Below, piece by piece: positions 1 to 64,000 of a DNA stretch of 64,000 nt. The stretch lies in NCBI RefSeq assembly GCF_003721565.1, contig NZ_RJJE01000002.1, forward strand, positions 372,001-436,000, written 5' to 3'. The stretch's first letter is position 1. Every line of letters begins with the position of its first letter. The notes under the pieces were generated by a model. It made no database searches and was not told the DNA's origin. It saw nothing but the letters and a program-made list of their open reading frames with translations. The DNA is from Rufibacter immobilis. Lineage in GTDB: Bacteria > Bacteroidota > Bacteroidia > Cytophagales > Hymenobacteraceae. The translations under genes and the position numbers were made by a program.

Positions 1-885
1 AAGCAGAACAAAACCGCCGAACTCCAGAACGACCTCCAGAAAAACGTCAACCAGCTCCGCTCCCGCTATGCTGTGCAGGAAGTGCGGGTGAAAAGCCTGC
101 AAGCTGCCCTTAATGATGAACAATACCTGCTCTCCATTGGCGGCGGCACTCAGGAAAACGTGAAGAAAGCCGAGCTGGACCTGAAAGTAGCCTCGCTGGA
201 ACTAACCCAGCTCCAACGCCAAATTCAGGACGAACAGGCCGCCGCCCGCATAGGCATGAAAGGCGTGGGCTATGAACTGGAAATGCAGCGCCGCGACATA
301 GGCCAACTGCAACGCCAACTGGAGCAAGCCGATGTGAAAGCCGTGCGCAAAGGCGTGGTAACGTGGGTGAACGAGGAAGTAGGCGGCACCGTGAACGCCG
401 GCGACCCGCTGGCCCGCATAGCCGATCTGAGCAGCTTCAAGATCAAAGCCACCATTGCAGATACGTACGCCGAGCAGTTGAAAGTAGGCGGCCCCGTGAC
501 CGTGCGGGTGAACAACACAGATCTGCGCGGCGAGATTGCCAGCGTGCAGCCCAAAGTGGAGAACGGCATTATCACGTTCTACGTGCGGCTGCAGGAGAAA
601 AACCACCAAGCCCTGCGCTCCAACCTGCGGGTGGAAGTCTTCGTCCTCACCGATTTCCGGCCCAACGTGCTGCGCGTGAAAAACGGGCCTTTCTTCACCG
701 GCTCCCCGGAACAGGCGGTGTTTGTGGTCCAGGGCGACAAAGCCGTGCGCCGCACCCTGAAAACCGGTGCCAGCAACCTGGACTACGTGGAACTGCAAGG
801 CGACATCGCCAAGGGCGAGCAGATCATCCTCTCCAACACCAAGGAGTACGTGCACCTGAAAGAACTGCAACTCTCAGCCGATTAA
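1..885 (+). CDS. HlyD/MacA-family efflux periplasmic adaptor (5' truncated)
   Basis: This is the membrane-fusion (adaptor) subunit of a tripartite exporter, linking an inner-membrane pump to TolC through the periplasm. The frame is open from the first base of the window, so the N-terminal anchor and start lie outside. The visible 294 residues begin with a charged, Gln/Leu-rich coiled-coil hairpin. They continue into a lipoyl/barrel-sandwich half motif (VRKGVVTWVNEEVGGTVNAG) and a beta-barrel plus membrane-proximal domain ending at the stop. The tolC-like gene starts 12 bases after the stop and ABC components follow, which is the MacA-TolC-MacB arrangement. The family call is firm; the substrate is unknown. 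An internal GTG at 73 is only a chance start inside the coiled coil. Confidence 0.88.
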   Translation, partial: KQNKTAELQNDLQKNVNQLRSRYAVQEVRVKSLQAALNDEQYLLSIGGGTQENVKKAELDLKVASLELTQLQRQIQDEQAAARIGMKGVGYELEMQRRDIGQLQRQLEQADVKAVRKGVVTWVNEEVGGTVNAGDPLARIADLSSFKIKATIADTYAEQLKVGGPVTVRVNNTDLRGEIASVQPKVENGIITFYVRLQEKNHQALRSNLRVEVFVLTDFRPNVLRVKNGPFFTGSPEQAVFVVQGDKAVRRTLKTGASNLDYVELQGDIAKGEQIILSNTKEYVHLKELQLSAD

Positions 886-897
886 GTCCCCTGCATC

Positions 898-2379
898 ATG
901 AAAAATACTCTATTATATATAGTGTTGTTCTATCTTCTGAAATTGCCGGTGACGCAGGCCCAGCCAAACGCCCAAAACGGGGGAGTGGCGCGCCGCTTCA
1001 CCTTGCCCGAAACCATTGAGCTGGCGCTTTCCGCCTCCACGGCCGCCAAGCAAGCCGCCACCAACAAAACCGGCAGTTATTGGCAGTACCGCACGTTCAA
1101 GGCAGATTATCGGCCGCACCTGACCTTGTCTGGTACGCTGCCAGATTTCTCAAGAAGCATTATTCCGGTCATTCAGCCAGACGGTACCACTGACTTCAGG
1201 GCGGTTTCCATCAGCAACTCAGATTTGTCTTTGTCTTTGAGTCAGGCGGTGGGGCTTACGGGCGGACAGTTCTTCGTGTCTTCGCAGAGCCAACGCTTCG
1301 ATGATTTCAACCAAGGGGTACGGCGCTACAATTCCTTCCCGGCCATCATCGGGTTCCGGCAGCCTATTTTTGGGTACAACAGCCTGGGCTGGGCGAAGAA
1401 AGTGGAGCCGCTGCGCTTCCGGGAATCAGAGCGGCAGTTCATAGAAGACCGCGAGAATATTGCTACCACCGCCACCCAGCGCTTCTTTGAGGTCTTGCTC
1501 CAGCAGGTTAACTATGAGATTGCGAGTAAAAACGTGGAAAACAACCAGGCGCTGTTCAGGGTGGCCGAGGAAAAACATCGGCTAGGCCGATTGTCCCGGA
1601 ACGAACTGCTGCAACTGAAACTGAGCCTCATGAACGCGCAGATGGCCCAGGCCCAGGCTTCCACTGAGCTCAAAACCGTAGCCATGCAGTTCTCGGCGTA
1701 CGTGGGCCTGATGCGGGGCGAGCAAGTGGCGGTACAGGCACCCGAAGCGGTTCCGGCTCTGCAGGTGGAAGAGCAACTCGCCCTGGAGCAGGCCCGGCTC
1801 AACCGGAAAGAGCGGTTTCAGTTTGAGCGGCGGGTGCTGCAGGCCCAGCAGCAGGTGGCCCAGGCCCGCGGCAAAGGCGGCTTCAACGCCGATCTGTACG
1901 CCACCTTCGGGCTGACCAAGAGCGCCAACAACTTCTCTGAGAGCTATGCCCAACCGGAGAACCAGCAGCAGGTAACGCTGGGGTTCAGCGTGCCCATCGT
2001 GGATTGGGGGCGGCAGAAAGCGAGCGTGAAAACAGCCGAGGCCAACCTCCAACTCACCCAATACACCGTGGAGCAGGAACAGACGGCCTTTGAGCAGAAT
2101 GTTTATACCCAAGTGAATCAGATAGAGCTGCTGAAGGAGCGCCTCCGCATCACCGCCTCGGCAGATTCCATTGCCCAGGAACGCTATGACATCACCAAAG
2201 CCACGTTTCTGGTGGGCCGAATCAGCATCACCGACCTGAACATCGCCTTACAGGAAAAAGACCAGGCCCGGCGGGCGTATATTACGGCCCTTCAGGATTT
2301 CTGGGTAGCTTATTACAAACTCAGAGCGCTTACCTTATATGACTTTGAACGCGGCGTGCCACTGCTGGCGGAAGAATGA
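898..2379 (+). CDS. TolC family outer membrane efflux protein
   Basis: A 493-residue outer-membrane channel component. The protein begins with a signal peptide (MKNTLLYIVLFYLLKLPVTQAQ). The two TolC repeats follow: long Gln/Ala/Glu-rich helices around residues 170-290 and again at 370-470, separated by beta strands ending in Phe/Tyr. The family forms a trimeric beta-barrel with a periplasmic alpha tunnel. It sits 12 bases downstream of the HlyD adaptor and upstream of the ABC ATPase and permeases, so it probably serves as their exit duct. The 320-base gap after it is filled with repeats, so it may be the end of the first transcript. Confidence 0.9.
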   Translation: MKNTLLYIVLFYLLKLPVTQAQPNAQNGGVARRFTLPETIELALSASTAAKQAATNKTGSYWQYRTFKADYRPHLTLSGTLPDFSRSIIPVIQPDGTTDFRAVSISNSDLSLSLSQAVGLTGGQFFVSSQSQRFDDFNQGVRRYNSFPAIIGFRQPIFGYNSLGWAKKVEPLRFRESERQFIEDRENIATTATQRFFEVLLQQVNYEIASKNVENNQALFRVAEEKHRLGRLSRNELLQLKLSLMNAQMAQAQASTELKTVAMQFSAYVGLMRGEQVAVQAPEAVPALQVEEQLALEQARLNRKERFQFERRVLQAQQQVAQARGKGGFNADLYATFGLTKSANNFSESYAQPENQQQVTLGFSVPIVDWGRQKASVKTAEANLQLTQYTVEQEQTAFEQNVYTQVNQIELLKERLRITASADSIAQERYDITKATFLVGRISITDLNIALQEKDQARRAYITALQDFWVAYYKLRALTLYDFERGVPLLAEE

Positions 2380-2384
2380 GCAAT

Positions 2385-2423
2385 GCGTTTAGCGGCTCTT
2401 TTTCTGAAAACAGGGCTAAAACG
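2385..2423. repeat. GTTTAGGGGC hairpin, copy 1 (degenerate)
   Basis: A member of the recurring hairpin family of this window, starting five bases after the tolC-like stop. The left arm is GCGTTTAGCGGCTCTTTTTC; the right arm has drifted (CAGGGCTAAAACG), so pairing is imperfect. Confidence 0.75.
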
Positions 2424-2436
2424 ACAAGCACGCATT

Positions 2437-2467
2437 TCGTCCCCCTTTGAAAGGGGAAGGGGGATGA
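2437..2467. repeat. C5/G5 repeat, first arm of an inverted pair
   Basis: A 31-base element with a CCCCCTTTGAAAGGGG core. Its reverse complement recurs at 2569-2599 with only a few differences. Similar C-run/TTTGAA/G-run elements are common intergenic repeats in Bacteroidota; that comparison is from general knowledge and was not searched. Confidence 0.75.
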
Positions 2468-2508
2468 CAAAGGCGGCTGGAGAACTGAAAAGCTTCTACT
2501 ACAGAGCC

Positions 2509-2533
2509 AGGGCAACCACAAGGGATTGCCCCT
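2509..2533. repeat. small GGGCAA/TTGCCC palindrome
   Basis: Arms AGGGCAA and TTGCCCCT surround a short spacer. It lies between the two C5/G5 repeats, so the gap is a nest of inverted repeats. Confidence 0.5.
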
Positions 2534-2568
2534 ACAAGAACCTCAGGATGATTGATCAGCATGCGAAA

Positions 2569-2599
2569 TCATCCCCCTACCCCCTTCAAAGGGGGACGA
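2569..2599. repeat. C5/G5 repeat, second arm of the inverted pair
   Basis: Near-perfect reverse complement of 2437-2467 across a 101-base spacer. Transcribed, the pair could form a long stem upstream of the ABC ATPase gene. Confidence 0.75.
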
Positions 2600-2620
2600 A
2601 GAAGTACCCAGCTAAAACTT

Positions 2621-2658
2621 GTTTTAAGCTTTTTTTGGAAAAAACAGGCGCTAAACGG
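2621..2658. repeat. GTTTAGGGGC hairpin, copy 2 (half)
   Basis: The right arm (GGAAAAAACAGGCGCTAAACGG) is recognisable; the left arm is eroded. It ends 40 bases before the ABC ATPase start. Longer reading frames that run through it give a false N-terminal extension of that gene. Confidence 0.5.
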
Positions 2659-2698
2659 AAAGAATAAATCAGCACATTCACACATCAGCATATTAACT

Positions 2699-3391
2699 AT
2701 GATACAGTTACAAGACATTGAAAAAGTCTACCGCACCAAGACCATTGAAACGGTAGCCCTCAACCGCGTGAATTTACACGTGGAACGCGGGGAGTTTGTG
2801 TCCATCATGGGTCCCTCGGGCTGCGGGAAATCTACGCTGCTTAACATCATGGGCTTGCTGGATGATCCTTCTAGTGGCCAGGTGATCATTGACGGGCAGC
2901 CGGTGAAAACGCACTCAGACAAGCAGCTGGCCAGGCTACGCAATGAAAAGATCGGGTTTGTGTTCCAGAGCTATCATCTCATCCATGACCTGAGCGTGGT
3001 GGATAATGTAGAACTGCCGCTGCTGTACCGGAACGTGAGCGCGATTGAGCGGCGCAAACGGGCGCTGGCGGCCCTGGAGAAAGTAGGCCTGAGTGCCCGC
3101 ACCAAGCACTTCCCCAGCCAGCTCAGCGGGGGGCAGCGGCAGCGGGTGGCCATTGCCCGGGCCTTGGCCGGTCAGCCGGAAATTATCCTGGCCGATGAGC
3201 CTACCGGAAACCTGGACAGTGTGATGGGCGATGAGATCATGGACATTCTGCTGCGCCTGAACCAGGAAGAAGGCACCACCATTGTGATGGTAACGCATGA
3301 CGAGAACATGGCGCTCAAGACCAACCGCCTGGTCCGTTTCTTTGACGGGCAGCAGGTAGCCGATTCCAGACTAGTAGAAGCGCAGATCTAA
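2699..3391 (+). CDS. ABC transporter ATP-binding protein (MacB/LolD type)
   Basis: A 230-residue ATPase that powers the two permeases downstream. All motifs are intact: Walker A GPSGCGKST at residues 38-46, a Q-loop, the signature LSGGQRQRVAIARAL, Walker B IILADEPTGNLDS, and the H-loop VTHD. The length and the GNLDS form fit the LolD/MacB/FtsE class, which performs mechanotransmission rather than classical transport. I chose the ATG at 2699 because the family starts as MIQLQDIEKVY; the open frame reaches back to 2552 only through repeat DNA. The first permease follows after 10 bases. Confidence 0.92.
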   Translation: MIQLQDIEKVYRTKTIETVALNRVNLHVERGEFVSIMGPSGCGKSTLLNIMGLLDDPSSGQVIIDGQPVKTHSDKQLARLRNEKIGFVFQSYHLIHDLSVVDNVELPLLYRNVSAIERRKRALAALEKVGLSARTKHFPSQLSGGQRQRVAIARALAGQPEIILADEPTGNLDSVMGDEIMDILLRLNQEEGTTIVMVTHDENMALKTNRLVRFFDGQQVADSRLVEAQI

Positions 3392-3401
3392 CGCCACGGC
3401 C

Positions 3402-4643
3402 ATGTTAAAGAATTACCTGAAAATTGCTTGGGCGGTCCTGCTGCGCCGGAAATTCTTCACCTTCATCAGCCTCTTCGGGATCAGTTTCACTTTGATGGTC
3501 TTGATGGTGGTGACTTCGCTCTTTGACCACGTATTCGGGCCGCAGATGCCGGAGCGGGAGACAGACCGGTTGCTGTTTGTGAACAATCTGCGCGAAGAAC
3601 AGGGGGAAGGATACAGCAGCAGCGGCCCGCCCAGCTATTACTTCCTGGACCGGTATGTGCGGCGCATGCAAACGCCTGAGAAAGTCTCCGTCCACTCGGT
3701 ATTCAATCCGGTGAACAGCTACATCCATAACAAGAAGCTGGCGCTGGACATCAAGCACACCGACCAGCAGTTCTGGGAGATCTTGGACTTCCACTTTCTG
3801 GAAGGAAATCCCTTTGGGGCGCAGGAAGTGAAGAACGCCAGCCGGGTGGCCGTGATCAACCAGACGACGCGCAAGAACTATTTCGGGACGGGGCCGGCCC
3901 TGGGGCAGACCATTGAGGTGGATCAGGTGAAATACCGGGTCATAGGCGTGGTGGAAGACGTGCCGGTGCTGAGAATACAATCTTACGCTGATGTCTGGGT
4001 GCCCATCACCCTCAAAAGCCAAGAATTTAAAGACACCGGCCTGCGGGGCAGTTTTTTTGCCACCATCAAAGCTCGGCAAGCGGCAGACATTCCTAAGATA
4101 AAGGAAGAATACGCCCGCATCATCCAGGACGTGACCCGTCTGAACCCCAAAGAAAAGAAGCAGGTGCACTCCTACCCAGATACCATTCTGGAAAGTTTCG
4201 CCCGTAACTTCTTAGGCAGCGGCAAAGAAGACAAAGTGGGTTTCCTGTACACTATGTTAGCGTTGGCGGCCTTTCTGTTCATGCTTTTGCCCACCATCAA
4301 CCTGGTGAACATCAACATTAGCCGCATCATGGAACGGTCTTCTGAGATTGGCGTGCGAAAGGCGTTTGGGGCTTCGTCCAATACCATCATTGGGCAATTT
4401 GTGGTGGAGAACGTTTTCCTGACGCTGCTAGGGGGCTTGTTGGGCTTTCTCCTCTCGGCGGGGGTGCTGGCGCTGATTAATGACAGCGGCATTATCATCT
4501 ACGCGCAACTGGGGTTGAATCTGCGGGTGTTCGCCTGGGGACTGCTCCTGTGCCTGGTGTTCGGGTTGATTTCCGGGGTGTACCCCGCTTTTAAAATGTC
4601 ACGTTTACACGCCGTTGAGGCACTGAGAGGAGGCTCCAAATGA
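3402..4643 (+). CDS. MacB/FtsX-type ABC transporter permease 1
   Basis: A 413-residue inner-membrane permease. One transmembrane helix near residues 15-37 is followed by a large periplasmic MacB-like core domain (about 45-285). Three C-terminal helices form the FtsX domain, which includes the conserved SSEIGVRKAFGASSNTIIG segment. With the preceding ATPase and the HlyD/TolC genes it completes a MacAB-TolC-like exporter. Its last bases overlap the next permease start by four (ATGA), which implies translational coupling and a heterodimeric permease pair. Bacteroidota often carry such paired permeases next to two-component systems; the exported substrate cannot be read from the sequence. Confidence 0.88.
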   Translation: MLKNYLKIAWAVLLRRKFFTFISLFGISFTLMVLMVVTSLFDHVFGPQMPERETDRLLFVNNLREEQGEGYSSSGPPSYYFLDRYVRRMQTPEKVSVHSVFNPVNSYIHNKKLALDIKHTDQQFWEILDFHFLEGNPFGAQEVKNASRVAVINQTTRKNYFGTGPALGQTIEVDQVKYRVIGVVEDVPVLRIQSYADVWVPITLKSQEFKDTGLRGSFFATIKARQAADIPKIKEEYARIIQDVTRLNPKEKKQVHSYPDTILESFARNFLGSGKEDKVGFLYTMLALAAFLFMLLPTINLVNINISRIMERSSEIGVRKAFGASSNTIIGQFVVENVFLTLLGGLLGFLLSAGVLALINDSGIIIYAQLGLNLRVFAWGLLLCLVFGLISGVYPAFKMSRLHAVEALRGGSK

Positions 4644-5824
4644 TACGCCATTTATTCAAACTGATCTGGAATCGGAAGAAAAGCAACTTCCTGCTCATCA
4701 CTGAAATGTTCTTCTCATTCATGGTGCTGTTCGCGGTCATCAGCTTTGTGCTCTACAACTACCATAACTATAAGAAACCGCTGGGCATTAACTACCAGAA
4801 CGTGTGGCAGCTCTCCTTTAGGTCCAACGCAGACTCCATGGGGCAGTCCAAAGCCATACAGGAGCAGATGATGCAGCGCCTCAAATCTTTCCCTGAGGTG
4901 GAGGCCGCCTCGCTGGCCCACAACAACGTGCCCTTTTCGTTCAGCAGCTGGAGCATGGGGGTTTCCTACGGAAACAAAGAATCGGTGCAAACCAATAATT
5001 ACGAGGTGCAGGATGCCTACAAAGACGTCTTCCAGTTATCGGTGGATCAGGGCCGGTGGTTCGGGCCGCAGGATGCCGCTGCGCTCCATGCCTCCGTGGT
5101 CATCAACCAGGTGTTGAAAGACCGGCTGTTTGGCGAGGAAGAAGCGCTGGGCAAACAAATCAAGGTGGATGACTCTACCAGTTATACCGTGGTGGGCGTG
5201 ATGCCCCATTACCGCGCCGACAGCGAGTTTGCCGAAGAGGAACCCGCGCTTTTCCGGCGCATCAACCTGGAGAAGGCCAAACCCGATCAGCTGTATGCGA
5301 GCCTGCTCATCAAGGTAAAACCAGGCACCGGTGTAGTTTTTGAGGAGAAAATGGTGAAAGACCTGTCGCGTATTGCCAAAGACTGGACCATAGAAGTAAC
5401 CACGCTGGAGAAAATGCGCCAAAGCAAATCAAAATTGACCTGGGTGCCCATGGTGGCCATGGGCGTGGTCTGCGGCTTCCTGATTTTCAACGTGGCGCTG
5501 GGCTTATTTGGCGTACTGTGGTACAACATCAACCGCCGCTACTCAGAGATTGGCCTGCGCCGGGCGCTGGGTGCTACTACCAGACAAATCCGGAACCAGT
5601 TTGTGGGCGAAGTGCTGGTGATGGCCACTTTCGGGCTGCTGCTAGGCCTGTTGCTGGCGGCGCAGTTCCCGCTGCTGCACGTGTTCCAGCTTTCCGCCGA
5701 GATTTACTGGCAAGGCATAGGCGCCGCCGCGCTGCTCATCTTTCTGCTGGCCATTGTCTGTGCCGTGTACCCCAGCTGGCAAGCCGCGAAAATCCATCCG
5801 GCCGTGGCGTTGCATGAAGAGTAA
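4640..5824 (+). CDS. MacB/FtsX-type ABC transporter permease 2
   Basis: A 394-residue paralogue of the preceding permease. It has an N-terminal helix (LITEMFFSFMVLFAVISFVL), a periplasmic domain, and a C-terminal FtsX domain with RYSEIGLRRALGATTRQIRN and final helices. Its start overlaps the stop of permease 1 by four bases. It is the last gene of the export operon; a full copy of the hairpin family begins about 10 bases after its stop. Both permeases keep the SEIGLRRALGA-type coupling loop that contacts the ATPase. Confidence 0.88.
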   Translation: MIRHLFKLIWNRKKSNFLLITEMFFSFMVLFAVISFVLYNYHNYKKPLGINYQNVWQLSFRSNADSMGQSKAIQEQMMQRLKSFPEVEAASLAHNNVPFSFSSWSMGVSYGNKESVQTNNYEVQDAYKDVFQLSVDQGRWFGPQDAAALHASVVINQVLKDRLFGEEEALGKQIKVDDSTSYTVVGVMPHYRADSEFAEEEPALFRRINLEKAKPDQLYASLLIKVKPGTGVVFEEKMVKDLSRIAKDWTIEVTTLEKMRQSKSKLTWVPMVAMGVVCGFLIFNVALGLFGVLWYNINRRYSEIGLRRALGATTRQIRNQFVGEVLVMATFGLLLGLLLAAQFPLLHVFQLSAEIYWQGIGAAALLIFLLAIVCAVYPSWQAAKIHPAVALHEE

Positions 5825-5833
5825 GCTGGCTTC

Positions 5834-5875
5834 TGCGTTTAGGGGCTGTTTTCAGAAAAACAGCCCCTAAACGCA
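5834..5875. repeat. GTTTAGGGGC hairpin, copy 3 (full)
   Basis: Well-paired copy: TGCGTTTAGGGGCTGTTTTC and GAAAAACAGCCCCTAAACGCA around a minimal loop, immediately after the permease operon. Confidence 0.85.
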
Positions 5876-5902
5876 AAACTTATGAGGTTTAAATAAAACC
5901 CA

Positions 5903-5926
5903 GGCGCGAGTCTCTGGACTCGTGCC
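5903..5926. repeat. GAGTCT/AGACTC palindrome, copy 1
   Basis: Sequence GGCGCGAGTCTCTGGACTCG plus TGCC. First of three related palindromes within 210 bases (also 5937 and 6089). Confidence 0.7.
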
Positions 5927-5936
5927 GACGGATGAT

Positions 5937-5955
5937 GCGAGTCTCCAGACTCGCC
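5937..5955. repeat. GAGTCT/AGACTC palindrome, copy 2
   Basis: GCGAGTCTCCAGACTCGCC, a nearly perfect palindrome ten bases after copy 1. Confidence 0.7.
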
Positions 5956-6059
5956 GGGAGCCGAGAGCTGGTGCTACATGCAGTTTCTCTATTGGATTTA
6001 TCTCTGGGCAACAGAGGGAAAGTAGCTCAGCAATGCGCCCGGTCGCTGCGGGGCAGCGA

Positions 6060-6078
6060 GGGTAGTCAGAGACTACCC
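6060..6078. repeat. GGGTAGTC-AGA-GACTACCC palindrome
   Basis: Perfect 8-base arms with a three-base loop, inside the repeat mosaic between the export operon and the regulator gene. Confidence 0.7.
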
Positions 6079-6088
6079 GTTATCCCAA

Positions 6089-6112
6089 GGCACGAGTCTG
6101 GAGACTCGCGCC
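6089..6112. repeat. GAGTCT/AGACTC palindrome, copy 3
   Basis: GGCACGAGTCTGGAGACTCG plus CGCC, the reverse-orientation relative of copy 1. Confidence 0.7.
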
Positions 6113-6163
6113 AGCTTTTTCTATTATCAAACTCAGAACTATTGACTCTGAACTCCCTTTGAC

Positions 6164-6189
6164 CTCGTAGTGTGCGCAGCTCCTACGAG
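6164..6189. repeat. CTCGTAG...CTACGAG inverted repeat
   Basis: Seven-base perfect arms around a 12-base loop. The 448-base gap 5825-6271 holds no gene; it is almost entirely these palindromes plus hairpin copies 3 and 4. Confidence 0.6.
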
Positions 6190-6202
6190 TGTCTGAACCC
6201 AT

Positions 6203-6243
6203 GCCGTTTAGCGGCTCTTTTTCTTAAAACGGCTTAAAAACGT
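6203..6243. repeat. GTTTAGGGGC hairpin, copy 4 (degenerate)
   Basis: GCCGTTTAGCGGCTCTTTTT on the left, AAAACGGCTTAAAAACG on the right; ends 28 bases before the regulator start. Confidence 0.7.
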
Positions 6244-6271
6244 TACCTTCACCTATCTGCTTTTCACGCCC

Positions 6272-7654
6272 ATGATTCTCATTATTGACGATGACGTAGC
6301 CGTGCGGGCTTCCCTGAGTTTGTTGCTCAAACAAGCCGGCTATGCCACGGCCCAGGCCGAAGGGCCCGAGGAAGCCTTGCAACTGGCTGCCCGGCAGACG
6401 CCTCAGCTGGTGCTGCTGGACATGAACTTCTCCATAGAAACCACCGGCGAAGACGGGCTGAACCTGCTGGTGCAACTGAAGCAACGCTATCCATCAGTGC
6501 CGGTGATTCTGATTACCGGCTGGGGTTCCATTAACCTGGCCGTGGAGGGCCTTAAAGGCGGCGCCGCCGATTTCATTACCAAGCCCTGGAACAACGAGCA
6601 CCTGCTGCAAAGCGTGAAAACTGCGCTAAAGCTGGCCCAGCCCCTCGCCGAAATCCCTGCCGGGAAACTCAGCCGCAAGCCGCTGGACGAGCAGTACGAT
6701 TTCTCCATGATTGTGGGCGAAGACCCCGGGCTGTTGCAGGTGCTGCGCAGCATCGGGCAAATCAGTGCCACAGATGCCTCGGTGCTCATTGAGGGCGACA
6801 GCGGCACGGGTAAGGAACTCATCGCCGAGGCGCTCCACAAGAACAGCCATCGGCGGAAGGCTCCGTTTGTGAAGGTGAACCTGGGCGGCATCTCAGCGAG
6901 CTTGTTTGAGAGCGAGATGTTCGGGCACCGCCGCGGCGCGTTCACCGATGCCAAGACAGACCGCGTGGGCCGGTTTGAGATGGCGAACAAAGGCACCATC
7001 TTCCTGGACGAGATTGGCGAACTGGACCTCAACAGCCAGGTGAAACTGCTGCGCGTGCTGCAAGATCGCACCTATGAGGTCCTCGGCGACAGCCGTTCCA
7101 AAAACCTGGACATACGGGTAGTTTGCGCCACCAATAGAAACCTGCAAGAGATGGTTTCTGAAGGGAAGTTTCGGGAGGACCTGTACTACCGCATCAACCT
7201 GATTACGGTGAAGCTGCCGGCGCTGCGGGAGCGGAATCAGGACATTCCGTTGCTGGTGCAGCATTTTGTGAACAACCTCAAGAAAACGTACCATAAACAG
7301 GAGTTGCAGGTAAGCCAAAAAGCCCTGAAATGGCTGCGCGAGCTGCCCTTGCCGGGCAACATACGGGAGCTGAAGAACCTGGTGGAGCGCACGGTGCTGG
7401 TGAGCGGCAAGAGCCTGCTGGACGTGGAGGATTTCCAGAGCCAACTGCAGGGTGGTTCCCGGAAACTGGATGAGAAACTGCTGCCATCCGTAGGAGCCAT
7501 GACCCTGGACGAACTGGAAGCCAGCATGATAAAAAAATCGATGGCTTATTACCACAACAACGTGAGCAAAGTGGCCAAGGCGCTGGGCGTGAGCCGGGGT
7601 TCGCTGTACCGAAGGCTTGAGAAGTTCAACATTCCGTATGACGCTCAAGAATAG
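6272..7654 (+). CDS. sigma-54-dependent NtrC-family response regulator
   Basis: A 460-residue activator of RpoN promoters, in the usual three parts. The receiver domain (1-120) has the acidic cluster DDD at 6-8, phosphoacceptor Asp50, Thr82 and Lys104. The AAA+ domain (about 145-375) has Walker A GDSGTGKE (175-182) and Walker B GTIFLDEIGE (241-250). A Fis-type helix-turn-helix closes the protein (VAKALGVSRGSLYRRLEKF). The sigma-54 contact loop reads GAFTDA (222-227) instead of the textbook GAFTGA. The next gene, a kinase, starts 17 bases before this stop, so the pair is translationally coupled. Its position after the exporter suggests it controls export or envelope-stress genes (inference). 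Confidence 0.93.
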   Translation: MILIIDDDVAVRASLSLLLKQAGYATAQAEGPEEALQLAARQTPQLVLLDMNFSIETTGEDGLNLLVQLKQRYPSVPVILITGWGSINLAVEGLKGGAADFITKPWNNEHLLQSVKTALKLAQPLAEIPAGKLSRKPLDEQYDFSMIVGEDPGLLQVLRSIGQISATDASVLIEGDSGTGKELIAEALHKNSHRRKAPFVKVNLGGISASLFESEMFGHRRGAFTDAKTDRVGRFEMANKGTIFLDEIGELDLNSQVKLLRVLQDRTYEVLGDSRSKNLDIRVVCATNRNLQEMVSEGKFREDLYYRINLITVKLPALRERNQDIPLLVQHFVNNLKKTYHKQELQVSQKALKWLRELPLPGNIRELKNLVERTVLVSGKSLLDVEDFQSQLQGGSRKLDEKLLPSVGAMTLDELEASMIKKSMAYYHNNVSKVAKALGVSRGSLYRRLEKFNIPYDAQE

Positions 7655-8942
7655 GTTTATCTTCACCGCGGCGCTGCTGTACGCGGCCATGGGCGTGCTG
7701 GCCTGGCAACTGCTCACCTACAACAAGTGGATGTTTGTGGCCGCCGAGGCGCTGATTCTGGTGAGTCTGGTACTCACGGTTCGGCTGTATACGGCGTTTG
7801 TACGTCCCTTGAACCTGATTGCTGCCGGCGTGGAGTCTATCAAAGACCGCGATTTTTCCATCAAGTTCCTGAAAACTGGCCAGAAAGAGGTGGACCAGCT
7901 CATAAGCGTGTACAACCAGATGATGGACGAGCTGCGGCAGGAACGGGTGGTGCAAACCGAAAAACATTTCCTGCTGGAGCGGCTCATTGAAGCCTCGCCC
8001 TCGGGCATTATCCTGCTGGATACGCATGACCGCGTGGCGGGCCTGAACCCGGCGGCGGCGGGGCTGCTGCAGACCTCGGGGAAAGACGTAATTGGCAAGC
8101 CGATGACCGAACTGCCGCAGCACTGGGGCGACTCCCTGAGCAAACTGCCCAAAGACGAGCAGCGCGTGATACGGCCGAACGGTATTCAGACGTACCGCTG
8201 CCGCAAAATCAGGTTTCTGGACCGAGGCTACCATCGTTACTTCATTCTGGTGGAGGAACTCACGCAGGAGCTGCTGGAGAAAGAGCGCAACGCCTACGAG
8301 AAACTGATTAGGATGATGTCGCATGAAATCAACAACTCCATTGGTGCGGTCAACTCCATCCTCCACTCCTTCTCCTACTTCTCGCCGCAGCTGAACGAAG
8401 ATACCCGCCCAGACTTTGACGAGGCGCTGCAAGTCTGCATTACGCGCAACCAGAACCTGGCTGGTTTCATGGCCAATTTTGCCAATGTGGTCCGAATCCC
8501 GCCGCCCGTGAAACACGCCACTGACCTGCACCAGTTGCTGCACAGTATCCACCGACTCATGTTACCTTCCTTTGAGCGGAAGCAAGTGACTTGGGAATGG
8601 GAATTGGCCGAGCAGATTGAGTCCGTGGGGCTGGATGTGCAGCAGATGGAACAAGTGCTCATCAATGTGGTGAAAAATGCGCTGGAAGCGACGGAGGCAG
8701 GCGGCTGGGTGAACGTGAAAACAGTGGCTAATCCGCCGCAATTATTGATTCAGGACAACGGCAAGCCCATTTCCCCCGAGGTGCAGGAAAAGCTGTTTTC
8801 CCCATTCTTCAGTACCAAGGCCAACGGACAGGGCATCGGGCTCACCATGGTGCGCGAGATTCTGCTGCACCACGGGTTCCCTTTCTCCCTGCAAACGCAT
8901 GCTGATGGCATCACTACGTTTGCAATTGAGTTTCAGTCTTAG
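7638..8942 (+). CDS. membrane sensor histidine kinase (NtrB/NtrY type)
   Basis: A 434-residue kinase, partner of the preceding regulator. Two N-terminal helices (about 7-27 and 31-55) are followed by a HAMP-like linker and a PAS-like domain (about 112-205). The phosphoacceptor box is MMSHEINNSIGAV with His229. The ATPase domain has an N box (NVVKNALEA), a G1 box (IQDNGK) and a G2 box (GQGIGLTMVREIL). I chose the ATG at 7638, which overlaps the regulator by 17 bases; an in-frame earlier start lies deep inside that gene and adds only residues without conserved features. The periplasmic loop between the helices is nearly absent, so sensing is probably through the membrane or PAS domain. Confidence 0.9.
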   Translation: MTLKNRFIFTAALLYAAMGVLAWQLLTYNKWMFVAAEALILVSLVLTVRLYTAFVRPLNLIAAGVESIKDRDFSIKFLKTGQKEVDQLISVYNQMMDELRQERVVQTEKHFLLERLIEASPSGIILLDTHDRVAGLNPAAAGLLQTSGKDVIGKPMTELPQHWGDSLSKLPKDEQRVIRPNGIQTYRCRKIRFLDRGYHRYFILVEELTQELLEKERNAYEKLIRMMSHEINNSIGAVNSILHSFSYFSPQLNEDTRPDFDEALQVCITRNQNLAGFMANFANVVRIPPPVKHATDLHQLLHSIHRLMLPSFERKQVTWEWELAEQIESVGLDVQQMEQVLINVVKNALEATEAGGWVNVKTVANPPQLLIQDNGKPISPEVQEKLFSPFFSTKANGQGIGLTMVREILLHHGFPFSLQTHADGITTFAIEFQS

Positions 8943-8955
8943 CTGCATGTATTTT

Positions 8956-8995
8956 GCGTTTAGGGGCCGTTTTTCAGAAATCAGCCTTAAAACGC
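8956..8995. repeat. GTTTAGGGGC hairpin, copy 5
   Basis: GCGTTTAGGGGCCGTTTTTC on the left and a weaker right arm (CAGCCTTAAAACGC). It lies 13 bases after the kinase stop, in a convergent gap. Confidence 0.75.
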
Positions 8996-9065
8996 CTGTT
9001 CAAATGATCTCATTGCGAGAGTCTGTTCAACAAACTATTGTAAGTAGAAGTCCTCACCTACAGCA

Positions 9066-9098
9066 AGCCCTCACAGGTTTTCAAAACCTGTGAGGGCT
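9066..9098. repeat. 33-base palindrome CCTCACAGGTTTT/AAAACCTGTGAGG
   Basis: Perfect 16-base arms around a single C. A different family from the GTTTAGGGGC hairpin. It lies between the convergent kinase and metallopeptidase genes and could act as a hairpin in either direction. Confidence 0.8.
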
Positions 9099-9106
9099 AA
9101 GGGATG

Positions 9107-9153
9107 GTTTCTGTTTTGAGCCCGATTTAAGAAAAATAGGCTTTAAACAGAGC
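9107..9153. repeat. GTTTAGGGGC hairpin, copy 6 (diverged)
   Basis: TCTGTTTTGAGCCC on the left and AATAGGCTTTAAACAGAG on the right. Core bases have drifted but the outer CTGTTT/AAACAG pairing is kept. It ends 25 bases from the metallopeptidase stop. Confidence 0.5.
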
Positions 9154-9177
9154 CTTTGAACTTGTATTGGCAGCAGG

Positions 9178-10716
9178 CTATATTTTCGTGAACTTATCGG
9201 CGTAGCCGCTCTGCTCGAAGAAGGCGCAGGCGTCTTTCATTTCCAGGATGTCTTTCACGGCCTGTTTCTTGTTGGCGGCTTTTTGGTAGTAAGCCTCGCA
9301 GATTTTGTAGCCCATGTAGTAGCCCAGGTCGGCGGGATGGTCGGGGCGCTCCTGATTGCTGTTGGCAATCCAGTTGTAGGCGCGGTTGAGGTACATCTCT
9401 TTCTGAAACGCTTCCCATACCTGTTTCTCACGTGGGTTGGCAAAGTCATGGAGGCGTTTGTTCGTGTTTACGCCGGAGATGAGTTCGCCAATGAAATCGG
9501 CCATGCCTTCGGCCAAGGCGTTGGAGAGCAGCGTGGTGTCATTCCGGTTGGTCTGGATGAAGTGGATTAACTCATGGGCAATGAGCGGCGGCACATCTTT
9601 CACATAGCCGTAGTTGTTGCGCTCCCAGAGGTTGAGTTCCTGCAGGGGCACTTCTGGGGAGCGCGAGTACTGGTCAATGCCAATTAACAGGCCGTTGTCT
9701 GAGGCAGTGCCCGCCGAGCTGTAGCGCCCCACCACGAAGTACACGTTGGGGAAAGTAGCGGCCGGGTACAAGTCTTTCATCTTCTGAAAGCTTTTATAGA
9801 TATCGGCTTTCATGTTGTCTATTTGCAGCGTGTTCTGGCGAATAGCGGGGAAAAATGCCGTCTTGTTGTTCAGGTTGTTGAGAAACAGTTCTGTGGAGAC
9901 AATCTTGCTGGCGAAGTAATCCTGCAAGCCCACCGACGCTTTGTTGAAGTACTCCTTCTCAAAAATCTCCTGCTGGCGCGCCGGGTTTTTGGCGGCCAGG
10001 TCATAGGCTTTCCAGAAACGATGGACATCGGTGGTGACCAGTTGGGCCTTGAGAGGGTCGCCCAATTGGGCGTTTTGTTTTTCCAGCCGGTTCACCAACT
10101 GCAAATACGTTTTCTCCTGCCGAAGCGGGTCCAGGTCGGTGTCTTTCTTCAGGTGCGCCACGTTCTTGTACCCGGCGTCTACGGCTTGCTCTAAGGCTTT
10201 GAGGGCGGGCATTTTCTGGCCCATCAATGCATAGCAGCAGGCTATGTTATAGTACGTGGAACGCACATGCGGGCCCTTGGGCGTGGCCACGATGGCTTTC
10301 TGGTATAGGGAAATGGCCTCTTGGTAGTTTTTCTGCGCGTAGGCGGCGCTGCCTTGTTTGTTCAGTTCTTCATGGGCTGGTGGCGTGAAGTAAGAGAATA
10401 CCAATTGCGCGGTGTCTTTGCCGTTGGTGAGCATGAATCTCTCCCGGGGGTTGTTCCGGTACTGCACTGCCAGGCTGTCTCTGCCCGTTAGCACCCACAT
10501 CTTGTTTGCCCTTGACTTGGGGTTGATGCGCAACAGCTTTTCTTTGCCCGCCTCGCTCACATTGAAGGTGTATTTGTAACTGGCCTCTTTCATGACCAGC
10601 GTCACACTGTCATGCGGGGCATACAGAAAGGGTACATTGCTTTGAGCAAACAGGAAGTATGGCGAAAGGAGAGCTGCCGCCAGACAGCTTTTCTGGAGAA
10701 GGGTTTTGAGGAGCAT
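9178..10716 (-). CDS. secreted TPR protein with HExxH metallopeptidase domain
   Basis: A 512-residue exported protein. It has a signal peptide (cleavage near FLFAQ-S, residue 25), a beta-rich region, and TPR-like helices at about 113-215 (AYAQKNYQEAISLYQKAI). The C-terminal domain has a zinc site AHELIHFIQ (HELIH at 381-385), with a likely third ligand Glu403 in LAEGMADFIGE. This layout resembles the DUF2268/gluzincin-type predicted proteases. The protein may be periplasmic or surface-exposed; no lipobox is evident. The substrate is unknown. It has no operon partner: the DUF72 gene on the same strand lies about 120 bases upstream. Confidence 0.75.
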   Translation of the reverse strand: MLLKTLLQKSCLAAALLSPYFLFAQSNVPFLYAPHDSVTLVMKEASYKYTFNVSEAGKEKLLRINPKSRANKMWVLTGRDSLAVQYRNNPRERFMLTNGKDTAQLVFSYFTPPAHEELNKQGSAAYAQKNYQEAISLYQKAIVATPKGPHVRSTYYNIACCYALMGQKMPALKALEQAVDAGYKNVAHLKKDTDLDPLRQEKTYLQLVNRLEKQNAQLGDPLKAQLVTTDVHRFWKAYDLAAKNPARQQEIFEKEYFNKASVGLQDYFASKIVSTELFLNNLNNKTAFFPAIRQNTLQIDNMKADIYKSFQKMKDLYPAATFPNVYFVVGRYSSAGTASDNGLLIGIDQYSRSPEVPLQELNLWERNNYGYVKDVPPLIAHELIHFIQTNRNDTTLLSNALAEGMADFIGELISGVNTNKRLHDFANPREKQVWEAFQKEMYLNRAYNWIANSNQERPDHPADLGYYMGYKICEAYYQKAANKKQAVKDILEMKDACAFFEQSGYADKFTKI

Positions 10717-10835
10717 CTTACAGTTGAGCAGAGGTATAAAAGGTTAGGTATGTCTATAGATGCAAGTTACCGGTGAGTGGTTGCATGCCAAACCTCGGGT
10801 AGAATAGAATTTCAGAACATAAAGGTCTGCCTGAC

Positions 10836-11744
10836 TCAGAAAAGCTGGCCCTGCACGTACTGCTGTACTTTCTGAGGTCTTTGCAGCGATAGGCCAGTCC
10901 GTTTTTCCAGTTGCTCCATCAGGTACACCAGCGCAGGTGGCGCGTGCATAATATCTTTCTGGTGCATGAAGAAGTAAACCGTTTGTAGCCCCTGCTCCAG
11001 CCACTGGTGCAGCCGGTCGGCCCAGGCTTCCAGGCGGGTGTAATCTGACGGCACCAGGCCATGGCCGTTGAACCGAATCATGGCGGTAGCAGAAGTGAGG
11101 CGCATGTGCAACACATCTCGGCGGCCAGCCACATCGGTGATGATGGTGGTGATTTGCCGCTCCTCCAGTGTCTCAAAGGCCTTCTGCGCTACTTTGGAGT
11201 CCTTGAACCAGTTTTCGTGCCGGAACTCCACCGCCAGCGGCACTTCTTCGGGGAAGTGTTTCAGGAACTGCTCCAGCACCGGCCAATCGTCGGGCCCGAA
11301 GAACGGCGGCAGCTGCAGGAAAGCCATCCCCAGGCTGTCGCCTAAACCCAGGATTGCGTCACAGAACAGCTTGGTAGGTTCGCCCACGTTCTGCAACAGT
11401 TGGTCATGGCTGATGATCTGGGGAAGTTTAGGGCAGAAGACAAACCCCGGCGGAACGGCTTGCCGCCACCGGCTGATAGCCGTGGCGTCTGGGATGCGGT
11501 AATGGGTGGTATTCATCTCCAGGGTGTTGAATTGCCTTGCGTACCAATACAGCAACTGCGCGTCCTGCGCCCCGGCCGGGTAATAGGTGCCTATCCAGGG
11601 TTTGTTCGTCCAGGTGGGGCAACCCAGGTAAAGGTTAGGGCGGGTAGGCCGCTGTGCACGGGCCAGAACCTGGTGCGTAATACTATGGTCTGGCGGTAGC
11701 GTGAAGTCTACTTGGCGAATGTCTGGCAAGCGTCCGAAGTCCAT
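10836..11744 (-). CDS. DUF72 domain-containing protein
   Basis: A 302-residue cytosolic protein of the DUF72 (YecE-like) TIM-barrel family. Typical elements are YLGCPTWTNKPWIGTYYP near residue 38, FNTLEMNTTHYRIP, FCPKLPQIISHD, a LAVEFRHENWF strand, and a C-terminal YFFMHQKDIMHAP. The biochemical role of the family is not established. The product is transcribed away from the 423-base AT-rich gap 11745-12166. Confidence 0.85.
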   Translation of the reverse strand: MDFGRLPDIRQVDFTLPPDHSITHQVLARAQRPTRPNLYLGCPTWTNKPWIGTYYPAGAQDAQLLYWYARQFNTLEMNTTHYRIPDATAISRWRQAVPPGFVFCPKLPQIISHDQLLQNVGEPTKLFCDAILGLGDSLGMAFLQLPPFFGPDDWPVLEQFLKHFPEEVPLAVEFRHENWFKDSKVAQKAFETLEERQITTIITDVAGRRDVLHMRLTSATAMIRFNGHGLVPSDYTRLEAWADRLHQWLEQGLQTVYFFMHQKDIMHAPPALVYLMEQLEKRTGLSLQRPQKVQQYVQGQLF

Positions 11745-12099
11745 TGTTCTTGAACATTAAGTTTTGGCTATATACGTGCTAAACTGATACGCAATCGCCT
11801 AAAAATTTAAGGGTTCAACTAATTTTTTTCAGAAAAAGTCGTTTTTATTTTCGGCTTTTTACTTTTCCTAGGTCTTGTCTCTACTCTAAATAAGTAATTT
11901 TAATCCAATTCCTCCAATAAATTCCAGCTATAGCGTGTTTAAACGCAGAAAAAATAGATTGCAAAAACGCATAAACTGGTATACCAAGGTTTATGAAATT
12001 AATTATATACACGTTTTGATAAATATAACTTTTTCATATTATTATTTAATTATTGTAAGTGAATAAGGTCTGGAAAGAAGCTTCAGAAAGGTCTATGTC

Positions 12100-12129
12100 T
12101 TGGAGGGCGGAAAAAAACTCCTAATTTTG
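12100..12129 (+). promoter_or_regulatory. Bacteroidota-type promoter for rlpA-like gene
   Basis: The -7 element TAATTTTG (12122-12129) matches the Bacteroidota TAnnTTTG consensus. A TTG (12100-12102) sits 19 bases upstream, the expected -33 position. The start codon follows 37 bases later. The rest of the 11745-12121 gap is AT-rich with no gene visible. Confidence 0.65.
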
Positions 12130-12166
12130 CCAGCTCTAAATTTATGTTCCACCAACAAAACCTAAA

Positions 12167-13006
12167 ATGGGGATACAGAAAATTTGCTATGCGCTTACCG
12201 TTCTTATCATTTCTTTCTTCAGCTTCGCGCCAATTGCCACAGGGCAAGATGTAGGCGACAAGCAAAGCGGTTTAGCCTCTTGGTATGGCGTTAAATACCA
12301 TGGTCGCCCTACTAGCAGCGGCGAAATTTACAATCGTCATAAATTAACAGCTGCCCATAATCAACTTCCCTTAGGCAGTAAAGTAAGAGTAACCAACGTT
12401 GCTACCGGCCAGAGCGTGGTAGTGAGAATCAATGACCGCGGTCCTTTCAGAGGTGCGCGTATCATTGACCTGTCAGAAGCTGCGGCCCGTAAGATCAAGT
12501 ACCGCAGAAACGGCCTTGCCGAAGTAGTGGTAGAAGTGATTGAGTTGCCAGAAGCCTTCCTGGCCAGCAGAGCCAAAGCGGAGAAAGCCGCCGCCGAGGA
12601 GGAAAAAGAAGCCTTGGCCCTGGCCAATGAACAGGCAACTGGCACTCCCGTAGAAACTCCGCTAGTGAAGCCAGTGGTGACCGAGAATGCCGCCGTGGTG
12701 GCTCCTGCCCCGGCCGTACCCGCGGCCCTGCAGCAAAAAGCATTTGTGGTACAGGCGGGTTCCTTCGGGAGCCTAAGCAATGCGGAGGCACAGGTAGAGA
12801 AACTGCGGAGCATGTATGAGAAAATGCCTATTGCCCTGGTGGAGGAAACCATTAACGGGCGTAGGGTGCACCGCATTTTGGCCGGCCGCTTTGTGTCTAA
12901 GGCCACCGCTGAGCAAGCCCGGCAGGATTTAGCCAAAAGAGGCATCACCGGTTTGGTGCGCGAAATGGCAGAACCTGCGGCCTTGGCTAGCTCCGGCACC
13001 CATTAA
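12167..13006 (+). CDS. rlpA: RlpA-like septal/cell-wall protein with SPOR domain
   Basis: A 279-residue exported cell-wall protein. The signal peptide (ALTVLIISFFSFAPIATGQ) is followed by a double-psi beta-barrel (about 34-125) with the RlpA signature SGLASWYGVKYHGRPTSSGE and the conserved VVRINDRGPFRGARIIDLS. An Ala/Glu/Val-rich linker then leads to a C-terminal SPOR domain (KAFVVQAGSFGSLSNAEAQV onward, about 190-265) that binds denuded septal glycan. RlpA in Pseudomonas is a lytic transglycosylase acting on naked glycans. There is no cysteine lipobox, so the protein is probably soluble periplasmic. The gene stands alone behind its own promoter. Confidence 0.9.
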   Translation: MGIQKICYALTVLIISFFSFAPIATGQDVGDKQSGLASWYGVKYHGRPTSSGEIYNRHKLTAAHNQLPLGSKVRVTNVATGQSVVVRINDRGPFRGARIIDLSEAAARKIKYRRNGLAEVVVEVIELPEAFLASRAKAEKAAAEEEKEALALANEQATGTPVETPLVKPVVTENAAVVAPAPAVPAALQQKAFVVQAGSFGSLSNAEAQVEKLRSMYEKMPIALVEETINGRRVHRILAGRFVSKATAEQARQDLAKRGITGLVREMAEPAALASSGTH

Positions 13007-13065
13007 GAGTCCATTTTTATTTAGGTTTATTGCCGCCAGGCCTGTTTGCACGGGCTTGGCTTTTG

Positions 13066-13105
13066 CTGTTTTGCGCGCTTTTTCAGAAAATTAGGCGCTA
13101 AACAG
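13066..13105. repeat. GTTTAGGGGC hairpin, copy 7 (CTG/CAG-ended)
   Basis: CTGTTTTGCGCGCTTTTTC pairs in part with AATTAGGCGCTAAACAG. The outer CTGTTT/AAACAG replaces the usual GCGTTT/AAACGC on both arms, a paired change. Confidence 0.7.
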
Positions 13106-13227
13106 GAAGAACTGAATTTTATTTGCCGTGATTTGTTCTTAGCATGCAGCAACATGGGGCACGGTTACTTCCGTAGTGGGGCTGTACAAGGAATCTAAAG
13201 CCAGCGGCGTTATAAACAAAATTCAGA

Positions 13228-14154
13228 ATGAAGTCTGCTATGGGTAATATGAGAATGTGGACGAAAGTAATGATGTTCAGTTTGGTTTGCCTCTGTTGGG
13301 TGACTGGCCCCCAGGCGCAGGCCCAAATCATAGGGAAAGAGAAGAAAAAGCTGTTCTTCTGGCAGAAATCCAAGACCTCCTTGGTGGTAAACCCTATAGA
13401 CACCGCCATCTTGAATGACTCTCTGGCTAAGCCGTCTCTGGCAAATGCTAACCCAGACAGCGTGCTGGAAGACAAGAAAGGGAAGAAAAAGGAGCCGAAA
13501 AAGAAAAAGACCTACTTCGGGTATAGAGTGAAGAAAGGGTTCACGCGCCAAGGAAGGGGCGACAACGAGATTGTGGAGACCTTCTATTACCTGCGCGAGT
13601 ACAAGGAGCCTAACCCTTACGTGCGGGATAAGCATTTCTTTGACGTGAAGAAACGCAAAATCTTCCGGTCGGCTACGTTAGACCCTTCCAAAACCCAAAT
13701 GCTTATTCTGCACGGGCCGTACACCAAAAAACGTGGCGATGTCATTATTGAGCAGGGCTTCTTCTACGTAGGGGCCAAGCATCTGCGTTGGGAAACCTTC
13801 AGGCCAGACAGTACCCTCACCCAAAAAGTGCACTATGAGAAAGGCTTCCTGCGCGATGCCGTAATCACGTACTATGATGCCGCCAAGACCAAGATCAAAG
13901 AAGTGATACCCTATCAATACGGGCAGGTGCAGGGCGACTATTACAAATTTTATGAGAATGGGCAGCTAGAGTGGCAAGGCTCCTATGACAAAGGCCACAA
14001 AGTAGGCACCTGGATCAATTTCTTTGACTTCAGGGGCCGCCGGCAGTTTGAGTTCAAATACGCTGAATCGGCGTTTGACAAACCCATAGAGCCTGTGCTC
14101 GTGAAACAGTATGACCGGCACGGGGCACTGGTATTCGAAAAGAAGGACAACTGA
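13228..14154 (+). CDS. exported MORN/YwqK-like repeat protein
   Basis: A 308-residue protein with an N-terminal signal (MMFSLVCLCWVTGPQAQAQ), then a Lys-rich stretch (KKGKKKEPKKKK, about 85-95) and C-terminal MORN-type repeats such as GDYYKFYENGQLEWQGSYDKGHKVGTW (about 232-258). These repeats are often named after the YwqK antitoxin, but nothing here suggests a toxin-antitoxin pair. The function is unknown; proteins of this kind in Bacteroidota are usually periplasmic or outer-membrane associated. The first ATG is at 13228; ATGs at codons 5 and 8 are possible alternatives with the same signal peptide. Confidence 0.7.
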   Translation: MKSAMGNMRMWTKVMMFSLVCLCWVTGPQAQAQIIGKEKKKLFFWQKSKTSLVVNPIDTAILNDSLAKPSLANANPDSVLEDKKGKKKEPKKKKTYFGYRVKKGFTRQGRGDNEIVETFYYLREYKEPNPYVRDKHFFDVKKRKIFRSATLDPSKTQMLILHGPYTKKRGDVIIEQGFFYVGAKHLRWETFRPDSTLTQKVHYEKGFLRDAVITYYDAAKTKIKEVIPYQYGQVQGDYYKFYENGQLEWQGSYDKGHKVGTWINFFDFRGRRQFEFKYAESAFDKPIEPVLVKQYDRHGALVFEKKDN

Positions 14155-14171
14155 TTCTTTGCGTTAAAGGA

Positions 14172-14192
14172 CGTTCCCGGCTTGAGGGAACG
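14172..14192. terminator. small hairpin after the MORN-like gene
   Basis: CGTTCCC and GGGAACG arms around GGCTTGA, directly in front of hairpin copy 8. No T-run follows, so termination is uncertain. Confidence 0.4.
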
Positions 14193-14248
14193 CCGAAGCC
14201 GTTTAGGGGCCGTTTTTCCAAAAACAGCCCCTAAACGGCTTCGGCGTT
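14189..14248. repeat. GTTTAGGGGC hairpin, copy 8 (extended 60-base palindrome)
   Basis: The core hairpin carries a locus-specific 12-base extension on both sides: AACGCCGAAGCC before GTTTAG and GGCTTCGGCGTT after CTAAAC, fully complementary. It lies between convergent genes. Confidence 0.9.
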
Positions 14249-14264
14249 AAAAAAGGATAGGTCT

Positions 14265-14302
14265 CAGTTTTGGCCTTTTTTTGAATTTTAAGCCGCTAAA
14301 CG
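14265..14302. repeat. GTTTAGGGGC hairpin, copy 9 (half)
   Basis: CAGTTTTGGCCTTTTTTTG on the left is diverged; AAGCCGCTAAACGC on the right is recognisable. It lies beside copy 8, 30 bases from the YraN stop. Confidence 0.55.
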
Positions 14303-14331
14303 CAAACCTTCCATGAGTAGAAAGTTGCGGA

Positions 14332-14685
14332 TTAATGAAAAGCGTCCTCAATGTGCAGGATCTCGGGTTGACCATGGCGCCAGAGGATAGAGATCACGTC
14401 AAACCTTACGTCGTGTTGCCACTGGTGCAGCTCTATATAATAATCGGCGGCCAGCCGAAGCAAATTCTCCTTTCTTTCTGAGACCGCCTCCTCTGGGTAA
14501 CCGTATTGGTGGCTGCTTCGGGTTTTTACCTCCACCAGCACCAGAAGCTTCTCTTTGGCGGCAATCAAGTCTACCTCTGCCCGTTTGTACCGGAAGTTTT
14601 TCTCCAGCACCAGATACCCCTGCGCCTGTAAATAAGCCTCGGCGGCGTGCTCGCCCATTTGCCCCAGATGAGTATTGTGCGCCAT
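14332..14685 (-). CDS. YraN/UPF0102 family protein
   Basis: A 117-residue member of the UPF0102 (YraN) family, a predicted restriction-endonuclease-like fold with unknown substrate. Visible motifs are GQMGEHAAEAYLQAQGYLVLEKNFRYKRAEVDLIA and LVLVEVKTRSS, where the Asp and the Glu-x-Lys pair match the PD-(D/E)XK core. I start at the ATG of MAHNTHLG (14685), which gives the usual family length; an in-frame ATG at 14742 would add 19 residues without family similarity. It is divergent from lipB. Confidence 0.85.
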   Translation of the reverse strand: MAHNTHLGQMGEHAAEAYLQAQGYLVLEKNFRYKRAEVDLIAAKEKLLVLVEVKTRSSHQYGYPEEAVSERKENLLRLAADYYIELHQWQHDVRFDVISILWRHGQPEILHIEDAFH

Positions 14686-14838
14686 TTTTGGTAGGTGCTG
14701 GTTTAATGAGTAATTTGCATAAATTTCCTGTGGTAAGACCATTTTGGTACAACAGGTGCCTTTCTGTACGGAACTGCTAAGATGCTTGGTTTCTGCACAG
14801 GAGGAGTATTATTGATAGACAGTGCAGGCTGCAAGACC

Positions 14839-15573
14839 ATGAAGCAAAATAAGGAAGTTGTGTATGAGAGGATGGGGCTGGTGGATTATCAGCAGGCATG
14901 GGATTACCAGGAGCAGCTCCTGAAGCAGATTGTAGGAGTAAAAACGCAGAACCGTTCCTTGGAAGAAGCGGAGCATCTGCAAACTCCTAATTACTTGCTT
15001 CTCTGCCAGCATCCGCACGTGTATACCTTGGGAAAAAGCGGGCATGAGGAGCATCTGTTGTTGAATGAGCAGCAATTGGAAGAAAGACATGCTTCCTTTT
15101 ACAAGATAAACCGAGGCGGGGATATTACGTATCACGGTCCCGGGCAACTGGTGGCGTACCCAATCCTGGATCTGGAGAATTTCTTCACAGACATACACCT
15201 GTACCTGCGTCTTCTGGAAGAGGCAGTCATTCAGACCTTATCTGAATACGGACTTCAGGCTGGCAGAATAGCCGGACTGACTGGGGTCTGGCTTGATTTT
15301 GAGGAGCAGCGTAACCCCAGGAAGATCTGCGCCATGGGTGTGAAATGCAGCCGTTGGGTGACCATGCACGGTTTGGCGCTTAACGTGAATACAGACCTGA
15401 GCTACTTTGGGAACATTGTGCCCTGCGGTATCTCAGACAAAGCCGTGACTTCTCTGGAGAAGGAACTTGGGCATGCCGTTCCCATAGAGGAAGTGGAAGA
15501 GAAGCTTCTCCGGCATTTTGAAAAATTATTTGAGGCAAAGCTGTTGCTGCAACAATATGAAGAAAGACATTGA
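14839..15573 (+). CDS. lipB: lipoyl(octanoyl) transferase
   Basis: A 244-residue LipB. It moves octanoate from acyl carrier protein to lipoyl domains of 2-oxoacid dehydrogenases and GcvH, the first step of lipoate assembly. Motifs are HPHVYTLGKSG, NRGGDITYHGPGQLVAYPI, the lysine-bearing AMGVKCSRWVTMHGLALNV, and the catalytic-cysteine segment IVPCGISDKAVTSL. I chose ATG 14839 (MKQNKEVVY); the frame is open back to 14782 but those residues are not family-like. The next gene overlaps its 3' end by 17 bases. A fused E1 dehydrogenase that would need lipoylated E2 is at the right edge of the window. Confidence 0.94.
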   Translation: MKQNKEVVYERMGLVDYQQAWDYQEQLLKQIVGVKTQNRSLEEAEHLQTPNYLLLCQHPHVYTLGKSGHEEHLLLNEQQLEERHASFYKINRGGDITYHGPGQLVAYPILDLENFFTDIHLYLRLLEEAVIQTLSEYGLQAGRIAGLTGVWLDFEEQRNPRKICAMGVKCSRWVTMHGLALNVNTDLSYFGNIVPCGISDKAVTSLEKELGHAVPIEEVEEKLLRHFEKLFEAKLLLQQYEERH

Positions 15574-15961
15574 TTTCCATACCGTGGCGGGGGTGTCCGT
15601 TGCTATTGCGCGTGAATTGAACACCTTGGGGCAAGAAGAATGGAATGTGTATTTTATCAATAACAATGACTTCTATTTAGACAATGTCCTGATTGCCTCC
15701 AAAGGGTACGGAGAGCAGCAGGGGCAGGAGGTGAAGACATCGGTGCTCCGGCACATGTTTGACCAGGTGGCTCCTAAGAGCGCGTTGCAGGTAGAGCCCA
15801 TTGATCCGGCTTTGTTCCAGATCACAAATGAGTTTTGGGTGAGCTACTACATTGGCAAGACTATCTATGACAAACGCTTTTTGTTTGTGCCCGGGAGTAT
15901 TGTGGAGGAAAACATAATTCATATTTCCATTCTGGAAAAAGAAGGGGTGCTGCATTCATAG
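15557..15961 (+). CDS. conserved hypothetical protein overlapping lipB
   Basis: A 134-residue soluble protein of unknown function (starts MKKDIDFHTVAGVSVAIAR). It has no signal peptide, membrane helix or recognisable motif; the sequence is mixed alpha/beta with Asn/Asp-rich turns (FINNNDFYLDNVLIASKGYG). It starts 17 bases before the lipB stop, which implies coupled translation and perhaps a link to lipoate or 2-oxoacid metabolism (inference from overlap only). Longer frames from 15518 would extend further into lipB and look spurious. Confidence 0.7.
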   Translation: MKKDIDFHTVAGVSVAIARELNTLGQEEWNVYFINNNDFYLDNVLIASKGYGEQQGQEVKTSVLRHMFDQVAPKSALQVEPIDPALFQITNEFWVSYYIGKTIYDKRFLFVPGSIVEENIIHISILEKEGVLHS

Positions 15962-16008
15962 AATATTTTGCTGCCCTCAATTAAACTACGTCAAACCCAA
16001 GATATGGC

Positions 16009-17043
16009 ATGAAATTTTTTACATACCTACTCTCCTTTAGTTGGTCTTTCTTCATTGCGCTGTTTGCCATCCCTTCTATTGTGTATGTGGCACACCTGAA
16101 GAACATTCTGGACCAGCCCAATAAACGGACGGTGCACGTCTCGCTTACCCCAAGATTAGGCGGGTTAGGGGTATTTGCCGGTTTCATGTCTGCCTTGACC
16201 ATTTTTGGGGATCTTTCTAACGGAGTGCAACAGGTGCTGGCGGGCTGTATTATCCTATTCTTTGGCGGCCTTAAGGATGATTTAGTCTCTATTTCGGCGT
16301 TCAAGAAGTTTTTCATGCAGGTCTTGGCCACGGGCGTGGTCATGTTCATTGCCGATATCAGAATCACCAGTTTCCAGGGGATTTTCAATATCCATGAGCT
16401 GCCAGATGGGTTGAGTTATGGCTTTACTTTCTTTACTATTGTGGGAATCACCAACGCCATCAACCTGATTGACGGATTAGACGGTTTGGCCGGAACTATT
16501 GTGACCATAGTGGTAGCTACTTTTGGCTTCTTCTTCTGGTACGCCCATATAGATGCTTATTCCAATTATGCGGGGGTGGCGGTTTGCCTTATTGGGGGAT
16601 TATTGGGCTTCTTGCGGTATAACTTCTATAAGGCTAGGATCTTTATGGGCGATACGGGGTCTTTGCTCTGTGGCTTTGTGGTTTCCATCATGGCTATCCA
16701 GTTCATAGAGATGCGCTACGTTCCTTCTTCTCCGGCCGTGGCCTTAGGGGTGCTGTTTGTGCCTTTGTTTGACACCATCAGGGTTTCTCTGATCAGAGTC
16801 CTGAAAGGGGTGTCTCCATTCTCCCCAGATAAGAACCACATCCACCACCGCATCCTAGCCATGGGTTTCAGCCAGGTGGCTACGGTGCTCATTCTGGCAT
16901 TATTGAACGTGCTGGTGATTGTATTTGTGTTCAACTTTTCACATTGGGGTAATTTAAACCTGTTGCTGTGTCTTCTGGGCTTTTCCGTAGTATTAAGTGC
17001 GGTGCTGGGGCAGTATTCCTCTAAGTCCACTACCAGTGGTTAA
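16009..17043 (+). CDS. WecA/MraY-family polyprenyl-phosphate sugar-phosphate transferase
   Basis: A 344-residue polytopic membrane enzyme that loads a sugar-1-phosphate (typically GlcNAc-1-P) onto undecaprenyl phosphate to start O-antigen, teichoic acid or capsule chains. Family marks in order are PNKRTVHVSLTPRLGGLGVF, FFGGLKDDL (the Asp pair), NLIDGLDGLAG, FMGDTGSLLCGF, and PDKNHIHHRILAMGFS. The HIHHR segment favours the WecA/TagO branch over MraY. It is followed after 3 bases by the DUF4271 gene. The sugar and acceptor pathway are not determinable here. Confidence 0.9.
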   Translation: MKFFTYLLSFSWSFFIALFAIPSIVYVAHLKNILDQPNKRTVHVSLTPRLGGLGVFAGFMSALTIFGDLSNGVQQVLAGCIILFFGGLKDDLVSISAFKKFFMQVLATGVVMFIADIRITSFQGIFNIHELPDGLSYGFTFFTIVGITNAINLIDGLDGLAGTIVTIVVATFGFFFWYAHIDAYSNYAGVAVCLIGGLLGFLRYNFYKARIFMGDTGSLLCGFVVSIMAIQFIEMRYVPSSPAVALGVLFVPLFDTIRVSLIRVLKGVSPFSPDKNHIHHRILAMGFSQVATVLILALLNVLVIVFVFNFSHWGNLNLLLCLLGFSVVLSAVLGQYSSKSTTSG

Positions 17044-17046
17044 TGC

Positions 17047-18174
17047 ATGCGTTTTTGGGTTACTGTAATTGCTTTCTGGTTATGGAGCGGAATTGCTTTT
17101 GGGCAGTCTGAGTTCCTGAAACCCTTGCTGTCTTCAGACTGGATGATCTTCAGGGCTCAGCAGAATAAGCTGGTGCCGTATCTGGCAGATTTTCATGATG
17201 AGCGGCAGGCTCTTTACCAATGGGTGAGTCTTGATCAGTACACCAATCCTAAGATTGAATTTGCCGCCCGTAAAGAGCTGTGCATCTTCCTGGATAACCG
17301 ACTGGTCTTCACAGCCGATTCCACAGCTAGGTATACCTTGGATCTTTCTTCTTATTTAAAGCCTGGGAAGAAATATCTATTATCTGTCTGGCACCCAGAC
17401 CAGCAGCCAGACTATGCCTCTTTTAGGGTTCCTCAGGAGCCTTTGGCAACGTTGAACATCAAGTCAGACACTGCCTATAAGCCACTGGTGAGACAGCCAA
17501 GTATGCACCGCAGCGCCTTGATCTTCTTTATGGTGGTAGTAGGGCTGATCTATGGTGCCCTCAGGATTACGTTCTACACAGACTTTGTCAGTATCTTCAG
17601 ATGGAGCAGCTTTATCAAGTTGTCTACGCTTGAGGAAGGGCTTCTGTCTAAGCCCATAGGTAACTGGTCCAGTATCCTGTTTGTGCTGGCATTCTCCTTG
17701 TCTTTTTCGCTGCTGATTGTGGCAATCCACACCAACTTAGAGGATTTGGCGTTACTGAACCAGCTGTTTACCGCTACCCAGGCAGACCTGATCTCTAAAA
17801 TACTACTGTACTCATTGATTATTTTTCTCTTTGTGCTGTTGAAGTACCTCTTTCTGCGGCTGCTGGGATTTATCTTTGGGGTTGGGGAAATGGTCTTGTC
17901 ACAGTATCGGGAGTTTTTGCGCACTTTGCTGGGGATGGGGATCTTTTTGCCGTTTGTTCTGCTCCTTTACCTGGGTTGGTGGGCAAGTACCCCTCAGTTT
18001 GTGTACTGGATTGCTAATGTGAGTATTACGGCCCTTCTGGTATTCACCATGATAAGGACTTTTCACACAGTTAGTAAAAAATATTCCCTTAAAAATCTAC
18101 ATTTATTTTCGTACCTTTGCGCCACAGAAGTGATTCCGCTGATGATTTTACTCAAGCTTATTGTTTTTGTATAG
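17047..18174 (+). CDS. DUF4271 domain-containing membrane protein
   Basis: A 375-residue protein with an N-terminal signal, an extracytoplasmic domain (about 20-145), a helix near 155-170, and then several C-terminal helices forming the DUF4271 region. The family is largely confined to Bacteroidota and typically lies next to hemD, as here; its function is unknown. It starts 3 bases after the transferase stop. Its 3' end contains the probable hemD promoter. Confidence 0.8.
   Translation: MRFWVTVIAFWLWSGIAFGQSEFLKPLLSSDWMIFRAQQNKLVPYLADFHDERQALYQWVSLDQYTNPKIEFAARKELCIFLDNRLVFTADSTARYTLDLSSYLKPGKKYLLSVWHPDQQPDYASFRVPQEPLATLNIKSDTAYKPLVRQPSMHRSALIFFMVVVGLIYGALRITFYTDFVSIFRWSSFIKLSTLEEGLLSKPIGNWSSILFVLAFSLSFSLLIVAIHTNLEDLALLNQLFTATQADLISKILLYSLIIFLFVLLKYLFLRLLGFIFGVGEMVLSQYREFLRTLLGMGIFLPFVLLLYLGWWASTPQFVYWIANVSITALLVFTMIRTFHTVSKKYSLKNLHLFSYLCATEVIPLMILLKLIVFV
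18112..18119 (+). promoter_or_regulatory. probable promoter -7 element for hemD
   Basis: TACCTTTG matches TAnnTTTG. It lies inside the 3' end of the DUF4271 gene, 118 bases before the hemD start. No clear -33 TTG is visible, so this is moderate evidence. Confidence 0.4.
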
Positions 18175-18237
18175 TCCTCTGCAAAACAGGAATATTTACG
18201 GTTCTTAGACTACAAGTTGTTAAACTACCTTCTAAAC

Positions 18238-19029
18238 ATGGCTGACGGTAAAGAAGAGTTGGGTGCGGATAGACATTCAAAAAAGATTTCCAGTATACTA
18301 GTCACGCAGCCAAAGCCGGCAAATGATAATTCACCATATCTGAGCATTGCTGAGAAATATGGTATTAAGGTTGATTTCAGAGCATTTATTGAAATTGAGC
18401 CTGTTCCATACAAAGAGTTCAGAAAAGACAAAGTTTCTATTCTGGATCATACTGCGGTGATCTTTACCAGTAGAAACGCGGTAGACCATTTCTTCAGGAT
18501 TTGTTCAGAGGGAAAAATTGAGGTTCCTGCTGAGATGAAATATTTTTGTATTTCTGATCAGACAGCGTACTATCTACAGAAGTACATCGTTTTAAGGAAG
18601 CGTAAATTGTTCATTGGCGGTAAAACAGCTTCTGATCTTTTTGATGTATTGAAAAAGCATAAGAGCGAGAAATTCCTCTATCCGTGCTCAAACATTAGAA
18701 AAGAAGACATCCCTGAATTTATGCGGGCTAACGGCTTCAACTTTACTGAAGCCACCATGTACAGAACCGTTGCCTCAGATTTGTCAGATTTGGCAGAGGT
18801 AAAATATGACTGTATTGCTTTCTTTAGCCCGTCTGGGGTAAATTCTCTGTTTGTTAATTTCCCTGATTTCAAACAGAACAACACCCGCATTGCTGCCTTT
18901 GGACCAACTACTGCCCAAGCTGTGCGTGATGCAGGTTTAGAACTGGATATTGAGGCCCCAATGCCCAATGCTCCTTCCATGACAGGGGCAATTGAGGTTT
19001 ATATCCAACAACATTCCAGGAAAAAGTAA
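18238..19029 (+). CDS. hemD: uroporphyrinogen-III synthase
   Basis: A 263-residue HemD, which cyclises and isomerises hydroxymethylbilane to uroporphyrinogen III in heme synthesis. The family is poorly conserved in sequence. The call rests on the N-terminal SILVTQPKPAN, the AVIFTSRNAVDHFF strand-helix, KFLYPCSNIRKEDIPEFM, the CIAFFSPSGVNSLF segment and the AAFGPTTAQAVRDAGL C-terminal region. The DUF4271 neighbour supports it. I use the ATG at 18238 (MADGKEE) rather than upstream in-frame TTG-type starts. PorP and gldK follow on the same strand. Confidence 0.85.
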   Translation: MADGKEELGADRHSKKISSILVTQPKPANDNSPYLSIAEKYGIKVDFRAFIEIEPVPYKEFRKDKVSILDHTAVIFTSRNAVDHFFRICSEGKIEVPAEMKYFCISDQTAYYLQKYIVLRKRKLFIGGKTASDLFDVLKKHKSEKFLYPCSNIRKEDIPEFMRANGFNFTEATMYRTVASDLSDLAEVKYDCIAFFSPSGVNSLFVNFPDFKQNNTRIAAFGPTTAQAVRDAGLELDIEAPMPNAPSMTGAIEVYIQQHSRKK

Positions 19030-19168
19030 ATTAATCAATACTTTTCCTGTATTTGTGCGTAGCATGGCTAAGGATTTATCAAGGAGAATAGCCTTTGGTG
19101 GTTAGCAGATAAATCGCTAGTTTAAGCCACATGGCTCTTGGTGCTTGCAAGAGAACTTAACGCTGTTA

Positions 19169-20137
19169 ATGATGCACAAATCTGGTTACCTGGTACTTCT
19201 GTTAGGGCTTCTTCTACCCTTTTGTTTGCAGGCACAACAACTGCCGCAGTTTAGTCATTATAGTTTTAACGGCCAGTTCATAAGCCCCGGTTACGCCGGG
19301 GTGAAAGGACAAACAGAATTAAATGTGCTCTACAGGTACCAATGGTTAGGGTATGATGGAGCATTTGATGCCGGAGGGTCGCCTAGGGCAGCCCTATTCT
19401 CTGTTTCTGCCCCTGTGTCTGCCCTTAAAGGAGGAGTGGGCTTGGTGGTGATGAAAGATGAGATAGGAGCGGTAGACGTTTTCTACACACAACTCGCTTA
19501 TTCTCATCATGTGTCTATTGCTGAGGGGGTCTTGGGGATAGGAATCCAGGGCGGACTCACAAATATGAGTAAAGGGGGATACCGTGCCAATGATCTTGGT
19601 GATAACCGTGTTCCTTTCAATAGCTCAGATAGAAAATTTGATATGGGTGCCGGTTTGTGGTACCAGCACAGCCGTTGGTACGTTGGAGCGGGTATAACGA
19701 ATTTACTGGGCAGTAGTTACGAATTCGAAAATACAGATAAGAACAATGAGGTGGGAACTGTTTCAGGTGAAAAACACCTTATGCTTACCGGAGGGTATGA
19801 AATAGAACTTTCGCGGGCTGTAGACGTAACACCAACGGTAATGTTCAAGCAAGATATCAATGCCGGAGTTAATTCATTGGAGGTGGGAGGAAGAGCTACT
19901 TTCAATGACAAGTTCTGGGGAGGTGCTGGCTATAGGTTTGGAGAGGCTGTGACAGGGATGTTAGGCGTGTATCTTTTGAAGGATAATGCTTTGAGCTTTG
20001 GATATGCTTTTGATTATACCACCGTAGGCACAAACGCAAAAAGCGCTACTTCACATGAAGTGATGCTTGGTTATAGGCTACCTAAGCCTAGGAATAATAC
20101 AAGGCCGCCGGTTAGAACCCCTCGTTACTTTTTTTGA
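19169..20137 (+). CDS. PorP/SprF family type IX secretion outer membrane protein
   Basis: A 322-residue exported beta-barrel-like protein. It has a signal peptide (SGYLVLLLGLLLPFCLQAQ) and the PorP/SprF opening LPQFSHYSFNGQFISPGYAGV, followed by alternating amphipathic strands. Family members link cell-surface adhesins or the PorK/N ring to the outer membrane in the type IX system. The immediate downstream gldK-gldL-gldM-gldN order matches the porP-porKLMN locus of Porphyromonas. Two adjacent ATGs (19169, 19172) are equally good starts. Confidence 0.88.
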   Translation: MMHKSGYLVLLLGLLLPFCLQAQQLPQFSHYSFNGQFISPGYAGVKGQTELNVLYRYQWLGYDGAFDAGGSPRAALFSVSAPVSALKGGVGLVVMKDEIGAVDVFYTQLAYSHHVSIAEGVLGIGIQGGLTNMSKGGYRANDLGDNRVPFNSSDRKFDMGAGLWYQHSRWYVGAGITNLLGSSYEFENTDKNNEVGTVSGEKHLMLTGGYEIELSRAVDVTPTVMFKQDINAGVNSLEVGGRATFNDKFWGGAGYRFGEAVTGMLGVYLLKDNALSFGYAFDYTTVGTNAKSATSHEVMLGYRLPKPRNNTRPPVRTPRYFF

Positions 20138-20246
20138 ATACCTAATTTTAAGTAATGTCCATGCTGTTAAAACTGAGGGATTTACTGATGAAACAAAATA
20201 TTATTTTCTTTGTATCGTTAGAATATTGATCTTCAAGAAAAAACAC

Positions 20247-20280
20247 TAATTTTGTTTTTCAAAGCAGCGACTTATATTTG
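20247..20280 (+). promoter_or_regulatory. tandem promoter-like elements before gldK
   Basis: TAATTTTG (20247-20254) and TATATTTG (20273-20280) both match TAnnTTTG. A TTG at 20252-20254 lies 18 bases before the second, close to the expected spacing. The gldK start is at 20337, so gldKLMN may have its own promoter apart from porP. Confidence 0.5.
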
Positions 20281-20336
20281 TCATCTTCATAAAATTAATG
20301 CTAAGCGAAAACGCTACTTTTTACAAGTCCAAGAAT

Positions 20337-21359
20337 ATGATTAAGTTTTTACAGTTTTCTGCCATTGCTTTGAGCGTAGTTCTAATGGCAGGTTGTGGCA
20401 TGGGGAGAGATTCTCAGGGGGACGTGATTGGGGCAGAGGACCGTCCTGAATTTAATCCACAGGAAATCCCGTATGGAATGGTTGCCTGCCCAGGCGGTAC
20501 TTTTCACATGGGACAGACAGACCAGGATATTGCCGCTAGCATGTCTAACATGAATAAGCAGGTAACAATTGGTGGTTTTTACATGGATGAGACTGAAATC
20601 ACAAACAACGAGTATCGTCAGTTTGTGGATGCTATTCGTCAGGATTCATTGGATATTCTGGGGGAAGAGTTTGTAATGACTCAGCTTTATCCTGATACCA
20701 CTGTTTGGGTGAAAGACTTTACCTACCATATGGGTGACCCTCTTATGGAGTATTACTATTCCCACCCAGCATTTGATGATTATCCGGTAGTGGGAGTGGA
20801 TTGGTTTGCCGCAAAATATTTCAACAGCTGGAGAACCAAACACAAGAACAACTATAACGTGGAAAGCGGAATGGCGCCAATGCCAAGCTTCCGTCTTCCT
20901 TCTGAAGCGGAGTGGGAATATGCCGCCCGTGGTGGTAGAGATTTAGCTACCTATCCGTGGGGAGGTCCTTACCTGCGTAACGCGAAAGGTTGTATGTTGG
21001 CTAACTTTAAACCAGGGCGTGGTGACTATTACAGTGACGGTTTTACCTATACCGCTCCAGTAGGTCAGTACTACCCTAACGACTTTGGTTTGTATGACAT
21101 GTCTGGTAACGTGGCAGAGTGGTGTGAAGATGCTTACTCAGAAGCTACTGTTCCATTGGTATGGGACCTGAACCCTACCTATTATAATGACAATGAGCCT
21201 CGTAAGATTGTGCGTGGTGGTTCTTGGAAAGATATCGCACATTTCTTAGAGACTGGTGTTCGTAATTTTGAATACCAAGATTCTGCTCGCTCTTATATTG
21301 GATTCCGCAGTGCAATGATCTACATTGGTCGTTCTTCTGACCTTGATTATGCTCAATAA
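20337..21359 (+). CDS. gldK: type IX secretion/gliding lipoprotein GldK
   Basis: A 340-residue outer-membrane lipoprotein that forms the periplasmic ring with GldN. The lipobox VLMAGC is at about residue 20 of the ATG-20337 start. A formylglycine-generating-enzyme-like (SUMF1) fold follows: GMVACPGGTFHMGQ, FYMDETEITNNEYRQFV, FRLPSEAEWEYAARGG, GNVAEWCEDAY and RKIVRGGSWKD. The sulfatase-activating cysteine pair is not expected in this branch, so the fold is structural. GldJ shares this fold, but the position just before gldL identifies GldK. An upstream in-frame ATG (20298) would add residues before the signal peptide. Confidence 0.92.
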   Translation: MIKFLQFSAIALSVVLMAGCGMGRDSQGDVIGAEDRPEFNPQEIPYGMVACPGGTFHMGQTDQDIAASMSNMNKQVTIGGFYMDETEITNNEYRQFVDAIRQDSLDILGEEFVMTQLYPDTTVWVKDFTYHMGDPLMEYYYSHPAFDDYPVVGVDWFAAKYFNSWRTKHKNNYNVESGMAPMPSFRLPSEAEWEYAARGGRDLATYPWGGPYLRNAKGCMLANFKPGRGDYYSDGFTYTAPVGQYYPNDFGLYDMSGNVAEWCEDAYSEATVPLVWDLNPTYYNDNEPRKIVRGGSWKDIAHFLETGVRNFEYQDSARSYIGFRSAMIYIGRSSDLDYAQ

Positions 21360-21429
21360 AAATTATCCATTTTTTTGAACTATTAGCTTAGCTAAGAACC
21401 TAAACAATTATAATCTAAATCAGTCTAAA

Positions 21430-22230
21430 ATGAGCAAAGCGAGAGGCAACTTCTTCTTCGACAAGGTGATGCCAAAAATTTACGGAATTGGTGCCGCAGT
21501 AGTAATTGTTGGGGCCTTATTCAAAATTCTTCACTTACCGGGTGCCAACGAAATGCTGATCGTTGGTTTGGGTACGGAAGCGGTAATTTTCTTCTTAAGT
21601 GCATTTCAGCCAAACCCACCACATGAGCCAGAGTGGGAGCGTGTATATCCGCAACTGCGCGATGATTATGATGGTCCACTTCCAACGGTAGCTGCTGCTA
21701 CTCCTGCTGGTCCGTCTTTAACCGGTGACTTAGATAAAATGCTGCGCGATGCCAATGTAACGCCAGCTACTATCAGCTCATTAGGCCAAGGTTTGAACCG
21801 TTTGAGCGAAACAGCTACTAAAATGTCTGATCTAACAGATGCGACCGTGGCTACAAAAGAGTATGCTACACGTGTAAGAACAGCCACTAGCTCACTTGAT
21901 AAAATCAACGAAGCATACGGTGCTACCCTGCAAGCGGTAACTCAAATGGCCAATGCCACGGCAGATACGCAAGCTTACAACGCGCAAGTGCAGCAAGTGA
22001 CTAAAAACTTAGGCGCCTTGAACGCGGTGTATGAAATGGAACTGCAGGATGCCAACAACCACCTGAAGTCTATTAACAAGTTCTACGGTAGCATTACCAG
22101 CGCCATGGAGAATTTGACAGAGGCTAGCCGTGAGACGGAGCAATTCAAAGATGAGGTAACTAACCTAACTAAAAACCTGCATTCTTTGAATAATGTGTAT
22201 GGCAACATGTTAAATGCCATGAGAGGGTAA
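21430..22230 (+). CDS. gldL: type IX secretion/gliding motor protein GldL
   Basis: A 266-residue cytoplasmic-membrane protein, the stator-like part of the GldL-GldM motor that uses proton motive force. Two helices stand at the N-terminus: IYGIGAAVVIVGALFKILH and MLIVGLGTEAVIFFLSAF. Glu50 in the second corresponds to the membrane glutamate known to be essential in Flavobacterium GldL. The remainder is a long cytoplasmic helical domain with heptad-like, internally repeated segments (for example TKNLGALNAVYE and TKNLHSLNNVYG). Confidence 0.95.
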   Translation: MSKARGNFFFDKVMPKIYGIGAAVVIVGALFKILHLPGANEMLIVGLGTEAVIFFLSAFQPNPPHEPEWERVYPQLRDDYDGPLPTVAAATPAGPSLTGDLDKMLRDANVTPATISSLGQGLNRLSETATKMSDLTDATVATKEYATRVRTATSSLDKINEAYGATLQAVTQMANATADTQAYNAQVQQVTKNLGALNAVYEMELQDANNHLKSINKFYGSITSAMENLTEASRETEQFKDEVTNLTKNLHSLNNVYGNMLNAMRG

Positions 22231-22290
22231 TCTCTGCCAATCCTCTATTAATAATAAATCTAACAAAGAAGGTAATCACTAAAGGATACT

Positions 22291-23880
22291 ATGGCTGGAG
22301 GAAAAGAGACGCCACGGCAAAAGATGATCGGGATGATGTATCTCGTACTCACTGCGCTGCTGGCCTTGAACGTAAGCTCTGCAATACTATTAAAATTCCA
22401 ATTCATTGATGAGAGCCTGATGGAAGTTAACCGTAACACGGTTAGCGATAACAACGGTACAGTGAAAGGGATTGCAGCTGCTGTGGCTGAAAGCGGAAAT
22501 AGAGCGCAAGATGCCAGAGTGGTAGAATCTGCAAACCAAGTAAGAACCCGTACCGCCCAGATGGTAGACTATCTTCGCGGACTTCGGGATGAACTTGAGA
22601 AAAGAACCGGAGGCAAAGATGAATCAGGAAACTATAAAAATCCTGAAGCCAACGAGATTGTAAATGAATTGATGCTGGGTGGCGCTAAAAATGGCAAAGG
22701 CTATGAACTGGAAGCAAAGCTAAATGAATATGCGGCTTTCTTGCGCCAATATAACCCAGGGGTGCCCACAAAAATAGCCATGAGCGGAACAGAAGATCCG
22801 CGGGTAGCTAAGAATAAGGATCAGCGCAAGAAGAACTTTGCGCAATTGAACTTTGAGGAAACTCCAATGGTGGCTGCTTTGGCTACTTTAGCTCAAAAAG
22901 AATCTGAAGTGTTGAAGTATGAGGCAGAAACATTGTCTCAGTTAGCCCAAAAAGTAGGCGCTGACATCATTAAGTTTGAGAACATTTTCGCTATGGCCAG
23001 CGCCGAGTCAAAGACCGTTGCCGCTGGTACTAAATATAAAGCAGAAATGTTCTTAGCTGCTTCTTCAGACGCGGTTACGCCTACTATGTCTGTTGACGGT
23101 AGACCAATTTCAGTGAAAGGCGGAAGAGGACAGATCGAATTCACCGCTACAGCCGGCAACTATGATGCTGAAGGTAACGCTAAGAAACAGTGGAAAGGTC
23201 AGGTACGTTTCCGTCAGGCAAGCGGACGTGATACAACATTCACTGTAACTCAGGATTACGTAGTAGCGAAGCCCGTAATGCAAATTCAATCCGCTTCTAT
23301 TAACTCCCTGTACTTTAACTGCGGTAACGAACTTAACATCCAGGTTCCTGCTTTAGGTGCCATGTATGATCCATCCTTCTCTGCAAGCGGAGCAACAGTG
23401 GTAAAAGGTGCCAAAAAAGGATTCGTAACCCTTATCCCTACCTCAAGACAAGTGAAACTGAACGTGAGCAGCGGCGGCAACGCAATTGGTTCACAAGATT
23501 TCACCGTGAAGCTAGTGCCAAGACCACGCGTGGTTGCTTTGGCCAATGGCCGTCCGGTAGATGTAGTGAAAGGAATGCCAGCTCCAGGCCCGCGTTCATT
23601 GACCATACAGGCCATTCCGGATGAAAGCTTTAAAAATCAGCTTCCAAAGGATGCCCGTTACAGAGTTACCCAGTACACGGTATATCTAGTACGCGGTGCT
23701 CGTCCGGTAGGGCAGGTTCAAGGTTCAGGACCAACGGTTAGCTTAGGCAATTTGGCTGCCCAAGCTCGCCCTGGCGATAGAATTGCGGTTGACGTAAGAG
23801 AAGTACGTCGGATGAACTATCGTGATCAGCAGGAAGTTGTTCCTTCTGATGGCTCAAGTCTCACGTTTCAGCTTAATTAG
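22291..23880 (+). CDS. gldM: type IX secretion/gliding motor protein GldM
   Basis: A 529-residue protein with one N-terminal helix (MMYLVLTALLALNVSSAILL) and a long periplasmic shaft of stacked domains, which dimerises with GldL and touches the GldK/GldN ring. The opening MAGGKETPRQKMIGMMYLVL is the family signature. The periplasmic part includes an alpha-helical D1 region (about 40-225) and later beta-rich domains. It lies 60 bases after gldL and 18 bases before gldN. The length is normal for the family. Confidence 0.95.
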   Translation: MAGGKETPRQKMIGMMYLVLTALLALNVSSAILLKFQFIDESLMEVNRNTVSDNNGTVKGIAAAVAESGNRAQDARVVESANQVRTRTAQMVDYLRGLRDELEKRTGGKDESGNYKNPEANEIVNELMLGGAKNGKGYELEAKLNEYAAFLRQYNPGVPTKIAMSGTEDPRVAKNKDQRKKNFAQLNFEETPMVAALATLAQKESEVLKYEAETLSQLAQKVGADIIKFENIFAMASAESKTVAAGTKYKAEMFLAASSDAVTPTMSVDGRPISVKGGRGQIEFTATAGNYDAEGNAKKQWKGQVRFRQASGRDTTFTVTQDYVVAKPVMQIQSASINSLYFNCGNELNIQVPALGAMYDPSFSASGATVVKGAKKGFVTLIPTSRQVKLNVSSGGNAIGSQDFTVKLVPRPRVVALANGRPVDVVKGMPAPGPRSLTIQAIPDESFKNQLPKDARYRVTQYTVYLVRGARPVGQVQGSGPTVSLGNLAAQARPGDRIAVDVREVRRMNYRDQQEVVPSDGSSLTFQLN

Positions 23881-23898
23881 TAAGTTATTTACAGTATC

Positions 23899-24954
23899 AT
23901 GAAGAAGTTAATTGTGTTGGGTTTAGCAGGTTTGCTTAGCATTCCGGTGGTTAGTACGGCACAAAAGCGTACTACAAAGAAGACAACTACTTCTGCGCAG
24001 AGAGCACAGCAAAATGCCGCCGCCCAGGCTGCGGCTGAGAAAGCTCGTCAGGAAGAGTTGGCTCGCCAGCAGGAAATGCAGAGACAAGCTGAAGTGGCGC
24101 AGGCCAGAATGGATAGCTCTTTGGCGGCTCCTGCTTCTGCCAGACCAATTCCTGCATCAGATGTGATGTTCAAGAAAACAGTTTGGAGAGCGGTTGATTT
24201 ACGCGAGAAGCAGAACCGTCCTATGTTTTCTACCGGTAAACAAATTACCAAGCTCATCACAGAAGCTGTAAAACGTGGTGAACTTCAGGCATACAGATCA
24301 GATACCTTAAATACGCCTATCTCAGCCCAAGAATTCTTCACTAACCTTAGCCCAACCAGCACTGGAGGCGGCGGCTTAACTGAAGCAGAAAAAGCAGCTG
24401 GTTTTGATCAGCCTGCAGCTGCAGATGATGGCTGGGGTAACGACGATGGCTGGGGAACACCTGCTCCTAAGAAGAAAGCAGCTACTAAGTCTACGGCAAA
24501 GGCTACTCCTGCTCCCGCAGCAGCTGTGACAACAGGGAATGAGCTTCTTCCTAATGAACTTTATAAGTTAGAGATCAAAGAAGATGTAGTGTTTGACAAG
24601 AAGCGTTCAAGATTATATCATGACATTCAAGCCATCACGCTGATCATGCCTGCCAAATACAACAGCTTGGGTTTTGAGAAACCGATTGCTTCTTTCAAGT
24701 ACAGTGATTTGGCAAGAGTGTTCAGAGCACACCCAGATGAAGCGCTTTGGTTTAACCAACAAAATGATGCACAGCATAAAAATTTGGCAGATGCATTTGA
24801 CCTGTGGTTATTCAGCTCTTACATCACCAAAGTTTCTAACGTGAACGATGCTCGTCTGGAAGAGGTGTACGGAACCGGTAAGAAAGGCTTATTAGCTGCG
24901 CAACAGGCTATGGAAGAACTTATTGAGTTTGAATACAGCTTGTGGAGCTACTAG
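23899..24954 (+). CDS. gldN: type IX secretion ring protein GldN
   Basis: A 351-residue periplasmic GldN that forms rings with GldK. A signal peptide (IVLGLAGLLSIPVVSTAQ) is followed by a Gln/Ala/Arg-rich segment and the GldN core (DVMFKKTVWRAVDLREKQNRP, KLITEAVKRGELQAY, YHDIQAITLIMP). A low-complexity linker (DDGWGNDDGWGTPAPKKKA, about 175-193) interrupts the core and looks like a lineage-specific insertion. A T-rich hairpin follows the stop, so this is the operon end. Confidence 0.93.
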   Translation: MKKLIVLGLAGLLSIPVVSTAQKRTTKKTTTSAQRAQQNAAAQAAAEKARQEELARQQEMQRQAEVAQARMDSSLAAPASARPIPASDVMFKKTVWRAVDLREKQNRPMFSTGKQITKLITEAVKRGELQAYRSDTLNTPISAQEFFTNLSPTSTGGGGLTEAEKAAGFDQPAAADDGWGNDDGWGTPAPKKKAATKSTAKATPAPAAAVTTGNELLPNELYKLEIKEDVVFDKKRSRLYHDIQAITLIMPAKYNSLGFEKPIASFKYSDLARVFRAHPDEALWFNQQNDAQHKNLADAFDLWLFSSYITKVSNVNDARLEEVYGTGKKGLLAAQQAMEELIEFEYSLWSY

Positions 24955-24973
24955 TAGTTTTAACTTAAAATAG

Positions 24974-25004
24974 AAAAAGGGGGCTCTAAACAGCCTCCTT
25001 TTTT
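24974..25004 (+). terminator. rho-independent terminator after gldN
   Basis: Stem AGGGGGCT/AGCCTCCT (one G-T pair) with loop CTAAAC, preceded by an A-run and followed by a T-run, 20 bases after the gldN stop. Confidence 0.8.
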
Positions 25005-25139
25005 ATTGGCCTTATATTTATTCCTTCTGCTTAACCGCTTTATCAGGAACTCATATTAGGGAGACTGGAAAGAAGCTCATTTTGTGGACCTCTTTAATTT
25101 GGATGAAGCCTTCTTCCGTAGAAGCTTGGATTTGATGAG

Positions 25140-25189
25140 TGTTTGCGTTTAGGGGCTCTTTTTTGAAAAAGAGCCCCTAAACGCAAACA
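25140..25189. repeat. GTTTAGGGGC hairpin, copy 10 (50-base near-perfect palindrome)
   Basis: TGTTTGC GTTTAGGGGCTC arms pair with GAGCCCCTAAAC GCAAACA, with one mismatch at the T/A centre. Flank and core both differ from other copies in a paired way. It lies between the convergent gldN and uvrC, two bases from the uvrC stop. Confidence 0.92.
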
Positions 25190-25190
25190 T

Positions 25191-26996
25191 CTATTTGGAT
25201 GCTTGAGAAAAGTAATCCCTTAATAGTTTCGCCTTACTCTTCCCTATCTCGGTTTCCAGTTCTTGCTGAGAGAGTTCCGCAATCTTTTTCACAGATTTAA
25301 ACTTACTTAAAAGTTTTTCGGCAGTGGCGGGGCCAAGGCCTTTCACCTTGGTAAGCTCAGTCTGTAAAGTGCCCGCATCGCGGAGGGAGCGGTGAAAAGT
25401 AATCCCGAAGCGGTGTGCTTCGTTTCTAAGGCGCTGGATGAGCTTGAGCGTCTCTGATTTTTTGTCAATGTAAAGAGGGAGTGTATCTCCCGGGTAAAAG
25501 ATCTCTTCCAATCGCTTGGCTATACTGACAATGGCGACCTGCCCGTAAATACCTAAATCTTTCAGGGCTTTCACCGCCATTCCTAACTGGCCTTTGCCAC
25601 CGTCTATGATGATCAACTGAGGCAGGGAAGTTCCTTCGTCAATTAACCTTCTATAGCGGCGGGTAACTACTTCATACATAGAAGCGAAATCGTCTGGGCC
25701 AACCACCGTTTTAATATGGAAGTGCCGGTAATCTTTTTTAGAAGGCTTAGCGTTCCGGAAGCAGACCATAGAGGCTACCGGATTGTCTCCCTGAAAGTTT
25801 GAGTTATCAAAGCACTCTATATGTTTAGGGAGCTCTGTAAGCCTTAGGTCACGCTTCATGGTTTCCATAATGCGCACTTCATTGCTGTCTTTGGACTTGT
25901 CCTGCATGCTCTCTTTCTCTTTGCGCAGATACAGCGCATTTTTCATGGAAAGATTGAGGAGCTTGCGCTTATCTCCAATCTGCGGTACGGTAACCGTAAT
26001 GCCTTCCAAAGGTAGGACGAGGTTGTCAATGTTAACCAGAATCTCCTTGGAAGTGCTTTCAAAGTCCTGCCTAAGCTGCATGATCATGGAGGCCAGAATG
26101 TCCTGATCCGTCTCCTCCAGTTTCTTTTGCAGCTCAAGAGATTGGGTGCCAATGATTGAGCCGTTCATTACTTTCAAGTAGTTAATGAAGGCGCATTTCT
26201 CATTGGAGGTGATGGTGAGGACATCAATATTGGTGAGCGTATGGCTTACCACAGTGGATTTAGCCTGGAAATCATCCAGCAGGTCAAGCTTCTGTTTGTA
26301 CTGGTGAGCTACTTCATACTGAAACTCCGCCGCAGCGGCAGACATAGCCTCTTTGAAGTAGTTTTTGGCCACGGTTAGGTTGCCGGAGAGGATATTCCTG
26401 ATCTGCTGAATGTGCTGGTTGTATTCTGCCTCATCGTATAGACCTTCACAAGGACCTTTGCAGTTGCCTATGTGATATTCCAGACACACCTTAAATTTAC
26501 CCGCTTCAATATTAACTGGGCTCAGGTTATAGCTACAGGTGCGCAAAGGATACAGGGTCCTGATGAGTTCCAGTACCACATACATGCTTGTGACACTGGG
26601 GTACGGCCCAAAATAGCGGGAGCCGTCATTCAGCTTGTTTCTGGTGCTGAGTACCCTAGGGAACCGCTCGTTGGTAATGCAGAGGTACGGATAAGACTTC
26701 CCGTCTTTGAGAAGAATGTTGTATTTAGGCTGATGCTGTTTGATGAGATTGTTCTCCAGCAAAAAAGCATCAGCCTCACTGTCTACAATGGTAAATTCTA
26801 TGCGCTTGATCTGGGAGATCAGCTTCAGAGTTTTCTTGTTGTGCTGCGTGGAACGGTTAAAGTAAGAACTCACCCGTTTGCGGATATCAATGGCCTTGCC
26901 TACGTAGATAATGCCCTTGTCATCATAGAATTTATAGATGCCCGGGCGGTGGGGCAAATGCTTGAGTTGTTCCCTAGGTGATTCTTCTACAGCCAT
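25191..26996 (-). CDS. uvrC: excinuclease ABC subunit C
   Basis: A 601-residue UvrC, the dual-incision nuclease of nucleotide excision repair. The GIY-YIG domain is at the N-terminus (PGIYKFYDDKGIIYVGKAID, about 18-37) with ENNLIKQHQPKYNILLKD. Cysteines CLEYHIGNCKGPCEGLYD (about 170-187) form the iron-sulfur-like cluster region. A UVR segment, the RNase-H-like domain with IECFDNSNFQGDNPVASMV, and C-terminal helix-hairpin-helices (VKGLGPATAEKLLSKF) follow. The length is normal. The PBP gene is 13 bases upstream on the same strand, so the two may be co-transcribed. Confidence 0.96.
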   Translation of the reverse strand: MAVEESPREQLKHLPHRPGIYKFYDDKGIIYVGKAIDIRKRVSSYFNRSTQHNKKTLKLISQIKRIEFTIVDSEADAFLLENNLIKQHQPKYNILLKDGKSYPYLCITNERFPRVLSTRNKLNDGSRYFGPYPSVTSMYVVLELIRTLYPLRTCSYNLSPVNIEAGKFKVCLEYHIGNCKGPCEGLYDEAEYNQHIQQIRNILSGNLTVAKNYFKEAMSAAAAEFQYEVAHQYKQKLDLLDDFQAKSTVVSHTLTNIDVLTITSNEKCAFINYLKVMNGSIIGTQSLELQKKLEETDQDILASMIMQLRQDFESTSKEILVNIDNLVLPLEGITVTVPQIGDKRKLLNLSMKNALYLRKEKESMQDKSKDSNEVRIMETMKRDLRLTELPKHIECFDNSNFQGDNPVASMVCFRNAKPSKKDYRHFHIKTVVGPDDFASMYEVVTRRYRRLIDEGTSLPQLIIIDGGKGQLGMAVKALKDLGIYGQVAIVSIAKRLEEIFYPGDTLPLYIDKKSETLKLIQRLRNEAHRFGITFHRSLRDAGTLQTELTKVKGLGPATAEKLLSKFKSVKKIAELSQQELETEIGKSKAKLLRDYFSQASK

Positions 26997-27009
26997 ACAA
27001 TGTTACTCC

Positions 27010-29307
27010 TTAAAACCTTTCTTCCTCTACGTTTTCAGGCAAGGTGAGTGTTTGATCCTGTTTTACGGAATCAGCGACTGTAGGGACATTATTATAGCTT
27101 CCGCAGTTGATCTGGACCTGCAAAGGCTGCGATGGTTTAGGGAACGGAGCTTTTGAGACATTCAAAGACTTATCAGCGTATACCTTTTTCATGAACAGGG
27201 CATAAATAGGCATGGCAAGTTTATTTCCTTGGCCGTAAGCAGCGCTTCTAAAGTGAATGCTGCGGTCTTCTCCGCCTACCCAAACGCCAGCCGCCAAATC
27301 TGGGGTAATTCCCATGAACCAGGCATCTGAATAATTAGAGGTGGTTCCGGTTTTGGCGCCAATCTCATTTTTTAAGCCATAGCGGTGGCGCAGGCCGTAA
27401 TAGGCAGTACCCCCTCTAATGTCTGCGGAGCCTTGGAGCATGTGCACCATGAGGTAAGCAGTTTCCTCACTGATGGCATCCACGGTTTTAGGCACAAACT
27501 CATGAAGAAGGTTACCATTCTTATCCTCAATCCGGAGCAGGTACTGCGGTTGGGTCCAGACACCTTTGTTTACGAACGTTCCGTAAGCGCCCACCATGTC
27601 ATAAAGCGTGACATCATCTGAACCCAAGGCCAAAGAAGCGTATGGGTTCAGCTTGGTAGTAATGCCTAAACGTTTGGCTGTGGCTACTACGGCTTCTGGC
27701 CCAAGCTTCTTCATTAAGAAGGTAGTAATGGTGTTGACAGAAAAAGCGAGAGCTTCGCGAAGTGTGTGTCTGCGTCCGGTATACTTGCCATCACTGTTCT
27801 TGGGAGTCCAAGGCACCCCATCTTGGTTGATGATGGTAACCGGAGCATCTACTACTTCATAGCAAGGAGAGTAACCAGCTTCTATGGCTGCGGTGTATAC
27901 AAACGGTTTAAAGGTAGAGCCCGGCTGGCGAGCGCCTTGTTTCACGTGGTCGTACTTGAAGTATTTGTAATTGGTGCCACCCACCCAGGCTTTTACTTTA
28001 CCAGTAAGCGGATCCATGGCCATGAAACCGGCTTGCAGGTAATGCTTGTAATACCGCAGAGAGTCCATTGGGCTCATAAGGGTATCTCTTTCCCCTTTCC
28101 AGGAGAAGATACGCATAGGTACTTTTTGGTTTAGGTGGTAATTGATAGAATCTTGGTTGTCGCCGTACTGTTCTACCAGGCTCTTATACCGGGCCGTCCG
28201 TTTCATTTGGGTAGCCAGAAAATTCTTGATTTCTTTCCCGTTTTCATCTATCCAGGGATTCCGGCCTTTCCACTGCTGGAAGAACTCCTTCTGCATTACC
28301 TTCATGTGCTGCTCCAGGGCTGCTTCTGCGTGCTGCTGCATACGGGAGTCAATGGTAGTGTAGATTTTGAGTCCGTCTGAATACAGGTCATACCCGTTCT
28401 CACGGCACCATTGCGCTAAAGACTTGCCAATTTCCGTGCGGAAATAAGGAGCCAATCCCTTGTTTTGGTTCTCAACATTGAAGTCCAGCTTGATAGGTTT
28501 GGCGCTGGCCGTTTTAAAAGCAGATTCATCAATATAGTTGTACTTGAGCATCTGATCCAGAACCGTGTTACGGCGGTTCTGGGAGCGTTCTGGTCTTGTC
28601 ACGGGACTGTAGTAAGAAGGGCCTTTCAGGACACCTACCAACGTAGCTCCCTCTTCCAGCGTAAGTTGCTCAGGATTTTTATTGAAGAAGGTTTTAGCGG
28701 CTACTTTGATCCCGTAGGCATTGCTGCCAAAGTCCACGGTGTTGAGGTACATGAGCAGGATCTCTTTCTTAGTGTAAGAGCGCTCCAGCTTTACAGACAT
28801 GATCCACTCTTTGGTCTTGATGATGAGCATTCGCAGGCCCGGCACATCGCTGAGCAAGCCATTGTTTAAGTCATCACGGGTCCGGAAGAGGTTGCGGGCC
28901 AATTGTTGGGTAAGGGTACTGGAACCACGGTCCTGTTTGCCGGTCAATTTATAATAGGGAACAGCCAGCGTGCCTTTGAAGTCAATACCGGAATGTTCTT
29001 CAAACCGAATGTCTTCTGTGGCAATGAGCGCGTCTACCAAGGTCTTGGGCAATTGTTCATAGGTAACCGGACTCCGGTTCTCCCGGAAATATTTGCCCAG
29101 GAGTTGTCCGTCTTCTGAGTATACTTCAGAGGCCAGCTCGCTCTTAGGGTTCTCCAGCGTTTTAAGGTCTGGTAGGTCCCCGAAGAGGTTTAAGAAGTTA
29201 ATGCTGACGGCAAAAACATATAGGAGGAAGAATACAAATCCTCCGGCAAAAAGCAGCCAAAGCGCCGAAATAATCTTCCGGTACTTCTTATCAGGCGTAG
29301 ACGACAT
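27010..29307 (-). CDS. class A penicillin-binding protein (PBP1A-type)
   Basis: A 765-residue bifunctional peptidoglycan synthase. After a single N-terminal helix comes the glycosyltransferase domain with ATEDIRFEEHSGIDFKG and GSSTLTQQLARNLF. The transpeptidase domain has QPGSTFKPFVYTAAIE (SxxK nucleophile), AFSVNT (SxN) and GAKTGTTSNYSDAWFMG (KTGT). I start at the ATG 29307, one base after the sprE-like stop; an in-frame ATG at 29328 would overlap that gene by 20 bases and add seven residues. Either way the two genes are translationally linked. Confidence 0.93.
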   Translation of the reverse strand: MSSTPDKKYRKIISALWLLFAGGFVFFLLYVFAVSINFLNLFGDLPDLKTLENPKSELASEVYSEDGQLLGKYFRENRSPVTYEQLPKTLVDALIATEDIRFEEHSGIDFKGTLAVPYYKLTGKQDRGSSTLTQQLARNLFRTRDDLNNGLLSDVPGLRMLIIKTKEWIMSVKLERSYTKKEILLMYLNTVDFGSNAYGIKVAAKTFFNKNPEQLTLEEGATLVGVLKGPSYYSPVTRPERSQNRRNTVLDQMLKYNYIDESAFKTASAKPIKLDFNVENQNKGLAPYFRTEIGKSLAQWCRENGYDLYSDGLKIYTTIDSRMQQHAEAALEQHMKVMQKEFFQQWKGRNPWIDENGKEIKNFLATQMKRTARYKSLVEQYGDNQDSINYHLNQKVPMRIFSWKGERDTLMSPMDSLRYYKHYLQAGFMAMDPLTGKVKAWVGGTNYKYFKYDHVKQGARQPGSTFKPFVYTAAIEAGYSPCYEVVDAPVTIINQDGVPWTPKNSDGKYTGRRHTLREALAFSVNTITTFLMKKLGPEAVVATAKRLGITTKLNPYASLALGSDDVTLYDMVGAYGTFVNKGVWTQPQYLLRIEDKNGNLLHEFVPKTVDAISEETAYLMVHMLQGSADIRGGTAYYGLRHRYGLKNEIGAKTGTTSNYSDAWFMGITPDLAAGVWVGGEDRSIHFRSAAYGQGNKLAMPIYALFMKKVYADKSLNVSKAPFPKPSQPLQVQINCGSYNNVPTVADSVKQDQTLTLPENVEEERF

Positions 29308-29308
29308 G

Positions 29309-31891
29309 CTATTGGTAATTTTTTTCAAAGAAAGCTACATACTCCGCGATATCTCCTAACTTTTGCAGCAAGGCAAGATTCGCTTCAGTGATTACAAAGG
29401 TAGCAAATTTCGGGCCTTTTACGGCGGCTAAAGGTGAACTCCGGGCCGTTTGCAGGCGGGCATACTGGGTGGCGGTTTTATAGTCTTGTAAAGCCCGTAT
29501 TACTAGCAGCGTAGTGTCCTTTTGGAAGGCCACAGGCTCTACTTTAAGTTGCTTTTTAGGGTGGAACCGGTTATTGTAAGGGACATACGCTGCAGCTAGC
29601 TGACGCAGGGACGCGCTGTCTCCGGTATGTACAATCACAAACAGGTGCGGTGCGCTGATCTCAACTTTATAAGTAGGCACTTCCTCTTTAGGTGCAACAG
29701 GAGCGCTAACCTCTGGTGCTTTGGCTAGCTCGCCCGTTTCATACCGGTTGTACAGTTTCATGAACTCCTGTGCTTTGGGCAGCAACGGGCTTTCAGGGAA
29801 CTGGATCATGAAACGGTCTACGGCTGCATTAAAAGCCGCGGCCGGCTGAGTTCTCCCTACTATCAAAGCCCGCAGAAAAGCTACCTGATCCGGTATGTCG
29901 TTTTGAGGGTATTTTTGGGAAATCTGGTCTAAAACAGCATTCGTCTCTGGATATTTTTCTTCTTGGTAAAGTGCGTAGGCGGAGTCATAAAGCGCATGTG
30001 CGGCCAAGTTCTCAGCGGAATAGGTTCTCAAATAATCTGGCTGATCAATGAGTTTGCTGTACTTAGAGGTAGGAAACCTCTCTTTTAAGGCACGGGCATA
30101 ACTTGCCGCTTGTTCTGTCTGCTGTTGGCTTTGCGCAATCACGTACAGACTGTAATACGCCTCAGAGGCATGCACCGAGTTAGGGAAACGCTCCAAAAGT
30201 TTCTGATAGGTTTGGGCCGCCCGCTCAGGTTCCCGCAGACGTTGTTGGTAGATATTGCCCAGTGTGAACAATGCTTCCTCTACGCGTTTGTCTGAAGCTT
30301 GCCGTTGTTCTGGTGTTACCGGAATGGCCGCCAAATACTCCTGCTGCTTTTGGACGTTGGCCGCCGCCAAAGCACTGCTGTCTACGCGGGTGCTGGTAAC
30401 AGGCCCGGCAGTTAAGCCTCTTTCCCCTGAAATAGCCGTGATACGCCGCCAATTGTCCTGTAAGGGACGGTCGCCCCAGGTACGGAGGAAGTCGTTCCTG
30501 GCACTGGCAAGCGCAACTGGGTTATCAAAGTACCAGGTACTTCCCGCATTTCCCGCGCCGCTAACGGGCAAAGTTCCGGTACGGGTAGGGACAGGGCTTT
30601 TTGCCGCATTGGCCGCTGCGAGTGCCGCAGCTTCCGCTTGTTCATTTTCCCGAGTAATTTGCTCGGCTACGCGTTGAGCCCGTTCAGCCGTGCTTAGTTG
30701 CCCCAAAGCCTGTAAGCTGTCTTCAGACCGAATGATCTCCAACTGCTGCGTGAAAGCTGTCAGAACGGTTCGCCTATCGGCCAGTTCCTCGTAGCCTAAC
30801 GTGGTGGGCGGCAAGAATTGCAGGGTGCTGTCATAGTAGGCCTGTGCCAGACCATACTGTTGCAGGTTCTCATAGTAAATCTGCCCCGTTAGCAGATAAG
30901 AATAGGCCCGTTGCGCACGGTTGGTGGTAGAGGCCGCGGTAGATTGCCTGAGCAGTTTCAGGGCCTCTGGGTAAGCCTTCTGCCTCAGTTCCAGTTTGGC
31001 CAGGTCGTAATAGATTTTGTCCAGGTACTCGGTGTTCTTTTCGTCGCGGGCCATCTTCTGGAGAAAGTTTTCCACCTTTTCTTTGTCGGTGGCGTCCTTC
31101 AGTTCCGTTACCTGCGCCATGTTCAGGTTTGAGTAGAAGCCTAATTCGTAGGGCGGACGTTTTTTCAGCACTTTCGCAAACTGCTCATAGGCTTTGGCAT
31201 CTTGATTAGTGGCCTGGTAAAGCTGCCCCAGAATAAACCGCAGACGGGCTTCCTGATCACGTTTGCGAGCAAAGGGAATAGCTTTCTCCAGATTCTCCAT
31301 CATGAGGGGCAGGTTGTTCTGGATGCTGGCCAGCTGAGCGCGCGTCAAGAGCAGTTCCCGGCCGTTGGCCTCGTTCATGCGCTCTTTCCTGAACTGCTCA
31401 GAGAGGGAGATGACATTGTCGTAGTCTTTCTGCCGAAGCGAGAGCCGCATCATCCAGATCATGGCCTCATGGCGGGCATGGCGGTCTGTGCTGGTGGTCT
31501 GCACGAAGCGGAAGGTTTTAAACGCTTCGGCGTCCTCGCCCTGGTAATAGCGCGCTTTGCCAATGAGCACGTAGCAGTCATCAATCCATTTAGACTTTGG
31601 GTGCCGCACAATAGGGAAAGAAGCTCTTTTGATAATTTCCTCCAGGTCTGGGGCCAGGGTTTTCAGGACGGTAGTGTCTGCGGCCGGCAAAACCTCCAAG
31701 ATGCGGTTATAGTCATTGGTCTGGGCTGCCTCCAAGCGAGCTTCCACCTCCTGCATTTTTTTATAGGCCAGAAAGTACCCATTGAACCGCGCGTTGAGGT
31801 TGCGGTATGCCTTGCCCAGGGGTTTGTCTGAAGAACAGCCCGCCACCGTGGCCAGGAGAAATAGCAAAAGAAAAAGACGTATTGGCTTCAA
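29309..31891 (-). CDS. SprE/PorW-like type IX secretion TPR lipoprotein
   Basis: An 860-residue lipoprotein (lipobox ATVAGC at about residue 19), then a YRNLNARFNGYFLAYKKMQ segment and many TPR-like helix pairs up to about residue 680. A small C-terminal domain with repeated strands follows. The N-terminal ARFNGYF motif, lipidation and TPR content match SprE of Flavobacterium and PorW of Porphyromonas, which bridge the PorK/N ring to the outer-membrane Sov translocon and are needed for gliding or secretion. An insertion of low complexity (ENEQAEAAALAAANAAKSP) lies near the middle. It is far from gldKLMN but belongs to the same machine. Confidence 0.82.
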   Translation of the reverse strand: MKPIRLFLLLFLLATVAGCSSDKPLGKAYRNLNARFNGYFLAYKKMQEVEARLEAAQTNDYNRILEVLPAADTTVLKTLAPDLEEIIKRASFPIVRHPKSKWIDDCYVLIGKARYYQGEDAEAFKTFRFVQTTSTDRHARHEAMIWMMRLSLRQKDYDNVISLSEQFRKERMNEANGRELLLTRAQLASIQNNLPLMMENLEKAIPFARKRDQEARLRFILGQLYQATNQDAKAYEQFAKVLKKRPPYELGFYSNLNMAQVTELKDATDKEKVENFLQKMARDEKNTEYLDKIYYDLAKLELRQKAYPEALKLLRQSTAASTTNRAQRAYSYLLTGQIYYENLQQYGLAQAYYDSTLQFLPPTTLGYEELADRRTVLTAFTQQLEIIRSEDSLQALGQLSTAERAQRVAEQITRENEQAEAAALAAANAAKSPVPTRTGTLPVSGAGNAGSTWYFDNPVALASARNDFLRTWGDRPLQDNWRRITAISGERGLTAGPVTSTRVDSSALAAANVQKQQEYLAAIPVTPEQRQASDKRVEEALFTLGNIYQQRLREPERAAQTYQKLLERFPNSVHASEAYYSLYVIAQSQQQTEQAASYARALKERFPTSKYSKLIDQPDYLRTYSAENLAAHALYDSAYALYQEEKYPETNAVLDQISQKYPQNDIPDQVAFLRALIVGRTQPAAAFNAAVDRFMIQFPESPLLPKAQEFMKLYNRYETGELAKAPEVSAPVAPKEEVPTYKVEISAPHLFVIVHTGDSASLRQLAAAYVPYNNRFHPKKQLKVEPVAFQKDTTLLVIRALQDYKTATQYARLQTARSSPLAAVKGPKFATFVITEANLALLQKLGDIAEYVAFFEKNYQ

Positions 31892-31928
31892 CGTAAAGTC
31901 AAATGATGAGTAAGGTATAAAGCAATTA

Positions 31929-31970
31929 GCCGTTTAGCGGCCGATTTTCAAAAAGTAGCCCCTAAACGCA
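31929..31970. repeat. GTTTAGGGGC hairpin, copy 11
   Basis: GCCGTTTAGCGGCCGATTTTC and AGCCCCTAAACGCA, in the divergent gap between the sprE-like gene and the ATP synthase operon. Confidence 0.75.
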
Positions 31971-32007
31971 CCCTTTTGCGTATAGGGCAAGGAGCGCAGA
32001 AGCTAAG

Positions 32008-32015
32008 CAAATTTA
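32008..32015 (-). promoter_or_regulatory. possible promoter -7 element for the sprE-like gene
   Basis: On the minus strand it reads TAAATTTG, matching TAnnTTTG, 117 bases before the lipoprotein start. No -33 TTG at the right spacing was found. Confidence 0.35.
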
Positions 32016-32099
32016 CGCTTTTTATATTCATGCTCCGCACTGCGGCAAAAGGCTGATAAACAGGTAAACGAACTAAATTAGAATTTGTGCGCACCTAAT

Positions 32100-32139
32100 C
32101 CGTTTAGAGCCTCTTTTTCTGAAAACAACGTAAAAACAG
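32100..32139. repeat. GTTTAGGGGC hairpin, copy 12 (diverged)
   Basis: CCGTTTAGAGCCTCTTTTTC on the left; the right arm is reduced to GAAAACAACGTAAAAACAG. It lies about 40 bases upstream of the ATP synthase promoter. Confidence 0.5.
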
Positions 32140-32175
32140 AGAAAATCTTTCTGCGGAAGCTGAGCCTATGATTAG

Positions 32176-32183
32176 TACCTTTG
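32176..32183 (+). promoter_or_regulatory. promoter -7 element of the ATP synthase operon
   Basis: TACCTTTG, an exact TAnnTTTG, 20 bases before the atpZ-like start. The -33 region holds only TTTCTG, so the match there is weak. Confidence 0.55.
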
Positions 32184-32203
32184 TAACCGCAGAGTAAACG
32201 CCT

Positions 32204-32440
32204 ATGGAACCTGACAAACCATCTACGCCACCTGAAAAGGAGAATGAGATAAAGCCCTATCTCAAGTATTCCGGTTTGGCGTTCCAGATGATTGCCGTGA
32301 TGGCGGTGGCGGCAATAGGCGGGCGCAAATTGGATGCGTATTTCCAGAACAGCACCCCGTGGTGGACCTTGAGTCTGCTCATCATAGCCGTGTTTGCCAC
32401 CATGTACTCTGTGATTGTGTCACTAACGCGTAAGAATTAA
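32204..32440 (+). CDS. AtpZ/AtpI family protein
   Basis: A 78-residue membrane protein with two helices (YSGLAFQMIAVMAVAAIGGRK and WWTLSLLIIAVFATMYSVIV). The GGRKLDAYF segment between them is typical of AtpZ/AtpI, small proteins that lead F-type ATP synthase operons and aid c-ring assembly or cation supply. It is first in the operon, 5 bases before the next gene. Confidence 0.88.
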   Translation: MEPDKPSTPPEKENEIKPYLKYSGLAFQMIAVMAVAAIGGRKLDAYFQNSTPWWTLSLLIIAVFATMYSVIVSLTRKN

Positions 32441-32445
32441 GGCTT

Positions 32446-32829
32446 GTGAGTTTTATTAGAGGCATGGTCCTCATTACTGGTTTGCTGGTGTTTCTGGTGT
32501 CTGGCGTTGTTTTGCTCACCGGAGATAAGTTGATACATTCCTATATCTGGTACATGCTGGGATTCTTCGTCTTTATGACCGGTTTTGCCCACTATGTGTC
32601 GCATTTAGGTGTAAAGCAGGATGTAGAGAATTTACATGTCTATTTTTATGCCTCTATGGGCGTGCGCATGGTCTTCTCTATAATAGCAATTTTTGTATAC
32701 AGGTATTTTCATGAGGAACAGGTGATGCAATTCGTATTCAACTTTTTCGCACTTTATTTTATCTATACCGGATTTGAAATCTACTCTTTGTTGAGTAACT
32801 TGCGCCGAAATTCAAAAAAGCAAATCTGA
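32446..32829 (+). CDS. four-helix membrane protein of the ATP synthase operon
   Basis: A 127-residue protein with four predicted helices (for example VLITGLLVFLVSGVVLLTG, YMLGFFVFMTGFAHYVSH, VRMVFSIIAIFVY, FVFNFFALYFIYTGFEIYSL). Its position between the AtpZ-like protein and subunit a is that of AtpI/subunit I, but I do not recognise a strong family motif. The start is a GTG at 32446, five bases after the previous stop; an ATG at 32464 is an alternative. Confidence 0.7.
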   Translation: MSFIRGMVLITGLLVFLVSGVVLLTGDKLIHSYIWYMLGFFVFMTGFAHYVSHLGVKQDVENLHVYFYASMGVRMVFSIIAIFVYRYFHEEQVMQFVFNFFALYFIYTGFEIYSLLSNLRRNSKKQI

Positions 32830-32872
32830 GGAAGCACGTTACGTTTACTCTGTTTCTTTTAAATCACTCTGA

Positions 32873-33919
32873 ATGAAAAAGATACTCGTTTTCCTTCTTT
32901 CTGTACTTACTTTTTCAGCCCAGGCGGCAGAATCTGCCGAGGGTGGTGAATTTAGTCCGGGAGAGATGATTACCCATCACATTGGGGATGATTATGTGTG
33001 GGAGTTTGCCCACGGTGTGGTGTTGCCTCTGCCAGTTATATTATATGGAGAAAATGGGTTGGATATTTTCTCTTCCTCTAATTTCTATGATGAGCATGGT
33101 GGGCTTCGTCCTTACAAAGGCTATGTAGCAGAGCATGGGCATATCTACTATGCCAATGAAGAAGGCGAGCCGCGGATGGTGCAAGGCGAGGACGGTGAAC
33201 TGAAGGCGGTAGGTCCTATGGATTTCTCCATTACCAAGAACGTGGCTTCTATGTTCCTGAGCGTGATCTTGTTGTTTGCGGTATTCTTAACCATAGCGGG
33301 CCGTTACAAGAAGACAAGGGGTCGGGCTCCTTACGGTGTTCAGTCGTTCTTTGAGCCGATTATTATTTTTATTAGAGACGAGATTGGAAAGGCGAACATT
33401 GGGCCTAAGTATGAACGTTACATGCCGTATTTACTAACCATCTTCTTCTTTATCTGGTTTAACAACCTGCTGGGCTTGATGCCTGGCGGTGCTAACCTCA
33501 CCGGTAACATTGCCGTGACCCTGGTGCTTGCCCTGCTTACCTTGTTGATCACTGTATTCAGCGGAAACAAAAGCTACTGGGGGCACATCTTTGCCACGCC
33601 AGGGGTGCCAAGATGGTTGGCTCCTATTATGATCCCGGTGGAATTGATTGGTATTCTTACCAAGCCTTTCTCCTTGATGGTGCGTCTTTTTGCAAACATC
33701 ACCGCCGGGCATATTATTATCCTGAGCTTGTTTAGCTTGATCTTTATCTTCAAAAGCGTTGCCATTGGGCCGGTGAGTGTGGCGTTTGCTACGTTCATGA
33801 ACTTCTTGGAGCTGTTTGTGGCGCTATTGCAGGCTTACATCTTTACACTGTTGTCTGCCATGTATTTTGGCGGTGCTGTAGAAGAGCATGAGCACCATGA
33901 TGAGGCGCATGCCCATTAA
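32873..33919 (+). CDS. atpB: F1Fo ATP synthase subunit a
   Basis: A 348-residue Fo subunit a that forms the two proton half-channels. It has a signal peptide (ILVFLLSVLTFSAQAA) and a periplasmic domain of about 100 residues before the first helix, as is usual in Bacteroidota and unlike the 271-residue E. coli protein. The essential arginine is in KPFSLMVRLFANITAGHIII. The C-terminus is rich in His and acidic residues (EEHEHHDEAHAH). It lies 43 bases after the four-helix gene. Confidence 0.95.
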   Translation: MKKILVFLLSVLTFSAQAAESAEGGEFSPGEMITHHIGDDYVWEFAHGVVLPLPVILYGENGLDIFSSSNFYDEHGGLRPYKGYVAEHGHIYYANEEGEPRMVQGEDGELKAVGPMDFSITKNVASMFLSVILLFAVFLTIAGRYKKTRGRAPYGVQSFFEPIIIFIRDEIGKANIGPKYERYMPYLLTIFFFIWFNNLLGLMPGGANLTGNIAVTLVLALLTLLITVFSGNKSYWGHIFATPGVPRWLAPIMIPVELIGILTKPFSLMVRLFANITAGHIIILSLFSLIFIFKSVAIGPVSVAFATFMNFLELFVALLQAYIFTLLSAMYFGGAVEEHEHHDEAHAH

Positions 33920-33954
33920 TTAAGGAACTTTTTTAACTATATATATCTACTACT

Positions 33955-34209
33955 ATGTTAGCATTATTGCTTGAATTAACATTAGGCACAGGTTACGCAA
34001 TCTTCGGTGCTGGTATCGGTGCAGGCTTAGTTGCTCTTGGTGCTGGTTTGGGTATCGGTAGAATCGGTGGCTCTGCCATGGAATCTATCGCCAGACAACC
34101 AGAGGCTGGTGGCCGTATCCAGACTGCCATGATCATTGCTTCGGCTCTGATTGAAGGTGTTGCCCTGTTCGGGGTGGTTGTTTGCCTTCTGATTTCATTC
34201 ATTCGTTAA
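33955..34209 (+). CDS. atpE: F1Fo ATP synthase subunit c
   Basis: An 84-residue hairpin of two helices that oligomerises to the rotor ring. The polar loop is RQPEAGGRIQ. The ion-binding carboxylate is the Glu of SALIEGVALFG in helix 2. Helix 1 lacks the Gln seen in sodium-type rings and there is no ES/ET pair, so protons are the likely coupling ion. A long single-copy hairpin follows the stop and separates it from atpF. Confidence 0.95.
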   Translation: MLALLLELTLGTGYAIFGAGIGAGLVALGAGLGIGRIGGSAMESIARQPEAGGRIQTAMIIASALIEGVALFGVVVCLLISFIR

Positions 34210-34218
34210 GAATGTCTG

Positions 34219-34262
34219 TTACATCTCCCGTCCAGACGATTGGTCTGGACGGTGAGATGTAA
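34219..34262 (+). promoter_or_regulatory. long intercistronic hairpin between atpE and atpF
   Basis: Arms TTACATCTC-C-CGTCCAGAC and GTCTGGACG-GT-GAGATGTAA close on GATTG, with only one small bulge. There is no following T-run. It probably works in the RNA, for example as a 3' end stabiliser of atpE-containing messages or a processing site. Confidence 0.7.
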
Positions 34263-34327
34263 TGCGTAGTAAGTAGAACGTATAAGTTACGGAAGGTAAT
34301 CCCTTCATACATTAACCTGATAATACA

Positions 34328-34822
34328 ATGGAATTAGTAACCCCAGCCTTAGGATTACTTTTCTGGCAAGTAGTCACCTTCCTTGTGGTGCTTTTCTTGT
34401 TATCTAAATTTGCTTGGAAGCCTATCATGGGTGCTTTGCGTGAGCGCGAAGAGTCTATTGACTCTGCTTTGACCATGGCTGAGAAAGCAAAATTAGAGAT
34501 GCAGTCTCTGAAAGCAGACAATGAGCGTTTGTTGAATGAGGCCCGTGCAGAGCGTGAGCGTATTCTCAAAGAAGCGACAGATGCCGCTAACCACTTAGTG
34601 GAAAGCGCCCGTGCCAAAGCTTCTGAAGAAGGTGCCCGTATGGTTGAGCAAGCGCGTCTTTCAATTGAAAACGAGAAGAAAGCAGCGCTTACAGAAGTGA
34701 AGAACTTAGCCGCTACGTTGTCTATTGACATTGCTGAAAAGCTGATTAGACGTGAGTTGCAGGATGAGCAAGCGCAACGTGCTTTGGTACAGAGCTATCT
34801 GCAAGACGCACAGCTTAGCTAA
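34328..34822 (+). CDS. atpF: F1Fo ATP synthase subunit b
   Basis: A 164-residue peripheral stalk subunit. One N-terminal helix (ALGLLFWQVVTFLVVLFLLSKF) is followed by the conserved KPIMGALREREE and a long charged coiled coil to the C-terminus. The length is normal. It is translated after a 118-base gap that holds the atpE-atpF hairpin. Confidence 0.94.
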   Translation: MELVTPALGLLFWQVVTFLVVLFLLSKFAWKPIMGALREREESIDSALTMAEKAKLEMQSLKADNERLLNEARAERERILKEATDAANHLVESARAKASEEGARMVEQARLSIENEKKAALTEVKNLAATLSIDIAEKLIRRELQDEQAQRALVQSYLQDAQLS

Positions 34823-34892
34823 AACCGGAACCGGCGAGATACTTCCCGCCCATAAAAGGAAGTGAATCGTTTAAACCACGCAAGAGAAAGAA

Positions 34893-35450
34893 ATGTCAGA
34901 AGAAAGAGTTGCCTCCAGATACGCGAAGTCTCTGCTTGAACTTTCCCAGGAGAAAGGCTCATTAGAGAAGGTGTATGAAGATATGCGCCTCTTCTCTAAA
35001 ACCTTAGAGGATAGCCGTGACTTACGCCTGGTGTTGCGCAACCCGATTATTAAACATGATAAAAAGCTTGCCATCCTTACTGCTCTCTTTGGCGGTAAAA
35101 TGAGCGAGCTAACTAATGCCTTCTTCAAGATTGTTACCCAGAAGAACCGTGAGGAGATTCTGGAGTCTGTGGCAACGGAGTTCGTGAAACAGTACAACCA
35201 ACTGAAAGGCATTCAAAAAGCAACGGTGACTACTGCCGTTCCGCTCACCCCAGAACTACGGGCTACTTTCCAGCAAATGGTAATAGACCGTACCGGCAAA
35301 ACGGTTGAGTTGAAAGAAGTAGTAGACCCAGCCGTAATAGGCGGGTATGTATTGCGCATAGGTGACCAGCAGATAGACAATACTGTGAGAACCAACGTGC
35401 AGAAACTGAAAAATAAGTTTAAAGAGAATCCATACATTACTAAACTATAA
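34893..35450 (+). CDS. atpH: F1Fo ATP synthase subunit delta
   Basis: A 185-residue delta (OSCP-like) subunit joining the b stalk to the alpha/beta crown. The N-terminal six-helix domain starts [17 protein letters not shown]. The C-terminal conserved [28 protein letters not shown] is intact. The stop is separated from the atpA ATG by two bases. Confidence 0.94.
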
Positions 35451-35452
35451 TC

Positions 35453-37033
35453 ATGGCAGAAGTTAGACCTGATGAAGTATCAGCGATTTTAAGAGAACAG
35501 CTGTCAAACTTCAGAACAGAAGCTGAACTGGAAGAAGTTGGTACGGTTCTGCAAGTAGGTGACGGTGTTGCTCGTATCTACGGCTTATCTAAGGCACAGT
35601 CTGGTGAGTTGTTAGAATTCGAAAATGGTCTGCAAGCCCTTGTCCTCAACCTTGAGGAAGACAATGTGGGTGCGGTATTGTTGGGTGAATGGAGCAATAT
35701 CAAAGAAGGCGATACAGTTAAGAAAACAAATAAAATCGCCTCCGTTCGCGTAGGTGATGGCATGGTAGGCCGTGTGGTGAACACACTTGGTCAGCCAATC
35801 GACGGCAAAGGCCCATTAGTGGGTGAGCTGTACGAAATGCCAATTGAAAGAAAAGCACCAGGCGTTATTTTCCGTCAGCCGGTAAATGAGCCTATGCAAA
35901 CAGGTATCAAGGCGATTGACTCCATGATTCCGATTGGCCGTGGCCAGCGTGAGTTGATCATCGGTGACCGCCAGACCGGTAAAACCGCTGTCGCCATTGA
36001 TACCATCATCAACCAAGGTGAGTTCTTTGATCGTGGCGAGCCTGTTTTCTGTATCTACGTAGCCATTGGCCAGAAAGCCTCTACGGTAGCACAGATTGTG
36101 AACGCTCTGGAAGCCGGTGGCGCAATGCGTTATACTGTGGTAGTAGCCGCTCCGGCTGCTGACCCAGCTCCTATGCAGTTCTACGCTCCGTTTACTGGTG
36201 CCGCTATTGGTGAGTTCTTCCGTGATACCGGACGTCCAGCCCTGGTAGTGTATGATGACTTGTCTAAACAAGCTGTGGCATACCGTGAAGTGTCTCTGTT
36301 GCTTCGTCGTCCTCCAGGACGTGAGGCTTATCCAGGTGACGTATTCTACCTGCACTCCCGCTTATTAGAGCGTGCCGCCAAAATTAACGCTTCTGATGAG
36401 ATCGCTCGTAACATGAACGACTTGCCAGATTCTATCAAGCATCTGGTGAAAGGCGGTGGGTCTTTGACTGCTCTTCCAATCATTGAGACGCAGGCTGGTG
36501 ACGTTTCTGCCTATATCCCTACCAACGTGATTTCTATCACAGATGGTCAGATCTTCTTGGAAACCAACCTCTTCAACTCTGGTATCCGTCCGGCTATCAA
36601 CGTAGGTATTTCGGTATCTCGCGTGGGTGGTTCTGCTCAGATCAAGTCAATGAAGAAAGTAGCCGGTACCTTGAAACTGGATCAGGCGCAGTTCCGTGAA
36701 TTGGAAGCCTTCGCTAAATTCGGTTCTGACCTGGATGCCGCTACCAAATTGACCATTGAGCGTGGCCGCAGAAACCTGGAAGTATTAAAGCAGCCACAGT
36801 TCTCTCCGGTTGCCGTAGAAGACCAGGTAGCTATGATCTACTGCTGTACCAATGGTCTGATTGACGATGTTCCGGTAAACCAAGTTCGTCAGTTTGAGAA
36901 AGATTTCACCATGACCCTGAATGCCCAGCACCGTCCGGTATTGGATGCCTTGAGAGCTGGTAAAATTGATGATACTGTGACCGACACGTTGAAGCAAGTT
37001 GCTCGCGAGCTCACAGCTAGATATCGTAAATAA
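35453..37033 (+). CDS. atpA: F1Fo ATP synthase subunit alpha
   Basis: A 526-residue non-catalytic nucleotide-binding F1 subunit. The P-loop is [15 protein letters not shown]. The arginine-finger region [19 protein letters not shown] and [27 protein letters not shown] are conserved. The length is normal (about 500-530). A terminator-like hairpin follows before atpG. Confidence 0.97.
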
Positions 37034-37044
37034 TCATTAACAGA

Positions 37045-37079
37045 AGAAAAGTAGGGGCCTGTACCCTACTTTTCTTTCT
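37045..37079 (+). terminator. terminator-like hairpin between atpA and atpG
   Basis: Perfect 12-base stem AGAAAAGTAGGG/CCCTACTTTTCT with loop GCCTGTA, followed by TTTCTC. It looks like a rho-independent terminator but lies inside the operon, 25 bases before the atpG start. It may cause partial termination. Confidence 0.7.
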
Positions 37080-37103
37080 CTGTTCATATTTGACTAACTA
37101 TTA

Positions 37104-37994
37104 ATGGCTAGTTTAAAAGAAGTACGCAACCGGATCGTTTCTGTAGGATCTACGCAACAGATCACCAAAGCCATGAAGATGGTGGCGGCGGCAAAACTGC
37201 GTAGAGCTCAGGATAATATCCTGCGCATGCGTCCGTATGCCCAGCGCCTGAACAGTATTTTAACTAATCTATCCAGCGTAAGCGGAGAGGCCGGTTCCAA
37301 TGTATATGCACAGAAACGTGATGTACAGCGGGTGCTGATTATTGCCGTAACCTCAGACCGTGGTTTGTGTGGCGCCTTTAACAGTAACGTGATGAAGGCA
37401 GTTAACAACCTAATCAATGAGCGCTACGCCGCCCAGGGAGCCGCCGGGAACGTAGAGATCATGGCTATCGGGAAGAAAGGGCACGAGTATTTCAACAAGC
37501 GCAGTTTCCCAATGGCCGGTGACTATACGTCTGTTTTCGGGAATCTCTCCTTTGAAACCGTACGCATAGCCGCTGAGCAAGCCATGGAAGGTTTCCGCAC
37601 GGGGTTATACGATCAGGTAGATATTATCTACAATGAGTTCAAGAACGTAGCCACCCAGATCATTCGGACGGAGCAGTTCCTGCCCATTCAGGAGAACCCA
37701 CAGGAAGAGGCAGCAGCTAACGTAGCCTTAGACTATATCTTTGAACCTTCCAAAGAAGAGATCATAGAGCAGTTAATTCCTAAGTCTCTGAAGATTCAGG
37801 TTTACAAAGCCGTTCTGGAGTCTAACGCTTCTGAACATGGTGCGCGTATGACCGCCATGGACAAAGCCACAGATAATGCCGGTGAACTGCTGAAACAGTT
37901 GAAGCTGACGTATAACCGAACCAGGCAGGCCGCTATCACCACTGAGATCTTAGAGATTGTGGGTGGTGCTGAGGCGCTTGCAGCCGGAAGATAA
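37104..37994 (+). CDS. atpG: F1Fo ATP synthase subunit gamma
   Basis: A 296-residue central-shaft subunit. The N-terminal coil MASLKEVRNRIVSVGSTQQITKAMKMVAAAKLRRAQ and the C-terminal coil with RQAAITTEILEIVGGAEAL are intact. VTSDRGLCGAFNSNV marks the Rossmann-like middle. It is the last ATP synthase gene visible; beta (atpD) and epsilon (atpC) do not follow, as is common in Cytophagales where atpDC lie elsewhere. Confidence 0.96.
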   Translation: MASLKEVRNRIVSVGSTQQITKAMKMVAAAKLRRAQDNILRMRPYAQRLNSILTNLSSVSGEAGSNVYAQKRDVQRVLIIAVTSDRGLCGAFNSNVMKAVNNLINERYAAQGAAGNVEIMAIGKKGHEYFNKRSFPMAGDYTSVFGNLSFETVRIAAEQAMEGFRTGLYDQVDIIYNEFKNVATQIIRTEQFLPIQENPQEEAAANVALDYIFEPSKEEIIEQLIPKSLKIQVYKAVLESNASEHGARMTAMDKATDNAGELLKQLKLTYNRTRQAAITTEILEIVGGAEALAAGR

Positions 37995-38017
37995 TAAGAA
38001 GACATACCTCTTTGAGC

Positions 38018-38050
38018 AGCGCCCATTGCAAAATGGGCGCTTTGCTTTTA
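38018..38050 (+). terminator. rho-independent terminator after atpG
   Basis: Stem AGCGCCCATT/AATGGGCGCT with loop GCAA, followed by TTGCTTTTAT, 23 bases after the atpG stop. Confidence 0.85.
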
Positions 38051-38131
38051 TAGGTGTTAGGTTATCTTATGATTAATTTTGGTTCGAAAACACATCAAAC
38101 CAGAAGACTTAGCTCACTGTCTGATATATTT

Positions 38132-38172
38132 ACGTTTTGGGGCTCTTTTTGGAAAAACAGGCTCTAAACGCA
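38132..38172. repeat. GTTTAGGGGC hairpin, copy 13
   Basis: ACGTTTTGGGGCTCTTTTTG pairs with AAAAACAGGCTCTAAACGC. It lies 20 bases before the phosphatase start and is read as a false N-terminal peptide by the longer open frame. Confidence 0.7.
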
Positions 38173-38192
38173 AATACCGGAAACCAAAACCA

Positions 38193-39863
38193 ATGACAAA
38201 CAAAAACACCCGATTTTGGGTAATGTGCCTGGCGCTTCTTTTTGCCTGCTGCCCAGCCTTTGCCCAAAAAAAGAAGTCGAAGAAAGGAATGCCAGACGTT
38301 CCTAAGTTGGTGATCGGGATTGTGGTAGATCAAATGCGCTATGACTACCTGTACCGTTACTGGGACAAATACTCCAACAATGGTTTCAAACGATTGATAG
38401 GAGAAGGCTTCAACTTCAGGAACAACCATTACAACTATGTTCCTACCTACACGGCACCCGGTCACGCGTCTATCTATACCGGGACTACCCCATCGGTGCA
38501 CGGCATAGTAGGAAACGACTGGTACAACCGCAGCATCGGCCGGAACGTGTATTGCGCCGAGGATACCTCAGTGAAGACCGTAGGAAGTACCAGCAAGGCG
38601 GGAGAGATGTCACCGGCAAATTTGCTGGCCACTACCATCACAGATGAACTGAAACTGGCCACCAATCAAAGAAGCAAAGTCATAGGCTTAAGCTTGAAAG
38701 ACAGAGGAGCCATCTTGCCCGCCGGGCATGTGGCCAATGCCGCTTATTGGTTTGATGGGAGCAATGGCAACATGATCAGCAGCACCTATTATATGCAGGA
38801 ACTTCCGGCATGGGTACAAGCCTTCAATAATCGCAGGCTGGCAGATCAATACCTGAGCCAGCAATGGAACACGCTGCTGCCTATAGTGCAATACACAGAA
38901 AGTACTCAGGATGACCAGCCTTTTGAAGGTACTTTCTCAGGCGAGGCCAAACCCGTTTTCCCGCACAACATTCCGGCGTACCGGGGAAAGACATTTGATC
39001 TGCTGCGTTCTATCCCGGCGGGGAACACGTACACCAAAGAATTCGCGATTGAAGCAATAAAAGCGGAGAACCTGGGCAAAGGAGCCGTCACAGATTTTCT
39101 GGCCATCAGTTTCTCCACCCCAGACTATATTGGGCACCAATACGGCCCAGATGCCATTGAAGTAGAAGATAATTACCTGCGCCTGGACCAGGAAATGGCA
39201 GATTTGCTTAAGTTTATTGACGGTTACTTGGGGAAAGAGAATGTGCTCATTTTCCTTACCGCCGACCACGGCGGTGCGCATAACCCAACTTACTTGCAGC
39301 AACTGCGTATTCCGGCTGGTACTATCAACAACAGTGTCATCACAGATTCGCTGAAGAAGCACCTGAACCAAAGGTTTGGGAAAGCGGAATGGGTGATCAA
39401 ATCCACGAACCAGCAGGTTTACCTGAACCATGGAGTAATAGAAAGTAAAAAGGCGAACCTGGTGGAAGTTCAGGAAGAATGCGCCCGTTTCCTCCAGCGG
39501 TTCCCGGGGGTATACAGAACCATGACCACCGATGCCCTTCTCCGGACACATTGGGAAAAAGGGATGGGTATGTTCATGGAAAAAGGATACATGTCGCTCC
39601 GCTCCGGTGATGTACTGGTGGCGCTGCAACCGGGTTGGTATGACAACTACGGCCGCGCCGAGGTGAAAGGAACCAGCCACGGCAGCTCCTGGAGCTATGA
39701 CACCCACGTGCCGCTGCTGTGGTACGGGTGGCAGATACCGGCCGGAGAGTCATCAGTGAGAACAGAAATTGTAGACATAGCCCCCAGCCTGGCCACTTGG
39801 CTGCGCATTCAGGAGCCAAATGGCACCACGGGGCGCTCTTTAGCGGAGCATGTGCAGAAATAA
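38193..39863 (+). CDS. PafA-like alkaline phosphatase family protein
   Basis: A 556-residue exported phosphatase. A signal peptide (VMCLALLFACCPAFAQ) is followed by a Lys-rich patch and the alkaline phosphatase superfamily core. The metal-binding VVDQMRYDYLYRYW is near residue 45. The nucleophile segment PTYTAPGHASIYTGTTPSVHG (Thr at 85/87) and the C-terminal metal site FLTADHGGAHNP follow, then HGSSWSYDTHVPLLWYG. PafA is a calcium-activated, phosphate-insensitive monoesterase common in Bacteroidota. I start at ATG 38193; upstream in-frame codons read through hairpin copy 13. Confidence 0.87.
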   Translation: MTNKNTRFWVMCLALLFACCPAFAQKKKSKKGMPDVPKLVIGIVVDQMRYDYLYRYWDKYSNNGFKRLIGEGFNFRNNHYNYVPTYTAPGHASIYTGTTPSVHGIVGNDWYNRSIGRNVYCAEDTSVKTVGSTSKAGEMSPANLLATTITDELKLATNQRSKVIGLSLKDRGAILPAGHVANAAYWFDGSNGNMISSTYYMQELPAWVQAFNNRRLADQYLSQQWNTLLPIVQYTESTQDDQPFEGTFSGEAKPVFPHNIPAYRGKTFDLLRSIPAGNTYTKEFAIEAIKAENLGKGAVTDFLAISFSTPDYIGHQYGPDAIEVEDNYLRLDQEMADLLKFIDGYLGKENVLIFLTADHGGAHNPTYLQQLRIPAGTINNSVITDSLKKHLNQRFGKAEWVIKSTNQQVYLNHGVIESKKANLVEVQEECARFLQRFPGVYRTMTTDALLRTHWEKGMGMFMEKGYMSLRSGDVLVALQPGWYDNYGRAEVKGTSHGSSWSYDTHVPLLWYGWQIPAGESSVRTEIVDIAPSLATWLRIQEPNGTTGRSLAEHVQK

Positions 39864-39898
39864 TACCCATTTGAGAAGATAGAATAGAAATAAGTAAG

Positions 39899-40462
39899 AT
39901 GTTAGAAACTACCAAAAACGCAAGTAACCCTTGGCATGATGTGCATTATGGCGAGGGTGCCCCCCAGATTGTAACGGGCATCATTGAGATTCCTAAGGGT
40001 TCCAAGGCGAAATATGAATTAGATAAAGACAGCGGTCTTCTTAAACTGGATCGGGTTTTATTTTCGGCAGTACATTACCCGGCTAACTACGGCTTCATTC
40101 CGCAGACTTACTGCGATGACAAAGATCCTCTGGACATATTGGTGCTTTGCTCTATTGATGTGGCCCCTATGTGCCTTATTGATGCCAAAGTAATTGGCGT
40201 AATGCAGATGATTGACAACAATGAGGAAGATGACAAAATCATTGCCGTAGCCGCCAATGATATGTCTGTAAAGCACATCAATGACATTTCTGAGTTGCCT
40301 CCGCACACGTTGTTGGAGATCCAACGCTTCTTTGAAGACTACAAGAAACTGGAGAACAAAGAAGTGATTGTGGAGAACTTCCTGGGCCGTGAAGACGCTT
40401 ACAGAATCATTGAGCAGAGCATTGAGCTATACAATACCACTTTCAAAGGAACCAACAGCTAA
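39899..40462 (+). CDS. ppa: inorganic pyrophosphatase
   Basis: A 187-residue family I soluble pyrophosphatase, which hydrolyses PPi to drive biosynthesis. Metal and substrate motifs are intact: [39 protein letters not shown] (the DxxxxD core) and [12 protein letters not shown]. The length is typical of the hexameric bacterial class. It follows the PafA-like phosphatase after 35 bases, so both phosphate-releasing enzymes may be co-transcribed. A strong terminator closes the unit. Confidence 0.95.
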
Positions 40463-40484
40463 AAGAGAGCAACACCTTTAGTTG

Positions 40485-40526
40485 AAAAGCGCTGTTTTCC
40501 GTAGAGGAAAAACAGCGCTTTTTTTT
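40485..40526 (+). terminator. rho-independent terminator after ppa
   Basis: Stem AAAAGCGCTGTTTTCC with GGAAAAACAGCGCTTTT (one bulged A), loop GTAGA, followed by a run of T. Confidence 0.9.
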
Positions 40527-40641
40527 GATCACTCCGCGTGCGAATTACTTCTATACATATACAAAAAAGTGTTGCAGCTCTGTGGCGGCAAACGTACTTT
40601 GCCGCAGAAATGGCATTAGAGGCCGTTTACGTAGAAGAACC

Positions 40642-41490
40642 ATGAAGTTCCCCCTGAGAATCCTGAATTTTATTCTGTACAGCAACATCTTCATCTCCAT
40701 CTGTGCAGCGGTGCTGGTGTGGGAAACGTATATGTTGAGCGGGATTCCCATATCCTTACGCCTTGGGGGCATCGTGTTCTTCGCTACACTATTTGTGTAC
40801 AACGCAGACAGCCTGCTGCCCTACAAGTTCAACCAGGAAGTAGCCGTTTCGCCGCGCACCCAATGGATCAGGAATAACAGGCTGGAGCTGATTTTCATTG
40901 CCATAGGCAGCGCCATGTGCGTCATCTACCTGTACTGGACTGCCCTGTTTGACCTAAGCTTCTGGTTTCTGCTGCATCTGATAGTAGTGGCCGGCTTGTA
41001 TTCCATTGCCGTGGTGCCTGAGGGCGACCGGTACATTCCCCTGCGGGACATTCCCTTCCTGAAAGTATTCCTGATTGCCTATGTGTGGTCTGCCGTAACG
41101 GTGCAGCTCCCGCTCATGGAAGTAGACCGTGATCTGTTTTCCGGCAACAATCTGATTCTGTTCGTGCGTCGCTTTCTGTTTATCTTCTCCCTCACACTGG
41201 TGTTTGATATAAGGGATGTGCACAAAGACAAACTGACCAATACCGTTACCTTCCCTACCAAGTGGGGAGTAAAGAACACTAAATGGCTGGCGCTGTTTAC
41301 CCTCGTCCTGTTTGCCATTCTGTTGCCCTCCGGAACCGCGCCGCACATGCGGCTGGCTTTAGGCTTGGCCGGAGTGGGGGCCGCCACGGTAGTCTGGTAC
41401 GCCCATGAATACCGCTCCCAATACTACTTCCTCATCTTAGCCGATGGCATGATGCTGATGCAGTTTCTCTTGGTTTGGCTGCTTAAATAA
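40642..41490 (+). CDS. UbiA-like prenyltransferase family membrane protein
   Basis: A 282-residue protein with about eight helices. The loop FDIRDVHKDKLTNTVTFPTKWG matches the second Asp-rich motif and following Lys/Thr of the UbiA superfamily (menaquinone, heme O or chlorophyll side-chain transferases). The first motif is weak (VYNADSLLPYKFNQ, with one Asp instead of NDxxD), so catalytic activity and substrate are doubtful. I start at ATG 40642 (MKFPLRILNF); earlier in-frame codons encode a Cys/Arg-rich stretch unlike the family. Confidence 0.7.
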   Translation: MKFPLRILNFILYSNIFISICAAVLVWETYMLSGIPISLRLGGIVFFATLFVYNADSLLPYKFNQEVAVSPRTQWIRNNRLELIFIAIGSAMCVIYLYWTALFDLSFWFLLHLIVVAGLYSIAVVPEGDRYIPLRDIPFLKVFLIAYVWSAVTVQLPLMEVDRDLFSGNNLILFVRRFLFIFSLTLVFDIRDVHKDKLTNTVTFPTKWGVKNTKWLALFTLVLFAILLPSGTAPHMRLALGLAGVGAATVVWYAHEYRSQYYFLILADGMMLMQFLLVWLLK

Positions 41491-41513
41491 GCTAATCAAC
41501 TCTTTCTAGGGAG

Positions 41514-41557
41514 GTGCGTTTAGGGGCTGTTTTTTCAAAAAGAGCCCCTAAACGCAC
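41514..41557. repeat. GTTTAGGGGC hairpin, copy 14 (full)
   Basis: GTGCGTTTAGGGGCTG and GAGCCCCTAAACGCAC, nearly fully paired, between the convergent UbiA-like and NAD(P)HX genes. Confidence 0.88.
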
Positions 41558-41574
41558 TTGTACTGCAAAGGGAA

Positions 41575-43083
41575 TTATTCTGACGCTTTTCTGAAAGCCG
41601 CTCCCAGATACTTGTAAAGATCAGAGGCGATGAGGGAGATTTGCCCCTCTGCCTGTGCCGCCAGGTTACCGGCTAAACCGTGCAGGTAAACACCCAACTG
41701 ACAAGCCTCCAAAGCACTATACCCCTGTGCCCGTAGCCCCGTGAGAATGCCAGTCAGTACATCGCCGGTACCGCCGGTGGCCATGCCGGGGTTACCGGTG
41801 GTATTGAAGTAAAACTCGCCGGCTGGAGTACCAATACAGGTGTGCGCCCCTTTTAAGACCACGTAGCACTGGTACTGGGCGCAGAACTCCTTCAGGAGTT
41901 GCAGGCGGTGGAAATCATCTGTGGCGGGGCCGGTAAGGCGCTCAAATTCTTTGGGGTGCGGCGTGAGAATACTGTGGGGGGGCAGGTGTTGGCGCAGCAA
42001 TCGGTCGGTGGCCACCAGGTTCAGGGCATCGGCGTCCAGCACCAACGGAGGAGTTACTTGCTGAAATAGCCTTTCCAGCGCCAGCTGTGACGCTTCGGCC
42101 TGGCCCAGACCAGGGCCTATGCCTACACACTGGTATTTGGTCAGATCCTCCGGGAAACGGGTGAGGTGGTGCGCGTGGTCATCGGTGAGTACCATGGCCT
42201 CTGGCAGGGCGGTCTGCAGAATAGTGTACCCTATGTGGGGCACCTGCACAGTCAATAAACCCAAACCCGCCCGCAAGGCCGCGTGTCCAGACATGGTAAT
42301 GGCGCCCATTTTCCCGTAGCTTCCGCCTACCAGTAACGCGTGGCCAAAGGTGCCTTTGTGGGAGAACTTCTGCCGGGGGCGCAGCAGGGATTTGATGTGT
42401 TGAGGCACTAACAGGTGGTACGGCGAGTCTGTCTGTTCCAGAAACGTTGGATGCAGGCCAATGGGCAGCACGTGCCACTCGCCCGCGTACGCACCTGAAG
42501 CCGGGAGCAGAAACGCCATCTTGGGGCGCTCAAACGTAAGGGTGACGGCTGCCTGCACCACCGCACTCTGGGCCGGCGTGGGCGCATCTGCGAACAAGCC
42601 CGAGGGAATGTCTATGGAAATAACGGGGGCCGGCTGCCGGTTCAGGAAAGCAACCGCTTGGGCGTAGATACCTTCCAGCGGTCTGGAGAGGCCAGAGCCA
42701 AACAAACTGTCTAAGGCAATGCTTCCTTTCGGCAAAGCCGCGGGCAGGTCTTCTTCCGTCTGCACCCGCACTACCGGAATGGCCTGGGGCAACCGCTCCA
42801 GGTTCTGCGTGAAATCAGAAGATTTGTTTTGGGAGGCTTCTAGCAGATACACCCACACGTCGTAACCGTCTTGGTGCAGCAGGCGGGCCGCCGCCAGACC
42901 GTCGCCACCGTTATTGCCGGGGCCGCAGAAAATATGGAAAGGAATCTGGGCTGTGTATTTCTGCTTCAGCCAGTGCACCAGCGCCCCAGCCGCCCGCTCC
43001 ATGAGGTCCAGTGAGGTGATAGGCTCGTGGGCAATGGTATAGGCATCGGCGGACCGGGTTTGGCTGGCGCTAAGAATCTTCAT
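41575..43083 (-). CDS. bifunctional NAD(P)HX epimerase / ADP-dependent dehydratase
   Basis: A 502-residue repair enzyme for hydrated NADH/NADPH. The N-terminal YjeF (epimerase, NnrE) domain covers about 1-215, with FCGPGNNGGDGLAAARLL and DSLFGSGLSRPL. The C-terminal ribokinase-like (NnrD) dehydratase domain covers about 225-500, with GHALLVGGSYGKMGA, VLDADALN, ILTPHPKEFERL and NPGMATGGTGDVLTGIL. Fused forms are usual in bacteria. It is preceded by hairpin copy 15 and the PAP2 gene on the same strand is downstream of that hairpin in sequence (upstream in transcription). Confidence 0.95.
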   Translation of the reverse strand: MKILSASQTRSADAYTIAHEPITSLDLMERAAGALVHWLKQKYTAQIPFHIFCGPGNNGGDGLAAARLLHQDGYDVWVYLLEASQNKSSDFTQNLERLPQAIPVVRVQTEEDLPAALPKGSIALDSLFGSGLSRPLEGIYAQAVAFLNRQPAPVISIDIPSGLFADAPTPAQSAVVQAAVTLTFERPKMAFLLPASGAYAGEWHVLPIGLHPTFLEQTDSPYHLLVPQHIKSLLRPRQKFSHKGTFGHALLVGGSYGKMGAITMSGHAALRAGLGLLTVQVPHIGYTILQTALPEAMVLTDDHAHHLTRFPEDLTKYQCVGIGPGLGQAEASQLALERLFQQVTPPLVLDADALNLVATDRLLRQHLPPHSILTPHPKEFERLTGPATDDFHRLQLLKEFCAQYQCYVVLKGAHTCIGTPAGEFYFNTTGNPGMATGGTGDVLTGILTGLRAQGYSALEACQLGVYLHGLAGNLAAQAEGQISLIASDLYKYLGAAFRKASE

Positions 43084-43122
43084 GTGCGTTTAGGGGCTGT
43101 TTTTCTGAAATTAAGCGTAAAC
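43084..43122. repeat. GTTTAGGGGC hairpin, copy 15 (half)
   Basis: GTGCGTTTAGGGGCTGTTTT intact on the left; the right arm is reduced to TTAAGCGTAAAC. It abuts the NAD(P)HX start codon. Confidence 0.65.
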
Positions 43123-43149
43123 TACCGCTATGCAATCCCTCACCAGGTG

Positions 43150-43926
43150 TTAGAATTGCAGCGCCATGCCCATGCCCAACTGCCCATTGGGGAGCACGGT
43201 AGGCGCAATGCTGGCATTGAGGCCTTTGTTGCGCATGATGCGGTCATGCACAAAGTAGACGGTGTTCACAGAGAGCAGGCCAAGACCCGCGCCAGCCAGC
43301 ACATCAGACATCCAGTGTTCATTGTTGAGGACCCGCATCACGCCCGTGGCCGAGGCGATGGTGTAGCTGCCCACGCTGATCCATTTGCTTTTGCCCCGGA
43401 ACTCTTTGTCTACAATGGCGGCAATGGTGAAGGCGTAAGACGTGTGCCCCGAAGGGAATGCCCGGGGTTTGCCGTTGGGGCGCTCTACCCCCGTCAGGAT
43501 TTTGGTGGGATACGTAAGGGCGGTGGTCACCAACCCAGAAACCAGCAACAGGCCCGTCTGCCTTTTTATGTCATGCTTGTTCTGCGAGGAGAACAGGTTA
43601 AACCCATACAAGCCCGCAATGGGCACAAAGAACAGATAATCATCCACCACCGTGCTGAAGTTGGGAAAAGCCCTGCGGGCGTCTCGGCTGGCGTCATAGC
43701 TGCTGTAAAAGCCGTTGCCTCTAATGGTGTAAATACCAGCCGCCACCAGTACTGCAGACGGTAGCACCGCCCGTTTGAGGTAGTGTTTGGTCTTGGGCTT
43801 CTCCTCCGCGGGAATTACCTGTACGGCCTGGGCAACGGTGGTGTCAACCACTGGGGTTTGGGCAACCACGCCTACAGACAGCGAGAGCCACAGGAAAGAC
43901 GTGGTCAGAATGGTCTTGATAGTCAA
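43150..43926 (-). CDS. PAP2 superfamily phosphatase
   Basis: A 258-residue exported or membrane phosphatase. A signal-like N-terminus (LTTSFLWLSLSVGVVAQ) is followed by helices and the PAP2 motifs: KILTGVERPNG (KxxxxxxRP), AFPSGHTSYAF (PSGH) and NEHWMSDVLAGAGLG (SRxxxxxHxxxD-like, with His and Asp). Lipid phosphates such as undecaprenyl pyrophosphate are typical substrates. No in-frame ATG precedes the signal; I propose the TTG at 43926 (M-T-I-K-T-I-L). The only in-frame ATG upstream (44061) would read through hairpin copy 16. Confidence 0.83.
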   Translation of the reverse strand: MTIKTILTTSFLWLSLSVGVVAQTPVVDTTVAQAVQVIPAEEKPKTKHYLKRAVLPSAVLVAAGIYTIRGNGFYSSYDASRDARRAFPNFSTVVDDYLFFVPIAGLYGFNLFSSQNKHDIKRQTGLLLVSGLVTTALTYPTKILTGVERPNGKPRAFPSGHTSYAFTIAAIVDKEFRGKSKWISVGSYTIASATGVMRVLNNEHWMSDVLAGAGLGLLSVNTVYFVHDRIMRNKGLNASIAPTVLPNGQLGMGMALQF

Positions 43927-43983
43927 AGTGCGTAGAGGTTTATGTGATAGACAATCATTTAAAGGTGGTACACAAATTGGTGG

Positions 43984-44035
43984 CTGTGGGCGTTTAGAGG
44001 CTCTTTTTGGAAAAACAGGCGCTAAACGCCCACAG
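43984..44035. repeat. GTTTAGGGGC hairpin, copy 16 (extended)
   Basis: CTGTGGGCGTTTAG and CTAAACGCCCACAG pair fully; the inner core (AGGCTC against CAGGCG) pairs poorly. The extension is specific to this locus. Confidence 0.85.
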
Positions 44036-44163
44036 GCCGCGGCAGAACCTAAAACTGCCAATTGGGGAATTGTACGCGCAGAAGTTTCCCAAGTTGGCGT
44101 GGGAAGTTACAACGTAAAGTAATACGCCAATCTTCCCCTTGGTCATCTGGCCGCAGGTGCCAC

Positions 44164-44207
44164 GGCCGTTTAGGGGCTGTTTTTCCAAAAATAGCCCCTA
44201 AACAGCC
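44164..44207. repeat. GTTTAGGGGC hairpin, copy 17
   Basis: CCGTTTAGGGGCTGTTTTTC with AAAATAGCCCCTAAACAG. Together with copy 16 it fills the divergent 378-base gap before the thioredoxin-NHL gene; no other gene is visible there. Confidence 0.85.
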
Positions 44208-44303
44208 CGCAGATAAATTCTTTCTCTCAAAAGAAACTGTAACTTTTTACGGCCAAATAAGTTTTTGCAGGGTTATATACCTTTACGTAAGCTTCTAACC
44301 GCC

Positions 44304-45722
44304 ATGCTCACCGGCCGCGTCAATGCCCCTGAAATAAACACCCGCCACGGTTGGCTCAACACCGACCGCGGGTACACCCTCAAAGACTTCCGGGGGAAGA
44401 TTGTGCTGCTCGATTTCTGGACCTTCGGGTGTATCAACTGCCAGCACATTCTGCCAGACCTGAAGCGGCTGGAGCAGGAGTATGCCCAGGAACTGGTGGT
44501 CATTGGCGTACACTCCGCCAAATTCACCGCCGAAAAACAGCAGAACGCCATCCGGCAGGCCATCCTCAAGTTCGGGATTGATCACCCGGTGGTCAATGAT
44601 GCTGATTTTGAGGTCTGGAAACAGTACGCCGTCAATGCCTGGCCCACCGTGGTGCTCATAGACCCAGACGGCAAAGTGATTGGGCAGAAACCCGGCGAAG
44701 GCATCTATGATATCATCAAGCCGCACCTGGATGAACTGATCCAGACCTTCGGGGATAAACTGAACCGAGGTTCTTTCCCGTTCAAGCGGGAGCTGCCCGC
44801 CAGCGCCACCACGCTCAGTTTTCCCTCCAAACTGATCTCGGCCCCAGACGGGCACCTTTTCCTCTCTGACAGCGGCCACAACCGAATTTTAAAGATAGAC
44901 ACCACCGGCCAGGTGCTGGACGTGATAGGCAGCGGGCAGCAAGGCTTCACAGACGGTCCCGCAACGGAGGCAACTTTCCATGAGCCGCACGGGCTGGCGC
45001 TGCACGGTTCCGCTCTGTACGTAGCCGATGCCAAGAACAACGCCCTCCGGAAGGTGGATCTGGATACCAAGCAGGTAAGCACCGTGGCCGGAACCGGAGA
45101 GCTGAGCTACTATTTCTTCCATGAGGAGATAGGCGTGCCGGTGAACCCCAACAGCCCCTGGGACCTGGCCCTGGACGGAAACCAGCTCTACATTGCCAGC
45201 GCCGGAAACCACCAGATCCTGCGCATGGATTTGCAGACCCAGCGCGTGTACCGCTTTGCCGGCACCGGCCGCGAAGCCCTCGCCGACGGCTCCCTCGCTG
45301 AAGCCGCCTTTAACCAGCCCAGCGGCCTTGCCCTGGTAGACCGCACGCTGTACGTGGCAGACCCCGAAGCCAGTGCCATCAGGGCCGTTGACTTAGACAA
45401 AGCCTCTGTCACTACTCTCATTGGGCAGGGCCTCTTTGAGTTCGGTGATGAAGACGGTGATTTTGAGGAAGCATATCTGCAACACTGCATGGGCATCGCC
45501 GCCCACGGCGGAAACCTCTATATAGCCGACACCTACAACGGCAAGATAAAGGTCATGGACCTGGCCAGGGAACGGGTTAAGACGCTTGTGGCCGGGCTGG
45601 AAGAACCCAACGGACTGCTGTTCCACCAGGGGCTCCTCTGGCTTACCAACACCAACGCCCATGAACTCTGGAAAGTAAACCTGGAGACCGGCGAACGGGA
45701 GATTGTGCCGGTGCGTCTGTAG
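44304..45722 (+). CDS. thioredoxin-like domain + NHL repeat protein (NHLRC2-like)
   Basis: A 472-residue protein with an N-terminal thioredoxin-like domain (about 8-150), redox motif TFGCINC (Cys43, Cys46). A C-terminal NHL beta-propeller (about 165-465) follows, with repeats such as GHLFLSDSGHNRILKID, ALYVADAKNNALRKVD, QLYIASAGNHQILRMD and NLYIADTYNGKIKVMD. This layout matches human NHLRC2 and bacterial relatives of unclear function. There is no signal peptide. The start ATG 44304 precedes MLTGRVNAPEINT; an upstream in-frame start at 44265 is less likely. Confidence 0.87.
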   Translation: MLTGRVNAPEINTRHGWLNTDRGYTLKDFRGKIVLLDFWTFGCINCQHILPDLKRLEQEYAQELVVIGVHSAKFTAEKQQNAIRQAILKFGIDHPVVNDADFEVWKQYAVNAWPTVVLIDPDGKVIGQKPGEGIYDIIKPHLDELIQTFGDKLNRGSFPFKRELPASATTLSFPSKLISAPDGHLFLSDSGHNRILKIDTTGQVLDVIGSGQQGFTDGPATEATFHEPHGLALHGSALYVADAKNNALRKVDLDTKQVSTVAGTGELSYYFFHEEIGVPVNPNSPWDLALDGNQLYIASAGNHQILRMDLQTQRVYRFAGTGREALADGSLAEAAFNQPSGLALVDRTLYVADPEASAIRAVDLDKASVTTLIGQGLFEFGDEDGDFEEAYLQHCMGIAAHGGNLYIADTYNGKIKVMDLARERVKTLVAGLEEPNGLLFHQGLLWLTNTNAHELWKVNLETGEREIVPVRL

Positions 45723-45797
45723 AACGTTTCCCTGGCACTGCCACTGCGTTCTTTAAGGTAAACGTAATTTCCTCTATAGCAATCACAAGGTGTACAG

Positions 45798-45838
45798 GTG
45801 CGTTTAGGGGCTGTTTTTCCTGAATTGAGGTCAAAAAA
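45798..45838. repeat. GTTTAGGGGC hairpin, copy 18 (half)
   Basis: GTGCGTTTAGGGGCTGTTTT intact; right arm lost. It lies in the tandem gap after the thioredoxin-NHL gene. Confidence 0.65.
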
Positions 45839-45932
45839 GGCATGAGAACTAATGTTAGCTTTTTTCGCTTCTCTATAGGAGGAAGATACCACTAATGATG
45901 TTTCTTTCCTGTATTTTTAAAGGCTATAGAAT

Positions 45933-45940
45933 TAGCTTTG
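45933..45940 (+). promoter_or_regulatory. possible promoter -7 element of the serine dehydratase gene
   Basis: TAGCTTTG matches TAnnTTTG, 69 bases before the start. No clear -33 TTG. Confidence 0.4.
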
Positions 45941-46009
45941 GCACGTAATAGAATGAGTACAGCGTTGCAGAAGAAGTGCGCGTTTTGTAGACCTAGAGGA
46001 AGATAAGAG

Positions 46010-46915
46010 ATGGCTTTATTATTCAATGATTTCGCAAGCTGGGAGCGGCATTGCAGGGCCACGGGTGAATCGTTGTACCAGGCGGTACTGCAATATGAGA
46101 TAGAACAGAAAGGCCGCACGGAGGAAGAAATCTGGAACGGTCTGCAACGGGCCTATGAGGTCATGCGCGATGCCGTGAAAACTGGCCTCACCCAAGACAT
46201 GACCTCGCGCTCTGGCATGGTGAACAACGGGGCCAAGAAAGTAGCGGCGGCGCCGGTAACGGTGTTGTCGGCGGAGTTTCAGCAGTTGGTGAGTCGTGCG
46301 TTGGGGGCCAAAGAGGTGAATTCCTGCATGGGCCGCGTAGTGGCTGCACCTACCGCGGGAGCTTCCGGTATCTTGCCCGGCATCCTGACCACTATCCAGG
46401 ACCTGCACCACTTAGATGACCGTAAAATCCATGAGGGTTTGCTGGTGGCCGCCGGTATTGCGCTCATCATTGAGACCAACGCATCTTTGGCGGGGGCCGT
46501 GGGCGGTTGCCAGGCCGAAACCGGCAGTGCCGCCGCCATGGGAGCCGGCGCTATTGTCTATTGCCTGGGCGGAACCGTGGAGCAGACTTTTGCGGCGGTG
46601 GCCATTACCATCCAGTGCATGCTGGGCCTCATCTGTGATCCCGTGGCCGGTCTGGTGGAAGTGCCGTGTATTGTGCGCAATGCCAGTGCGGCGGCCATCG
46701 CGTTTTCCAGCGCCCAGATTGCCATTGCCGGGGTTAACCCTGTGATTCCGGTAGACCAATGCGTGATGGCGCTGGGCGAGGTGGGCCAGAGCATGGAAAC
46801 CAAGTACAAAGAAACCGCTCTGGGCGGATTGGCCAACACTCCCAAAGGGCGCGAGATAGAAAACCTGGTGCTGGTGCAGGACGTGGAGATTCTACCAGAC
46901 GAGGACCCACAGTAG
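46010..46915 (+). CDS. sdaA: L-serine dehydratase, iron-sulfur type, alpha subunit
   Basis: A 301-residue alpha (catalytic, 4Fe-4S) chain, which deaminates serine to pyruvate and ammonia. Signatures are SRSGMVNNGAKK, NSCMGRVVAAPTAGASGILPG, GGCQAETGSAAAMGAGA, LGLICDPVAGLVEVPCI and NPVIPVDQCVMALGEVG, with cysteines available for the cluster. The size equals the alpha subunit of two-chain enzymes (SdaAA); the beta chain is not adjacent and not in the window. A serine biosynthesis pair lies 5 kb downstream. Confidence 0.92.
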   Translation: MALLFNDFASWERHCRATGESLYQAVLQYEIEQKGRTEEEIWNGLQRAYEVMRDAVKTGLTQDMTSRSGMVNNGAKKVAAAPVTVLSAEFQQLVSRALGAKEVNSCMGRVVAAPTAGASGILPGILTTIQDLHHLDDRKIHEGLLVAAGIALIIETNASLAGAVGGCQAETGSAAAMGAGAIVYCLGGTVEQTFAAVAITIQCMLGLICDPVAGLVEVPCIVRNASAAAIAFSSAQIAIAGVNPVIPVDQCVMALGEVGQSMETKYKETALGGLANTPKGREIENLVLVQDVEILPDEDPQ

Positions 46916-46934
46916 CTAAGGGCTGAAATCAAAG

Positions 46935-46984
46935 AAAGCCGTTTAGAGCCTGTTTTTCGAAAAACGGCCTCTAAACGGCTTTTT
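46935..46984. repeat. GTTTAGGGGC hairpin, copy 19 (TAGAG/CTCTA variant)
   Basis: AAAGCCGTTTAGAGCC and GGCCTCTAAACGGCTTT. The usual TAGGG/CCCTA is replaced on both arms by TAGAG/CTCTA, a compensated change. The T-run that follows could serve as a terminator for the serine dehydratase. Confidence 0.88.
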
Positions 46985-47112
46985 GTCTGTGGGGCTATTT
47001 CTCCTTGGCACCAACCTCCAATTTTCTGCGTGCGTGCGTGGCGCCTAGGGACTTCCTGAAAGATTATAAGAAGATCAGGCACATGGCCCGGAGAAGACTT
47101 TTATTTCTGGTT

Positions 47113-47646
47113 CTACTTCTTCACCGTCACAATATTCAGGAACTGCTCGTTTTCATCCCACCCTAACCGGATGGGGTGGGTGCTGTCCAGTTTGATGACT
47201 TCTACCTTGGCTATATAATTGACATCGGCTAAAAAACGTTTTTCGTTGACGAGGTTCTTGTTCACCAGCACGCGCAACTTCCGTTGTTGGGCCGGCACCT
47301 TGAACCGGTCCAGTACATCATTCAGCTTCAGGAGAGGCCGCTTGTGCGTTAGTTCAATCACTGCTACCCCATTCTTGGCTTTGGGCCCCATGCCAGCCAG
47401 CATGGTAGAATCTTTATACACCTGTAGCACCTTAATTTCTTTCGTGTCTACCAGCAAAGAAGCATAGTCGGTTTCCTGGTTGCCCAGCAGCAGGAGCGGC
47501 TCCTGAGAGGGAATAGTGCCTAAGACATATCTGGTGATGGGTCTCCGGTCATCCAACACGGGTAGATAATCACTGGGTGCATATTGGCACCAGCCACTGG
47601 CAGCGTAGAAGATGCCCAGTCCCGTAATCAAGAGCACTTTTTTCAT
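47113..47646 (-). CDS. small secreted protein resembling a TonB-receptor plug
   Basis: A 177-residue exported protein (signal KKVLLITGLGIFYAASGWCQ). Its single mature domain has GPKAKNGVAVIELTH and a later YIAKVEVIKLD segment. These recall the plug of TonB-dependent receptors (KNGVIxIxTK, then VEVLKG), but no barrel follows. This is an observation of pattern only; I cannot name a family. The start ATG 47646 is chosen over an in-frame ATG at 47664. Confidence 0.6.
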   Translation of the reverse strand: MKKVLLITGLGIFYAASGWCQYAPSDYLPVLDDRRPITRYVLGTIPSQEPLLLLGNQETDYASLLVDTKEIKVLQVYKDSTMLAGMGPKAKNGVAVIELTHKRPLLKLNDVLDRFKVPAQQRKLRVLVNKNLVNEKRFLADVNYIAKVEVIKLDSTHPIRLGWDENEQFLNIVTVKK

Positions 47647-47736
47647 AAGAATAAAGTTATGCAATATTGAATGTATCTGATAACGGGTTTAACTGTTTTA
47701 TAGTCTTAGAGTTATTAATATCCTGTAGTTGCGGCA

Positions 47737-48933
47737 TCAGTAGTTGGGGATGTCTTTTACGTCATTGCGGGTGAGCAGCAGGCCCAGCATCATGAGCAGG
47801 CTGGAGAGCAGCACCACAAAGAAGAGCACACTTTCATTCATGCCCACAATGTCATACCGCGCCGGAATGCTGTAAAAGAGCAGAATGGTAATGAGGCCGC
47901 GCGGGGCAATGAACAGCTCCGGAATAAGAGGGACGCGCGCCACGTACTGCAGGTACAGGTAACGCACCAGCAGAATAATGCTGAAGATGGTGAAGCCCAA
48001 CACCCAGACATCCAGCTGGTAAAGCTCCTGCAGGTTAATAGAAAACCCGAACAGCAGGAAGAAGAACGTCCTGATCACGAAGGCACTTTCGCCGTTAATC
48101 TGCTTCAGCTGCACAATCTCAGACTGTAAAGAGGTTAAGCTGATGAACTTGCCCAGCCGGTCTTTGATAAACAGCGCCGCATTGTTGAGCATGAGCCCGA
48201 AACAGAGCACCATGAGCAGCGAAGACAGGTGCAGTTTCTTGCCCACCGCGTACAGCAGAATGAGAATGGCAATAATGAGGAAGAACTTGATGTGGCTCCT
48301 GATCTTGTCCACGAAGAACAGCAGAATAAGGCAGCAGACAATGGAGATGAGGAAAATGCTGACCAGATCAACCGCCAGCGTCACAAAGGAGCCAATGCCC
48401 ACCGTCTCATTCTGCACCGCAAAGTTGAAAGCGATAATGCCAATAATATCTGAGAAGGTAGCCTCGTAGACAATAAACTCCTTCTTCTCCGGCGTGAGGT
48501 TAGACACACTGGGAATGGCAATGGCGCTACTGATTACGGCCAACGGAATGGCGTTCACAAGGGCCACATTGTACGGCACATGTAGCCAGAAATTCACGAA
48601 CCAGCCAATAAGACCGGCGGTAATGAGCAGCGTTAGCGTGGCCGTGAGCAAAGTCTTCCTGATAAGGGGCAGCTTTTCGCGTTTCAGTTCCAGGTCCAGC
48701 GTACCCTCCAGTACAATCAGGATCAACCCAATAATCCCGAACAGTTCCAGAATATTGCGCAGGCCGGGCAAGGTTACGTTGAAGTACTTGGCTAGTAGTT
48801 GCAGCAGGATTCCGGTGGTAAGCAGCAAGATCACTGAGGGAATCTTTGACCGTTTGGCCACTACATCAAACAGGTATGAAAGGATGATGAGGCTGCTGAG
48901 GATAATGAGAAAGGTATAGGCATCTAAGATCAT
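47737..48933 (-). CDS. cation:proton antiporter (CPA family)
   Basis: A 398-residue polytopic membrane protein, about 12 helices, of the sodium/proton exchanger domain family. Recognisable stretches are LLTTGILLQLLAKYFNV, GLILIVLEGTLDLELKRE, LAVISSAIAIPSV and EATFSDIIGIIAFNF, the last placing the ion-binding Asp. No C-terminal TrkA/RCK domain is present, so it is a short-form antiporter. The ion (sodium or potassium) is unknown. It is transcribed alone toward the small secreted protein. Confidence 0.88.
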   Translation of the reverse strand: MILDAYTFLIILSSLIILSYLFDVVAKRSKIPSVILLLTTGILLQLLAKYFNVTLPGLRNILELFGIIGLILIVLEGTLDLELKREKLPLIRKTLLTATLTLLITAGLIGWFVNFWLHVPYNVALVNAIPLAVISSAIAIPSVSNLTPEKKEFIVYEATFSDIIGIIAFNFAVQNETVGIGSFVTLAVDLVSIFLISIVCCLILLFFVDKIRSHIKFFLIIAILILLYAVGKKLHLSSLLMVLCFGLMLNNAALFIKDRLGKFISLTSLQSEIVQLKQINGESAFVIRTFFFLLFGFSINLQELYQLDVWVLGFTIFSIILLVRYLYLQYVARVPLIPELFIAPRGLITILLFYSIPARYDIVGMNESVLFFVVLLSSLLMMLGLLLTRNDVKDIPNY

Positions 48934-49044
48934 GGGTCAGAAATAAAGACAGGAATTGATACGGGAACAAGTCCCGCAAGACTAAAAAAGCGGGTATCGC
49001 CCCTTCTGTTTTAAACAAAAGAACAAGACCAACTAGGGGTACAT

Positions 49045-49097
49045 CTGGTTTCTGCGGTCTTACTCCATATCTAATATAGGATAAGTTCAGAAACCAG
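49045..49097. promoter_or_regulatory. inverted repeat CTGGTTTCTG...CAGAAACCAG
   Basis: Perfect 10-base arms (49045-49054 and 49088-49097) separated by 33 bases, in the divergent gap between the antiporter and a lipoprotein gene. It may be an operator or a hairpin; nothing decides this. Confidence 0.35.
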
Positions 49098-49204
49098 CCA
49101 AAGGTTTTGCCGGAGGTACCCAAAAGTTACGGCAACCGCTTTGGCTGTTCCTGCCCGATAGTACGTCTAAATCTACAGTCCTGCGCTGCTTATTTCTATT
49201 GTCT

Positions 49205-49945
49205 ATGTTCCGTTTTCAGACATTCTTTTCCTGCGCCGCCGCCTTGCTAGTAGGAGTAACGGCTTGTTCTGTGCCAGATATGAACGTGAGCGAAGGCCTG
49301 CGCCAGGAGACTACGGCTATGCCCGTGGTTGGCCGCTCGGCCTTCAGGCTCTCTCTGGGCAGTGAGAAAGGCTTCGGGTTTGGGGCCTACCGGCTGCATG
49401 ACATCAAAAGAGGCTGGACCCGCCGCACAGGCACTAGCCCAGAGAGCCTCCTGCAGGTGTCTGAGGCGTACCAGAAGTACAGCTTCGGGCTTACAGACAC
49501 GGTGCGGCAGAAAACAGTGTTGGTGCAGGCTGCCGCCATGCTGAATTCCGTTGCCGCTGAGGCGGGCGGCTGGTCTGTGAATCTTGACAAGCAGCGTGAA
49601 TTCCTGAAAGTGGCGTTCCAGACCCCTGAAAGCGGAACCTGGGAATTGTCGTTGGCAGATCCCGGAAACTATACGGAACGGGTGAACTTCAGGGGGGAAC
49701 TGAGCAACGGAACACACGAGATAGAGGTGCAGCCGCTGTATAAATGGGAGGGAAAGGCGCTGCCGTCTGGCACGGCGCTAGGGTATGAGTTCTCCCAAAA
49801 CGGCTATGTGCTGGCTTCTGTGCAAACCGTCAACAACGGCAAAGTCTGGCTGAAAAATACCCTTAGCCCAGATTTGCAGTTGGTCTTGGCCAGTGCCTGC
49901 GGTTCTTTGCTGCTTTACAACCAACTAGCGGCGGAAGGTCAATAA
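49205..49945 (+). CDS. hypothetical lipoprotein
   Basis: A 246-residue probable lipoprotein (lipobox LLVGVTAC, Cys near 21) of unknown function. The mature part is soluble, mixed beta, with SFGLTDTVRQKTVLVQAAAML and FRGELSNGTHEIEVQPLYKW; no known motif was seen. I prefer the ATG at 49205 (MFRFQTFF) to the in-frame TTG at 49199. Its stop is followed by a full hairpin copy shared with the convergent glycerophosphodiesterase gene. Confidence 0.65.
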   Translation: MFRFQTFFSCAAALLVGVTACSVPDMNVSEGLRQETTAMPVVGRSAFRLSLGSEKGFGFGAYRLHDIKRGWTRRTGTSPESLLQVSEAYQKYSFGLTDTVRQKTVLVQAAAMLNSVAAEAGGWSVNLDKQREFLKVAFQTPESGTWELSLADPGNYTERVNFRGELSNGTHEIEVQPLYKWEGKALPSGTALGYEFSQNGYVLASVQTVNNGKVWLKNTLSPDLQLVLASACGSLLLYNQLAAEGQ

Positions 49946-49973
49946 ACGCTTGCGGAATGGAGGTGGGTTAATG

Positions 49974-50021
49974 AATTGCGTTTAGGGGCTCTTTTTCCCA
50001 AAAGAGCCCCTAAACGCAATT
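49974..50021. repeat. GTTTAGGGGC hairpin, copy 20 (full)
   Basis: AATTGCGTTTAGGGGCTC and GAGCCCCTAAACGCAATT, perfectly paired. Its right end overlaps the stop codon of the convergent glycerophosphodiesterase gene. Confidence 0.92.
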
Positions 50022-50907
50022 ACTCCGCTCTGGTAACTAGCTCAGGGTGGTTGGTCATGACGCCGTCTGCCCCTAATTCAAAGAGTTTTTTGATGTTCTT
50101 GGGCGAGTCTTCGGTCCAGATAAAGGTTTTGAAACCTTGGTTGTGCAATGACTTGATCAGCGCCTTAGAGGCGAAGTACCGATGGATGTTGATAGCGGTG
50201 GCCTCTGAGTAGCGCTCAAAATTCCCGAACTTAAGCTCATGGTCAATGTAAATGGGCAGCAACGGTATTTTGCCCACCATGAGCTTGTGCGTGGAAATCA
50301 CGAAGTCTGTCTGCCAGATACGCTCCAGAATGGGGTCATGGAAAGACTGAAGCACGCACCATTCCTCGGCGCGGTGTTCCCTGATGAGCCGGAGCGTGTT
50401 CTCCTCCAGACCCTGGTAATAATTGTCTTCGCCTTTCTTTAGCTCAATGAGGAGTTTCTTTTTGCCTTTCACGGCGCGCAGCACCTGCGCTAAGGTAGGA
50501 ATGCGCTCGCCGGCAAAGGAAGAATCATGTTTTGCGCCTGCGTCCAGCTTTTTCAGTTCGGCCAGCGTAAGATCGGCCACGCGGCCGGTGCCGTTGGTGG
50601 TGCGGTCCACGGTGGGGTCATGGATGACCACTACCTGTCCGTCTTTACTCTGGTGAACGTCTACCTCTATGTAATCGGCGGTGGTTTCCAGGGCTTTTTT
50701 TACGGCAGCCAACGTGTTTTCTGGAGCTAACCCAGAGGCGCCGCGGTGGGCCACCAGACTTACCTTGCGCAACTGTTTTTTGAGGACAATTGCCTGCTCA
50801 GAGGAGCCGGAACTGCCGCACGCGGAAACAAAGAAAAATAAGAGGCTAAGCAGAAGTGCCTGCCTTGCCCACTTCAGAACCCAATTGAGATCAGATCTTT
50901 TGCGCAT
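50020..50907 (-). CDS. glycerophosphodiester phosphodiesterase, lipoprotein
   Basis: A 295-residue GDPD-family enzyme that cleaves glycerophosphodiesters to glycerol-3-phosphate and an alcohol. A lipobox FVSAC (Cys about 30) anchors it in the envelope. Catalytic elements are VAHRGASGLAPENT and EVDVHQSKDGQVVVIHDPTVD, with the two His and the Glu/Asp pair intact. The C-terminal barrel has KTFIWTEDSPKNIKKLFELGADGVMTNHPE. The stop codon lies within hairpin copy 20. Confidence 0.92.
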   Translation of the reverse strand: MRKRSDLNWVLKWARQALLLSLLFFFVSACGSSGSSEQAIVLKKQLRKVSLVAHRGASGLAPENTLAAVKKALETTADYIEVDVHQSKDGQVVVIHDPTVDRTTNGTGRVADLTLAELKKLDAGAKHDSSFAGERIPTLAQVLRAVKGKKKLLIELKKGEDNYYQGLEENTLRLIREHRAEEWCVLQSFHDPILERIWQTDFVISTHKLMVGKIPLLPIYIDHELKFGNFERYSEATAINIHRYFASKALIKSLHNQGFKTFIWTEDSPKNIKKLFELGADGVMTNHPELVTRAE

Positions 50908-50996
50908 AAATCTGCTGGCCTTTCAAGAGACTTCAGCATTGAAAGATACTACAGTTTTCTGTTCTGCCCAATAAGTCATGCCAGCGGTTGCGGTTC

Positions 50997-51461
50997 TCAC
51001 AGAATATCTACCTGGCGGGTAATGCTTTCTTCCAGTGAAATGAACGTTTCTGTGCGTTCCACACCTTCAATAGGCTGAATTTTCTCGTTCAGGACTTCGC
51101 GCAGGTGCAGGGTGTCGCGGCAGATGATCTTGGCAAACATGCTCCACTGGCCGGTGGTGTAGTGCATCTCCACAATCTCTGGTACCTGCCGCATCTGGGC
51201 CACGGCTGTCTGGTAGGCGGAGCCTTTCTCCAGGTAAATGCCAATGAAGGCGCAGATGTCATATCCTACGGCGTTGGGGTTAATGAACAGGTGCGATCCT
51301 TTGATCACGCCCAGATCCTCCAACTTTTTCATGCGCACGTGTACGGTGCCCCCAGAAACTTGTAACTCCTTCGCAATGTCTGTGTAGGCTCTGGTGGCAT
51401 CTACCATAAGCATGGAAAGAATTCTTCTGTCAAGATTATCAATTTCTGAAACTTGGGCCAT
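50997..51461 (-). CDS. Lrp/AsnC family transcriptional regulator
   Basis: A 154-residue feast/famine regulator. The N-terminal helix-turn-helix (LDRRILSMLMVDATRAYTDIAKELQVSGGTVHVRMKKLEDLGVI) is followed by the RAM ligand-binding domain (about 70-145). Family members sense amino acids and control their metabolism. It is divergent from the serine-synthesis genes across a 579-base gap, which suggests (inference) that it regulates them. No operator could be assigned. Confidence 0.92.
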   Translation of the reverse strand: MAQVSEIDNLDRRILSMLMVDATRAYTDIAKELQVSGGTVHVRMKKLEDLGVIKGSHLFINPNAVGYDICAFIGIYLEKGSAYQTAVAQMRQVPEIVEMHYTTGQWSMFAKIICRDTLHLREVLNEKIQPIEGVERTETFISLEESITRQVDIL

Positions 51462-52040
51462 TTTATAGGTCGGTTTTTGTCAATTCTACAACGAAAATTA
51501 TCTCTTTTTAGAGATGTGCTAAGTTACGAAAAAATATATTATTAAATTATTATTTTATATGTAGATTTAATGGCTTAATGATAAGTATTATATAAAAATA
51601 TTAACATATTTGTAAACGATTTCAATGCCAACCGATTTCATAGCGGCACAGGAGCTAATTTACTGGCCGTAACGCTCAGTTGCAACAGCTTCTGGCCCAG
51701 GCTGCGTGAAAGCGCCTTCGCCCATTGGTATGGCTTGCAGGTTCTGCTAAAGTTGTTTTACATAGATTTCAGAAGTAAGATAGTGCATTTTTTACGGGTG
51801 AGTATTCCATTAAGTTCGTACGGCTGCCTCTTGGGCAGGGAAGAAGTAGTCTGCACGTGTCTTGCCCCACTTTTTAGTCCAAGCCGTTTAGGGGCGCTTT
51901 TTTCAAAAATAGCCCCTAAACGTTTTTCATTTAAACATATCCTCCCCAATATTGGGACGCCGTTCCTGGTGGGGCGGTTCAACGGAAATTCAGAAGCCTG
52001 GCAGAGGCAGTTTGCCAGGCATAGTTAAACCCTTCTTCCA
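51462..52040. other. long divergent intergenic region (Lrp / serine genes)
   Basis: No gene visible. The half next to the regulator is very AT-rich (51530-51620). It includes a small palindrome ATCTCTTTTTAGAGAT near 51500 and TAATTTTC on the minus strand as a possible -7 element for the regulator. The middle is GC-balanced without clear motifs. Hairpin copy 21 sits at 51884. Confidence 0.5.
51884..51923. repeat. GTTTAGGGGC hairpin, copy 21
   Basis: GCCGTTTAGGGGCGCTTTTT and AATAGCCCCTAAACG, well paired in the core, in the divergent gap 118 bases before the fusion gene. Confidence 0.85.
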
Positions 52041-53933
52041 ATGAGTACGCACAAGCATTTCATCATTGACTTTGACAGTACCTTTACCAAGGTAGAAGCC
52101 TTGGACGAACTTTGCGCCATTTGCATTCCAGACCCGGCCCGCCGGCAGAAAGTGCTCGCAGAGATTCAGCGCATCACAGATCTTGGCATGGAGGGCGAAA
52201 TTCCGTTGGTAGATTCCCTTGACCAGCGACTGGCCCTGCTGCACGCCAACCGTGACCACATTACTACGCTCATAGAGCACCTGCGCGGACAGATTTCAGA
52301 GTCTTTTAAGCATAACAAAGCTTTCTTTGAGGCTTTCAAAGACGACATCTACATTATCTCCAATGGCTTTAAGGAGTTCATTGTGCCCATTGTGCGGGAG
52401 TTGGGCGTAAAGCCGGAGAATGTCTTCGCCAATAGCTTTGTGTATGATGAAGCCGGTAATATCATTGGATTTGACCGCGCCAATGTGCTCACCCAGAATC
52501 AGGGCAAAGCCAAACAGATCAAATCTCTGAATCTGCCCGGCGAGGTCTACGTCATTGGTGACGGCTACACCGACTATGAAATCAAAGAAGCCGGCATCGC
52601 CGATAAGTTCTATGCCTTTACTGAGAATGTTAGCCGCGACAGCGTAGTGGGCAAGGCAGACCACGTAACGCCTAGCTTAGATGAATTCCTGTACGTGAAC
52701 AAACTGCCCAGCGCACTGTCTTATCCTAAGAACCGAATCAAGGTACTGGTGCTGGAGGGAATCCATGAGCAGGCCATCAATCTGTTTAAGCAGGAAGGGT
52801 ATCAGGTAGAGGTAGTGGCCGGTGCCCTGGAAGAGGAGGAACTGTGTGAGCGCCTGCATGACGTGTCTATTCTCTGCATCAGGTCTAAGACTCAGGTAAC
52901 GGCAAAGGCGCTGGAGCATGCGCCCCGGCTTATGGCGGTGGGCGCCTTCTGTATTGGCACCAATCAGATAGACCTGCAGACCTGTACTGAGCGCGGTATC
53001 ATTGTGTTCAACGCCCCTTACAGCAATACCCGCAGCGTGGTGGAAATGGCCATTGGCGAAATCATCATGCTTTCGCGCGGATTGGTGGAGAAAAGCAACC
53101 GCCTGCACCAAGGCGAGTGGGACAAGTCAGCGAAGGGTTCCAATGAAATCCGAGGCAAAAAACTGGGGATCATTGGCTACGGCAACATCGGGTCGCAGCT
53201 CTCTGTCCTGGCCGAGGGATTAGGCATGGAGGTATACTTCTATGATGTGGTAGACAAACTGGCTCTGGGAAATGCCAAAGTCTGCCATTCTTTGAATGAA
53301 TTGCTGGCTCTTGCAGATATTGTGACGCTTCACGTAGACGGCCGCGCGGATAACAAGAACTTGATTGGTGCGCAGGAATTTGAGCTGATGAAGCCTGGGG
53401 TGGTATTCCTGAATCTCTCCCGAGGTCATATTGTAGACATTGAGGCGCTGGCCCAGAACATTAAGAGCGGCAAAATAAGAGGGTGCGCGGTAGATGTGTT
53501 CCCGTATGAGCCCAAAAACAACCAGGAGCAGTTTGAATCAGCGCTGCGCGGGTTGCCTAATACTTTGTTGAGTCCGCACGTGGGGGGTAGCACCGAGGAG
53601 GCGCAGGAAAACATTGCCCAGTACGTGCCGTCCAAGATGATAGACTATATCAACACCGGGGGCTCTTACAACAGCGTGAATTTCCCTAACCTGCAGCTGC
53701 CGGCTTTGCGCAATGCACACCGCCTTATCCACATTCACCGCAACGTGCCGGGCATTCTGGCTAAAATCAATAATGCTTTAGCGGAGAACCAGATCAACAT
53801 TCTGGGGCAGTACCTGAAGACCAACGAGCACATTGGGTACGTGATCACAGACGTAGACACCAAATATGACCGCTCTGTGATCAAACACCTGAAGCAGATC
53901 CCGGATACCATCAAATCCCGGACATTGTACTAG
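52041..53933 (+). CDS. serA: phosphoserine phosphatase-like / phosphoglycerate dehydrogenase fusion
   Basis: A 630-residue two-enzyme protein. Residues 1-220 are a HAD-IB phosphatase: nucleophile motif DFDST (Asp10, Asp12), motif II ISNG (106-109), Lys156/158 region, and motif III GDGYTD (173-178), as in SerB. Residues 230-630 are 3-phosphoglycerate dehydrogenase. They include the NAD motif GYGNIG (379-384) and the catalytic Arg461 (LSRGHIVD), Glu490 (DVFPYEP) and His513 (SPHVGGS). A C-terminal ACT domain (about 560-630) gives likely serine feedback. The protein would catalyse the first and last steps of serine synthesis; the gene for the middle step follows. Confidence 0.92.
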   Translation: MSTHKHFIIDFDSTFTKVEALDELCAICIPDPARRQKVLAEIQRITDLGMEGEIPLVDSLDQRLALLHANRDHITTLIEHLRGQISESFKHNKAFFEAFKDDIYIISNGFKEFIVPIVRELGVKPENVFANSFVYDEAGNIIGFDRANVLTQNQGKAKQIKSLNLPGEVYVIGDGYTDYEIKEAGIADKFYAFTENVSRDSVVGKADHVTPSLDEFLYVNKLPSALSYPKNRIKVLVLEGIHEQAINLFKQEGYQVEVVAGALEEEELCERLHDVSILCIRSKTQVTAKALEHAPRLMAVGAFCIGTNQIDLQTCTERGIIVFNAPYSNTRSVVEMAIGEIIMLSRGLVEKSNRLHQGEWDKSAKGSNEIRGKKLGIIGYGNIGSQLSVLAEGLGMEVYFYDVVDKLALGNAKVCHSLNELLALADIVTLHVDGRADNKNLIGAQEFELMKPGVVFLNLSRGHIVDIEALAQNIKSGKIRGCAVDVFPYEPKNNQEQFESALRGLPNTLLSPHVGGSTEEAQENIAQYVPSKMIDYINTGGSYNSVNFPNLQLPALRNAHRLIHIHRNVPGILAKINNALAENQINILGQYLKTNEHIGYVITDVDTKYDRSVIKHLKQIPDTIKSRTLY

Positions 53934-53967
53934 TATCATGTAGCACGTATCAAGTACTATCATGCTG

Positions 53968-54017
53968 AGAACCTGTTTTGGGCCCGTTTTTATGAAAATA
54001 GGCTTAAAACAGGTTCT
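53968..54017. repeat. GTTTAGGGGC hairpin, copy 22 (CTG/CAG-ended, extended)
   Basis: AGAACCTGTTTT and AAAACAGGTTCT form a perfect outer stem; the inner core (GGGCCCG against ATAGGC) is degenerate. It separates the serine fusion gene from the aminotransferase. Confidence 0.8.
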
Positions 54018-54061
54018 TTTCTTCACTTCATCCCTAACTCAATCATCTACTCATTATAAAA

Positions 54062-55138
54062 ATGGCTCCTGTTTACTTTACTCCCGGCCCGGCACAACTT
54101 TACCCCACCGTAGCGGGGCATTTACAGAATGCGTTAGACAAACAAGTATTTTCCCAGTCGCACCGGAGTCAGGCCTTCAAAGATCTGTACCGGCGCGCCG
54201 ATGAGGGGCTGCGGGCGTTGTTCGGCTTGCCGCAAGACTATGCCATTTACTTCACGGGTTCTGCCACCGAGATCTGGGAGCGAAGCCTGCAAAGCCTGAC
54301 GGCGCAGCACACGTACCACTTGGTGAACGGTTCTTTCTCCAAAAAATACCTGGACCACGCCAAATGGCTGGGCCGGGACGCTCAGGCACTCCAGGTTCCC
54401 TTCGGGCAGGGGTTTAGTCTGGATACCGTTAAAGTGCCGGCAGAGGTTGAACTACTGGCCATTACCCAGAATGAAACCAGTTCCGGGGTATGCATGCCCG
54501 TCGCCGATATCCATGCTCTGCGGGAAAAATATGTAGCACCGCTCATCTCTGTAGACATGGTGTCTGGGGCGCCGTATGCGGCCCTTGATTTCTCGCAAGT
54601 AGACATGGCGTTCTTCTCGGTGCAGAAAGGCTTTGGTTTGCCCGCCGGCCTGGGGGTGTGGCTGGTGAATGAGCGCTGCCGTGCAAAAGCCGCTACTTTG
54701 GAGGGTAAGCAGTATACCGGCGGGCATTACAGCATTGCCTCTTTGCAAGACCAGTACCAGCAGTTCCAGACGCCGTGCACCCCCAATGTGCTGGATATTT
54801 ACCTGCTCACGCACGTGGTGGAAGATATGCTGCAGAAAGGGGTTGCCCAAATACGGAAAGAGACAGAGACCAAGGCGGCTAAGGTGTATTCTTTTCTGGA
54901 AGAAAGCGCACTGTTTGCGCCGTTTGTACAGGAAAAAGCCCACCGTTCCCCTACGGTTATAGTAGCTGATGTGCTGGAAAAACCAGCGGTGGAGGTGATT
55001 TCAATGCTAAAAGCGAAGGGCTTGGTAGTGGGCTCTGGTTACGGGGCATTCAAAGAAAAACAAATCAGGATCGCCAATTTTCCGGCGGTTTCTGAGCAGC
55101 AGATAGATGTTTTGGTGGAGGCTTTAAGGCTTTTATAA
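54062..55138 (+). CDS. serC: class V aminotransferase, SerC-like phosphoserine aminotransferase
   Basis: A 358-residue PLP enzyme. It opens VYFTPGPAQLYPTV, has the cofactor-binding SVDMVSG (Asp165) and the PLP lysine in FFSVQKGFGLPAG (Lys189). Residue TGSATEIWERSLQ near 65-77 matches the substrate loop of phosphoserine/alanine-glyoxylate enzymes. Position right after the serA-serB fusion makes 3-phosphohydroxypyruvate transamination the best guess. The sequence differs from classical E. coli SerC, so an alternative class V role cannot be excluded. Confidence 0.85.
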   Translation: MAPVYFTPGPAQLYPTVAGHLQNALDKQVFSQSHRSQAFKDLYRRADEGLRALFGLPQDYAIYFTGSATEIWERSLQSLTAQHTYHLVNGSFSKKYLDHAKWLGRDAQALQVPFGQGFSLDTVKVPAEVELLAITQNETSSGVCMPVADIHALREKYVAPLISVDMVSGAPYAALDFSQVDMAFFSVQKGFGLPAGLGVWLVNERCRAKAATLEGKQYTGGHYSIASLQDQYQQFQTPCTPNVLDIYLLTHVVEDMLQKGVAQIRKETETKAAKVYSFLEESALFAPFVQEKAHRSPTVIVADVLEKPAVEVISMLKAKGLVVGSGYGAFKEKQIRIANFPAVSEQQIDVLVEALRLL

Positions 55139-55185
55139 GGCCATTTAAAGCTATAATTACATGGTTTTGTAAGTTTGGTCAAAAA

Positions 55186-55193
55186 TAAGTTTG
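55186..55193 (+). promoter_or_regulatory. possible promoter -7 element for the Lys-rich gene
   Basis: TAAGTTTG; a second identical octamer lies at 55170. A TTTTG is 16 bases upstream, shorter than ideal spacing. Confidence 0.3.
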
Positions 55194-55262
55194 AATAATT
55201 AAACTTTTGCTCGTATAATTGTGTACTTGTAGTATATTATATAACTTATTTAATTTGCCTCC

Positions 55263-55478
55263 ATGAAAAAATATCTACTTACCTTAGTGCTTGTTGCATT
55301 TGCCATCTCATTCTCCCCGTTTGCAACTGCCGCCGAGACAGCCCTTGTGAAGGAAGAACTTCCTTTCTTCAAGAAAAAGAAAAAAGGTGTTAGCTCCCGC
55401 TATAAGCATATTAAGCGGAATAAGAAGAGCTATGCTAAAAGACATAAGAGCAACAACAAGAAGAAGTCATTCTTCTAG
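55263..55478 (+). CDS. small Lys-rich secreted protein
   Basis: A 71-residue protein with a clear signal peptide (LTLVLVAFAISFSPFATAAE, cleavage near 24). The mature part is extremely basic: FFKKKKKG, RYKHIKRNKKSYAKRHK and KKKSFF. I do not recognise a family. The mature chain has few hydrophobic residues, so it may bind nucleic acid, acidic polysaccharide or membrane surfaces (inference). It has its own promoter-like region and strong terminator, which argues for a real gene. Confidence 0.65.
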   Translation: MKKYLLTLVLVAFAISFSPFATAAETALVKEELPFFKKKKKGVSSRYKHIKRNKKSYAKRHKSNNKKKSFF

Positions 55479-55552
55479 GATTTGCTAGAAGTAACCGTTG
55501 CCCTTATTAAACCAAACCAAGACAAACAAACTTAAGCTTTGCCTTCCAGGCA

Positions 55553-55590
55553 AACAAAAAGGCCTTCTGCATGCAGAAGGCCTTTTTGTT
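55553..55590. terminator. bidirectional terminator, perfect 38-base palindrome
   Basis: AACAAAAAGGCCTTCTGCA and its exact reverse complement, ending one base before the lutB-like stop. A- and T-runs at the ends allow termination in both directions for the convergent genes. Confidence 0.9.
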
Positions 55591-56973
55591 TTATCCATTC
55601 TTCCGTTGTTTTCTCCACATTTCATTGAAAGACTGCGGGGCGGCTTGCAAAGGCTCACGGCGTACGCTCCAGGTTTCCTTCTGCACATAGCGGAGCACAA
55701 AGTTTTTGACAGAGGCCGGTGCCAGGTTCAGCAACTTCCGGTTCTGCATGCCTTTGTTCCAGAATTTGAAGGCCATTTTCTCGTTCTTGTCTACTATGCC
55801 TGACTCTACGCTTTGTTTGCGGTTGAGCAAAAGCAGGTTGTGCAGATTAATCTTAACTGGGCAAACGCTGGTGCAGGCGCCGCACAGCGAGCTGGCGTAG
55901 CTCAGGTGTTTGTTTTCCTCAAAGCCAGCCAGGTGGGGCGTAATCACAGAGCCAATGGGGCCGCTGTAAGTAGTCTCATAGGTGTGGCCGCCAATATTTT
56001 TATACACCGGGCACACGTTGAGGCAGGCGCCGCATCTAATGCAGTTCAAGGCTTCGCGCTGCTCTGGTTGGGCCAGCAGGTTGGTGCGGCCATTGTCCAG
56101 TAGCACCACGTACATTTCCTCGGGGCCGTCTTTCTCGGTGGGCTGGCGTGGTCCGGTTAAGATGGTGTTGTAGATGGTCACGTTCTGGCCGGTACCGCTG
56201 GTGCTGAGCAAAGGCCAGAACAGGTCCAGGTCCAGCATAGACGGAATCAGTTTCTCAATGCCCACAATGGCGATGTGCGTCTTAGGGAAGGTGGTAGACA
56301 GCCGGGCGTTGCCTTCGTTCTCAGTGACGGCTATTCCGCCAATATCGGCGACCAGGAAGTTGGCGCCGCTGATGCCTACCTCGGCCTGGGTGTACTTTTC
56401 TCTGAGCAGTTTGCGGGCGGTAAGGACCAGTTGTTGGGCGTCATCGGTGAGCGGAATGCCCAGTTTCTGGTGGAACAGCTCTGAAATGTCTTTCTTAGAC
56501 ATGTGCATGGCCGGAGTGACAATATGGTAAGGGCGCTGACCGGCTAGCTGCACAATGTATTCGCCCAGATCGGTTTCTACCGTCTCAATTCCGTTTTTCT
56601 CCAGGAAATCATTCAGATGGATTTCCTCGGTGCTCATAGACTTGGACTTCACCACTGATTTGGCCCGCTTGCGCTTCATGATGGCCCCAATCTCCCGCAG
56701 GGCTTCCTCGGCGTTCTGCGCCCAGATAACTTTGCCGCCGCGCTTGGTGAAGTTGTTCTCAAACTCCACCAGATACTTGTCCAGGTTGTTGATGACCTGC
56801 GTCTTGAGGAAAGAGGCGCGTTCCCGGGCTAGTTCATGGTGCTCGTAGGCCGCCATGCCATTCTGTACCGCCGCATTGTATTTGCCAATGTTGAACCTGA
56901 TTTTCTTGCGGTGCTCCAGGTCAAAGGCTTTATTTTCTGCGTCCAGCAGAAACTGTTTCAGTTTAGTGCTCAA
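55591..56973 (-). CDS. lutB: LutB-like iron-sulfur lactate utilisation protein
   Basis: A 460-residue protein of the LutB/LldF/YkgF type, an iron-sulfur electron-transfer subunit of the LutABC L-lactate dehydrogenase. The N-terminal LUD-type domain (about 60-300) includes KSKSMSTEEIHLNDFLEKNG. Two 4Fe-4S motifs follow: C311, C314, C317, C321 (CIRCGACLNVCP) and C364, C367, C371 (CGACTSVCP). LutA and LutC are not adjacent: the upstream neighbour is a broken thioredoxin-like gene. So the partners must be elsewhere or absent. Confidence 0.9.
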   Translation of the reverse strand: MSTKLKQFLLDAENKAFDLEHRKKIRFNIGKYNAAVQNGMAAYEHHELARERASFLKTQVINNLDKYLVEFENNFTKRGGKVIWAQNAEEALREIGAIMKRKRAKSVVKSKSMSTEEIHLNDFLEKNGIETVETDLGEYIVQLAGQRPYHIVTPAMHMSKKDISELFHQKLGIPLTDDAQQLVLTARKLLREKYTQAEVGISGANFLVADIGGIAVTENEGNARLSTTFPKTHIAIVGIEKLIPSMLDLDLFWPLLSTSGTGQNVTIYNTILTGPRQPTEKDGPEEMYVVLLDNGRTNLLAQPEQREALNCIRCGACLNVCPVYKNIGGHTYETTYSGPIGSVITPHLAGFEENKHLSYASSLCGACTSVCPVKINLHNLLLLNRKQSVESGIVDKNEKMAFKFWNKGMQNRKLLNLAPASVKNFVLRYVQKETWSVRREPLQAAPQSFNEMWRKQRKNG

Positions 56974-57172
56974 GTGTGTTCTCCTGTATAGGTGAGAAAG
57001 CTCTATTTGATCAATCTACAGATAAATAGAGTTTCCGCAAAATTAACGAACCTTTGGTGCAAATAGGCATGGTGCATGCAAACGCAGGCCAAGATTAAAG
57101 CTTGGCCTGCACGCTTTTCCTCTTTGAACAGGCTCTTTTATGCACTTCTAACGGAAAACAGGCCGGCACTGT

Positions 57173-57212
57173 GCGTTTAGAGGGTCTTTTTCTGAAAACA
57201 GGGCCAAAACAG
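57173..57212. repeat. GTTTAGGGGC hairpin, copy 23 (diverged)
   Basis: GCGTTTAGAGGGTCTTTTTC with GAAAACAGGGCCAAAACAG. An even weaker relative may precede it (57125-57165). The 256-base gap holds no gene. Confidence 0.55.
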
Positions 57213-57228
57213 CTTTGCGTAAAAGTGG

Positions 57229-58449
57229 TTATTTCTGGGCTTCCAGCCTAGTGAGAAGGTTTTTGGCCTCGCTAGAGTCTTTGTTCTGCTGTGCCGCCAC
57301 GGTAACGGCTTCTTTGGCTGTTTGCAGGGCTAGGGCCTTGTTGCCGGTCTTTTGCAGGAGTTGCGCATACAGATATAGGTTCCCGTAGTTTCTATGTAAG
57401 GTAATCACCTGCTGTATGATCTGCGTGCCAAGGGTGAGGGCTTCTTTGTCCTCGGCAAAGGCATTCAGGTACGCGGCGCTTTCATACAAGGTGCGCCAGT
57501 CATTCCCCGCCAGGGCTTGGCTGTACTGTAAAGTCGCTTTTGCGTAAGGAAGCCAGTCTTGGCGCCCGGCATAAAAGTAAATAGTAGCCAGCGCCGATAG
57601 TCTGCTGGTGTCTTTGAAATGGGCCGCAATGGCTTGCTTTACCTCCTTTAGGAGAAGTACGTCATTTTCTGCCCCGGCGCGTTGGGCGGTGTTCGTGATG
57701 ATCCGATTCGCTTTATGTGCCACTTCTTCTTCCTTGAACAAAGGGGAGAACTGGCGCTGGTGCTGAAGAAAATACTTGGTGGATGGGGAGTGGAAACCCA
57801 GGTATTTGGAGAAGAGGTAGCGTACGTTTTCTTCAGAGGTTAACTGTTGCGGGGTTTGGGTGGCCAGGTACTCAGAGACTACGGTTTCCTCTGGACTATT
57901 GGCTTGGCGAACCTGACCTAAGGCATTGCTGTAGTGGAAGAGCAAGGAAGGAGATCGGTCGCCGTTATCATATTTCCTTTTGAGCGAAAACAGCGCCTTG
58001 TTAGGATTGAAGGCGTTCTTGCCGTCTAAGATAAACTCTTCGGCGGATTTGCCGCCGCCGCTTTGGTGCAGCGGTTTTGCGTCTTTGTCAAAGTATAGAT
58101 AGGTAGGGAAACCGGTAATGGCGTACTTCTTCGCCAGGGCCTCGCCTTCGGCATCATCTTCTATGTTGATCTTGTAGTTTACAAACGTAGCGTTGTAGAA
58201 GCGGGCCACTTCCTCCGTAGGAAAAACATCTTTTTCCATTTTCTTGCAAAACTGGCAACCTGGCGCTGACACATAGAGGAAAACGGCTTTCCGCTCTTGC
58301 TTGGCCTTGGCAAGTACCTTCTCCTATGAGGAGGAAGCAAGAAAGGCAATGCCTGCCTTCTGCTGCGCTTTCACCTGAAACAGACCACAGATGAGCAGAA
58401 GAAATACTATGCTAATTCCTGAATAGATTCTTTTATAAAATTTAAACAT
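57229..58449 (-). pseudogene. thioredoxin-fold protein gene with one in-frame TAG
   Basis: The frame runs unbroken from ATG 58449 to the stop at 57229 except for a TAG at 58324-58326 (codon 42). Before it are a signal peptide (IVFLLLICGLFQVKAQ) and KAGIAFLASSS. After it EKVLAKAKQERKAVFLYVSAPGCQFCKKM continues without a shift, with CQFC redox motif and FPTYLYF, then helical repeats. Family relatives read SWEKVLAKAK here, so TGG to TAG is the likely change. The next possible start (GTG 58272) lacks the export signal and part of the fold. Confidence 0.85.
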
Positions 58450-58574
58450 GCTTTAAGCTATAGATTGCCACTGCTCTATAGTAAGCTGCAATGGCGGTGG
58501 TTATTGTTTACTGTCTTTTTGGTTAAGATACAGAAAATCTTCTAAATCAGGATTGTGCGGGAGAAAAAGCCTAA

Positions 58575-58620
58575 ACTAAACAAAAAAGGAGAGGCTACGG
58601 CCTCTCCTTTTTTGTTTAGT
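58575..58620. terminator. bidirectional terminator, perfect 21-base arms
   Basis: ACTAAACAAAAAAGGAGAGG and its reverse complement around TACG. It ends the M28 peptidase unit on the minus strand. It is followed by short AGTCCTGAGT direct repeats (58621-58683) with CTCAGAACTCAGGACT inverted. Confidence 0.88.
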
Positions 58621-58683
58621 AGTCCTGAGTCTAGAGTCCTGAGTCAAGAGTTGTTTTTAACTCAGCACTCAGAACTCAGGACT
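58621..58683. repeat. AGTCCTGAGT / ACTCAGGACT repeats
   Basis: Two direct copies of a CCTGAGT segment then CTCAGCACTCAGAACTCAGG in inverted form, so a long imperfect hairpin is possible. Fills the gap between terminator and M28 stop. Confidence 0.55.
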
Positions 58684-58697
58684 GAAATAAGCGGAGC

Positions 58698-60353
58698 TTA
58701 TTTCTTATTGCTGTCTACCTTGATGCGCTCTGTGCGGTTGGCTAGTTCCCAGGCGGTGTAGAACACCAGGCGGGTAACTTTCTCAGCAGACGGGAAGTTT
58801 ATTTTCTCCACGTCATCGGTAGGTTGGTGGTAGTCTTCGTGCACGCCGTTGAAGTAGAACGCGATTGGAATGTTGTGCTTCGCGAAGTTGTAGTGGTCTG
58901 AACGGTAGTAGAAACGGTTAGGGTCGTTGGGGTCGTTGAAGGTGTAGTCCAGATCCAGGTTGGTGTAGGTCTTGTTCGCGGTCTCAGAGATGGCGTGCAG
59001 CTCAGAAGAAAGCTTGTCAGAACCAATCACGTAGATGTAATCAGGCTTGCCTTCGTGCTCCTTGTCATGACGCCCGATCATGTCAATGTTCAGGTCAGCC
59101 ACGGTGTTCTCCAGCGGGAAAATAGGATGATCTGTGTAGTATTCAGAGCCTAACAGGCCTTTTTCCTCGCCGGTTACGGTCAGGAACAGGATGCTGCGGC
59201 GCGGGCCGTGTCCATTTTTCTTGGCTTGGGCAAAGGCCTGGGCCAGCTCCAATACGGCTACCGTGCCGGAACCATCGTCATTGGCGCCATTGTACACCAC
59301 GCCGTTCTGGATGCCTTCGTGGTCATAGTGCGCACTGATCACAATCAGTTGGTCTTTCAGGTCAGTGCCCTCAATGTAGCCCATCACGTTCTCAGTGGGC
59401 AGCGGCTGCTTGTTGCGCGCGGCCTTGATTTTAACGTTGGTAGCCGCTTTGTAAGGCGATGCCACCGCTTTGCCCGCTTTGGCTACAGACGCACCATAAG
59501 CAGCAAACTGCTCGGGCTTGGTGTTCAACAGCGCTGCCGCCATGGACGGCGACACGTAAATGTTAGCTGCTCTGGGCTGGGCGGCAGTGGTGCCAAACCC
59601 AATAGAAGGACGGCTTAACATGCCGGCGTAGCGGGCAGTCATTTTCTGGAACTCGGCATCAGAGGTACCCATCACCACTAACACGCTTTTGGCGCCTTTT
59701 TTAGTAGCGGCGGCGGCTTTGGTGCGGGCATCCTGTGACCAGGTGCTCATTTTGTCTGTGCCGCTGATGAGGTACTTGCCATCGGCTTTCTTAGGTTCCC
59801 CGGCCAATACTACCACGGCTTTGCCGGTTACGTCCAGGTTGGTGTAGTCTGAGTAAGCGGGATCGTCAATGCCGTAGCCGGCAAATACCACCTGGGTGGT
59901 TTCCTCATTCTGGTACGGCGAGGCACCCAGCACGAAAAAGTCTTTGCCCATGGTGAATTTCTTGGAACCCACGGTCACGTAGCCTTCGCCCCAGCTGCTT
60001 TTCTCCAGGTCAAATGTCTGGTAGTAAGGGTTGGAGCCGGTTTTCACCGGGCCGGGAACGCCATTGGCTTTGAAGTGATTGGCAATGTATTCGGCGGCCA
60101 TTTTCTGGCCGCGTGCGCCGGTCTCACGTCCTTCCAAGGAATCTGAGGCCAGAACGCGCAGGTATTTCTCCAGATCTGCGGCGGTAATGGTGTTGGCGTA
60201 TTGGGTGGGGTTGCCGGCGTTTGCCCCGGCAGTGGCGGGAGTGCCGCTACCCGTGGAAGCTCCGCCCGCGTTGGAGGCCGAAGGCGTTTGGGACGTTGAG
60301 CAAGCCGACAGGAAAGCGGCGGCCAAGCCCAGCGTGTAAAGGTGCTTTTTCAT
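58698..60353 (-). CDS. M28 family zinc metallopeptidase, lipoprotein
   Basis: A 551-residue envelope aminopeptidase-like enzyme. A lipobox FLSAC (Cys about 18) is followed by a Ser/Gly/Ala-rich linker, the peptidase start (YLRVLASDSLEGRETGARG) and a PA-type insert (about 165-300). The zinc ligands are ISAHYDHEG (His), NGANDDGSG (Asp), GEEKGLLGSE (Glu), NIDMIGRHD (Asp) and HEDYHQPTDD (His). All five positions are present, so it should be active. The substrate is probably peptides in the periplasm or outside. Confidence 0.92.
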   Translation of the reverse strand: MKKHLYTLGLAAAFLSACSTSQTPSASNAGGASTGSGTPATAGANAGNPTQYANTITAADLEKYLRVLASDSLEGRETGARGQKMAAEYIANHFKANGVPGPVKTGSNPYYQTFDLEKSSWGEGYVTVGSKKFTMGKDFFVLGASPYQNEETTQVVFAGYGIDDPAYSDYTNLDVTGKAVVVLAGEPKKADGKYLISGTDKMSTWSQDARTKAAAATKKGAKSVLVVMGTSDAEFQKMTARYAGMLSRPSIGFGTTAAQPRAANIYVSPSMAAALLNTKPEQFAAYGASVAKAGKAVASPYKAATNVKIKAARNKQPLPTENVMGYIEGTDLKDQLIVISAHYDHEGIQNGVVYNGANDDGSGTVAVLELAQAFAQAKKNGHGPRRSILFLTVTGEEKGLLGSEYYTDHPIFPLENTVADLNIDMIGRHDKEHEGKPDYIYVIGSDKLSSELHAISETANKTYTNLDLDYTFNDPNDPNRFYYRSDHYNFAKHNIPIAFYFNGVHEDYHQPTDDVEKINFPSAEKVTRLVFYTAWELANRTERIKVDSNKK

Positions 60354-60423
60354 GAAAATGGTTTGTTGTTCAGTATGAGACGTTAATGCTAGCTAATTTT
60401 GGCCTAACTAACAAATGATAGCT

Positions 60424-60461
60424 GTTTTTGCCCTCTTTTTGGAAAAAGAGCCGCTAAACGC
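60424..60461. repeat. GTTTAGGGGC hairpin, copy 24 (half)
   Basis: The inner CTCTTTTTGGAAAAAGAG stem is perfect and the right arm CCGCTAAACGC is kept; the left outer arm is lost. It sits just after the ispF stop. Confidence 0.65.
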
Positions 60462-60472
60462 AAAAGCTTAGC

Positions 60473-60964
60473 TTAAGCGGTTGGCCGGTAGATGAGCACG
60501 GTGGCAAATGCCGCCACGCCCTCCTTCTTGCCCACAAAACCCAGGTGCTCCGTGGTGGTGGCTTTGATGGAGATTTCTTCCTCAGAGATGCCCATTACTT
60601 CGGCCAGGCAGGTTTTCATGGCCGGGATGTGCGGGTTTACTTTGGGTTCCTGCAGGCAGATGGTGCTGTCAATATTGCCCACTTTGTAGCCTTTGCCGCG
60701 CAGGAGTTCTAGGACCGCGCGCAGCAGGATCTTGCTGTCTATACCCTTGTACTTAGGGTCTTTGTCTGAGAAATGGAACCCGATGTCGCGCAGGTTGGCC
60801 GCGCCCAGCAGGGCGTCACAGATCACGTGGATGAGCACGTCTGCGTCTGAGTGGCCCAATGCACCGTGGGTATGGGGAATTTTGATGCCGCCCAGCCAGA
60901 AATCCAATCCTTCCTGCAACTGGTGCACGTCATAGCCGAAGCCGGTTCTTATGTGTAAACTCAT
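60473..60964 (-). CDS. ispF: 2-C-methyl-D-erythritol 2,4-cyclodiphosphate synthase
   Basis: A 163-residue IspF of the non-mevalonate isoprenoid pathway. Signatures are GFGYDVHQL (Asp and His zinc ligands), LGHSDADVLIHVICDALLGAANLRDIG, and the C-terminal KATTTEHLGFVGKKEGVAAFA. The length is normal. It is flanked by hairpin copies on both sides, so it probably forms a unit of its own or is read with the M16 gene weakly. Confidence 0.96.
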   Translation of the reverse strand: MSLHIRTGFGYDVHQLQEGLDFWLGGIKIPHTHGALGHSDADVLIHVICDALLGAANLRDIGFHFSDKDPKYKGIDSKILLRAVLELLRGKGYKVGNIDSTICLQEPKVNPHIPAMKTCLAEVMGISEEEISIKATTTEHLGFVGKKEGVAAFATVLIYRPTA

Positions 60965-60974
60965 AGGTGAGGGT

Positions 60975-61014
60975 GTGTTTAGGGGCCAATTTCGGAAAAA
61001 CGGCCCCTAAACGC
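60975..61014. repeat. GTTTAGGGGC hairpin, copy 25 (full)
   Basis: GTGTTTAGGGGCC and GGCCCCTAAACGC, inner CC/GG instead of CT/AG on both arms. It ends within the stop codon of the M16 peptidase gene. Confidence 0.85.
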
Positions 61015-62297
61015 TATTCTTCTTCTAAAACTTCTTCCAGTTCCTCCTGCGCCTCGTTGCCGGGGGCTGCCTTGTAGAACAGCGTGGAGCAATTGTCTGG
61101 CCGAAGGATCTCCTGGGCTTGGCGGTAAATGTCTTCTGAGGTGACGGCCTGTACCAGCGCCCCTTCTTCGTTCACGTGGTTGGGGTTGCCCATCAGTTTC
61201 CCGAAGGCCAGGTTCATGGCCCGGTTCAGGAGTTCTATCTCTGAGAAGACAATGGAGGTCTCGGCCTGGTTTTTCACTTTCTGGAGTTCTTCCTCACTGA
61301 TGTGCTCCGCGCGGATTTTCTCCACAATGGCCTCCACGGCGGCGTTGGCCACCTGTATGTCTACGCCGGTGTTCAGCTTGCCCTGGATGACCAGCAGGCC
61401 CGGTTCCATGGAGCCGGTCGCAAACGCCGAGATGGAGTTGAACAGCTTCTGCTCTTTCACCAGCTCATGGTGCAGTCTGGAGGAATCGCCGCGGCCCAGC
61501 ACATCGGCCAGTAAATCCCCGGCGTAATACTCTGGGCTGGTGCGGCCGGGCATGTGGTAAGCTTTGTACAACGCAGACAGGGGCACCGGTGCTTCCACCT
61601 CCTGAAAACGCGCCTGGGTCTGGCGGGGCTCCGCGGGCAGATTGCGCTCATATTTCACCCCGCCGGGGATGGGCCCGAACCATTTCTGGGTAAGTTCCTG
61701 GGCGCGCTCAAAAGTGATATTGCCGGCGATGACCAGAATGGCGTTGGCCGGGGAGTAGTGTTTCTTGAAGAAAGCCCGCACATCATCCATCACTGCGTTT
61801 TCAATGTGACTTACTTCTTTGCCAATGGTAGCCCATTTGTAGGGGTGTACATGGTAGGCCAGCGGCCGGAGCTTGAGCCAGACATCGCCGTAGGGCTGGT
61901 TCAGGTAATTCTGCTTGAACTCCTCTACCACCACTTTGCGCTGTACCTCCAGCCCGTTTTCACTGAACGCCAGATCCAGCATGCGGTCAGACTCCAGCCA
62001 AAATCCCGTTTCAATGTTCTGGGCGGGCACCGTGAGGTAGTAGTTGGTGAGGTCAGGTGAGGTGAAAGCGTTATTCTCGCCACCGGCCTGCTGCAGGGGC
62101 GCGTCATAGTTGGGGATGTTCACGGAGCCGCTGAACATGAGGTGTTCAAACAGGTGGGCAAACCCGGTATGTTGTTCGTCTTCATCGCGTGAGCCAACGT
62201 TGTAGAGCACGTTCAGGACCGCCAGGGGCGTAGTAGGGTCTTCGTGCACCAGGCAGCGCAGGCCGTTCTCCAGCGTGAATTCTTTGTAGTGGATCAT
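61014..62297 (-). CDS. M16 family zinc peptidase
   Basis: A 427-residue pitrilysin/processing-peptidase-like protein. The inverted zinc motif GFAHLFEHLMFSGS (HLFEH) with the distal Glu in VVEEFKQNYLNQPYG is intact. The C-terminal half has the paired non-catalytic domain. Length fits one-half M16B enzymes that act as dimers. I start at the ATG 62297 (MIHYKEFTLENGL); the TTG at 62306 is also in frame. No signal peptide is visible, so it is probably cytosolic. Confidence 0.9.
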   Translation of the reverse strand: MIHYKEFTLENGLRCLVHEDPTTPLAVLNVLYNVGSRDEDEQHTGFAHLFEHLMFSGSVNIPNYDAPLQQAGGENNAFTSPDLTNYYLTVPAQNIETGFWLESDRMLDLAFSENGLEVQRKVVVEEFKQNYLNQPYGDVWLKLRPLAYHVHPYKWATIGKEVSHIENAVMDDVRAFFKKHYSPANAILVIAGNITFERAQELTQKWFGPIPGGVKYERNLPAEPRQTQARFQEVEAPVPLSALYKAYHMPGRTSPEYYAGDLLADVLGRGDSSRLHHELVKEQKLFNSISAFATGSMEPGLLVIQGKLNTGVDIQVANAAVEAIVEKIRAEHISEEELQKVKNQAETSIVFSEIELLNRAMNLAFGKLMGNPNHVNEEGALVQAVTSEDIYRQAQEILRPDNCSTLFYKAAPGNEAQEELEEVLEEE

Positions 62298-62384
62298 AGG
62301 TAACAATAAGTGAGACTGCTCTTTGTAGAGCGTGGTATTCTAACGCGGCCGGGCAAGCGGTGTTACAGTCTGCCGGTGGCGTTT

Positions 62385-62424
62385 CCGTTTAGGGGCTCTT
62401 TTTTAGAAAACAGCCCCTAAACGG
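62385..62424. repeat. GTTTAGGGGC hairpin, copy 26 (full)
   Basis: CCGTTTAGGGGCTC and CAGCCCCTAAACGG, in the divergent gap between the M16 peptidase and the E1 dehydrogenase. Confidence 0.88.
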
Positions 62425-62505
62425 CAAAAGTAAAAATAAGTAGCCTAGTATTTCACCCCTTCATTGATTGCTGTAAATTTACGATTCGCAGAAACCGCGA
62501 ATGCC

Positions 62506-64000
62506 ATGAAATTCAACCGAAAAGACTATACAGACGACGATCTGCTGCATTTGTACCGGGGTATCTTAAAACCTCGCATGATTGAAGAGAAAATGCTGAT
62601 TCTGCTGCGGCAGGGCAAGGTGAGCAAGTGGTTCTCCGGCATTGGGCAGGAGGCAATCTCGGTGGGCTCTACCCTGGCGCTGGACGAAGATGAATACATT
62701 CTGCCGCTGCACCGCAACCTGGGGGTGTTCACGTGCCGGAATGTGCCATTGGACCGCCTGTTTGCTCAGTTCCAGGGCAAGAGAACCGGTTTCACCAAAG
62801 GGCGTGACAGGTCTTTCCACTTCGGGAGCAACGAGCACCACATTGTGGGCATGATCTCGCACCTGGGCCCGCAGCTGGCCGTAGCCGATGGCATTGCCCT
62901 GGCGGAGTTGCTGGACAATCGTGAGAAAGTGGCCCTGGTCTACAGCGGCGACGGCGGCGCCAGCGAAGGTGATTTCCATGAGGCCCTGAACGTGGCCGCC
63001 GTGTGGAGCCTGCCGGTCATTTTCATGATTGAGAACAACGGCTACGGCTTATCTACGCCCAGCAATGAGCAGTTCAAGTGCCAGTACTTCATTGACAAAG
63101 GCCCGGCCTACGGCATAGATGCCCTGCAGATAGACGGGAACAATGTGCTGGAGGTGTATGACACCGTTCGGCAGGCGGCCTACAGCATCAGGAAGAACCC
63201 ACGCCCCATGCTCATAGAAGCCATGACCTTTAGAATGCGCGGGCACGAAGAGGCTTCCGGTACCAAATACGTGCCACAGGAGCTGTTTGAGCGCTGGAGC
63301 AAGAAAGACCCGGTAGAGAACTTTGAGAAATACCTGCTGGATGAGAAAGTGCTCACGCCTAAATCACTCGCGGCCATCAGGGAAGAGATAAGGGAAGAGA
63401 TTGAGCGCGGGCTGGAGACCGCCCACGCCACGCCCATGCCTACCCCAGACCCCAAGGAAGAGCTCGCAGATATGTACCAGCCGTTCATCCAGACGGTGAT
63501 TAAGCCCCGCGACAGCGCCCGCTCAGAGCGCCGCTTTGTAGACGCAGTGTCAGACGCCTTGCGCCAAAGCCTGGAGCGCTACCCAGAGCTGGTGATTATG
63601 GGGCAAGACATCGCCGAATACGGTGGGGTATTTAAGGTAACCGAAGGGTTTGTGGAGAAGTTCGGGAAGGAGCGCATCCGCAACACGCCCCTGTGCGAGT
63701 CTGCCATCCTGGGCGTGGGGCTGGGGATGTCTATTCGGAAGAAGAAGTCTGTGGTGGAAATGCAGTTCGCCGATTTTGTGAGTGCCGGTTTTAGCCAGAT
63801 TGTGAATAACCTGGCCAAGAGCCACTACCGCTGGGGCCAGAACGCCGATGTGGTGGTGCGTATGCCCACAGGTGCGGGCGCGGCGGCCGGTCCGTTCCAC
63901 TCCCAGAGCAACGAAGCCTGGTTTTTCCATACGCCCGGCCTCAAAATTGTGTATCCGTCTACCCCCTATGATGCCAAGGGTTTGCTCAACGCCGCCATTG
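62506..64000 (+). CDS. fused alpha/beta E1 component of a 2-oxoacid dehydrogenase (3' truncated)
   Basis: The first 498 codons of a thiamine-diphosphate E1 enzyme; it runs off the window. The alpha domain (about 1-330) has GIGQEAISVGS, the TPP motif GDGGASEGDFHEALNVAAVW (from residue 148) and IENNGYGLSTP. The beta domain begins near residue 345 (RFVDAVSDALRQSLERYPEL) and shows GQDIAEYGGVFKVTEGF and QFADFVSAGF. Fusion of both chains resembles the branched-chain or pyruvate type E1 of Bacteroidota. It needs a lipoylated E2, which ties it to lipB functionally. The start is ATG 62506. Confidence 0.92.
   Translation, partial: MKFNRKDYTDDDLLHLYRGILKPRMIEEKMLILLRQGKVSKWFSGIGQEAISVGSTLALDEDEYILPLHRNLGVFTCRNVPLDRLFAQFQGKRTGFTKGRDRSFHFGSNEHHIVGMISHLGPQLAVADGIALAELLDNREKVALVYSGDGGASEGDFHEALNVAAVWSLPVIFMIENNGYGLSTPSNEQFKCQYFIDKGPAYGIDALQIDGNNVLEVYDTVRQAAYSIRKNPRPMLIEAMTFRMRGHEEASGTKYVPQELFERWSKKDPVENFEKYLLDEKVLTPKSLAAIREEIREEIERGLETAHATPMPTPDPKEELADMYQPFIQTVIKPRDSARSERRFVDAVSDALRQSLERYPELVIMGQDIAEYGGVFKVTEGFVEKFGKERIRNTPLCESAILGVGLGMSIRKKKSVVEMQFADFVSAGFSQIVNNLAKSHYRWGQNADVVVRMPTGAGAAAGPFHSQSNEAWFFHTPGLKIVYPSTPYDAKGLLNAAI

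Follow-up and report, generated by a model that had tools for sequence, protein, structure and literature searches.

The window, a 64,000-nt stretch of the Rufibacter immobilis genome (contig NZ_RJJE01000002.1, positions 372,001 to 436,000), carries 25 intergenic copies of one hairpin. An arm scan recovered 26 sites, the approximate number given in an earlier note that had regarded the family as intergenic; the family is real, but the 26th site (48661) lies inside a gene and was discounted. A covariance model found 22 distinct places at E <= 0.006. The copies are listed below, with gene context taken from a home-made gene caller, later improved, whose starts are approximate and which missed some genes (arm scan and covariance model both recovered the copy unless other evidence is given; a strand is given only for stranded copies):

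2387..2422, + strand: asymmetric copy, 7 nt past a + strand gene
2619..2656, - strand: asymmetric copy
5837..5872: symmetric copy with a perfect stem, 12 nt past a stop codon (also RNA fold)
6206..6243, + strand: asymmetric degenerate copy (arm scan; covariance model weak, E 0.51)
8958..8993, + strand: asymmetric copy in a convergent region
9111..9148, - strand: asymmetric copy, in the same convergent region as the 8958 copy
13066..13103, - strand: asymmetric copy
14189..14248: symmetric copy, convergent, extended by a long paired flank specific to this copy (29-nt arms)
25140..25189: symmetric copy with a perfect 24-bp stem, between the 3' ends of gldN and uvrC (RNA fold)
31932..31967: copy in a divergent region
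32102..32139, + strand: asymmetric copy in a divergent region
38134..38169: symmetric imperfect copy
41514..41557: symmetric copy; no other hairpin is listed in the 84 bp that separate the two convergent genes (arm scan, fold)
43088..43125, + strand: asymmetric copy without a stable fold (arm scan, fold; covariance model weak, E 0.05)
43984..44035: symmetric copy whose flank pairs over 8 bp although the region was called divergent, contrary to the rule
44164..44207: symmetric copy, region called divergent
45802..45839, + strand: asymmetric degenerate copy (arm scan; absent from the covariance-model list)
46935..46982: symmetric copy, convergent, with the pair TAGAG/CTCTA
49974..50021: symmetric copy with a perfect stem, in the 74-bp gap between convergent genes
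51885..51922: symmetric imperfect copy, region called divergent
53968..54017: copy past a 2-hydroxyacid dehydrogenase (serA-like) gene, with flanks AGAACCTG/CAGGTTCT (sequence reading, ortholog comparison)
57175..57210: imperfect copy
60424..60459, - strand: asymmetric copy
60977..61012: copy adjoining the stop codon of an M16 peptidase gene, with an ortholog in 16/16 species (cross-species alignment)
62385..62424: symmetric copy, region called divergent

Predicted RNA folds of three good window copies reached -31 to -38 kcal/mol, and two of the five copies folded were weak. The gap between gldN and uvrC holds an ordinary terminator as well as the family hairpin, and part of the flank of the 53968 copy is common to some other species. 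The core follows the layout GTTT(9)TTT(4)AAA(9)AAAC. In the asymmetric form (65 copies profiled) one arm reads (S)CGTTTAGSGGCTSTTTTTC, and its partner has GAA-like and AAAC-like ends and differs between them; the polarity of these copies was unrelated to transcription (32 in the same direction, 28 opposite).

Abundance of the family in the genome

The family occurs far above chance: the strict form GTTTAGGGGC..GCCCCTAAAC was found 528 times in the 4.77 Mb genome, vs 0 matches for the reversed control pattern. In a 424 kb sample the arm scan gave 206 sites, 195 outside and 11 inside called genes, which by scaling suggests approximately 2,200 sites per genome. No Rfam family matched the window above its gathering threshold.

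Covariation between the arms

The correlation between arms was evaluated on 241 copies from 824 kb of the R. immobilis genome. The sole selection criterion was that each arm carry the GTTT and TTT anchors; the centre could span 0 to 8 nt (total length 32-40 nt). This selection fixes positions 0-3 and 13-15 and leaves them uninformative on pairing; since only the anchors were selected, pairing elsewhere was not. Three of the 241 copies lie in genes, leaving 238, and the expected values given here come from shuffling within a genome, which does not model descent between copies. The hairpin screen run on relatives selects for pairing, and its covariation was therefore left unused.

Outside the core, ten bases that differ from copy to copy pair far more often than chance predicts, whereas the upper core hardly covaries. 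In the flank (positions -10 to -1) 1168 of 2380 cells were paired vs 792 expected, and in the lower core (4-6) 515/714 vs 483; the upper core (7-12) reached 993/1428 vs 969, a value attained in 29 of 2000 shuffles. The same was seen in the related genome G012 (134 copies), where the flank (633/1340 vs 556) and the lower core (338/402 vs 315) exceeded expectation and the upper core did not (616/804 vs 618).

These values bear on the compensatory changes described in the earlier note. The outer ends and inner pairs that it cited can all be read in the sequence, yet they are chosen examples: at 41514 GGGGCTG stands opposite GAGCCCC, at 62385 GGGGCTC opposite CAGCCCC, and at 43984 TAGAG opposite CGCTA. 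Matching of the outer ends does go beyond chance (position -2 paired in 152/241 copies vs 98 expected, position -4 in 142/241 vs 84). The inner example GGGGCTC/GGGGCTG, in contrast, rests on position 11, which is paired in 100/241 copies vs 100.3 expected, so that the match there is no better than chance. Compensatory change thus holds for the outer stem and hardly for the upper core.

Gene context of pairing

Pairing depended on the orientation of the neighbouring genes. Flank pairing in R. immobilis was well above expectation in convergent (364/550 cells vs 201) and co-directional regions (680/1490 vs 491), and close to it in the 28 divergent copies (96/280 vs 89); in G012 the values were 259/500 (211.5 expected), 316/690 (285) and 36/110 (42), respectively. 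Convergent copies also showed some covariation in the upper core (262/330 vs 246; 1/2000 shuffles), and divergent copies showed none (108/168 vs 115.5). Divergent regions hold 28 of the 241 anchored copies, and one window copy in a region called divergent, that at 43984, has a paired 8-bp flank.

The earlier note had proposed either selection on pairing or a copy mechanism in which one arm templates the other. Such arm-to-arm copying (template switching at quasi-palindromes) would make the arms match, and some copies are indeed perfect far past the core. Rewriting must, however, cross the upper core and act in divergent regions as well, since a DNA-level process should ignore gene direction; the upper core shows little correlation and the flanks of divergent copies none. 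Arm-to-arm copying is therefore not the main cause of the matching, and we regard it as very improbable. Selection on pairing was supported within the genome, where the outer stem and the lower core showed it for convergent and co-directional copies but not for divergent ones, and by the orthologous site described below. Because pairing tracks gene direction, selection at transcript ends is indicated: the data support pairing being selected at putative transcript 3' ends, as placed from gene annotation.

The location of the copies agrees with the same grouping. Convergent intergenic DNA (about 22.6 kb) contained 55 anchored copies, co-directional (about 89.7 kb) 149 and divergent (about 29.1 kb) 28, the density being higher between convergent genes. 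A family hairpin was present in 44/83 convergent regions (30-1000 bp), and in 82/234 co-directional and 6/65 divergent regions (60-400 bp) of R. immobilis, and in 37/52, 47/119 and 4/36 of the corresponding regions of G012. The median distance was 36 nt from the upstream stop in co-directional regions and 25 nt from the nearest stop in convergent ones.

Relation to ordinary terminators

In short convergent gaps the family hairpin fills the same niche as an ordinary terminator. Among 56 convergent gaps of 30-150 bp in R. immobilis, sorted by a loose rule in which one family-type arm suffices, 23 held only the family hairpin, 17 only an ordinary A/T-tract terminator, 3 both and 13 neither, a near-exclusion (Fisher p=0.0006). 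The exclusion was not significant in G012 (p=0.39; 21 regions, with family only in 7, terminator only in 6, both in 4 and neither in 4) or in co-directional gaps of R. immobilis (p=0.16), and the two hairpin types shared a convergent gap of 150-1000 bp in 7/27 cases (R. immobilis) and 14/31 (G012). No U-tract follows the stem: the T fraction over 12 nt was 0.29 in 125 R. immobilis copies and 0.30 in 53 G012 copies, so that the family hairpin is not a canonical intrinsic terminator. Insertion of the repeat into old terminator hairpins was also considered, but the left flank argues against it, being T-rich rather than A-rich at -5 to -3.

Conservation at orthologous gene ends

The 3' end of the M16 peptidase gene (61014 in the window) has a hairpin in 16/16 species, weak in G004 and G008, which starts 1-14 nt away from the stop codon's first base, and the covariance model matches this end in all 16 at E<=0.05; the hairpin is thus old and vertically inherited at that site. 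In the alignment of this site 9/17 pairs had changed on both sides, with 26 double-changed cells vs 7.8 after shuffling, and sliding the partner arm abolished the signal. The tree null used a species tree built with FastTree on four proteins, and simulated columns that keep the observed number of parsimony changes and the observed letters, assigned by rank. At the ten doubly variable pairs 135 cells were paired, whereas 300 simulated runs averaged 97.8 (sd 5.7) and never exceeded 111. The pair formed by columns 6 and 33 has changed six or more times in each column and is paired in 16/16 species. Covariation above a phylogenetic null, as called for by the earlier note, is present at this site, and the shuffle and slide controls agree.

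Other gene ends were occupied less uniformly. A hairpin lies within approximately 25 nt of the stop of uvrC in most species, as judged by eye, and at the yjeF and serA-like ends in many species, not all.

Distribution in the genus and core dialects

Across one genus the family forms a 36-letter palindrome with hundreds of copies in each genome, most of them just past gene ends. Strict spelling was found in 13 of the 59 genomes of the relatives search, all of them of the genus (13/16), with 1 to 33 strict copies in each of the 12 other than R. immobilis; the reversed control gave a single match in G005 and another in G036. The search of related genomes with a covariance model, also proposed in the earlier note, was carried out with model R1, built on an alignment (A1) of 66 copies from many species that were picked for pairing and used solely to find copies. 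It gave 80 to at least 108 matches (both strands counted) in each of 14/14 genomes of the genus; of 46 genomes from other genera of the family, 45 had none and one had 2. Among the matches listed, named records with the motif were Rufibacter at 5/6 loci and Sabulibacter ruber at 1/6.

The spelling of the core differs between species. The consensus is GTTTAGGGGCTGTTTT in R. immobilis, GTTTTCGGGCTCATTT in G012, GTTTTTGGCCTGTTTT in G006 and GTTTTGGGCCTGTTTT in G005. Four of the nine species tested (those with at least nine anchored copies; seven with fewer were left out) have a homogeneous core dialect, and five are mixed: a leave-one-out profile picked the own species for 197/241 copies in R. 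immobilis, 133/136 in G012, 21/21 in G006 and 23/28 in G005, and for 11-27% in G004, G008, G014, G010 and G011 (9 to 27 copies each), where small samples give poor profiles, though G006 scores 21 with 21 copies. At the orthologous ends of uvrC, yjeF and M16 the hairpin of G012 carries the G012 dialect letters (there is no hairpin near the stop at its serA-like end), so that old sites have been respelled. G006 lacks its own genome-wide spelling at the M16 end, and homogenisation is thus incomplete.

A rival reading is a REP-like selfish palindrome, a repeat spread by transposition or conversion that settled between genes, its pairing at gene ends being a later side use. High copy number, the near absence of copies from genes (3/241 anchored), homogeneous cores in four of nine species with mixed ones in five, and the G012 dialect at all three of the four examined orthologous sites that have a near-stop hairpin are in keeping with it. 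However, the same gene end is occupied in 16/16 species, no dedicated transposase was found, and G006, rich in copies, has no PF01797 match. Y1 transposase loci were flanked on both sides in 5/20 cases vs 67/242 for ordinary genes, a rough comparison in which the former were read by hand and the latter, all R. immobilis genes, were scored by another method. We consider this origin rather unlikely. A Y1 transposase as the mover was rejected: there is one such gene in R. immobilis and none in G006, and no enrichment of copies was visible nearby.

Which strand folds

In co-directional copies with a well-paired lower stem, the sense strand showed 35 G-U and 27 A-C mismatches in R. immobilis (58 and 53 expected by shuffling) and 22 and 14 in G012 (28 and 20 expected); both types were depleted in both genomes and the difference between them was not significant. 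At the M16 site 13 G-U vs 7 A-C cells give a small lean towards RNA. The commonest loop in R. immobilis is TCCA/TGGA (88/224), and its letters showed no strand preference (29 vs 26 on the sense strand). The conserved, strand-neutral loop and the absence of G-U sparing suggest a strand-symmetric constraint, while the context dependence of pairing points to transcripts. What is maintained may be RNA that pairs whichever way it is transcribed, a DNA cruciform, or, where transcripts end, a bound site.

The last of these would be a 36-bp palindrome bound by a dimeric protein, with the dialect tracking protein specificity. Gyrase-binding BIMEs of E. coli are placed at transcript ends. Consistent with a DNA site, the length is constant at 36 nt in 224/241 anchored copies of R. 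immobilis and 135/136 of G012, though 32-40 nt was permitted; the upper-core letters are nearly independent between arms, like half-sites; and the loop letters are conserved without strand preference. The copy-specific pairing of the ten outer bases is, however, left unexplained by it, and protein candidates were sought among Y1 transposases only. A bound site is, in our view, unlikely to be the correct reading.

Comparison with known repeats and terminators

The family lacks features that define RAYT-linked REPs, CGTC-tagged repeats and DNA uptake sequences. REP/BIME elements with RAYT transposases are described as palindromes of 20-40 bp in many copies, extragenic and in species-specific classes (PMC2817692, PMC3733652); the Rufibacter family, likewise a short, extragenic palindrome in more than 100 copies with species-specific classes, differs from these descriptions in having no GTAG/GTGG head (65 asymmetric copies profiled), no visible tie to Y1 transposase genes, a fixed 36-nt core and conservation at one orthologous gene end throughout a genus. 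CGTC-tagged palindromic repeats count Bacteroidetes among their hosts and are said to be without a dedicated transposase (PMC3733652). The family resembles that account in its short hairpin, its CGT start and in that no dedicated transposase was found, and many asymmetric copies end CCAG-like; unlike it, the fourth letter is T, not C, in 65/65 asymmetric copies (CGTT), and the outer bases pair.

Neisserial DNA uptake sequences, described as forming inverted pairs at terminators and as having species dialects (PMC3630211), share inverted pairs at gene ends and dialects between species with the family. An uptake sequence was rejected, as the arm word GTTTAGGGGC is rare in genes (5/282) and mostly paired (252 of the 277 intergenic occurrences); the asymmetric-arm word GTTTAGCGGC is paired in 41/83. 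Intrinsic terminators of Bacillus cereus are reported to have selected stems with double switches, G-U being the most frequent intermediate (PMC5381666). A stem kept by selection and double switches recur here; in contrast to that report, the family lacks a U-tract, does not clearly spare G-U, and repeats its core. No description of the family was found in the open literature on palindromic sequences in Rufibacter or Hymenobacter, a scope in which subscription papers and bioRxiv preprints mostly do not fall, and the main text of a 2025 survey of REPs (PMC12306157) mentions neither genus.

Interpretation

The location near stop codons, the context dependence of pairing, the vertical conservation at one site and the near-exclusion between family hairpins and ordinary terminators in short convergent gaps of R. 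immobilis are demonstrated. The reading that we prefer, and to which we give an even chance, is that this genus-specific, REP-like extragenic palindrome acts as a bidirectional 3'-end hairpin without a U-tract. The hairpin would form at transcript 3' ends in both directions, and would stop or trim transcripts, chiefly between convergent genes, where it would replace an ordinary terminator. RNA rather than DNA would probably be what folds, the effect may be termination or protection of the 3' end, and a second constraint, at the level of sequence, presumably holds the spelling of the core, either through a bound protein or through continued copying between sites.

A more elaborate form, a two-layer 3'-end code, is put forward tentatively and is itself unlikely: the outer stem would be selected for pairing, and the core rewritten to the dialect while co-evolving with a putative sequence-specific protein. 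This entails a dialect in some species, rewritten at most sites, and hundreds to thousands of sites for the protein.

Proposed roles of REP-like repeats include termination, mRNA protection and topology (PMC3733652). Here, a single family can be divided by context: pairing is selected where transcripts end, not where they begin, and the spelling of the core is apparently governed separately. The question of function versus parasite thereby becomes directly testable, and the species dialects offer a route to the factor that sets core spelling.

Polarity of asymmetric copies

In the asymmetric copies of the family hairpin (the 36-nt intergenic palindrome of Rufibacter), where the partner arm keeps only its ends, 55 of 85 had a polarity that matched the GC skew around them (Fisher p = 0.003). 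In a hand tally from a whole-genome pattern search, which overlaps the 85-copy set and excludes 11 of 87 copies because their skew was unknown or changing, the skew was known around 76 copies, and the polarity of 48 of these agreed with it. On contig C1, the largest with negative skew, agreement was found for just 13 of 28 asymmetric copies. The agreement between polarity and skew may reflect the replication strand or mere composition.

Other short repeats

A second short repeat, CTAGACTCAGGACT, was observed in the window at 5907, 11342, 58621, 58635 and 58670. With up to 3 mismatches allowed, it gave 47 matches in 824 kb of the same genome (a raw count irrespective of gene context, without shuffled control), and it also occurred in relatives. 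The repeat GGCAACCACAAGGGATTGCCCCTAC occurred as a single copy in the window (2511), and was commoner in the related genome G010 (6 in 120 kb) than in the sampled part of the own genome, where it was rare (1 in 824 kb).

Conserved positions and flanks

One canonical hairpin was located in the gldN-uvrC gap:

24974-25003: canonical A/T-tract hairpin, directly 3' of gldN

This hairpin occupied the same position in all 15 other species examined (relatives L067-L081), its constancy of place contrasting with the fast-changing family hairpin adjoining uvrC. For the family hairpin 3' of the serA-like gene (53968-54017), the outer flank AACCTG/CAGGTT was shared with the related genomes G002, G008 and G011; therefore, the core of a family hairpin can change between old flanks.
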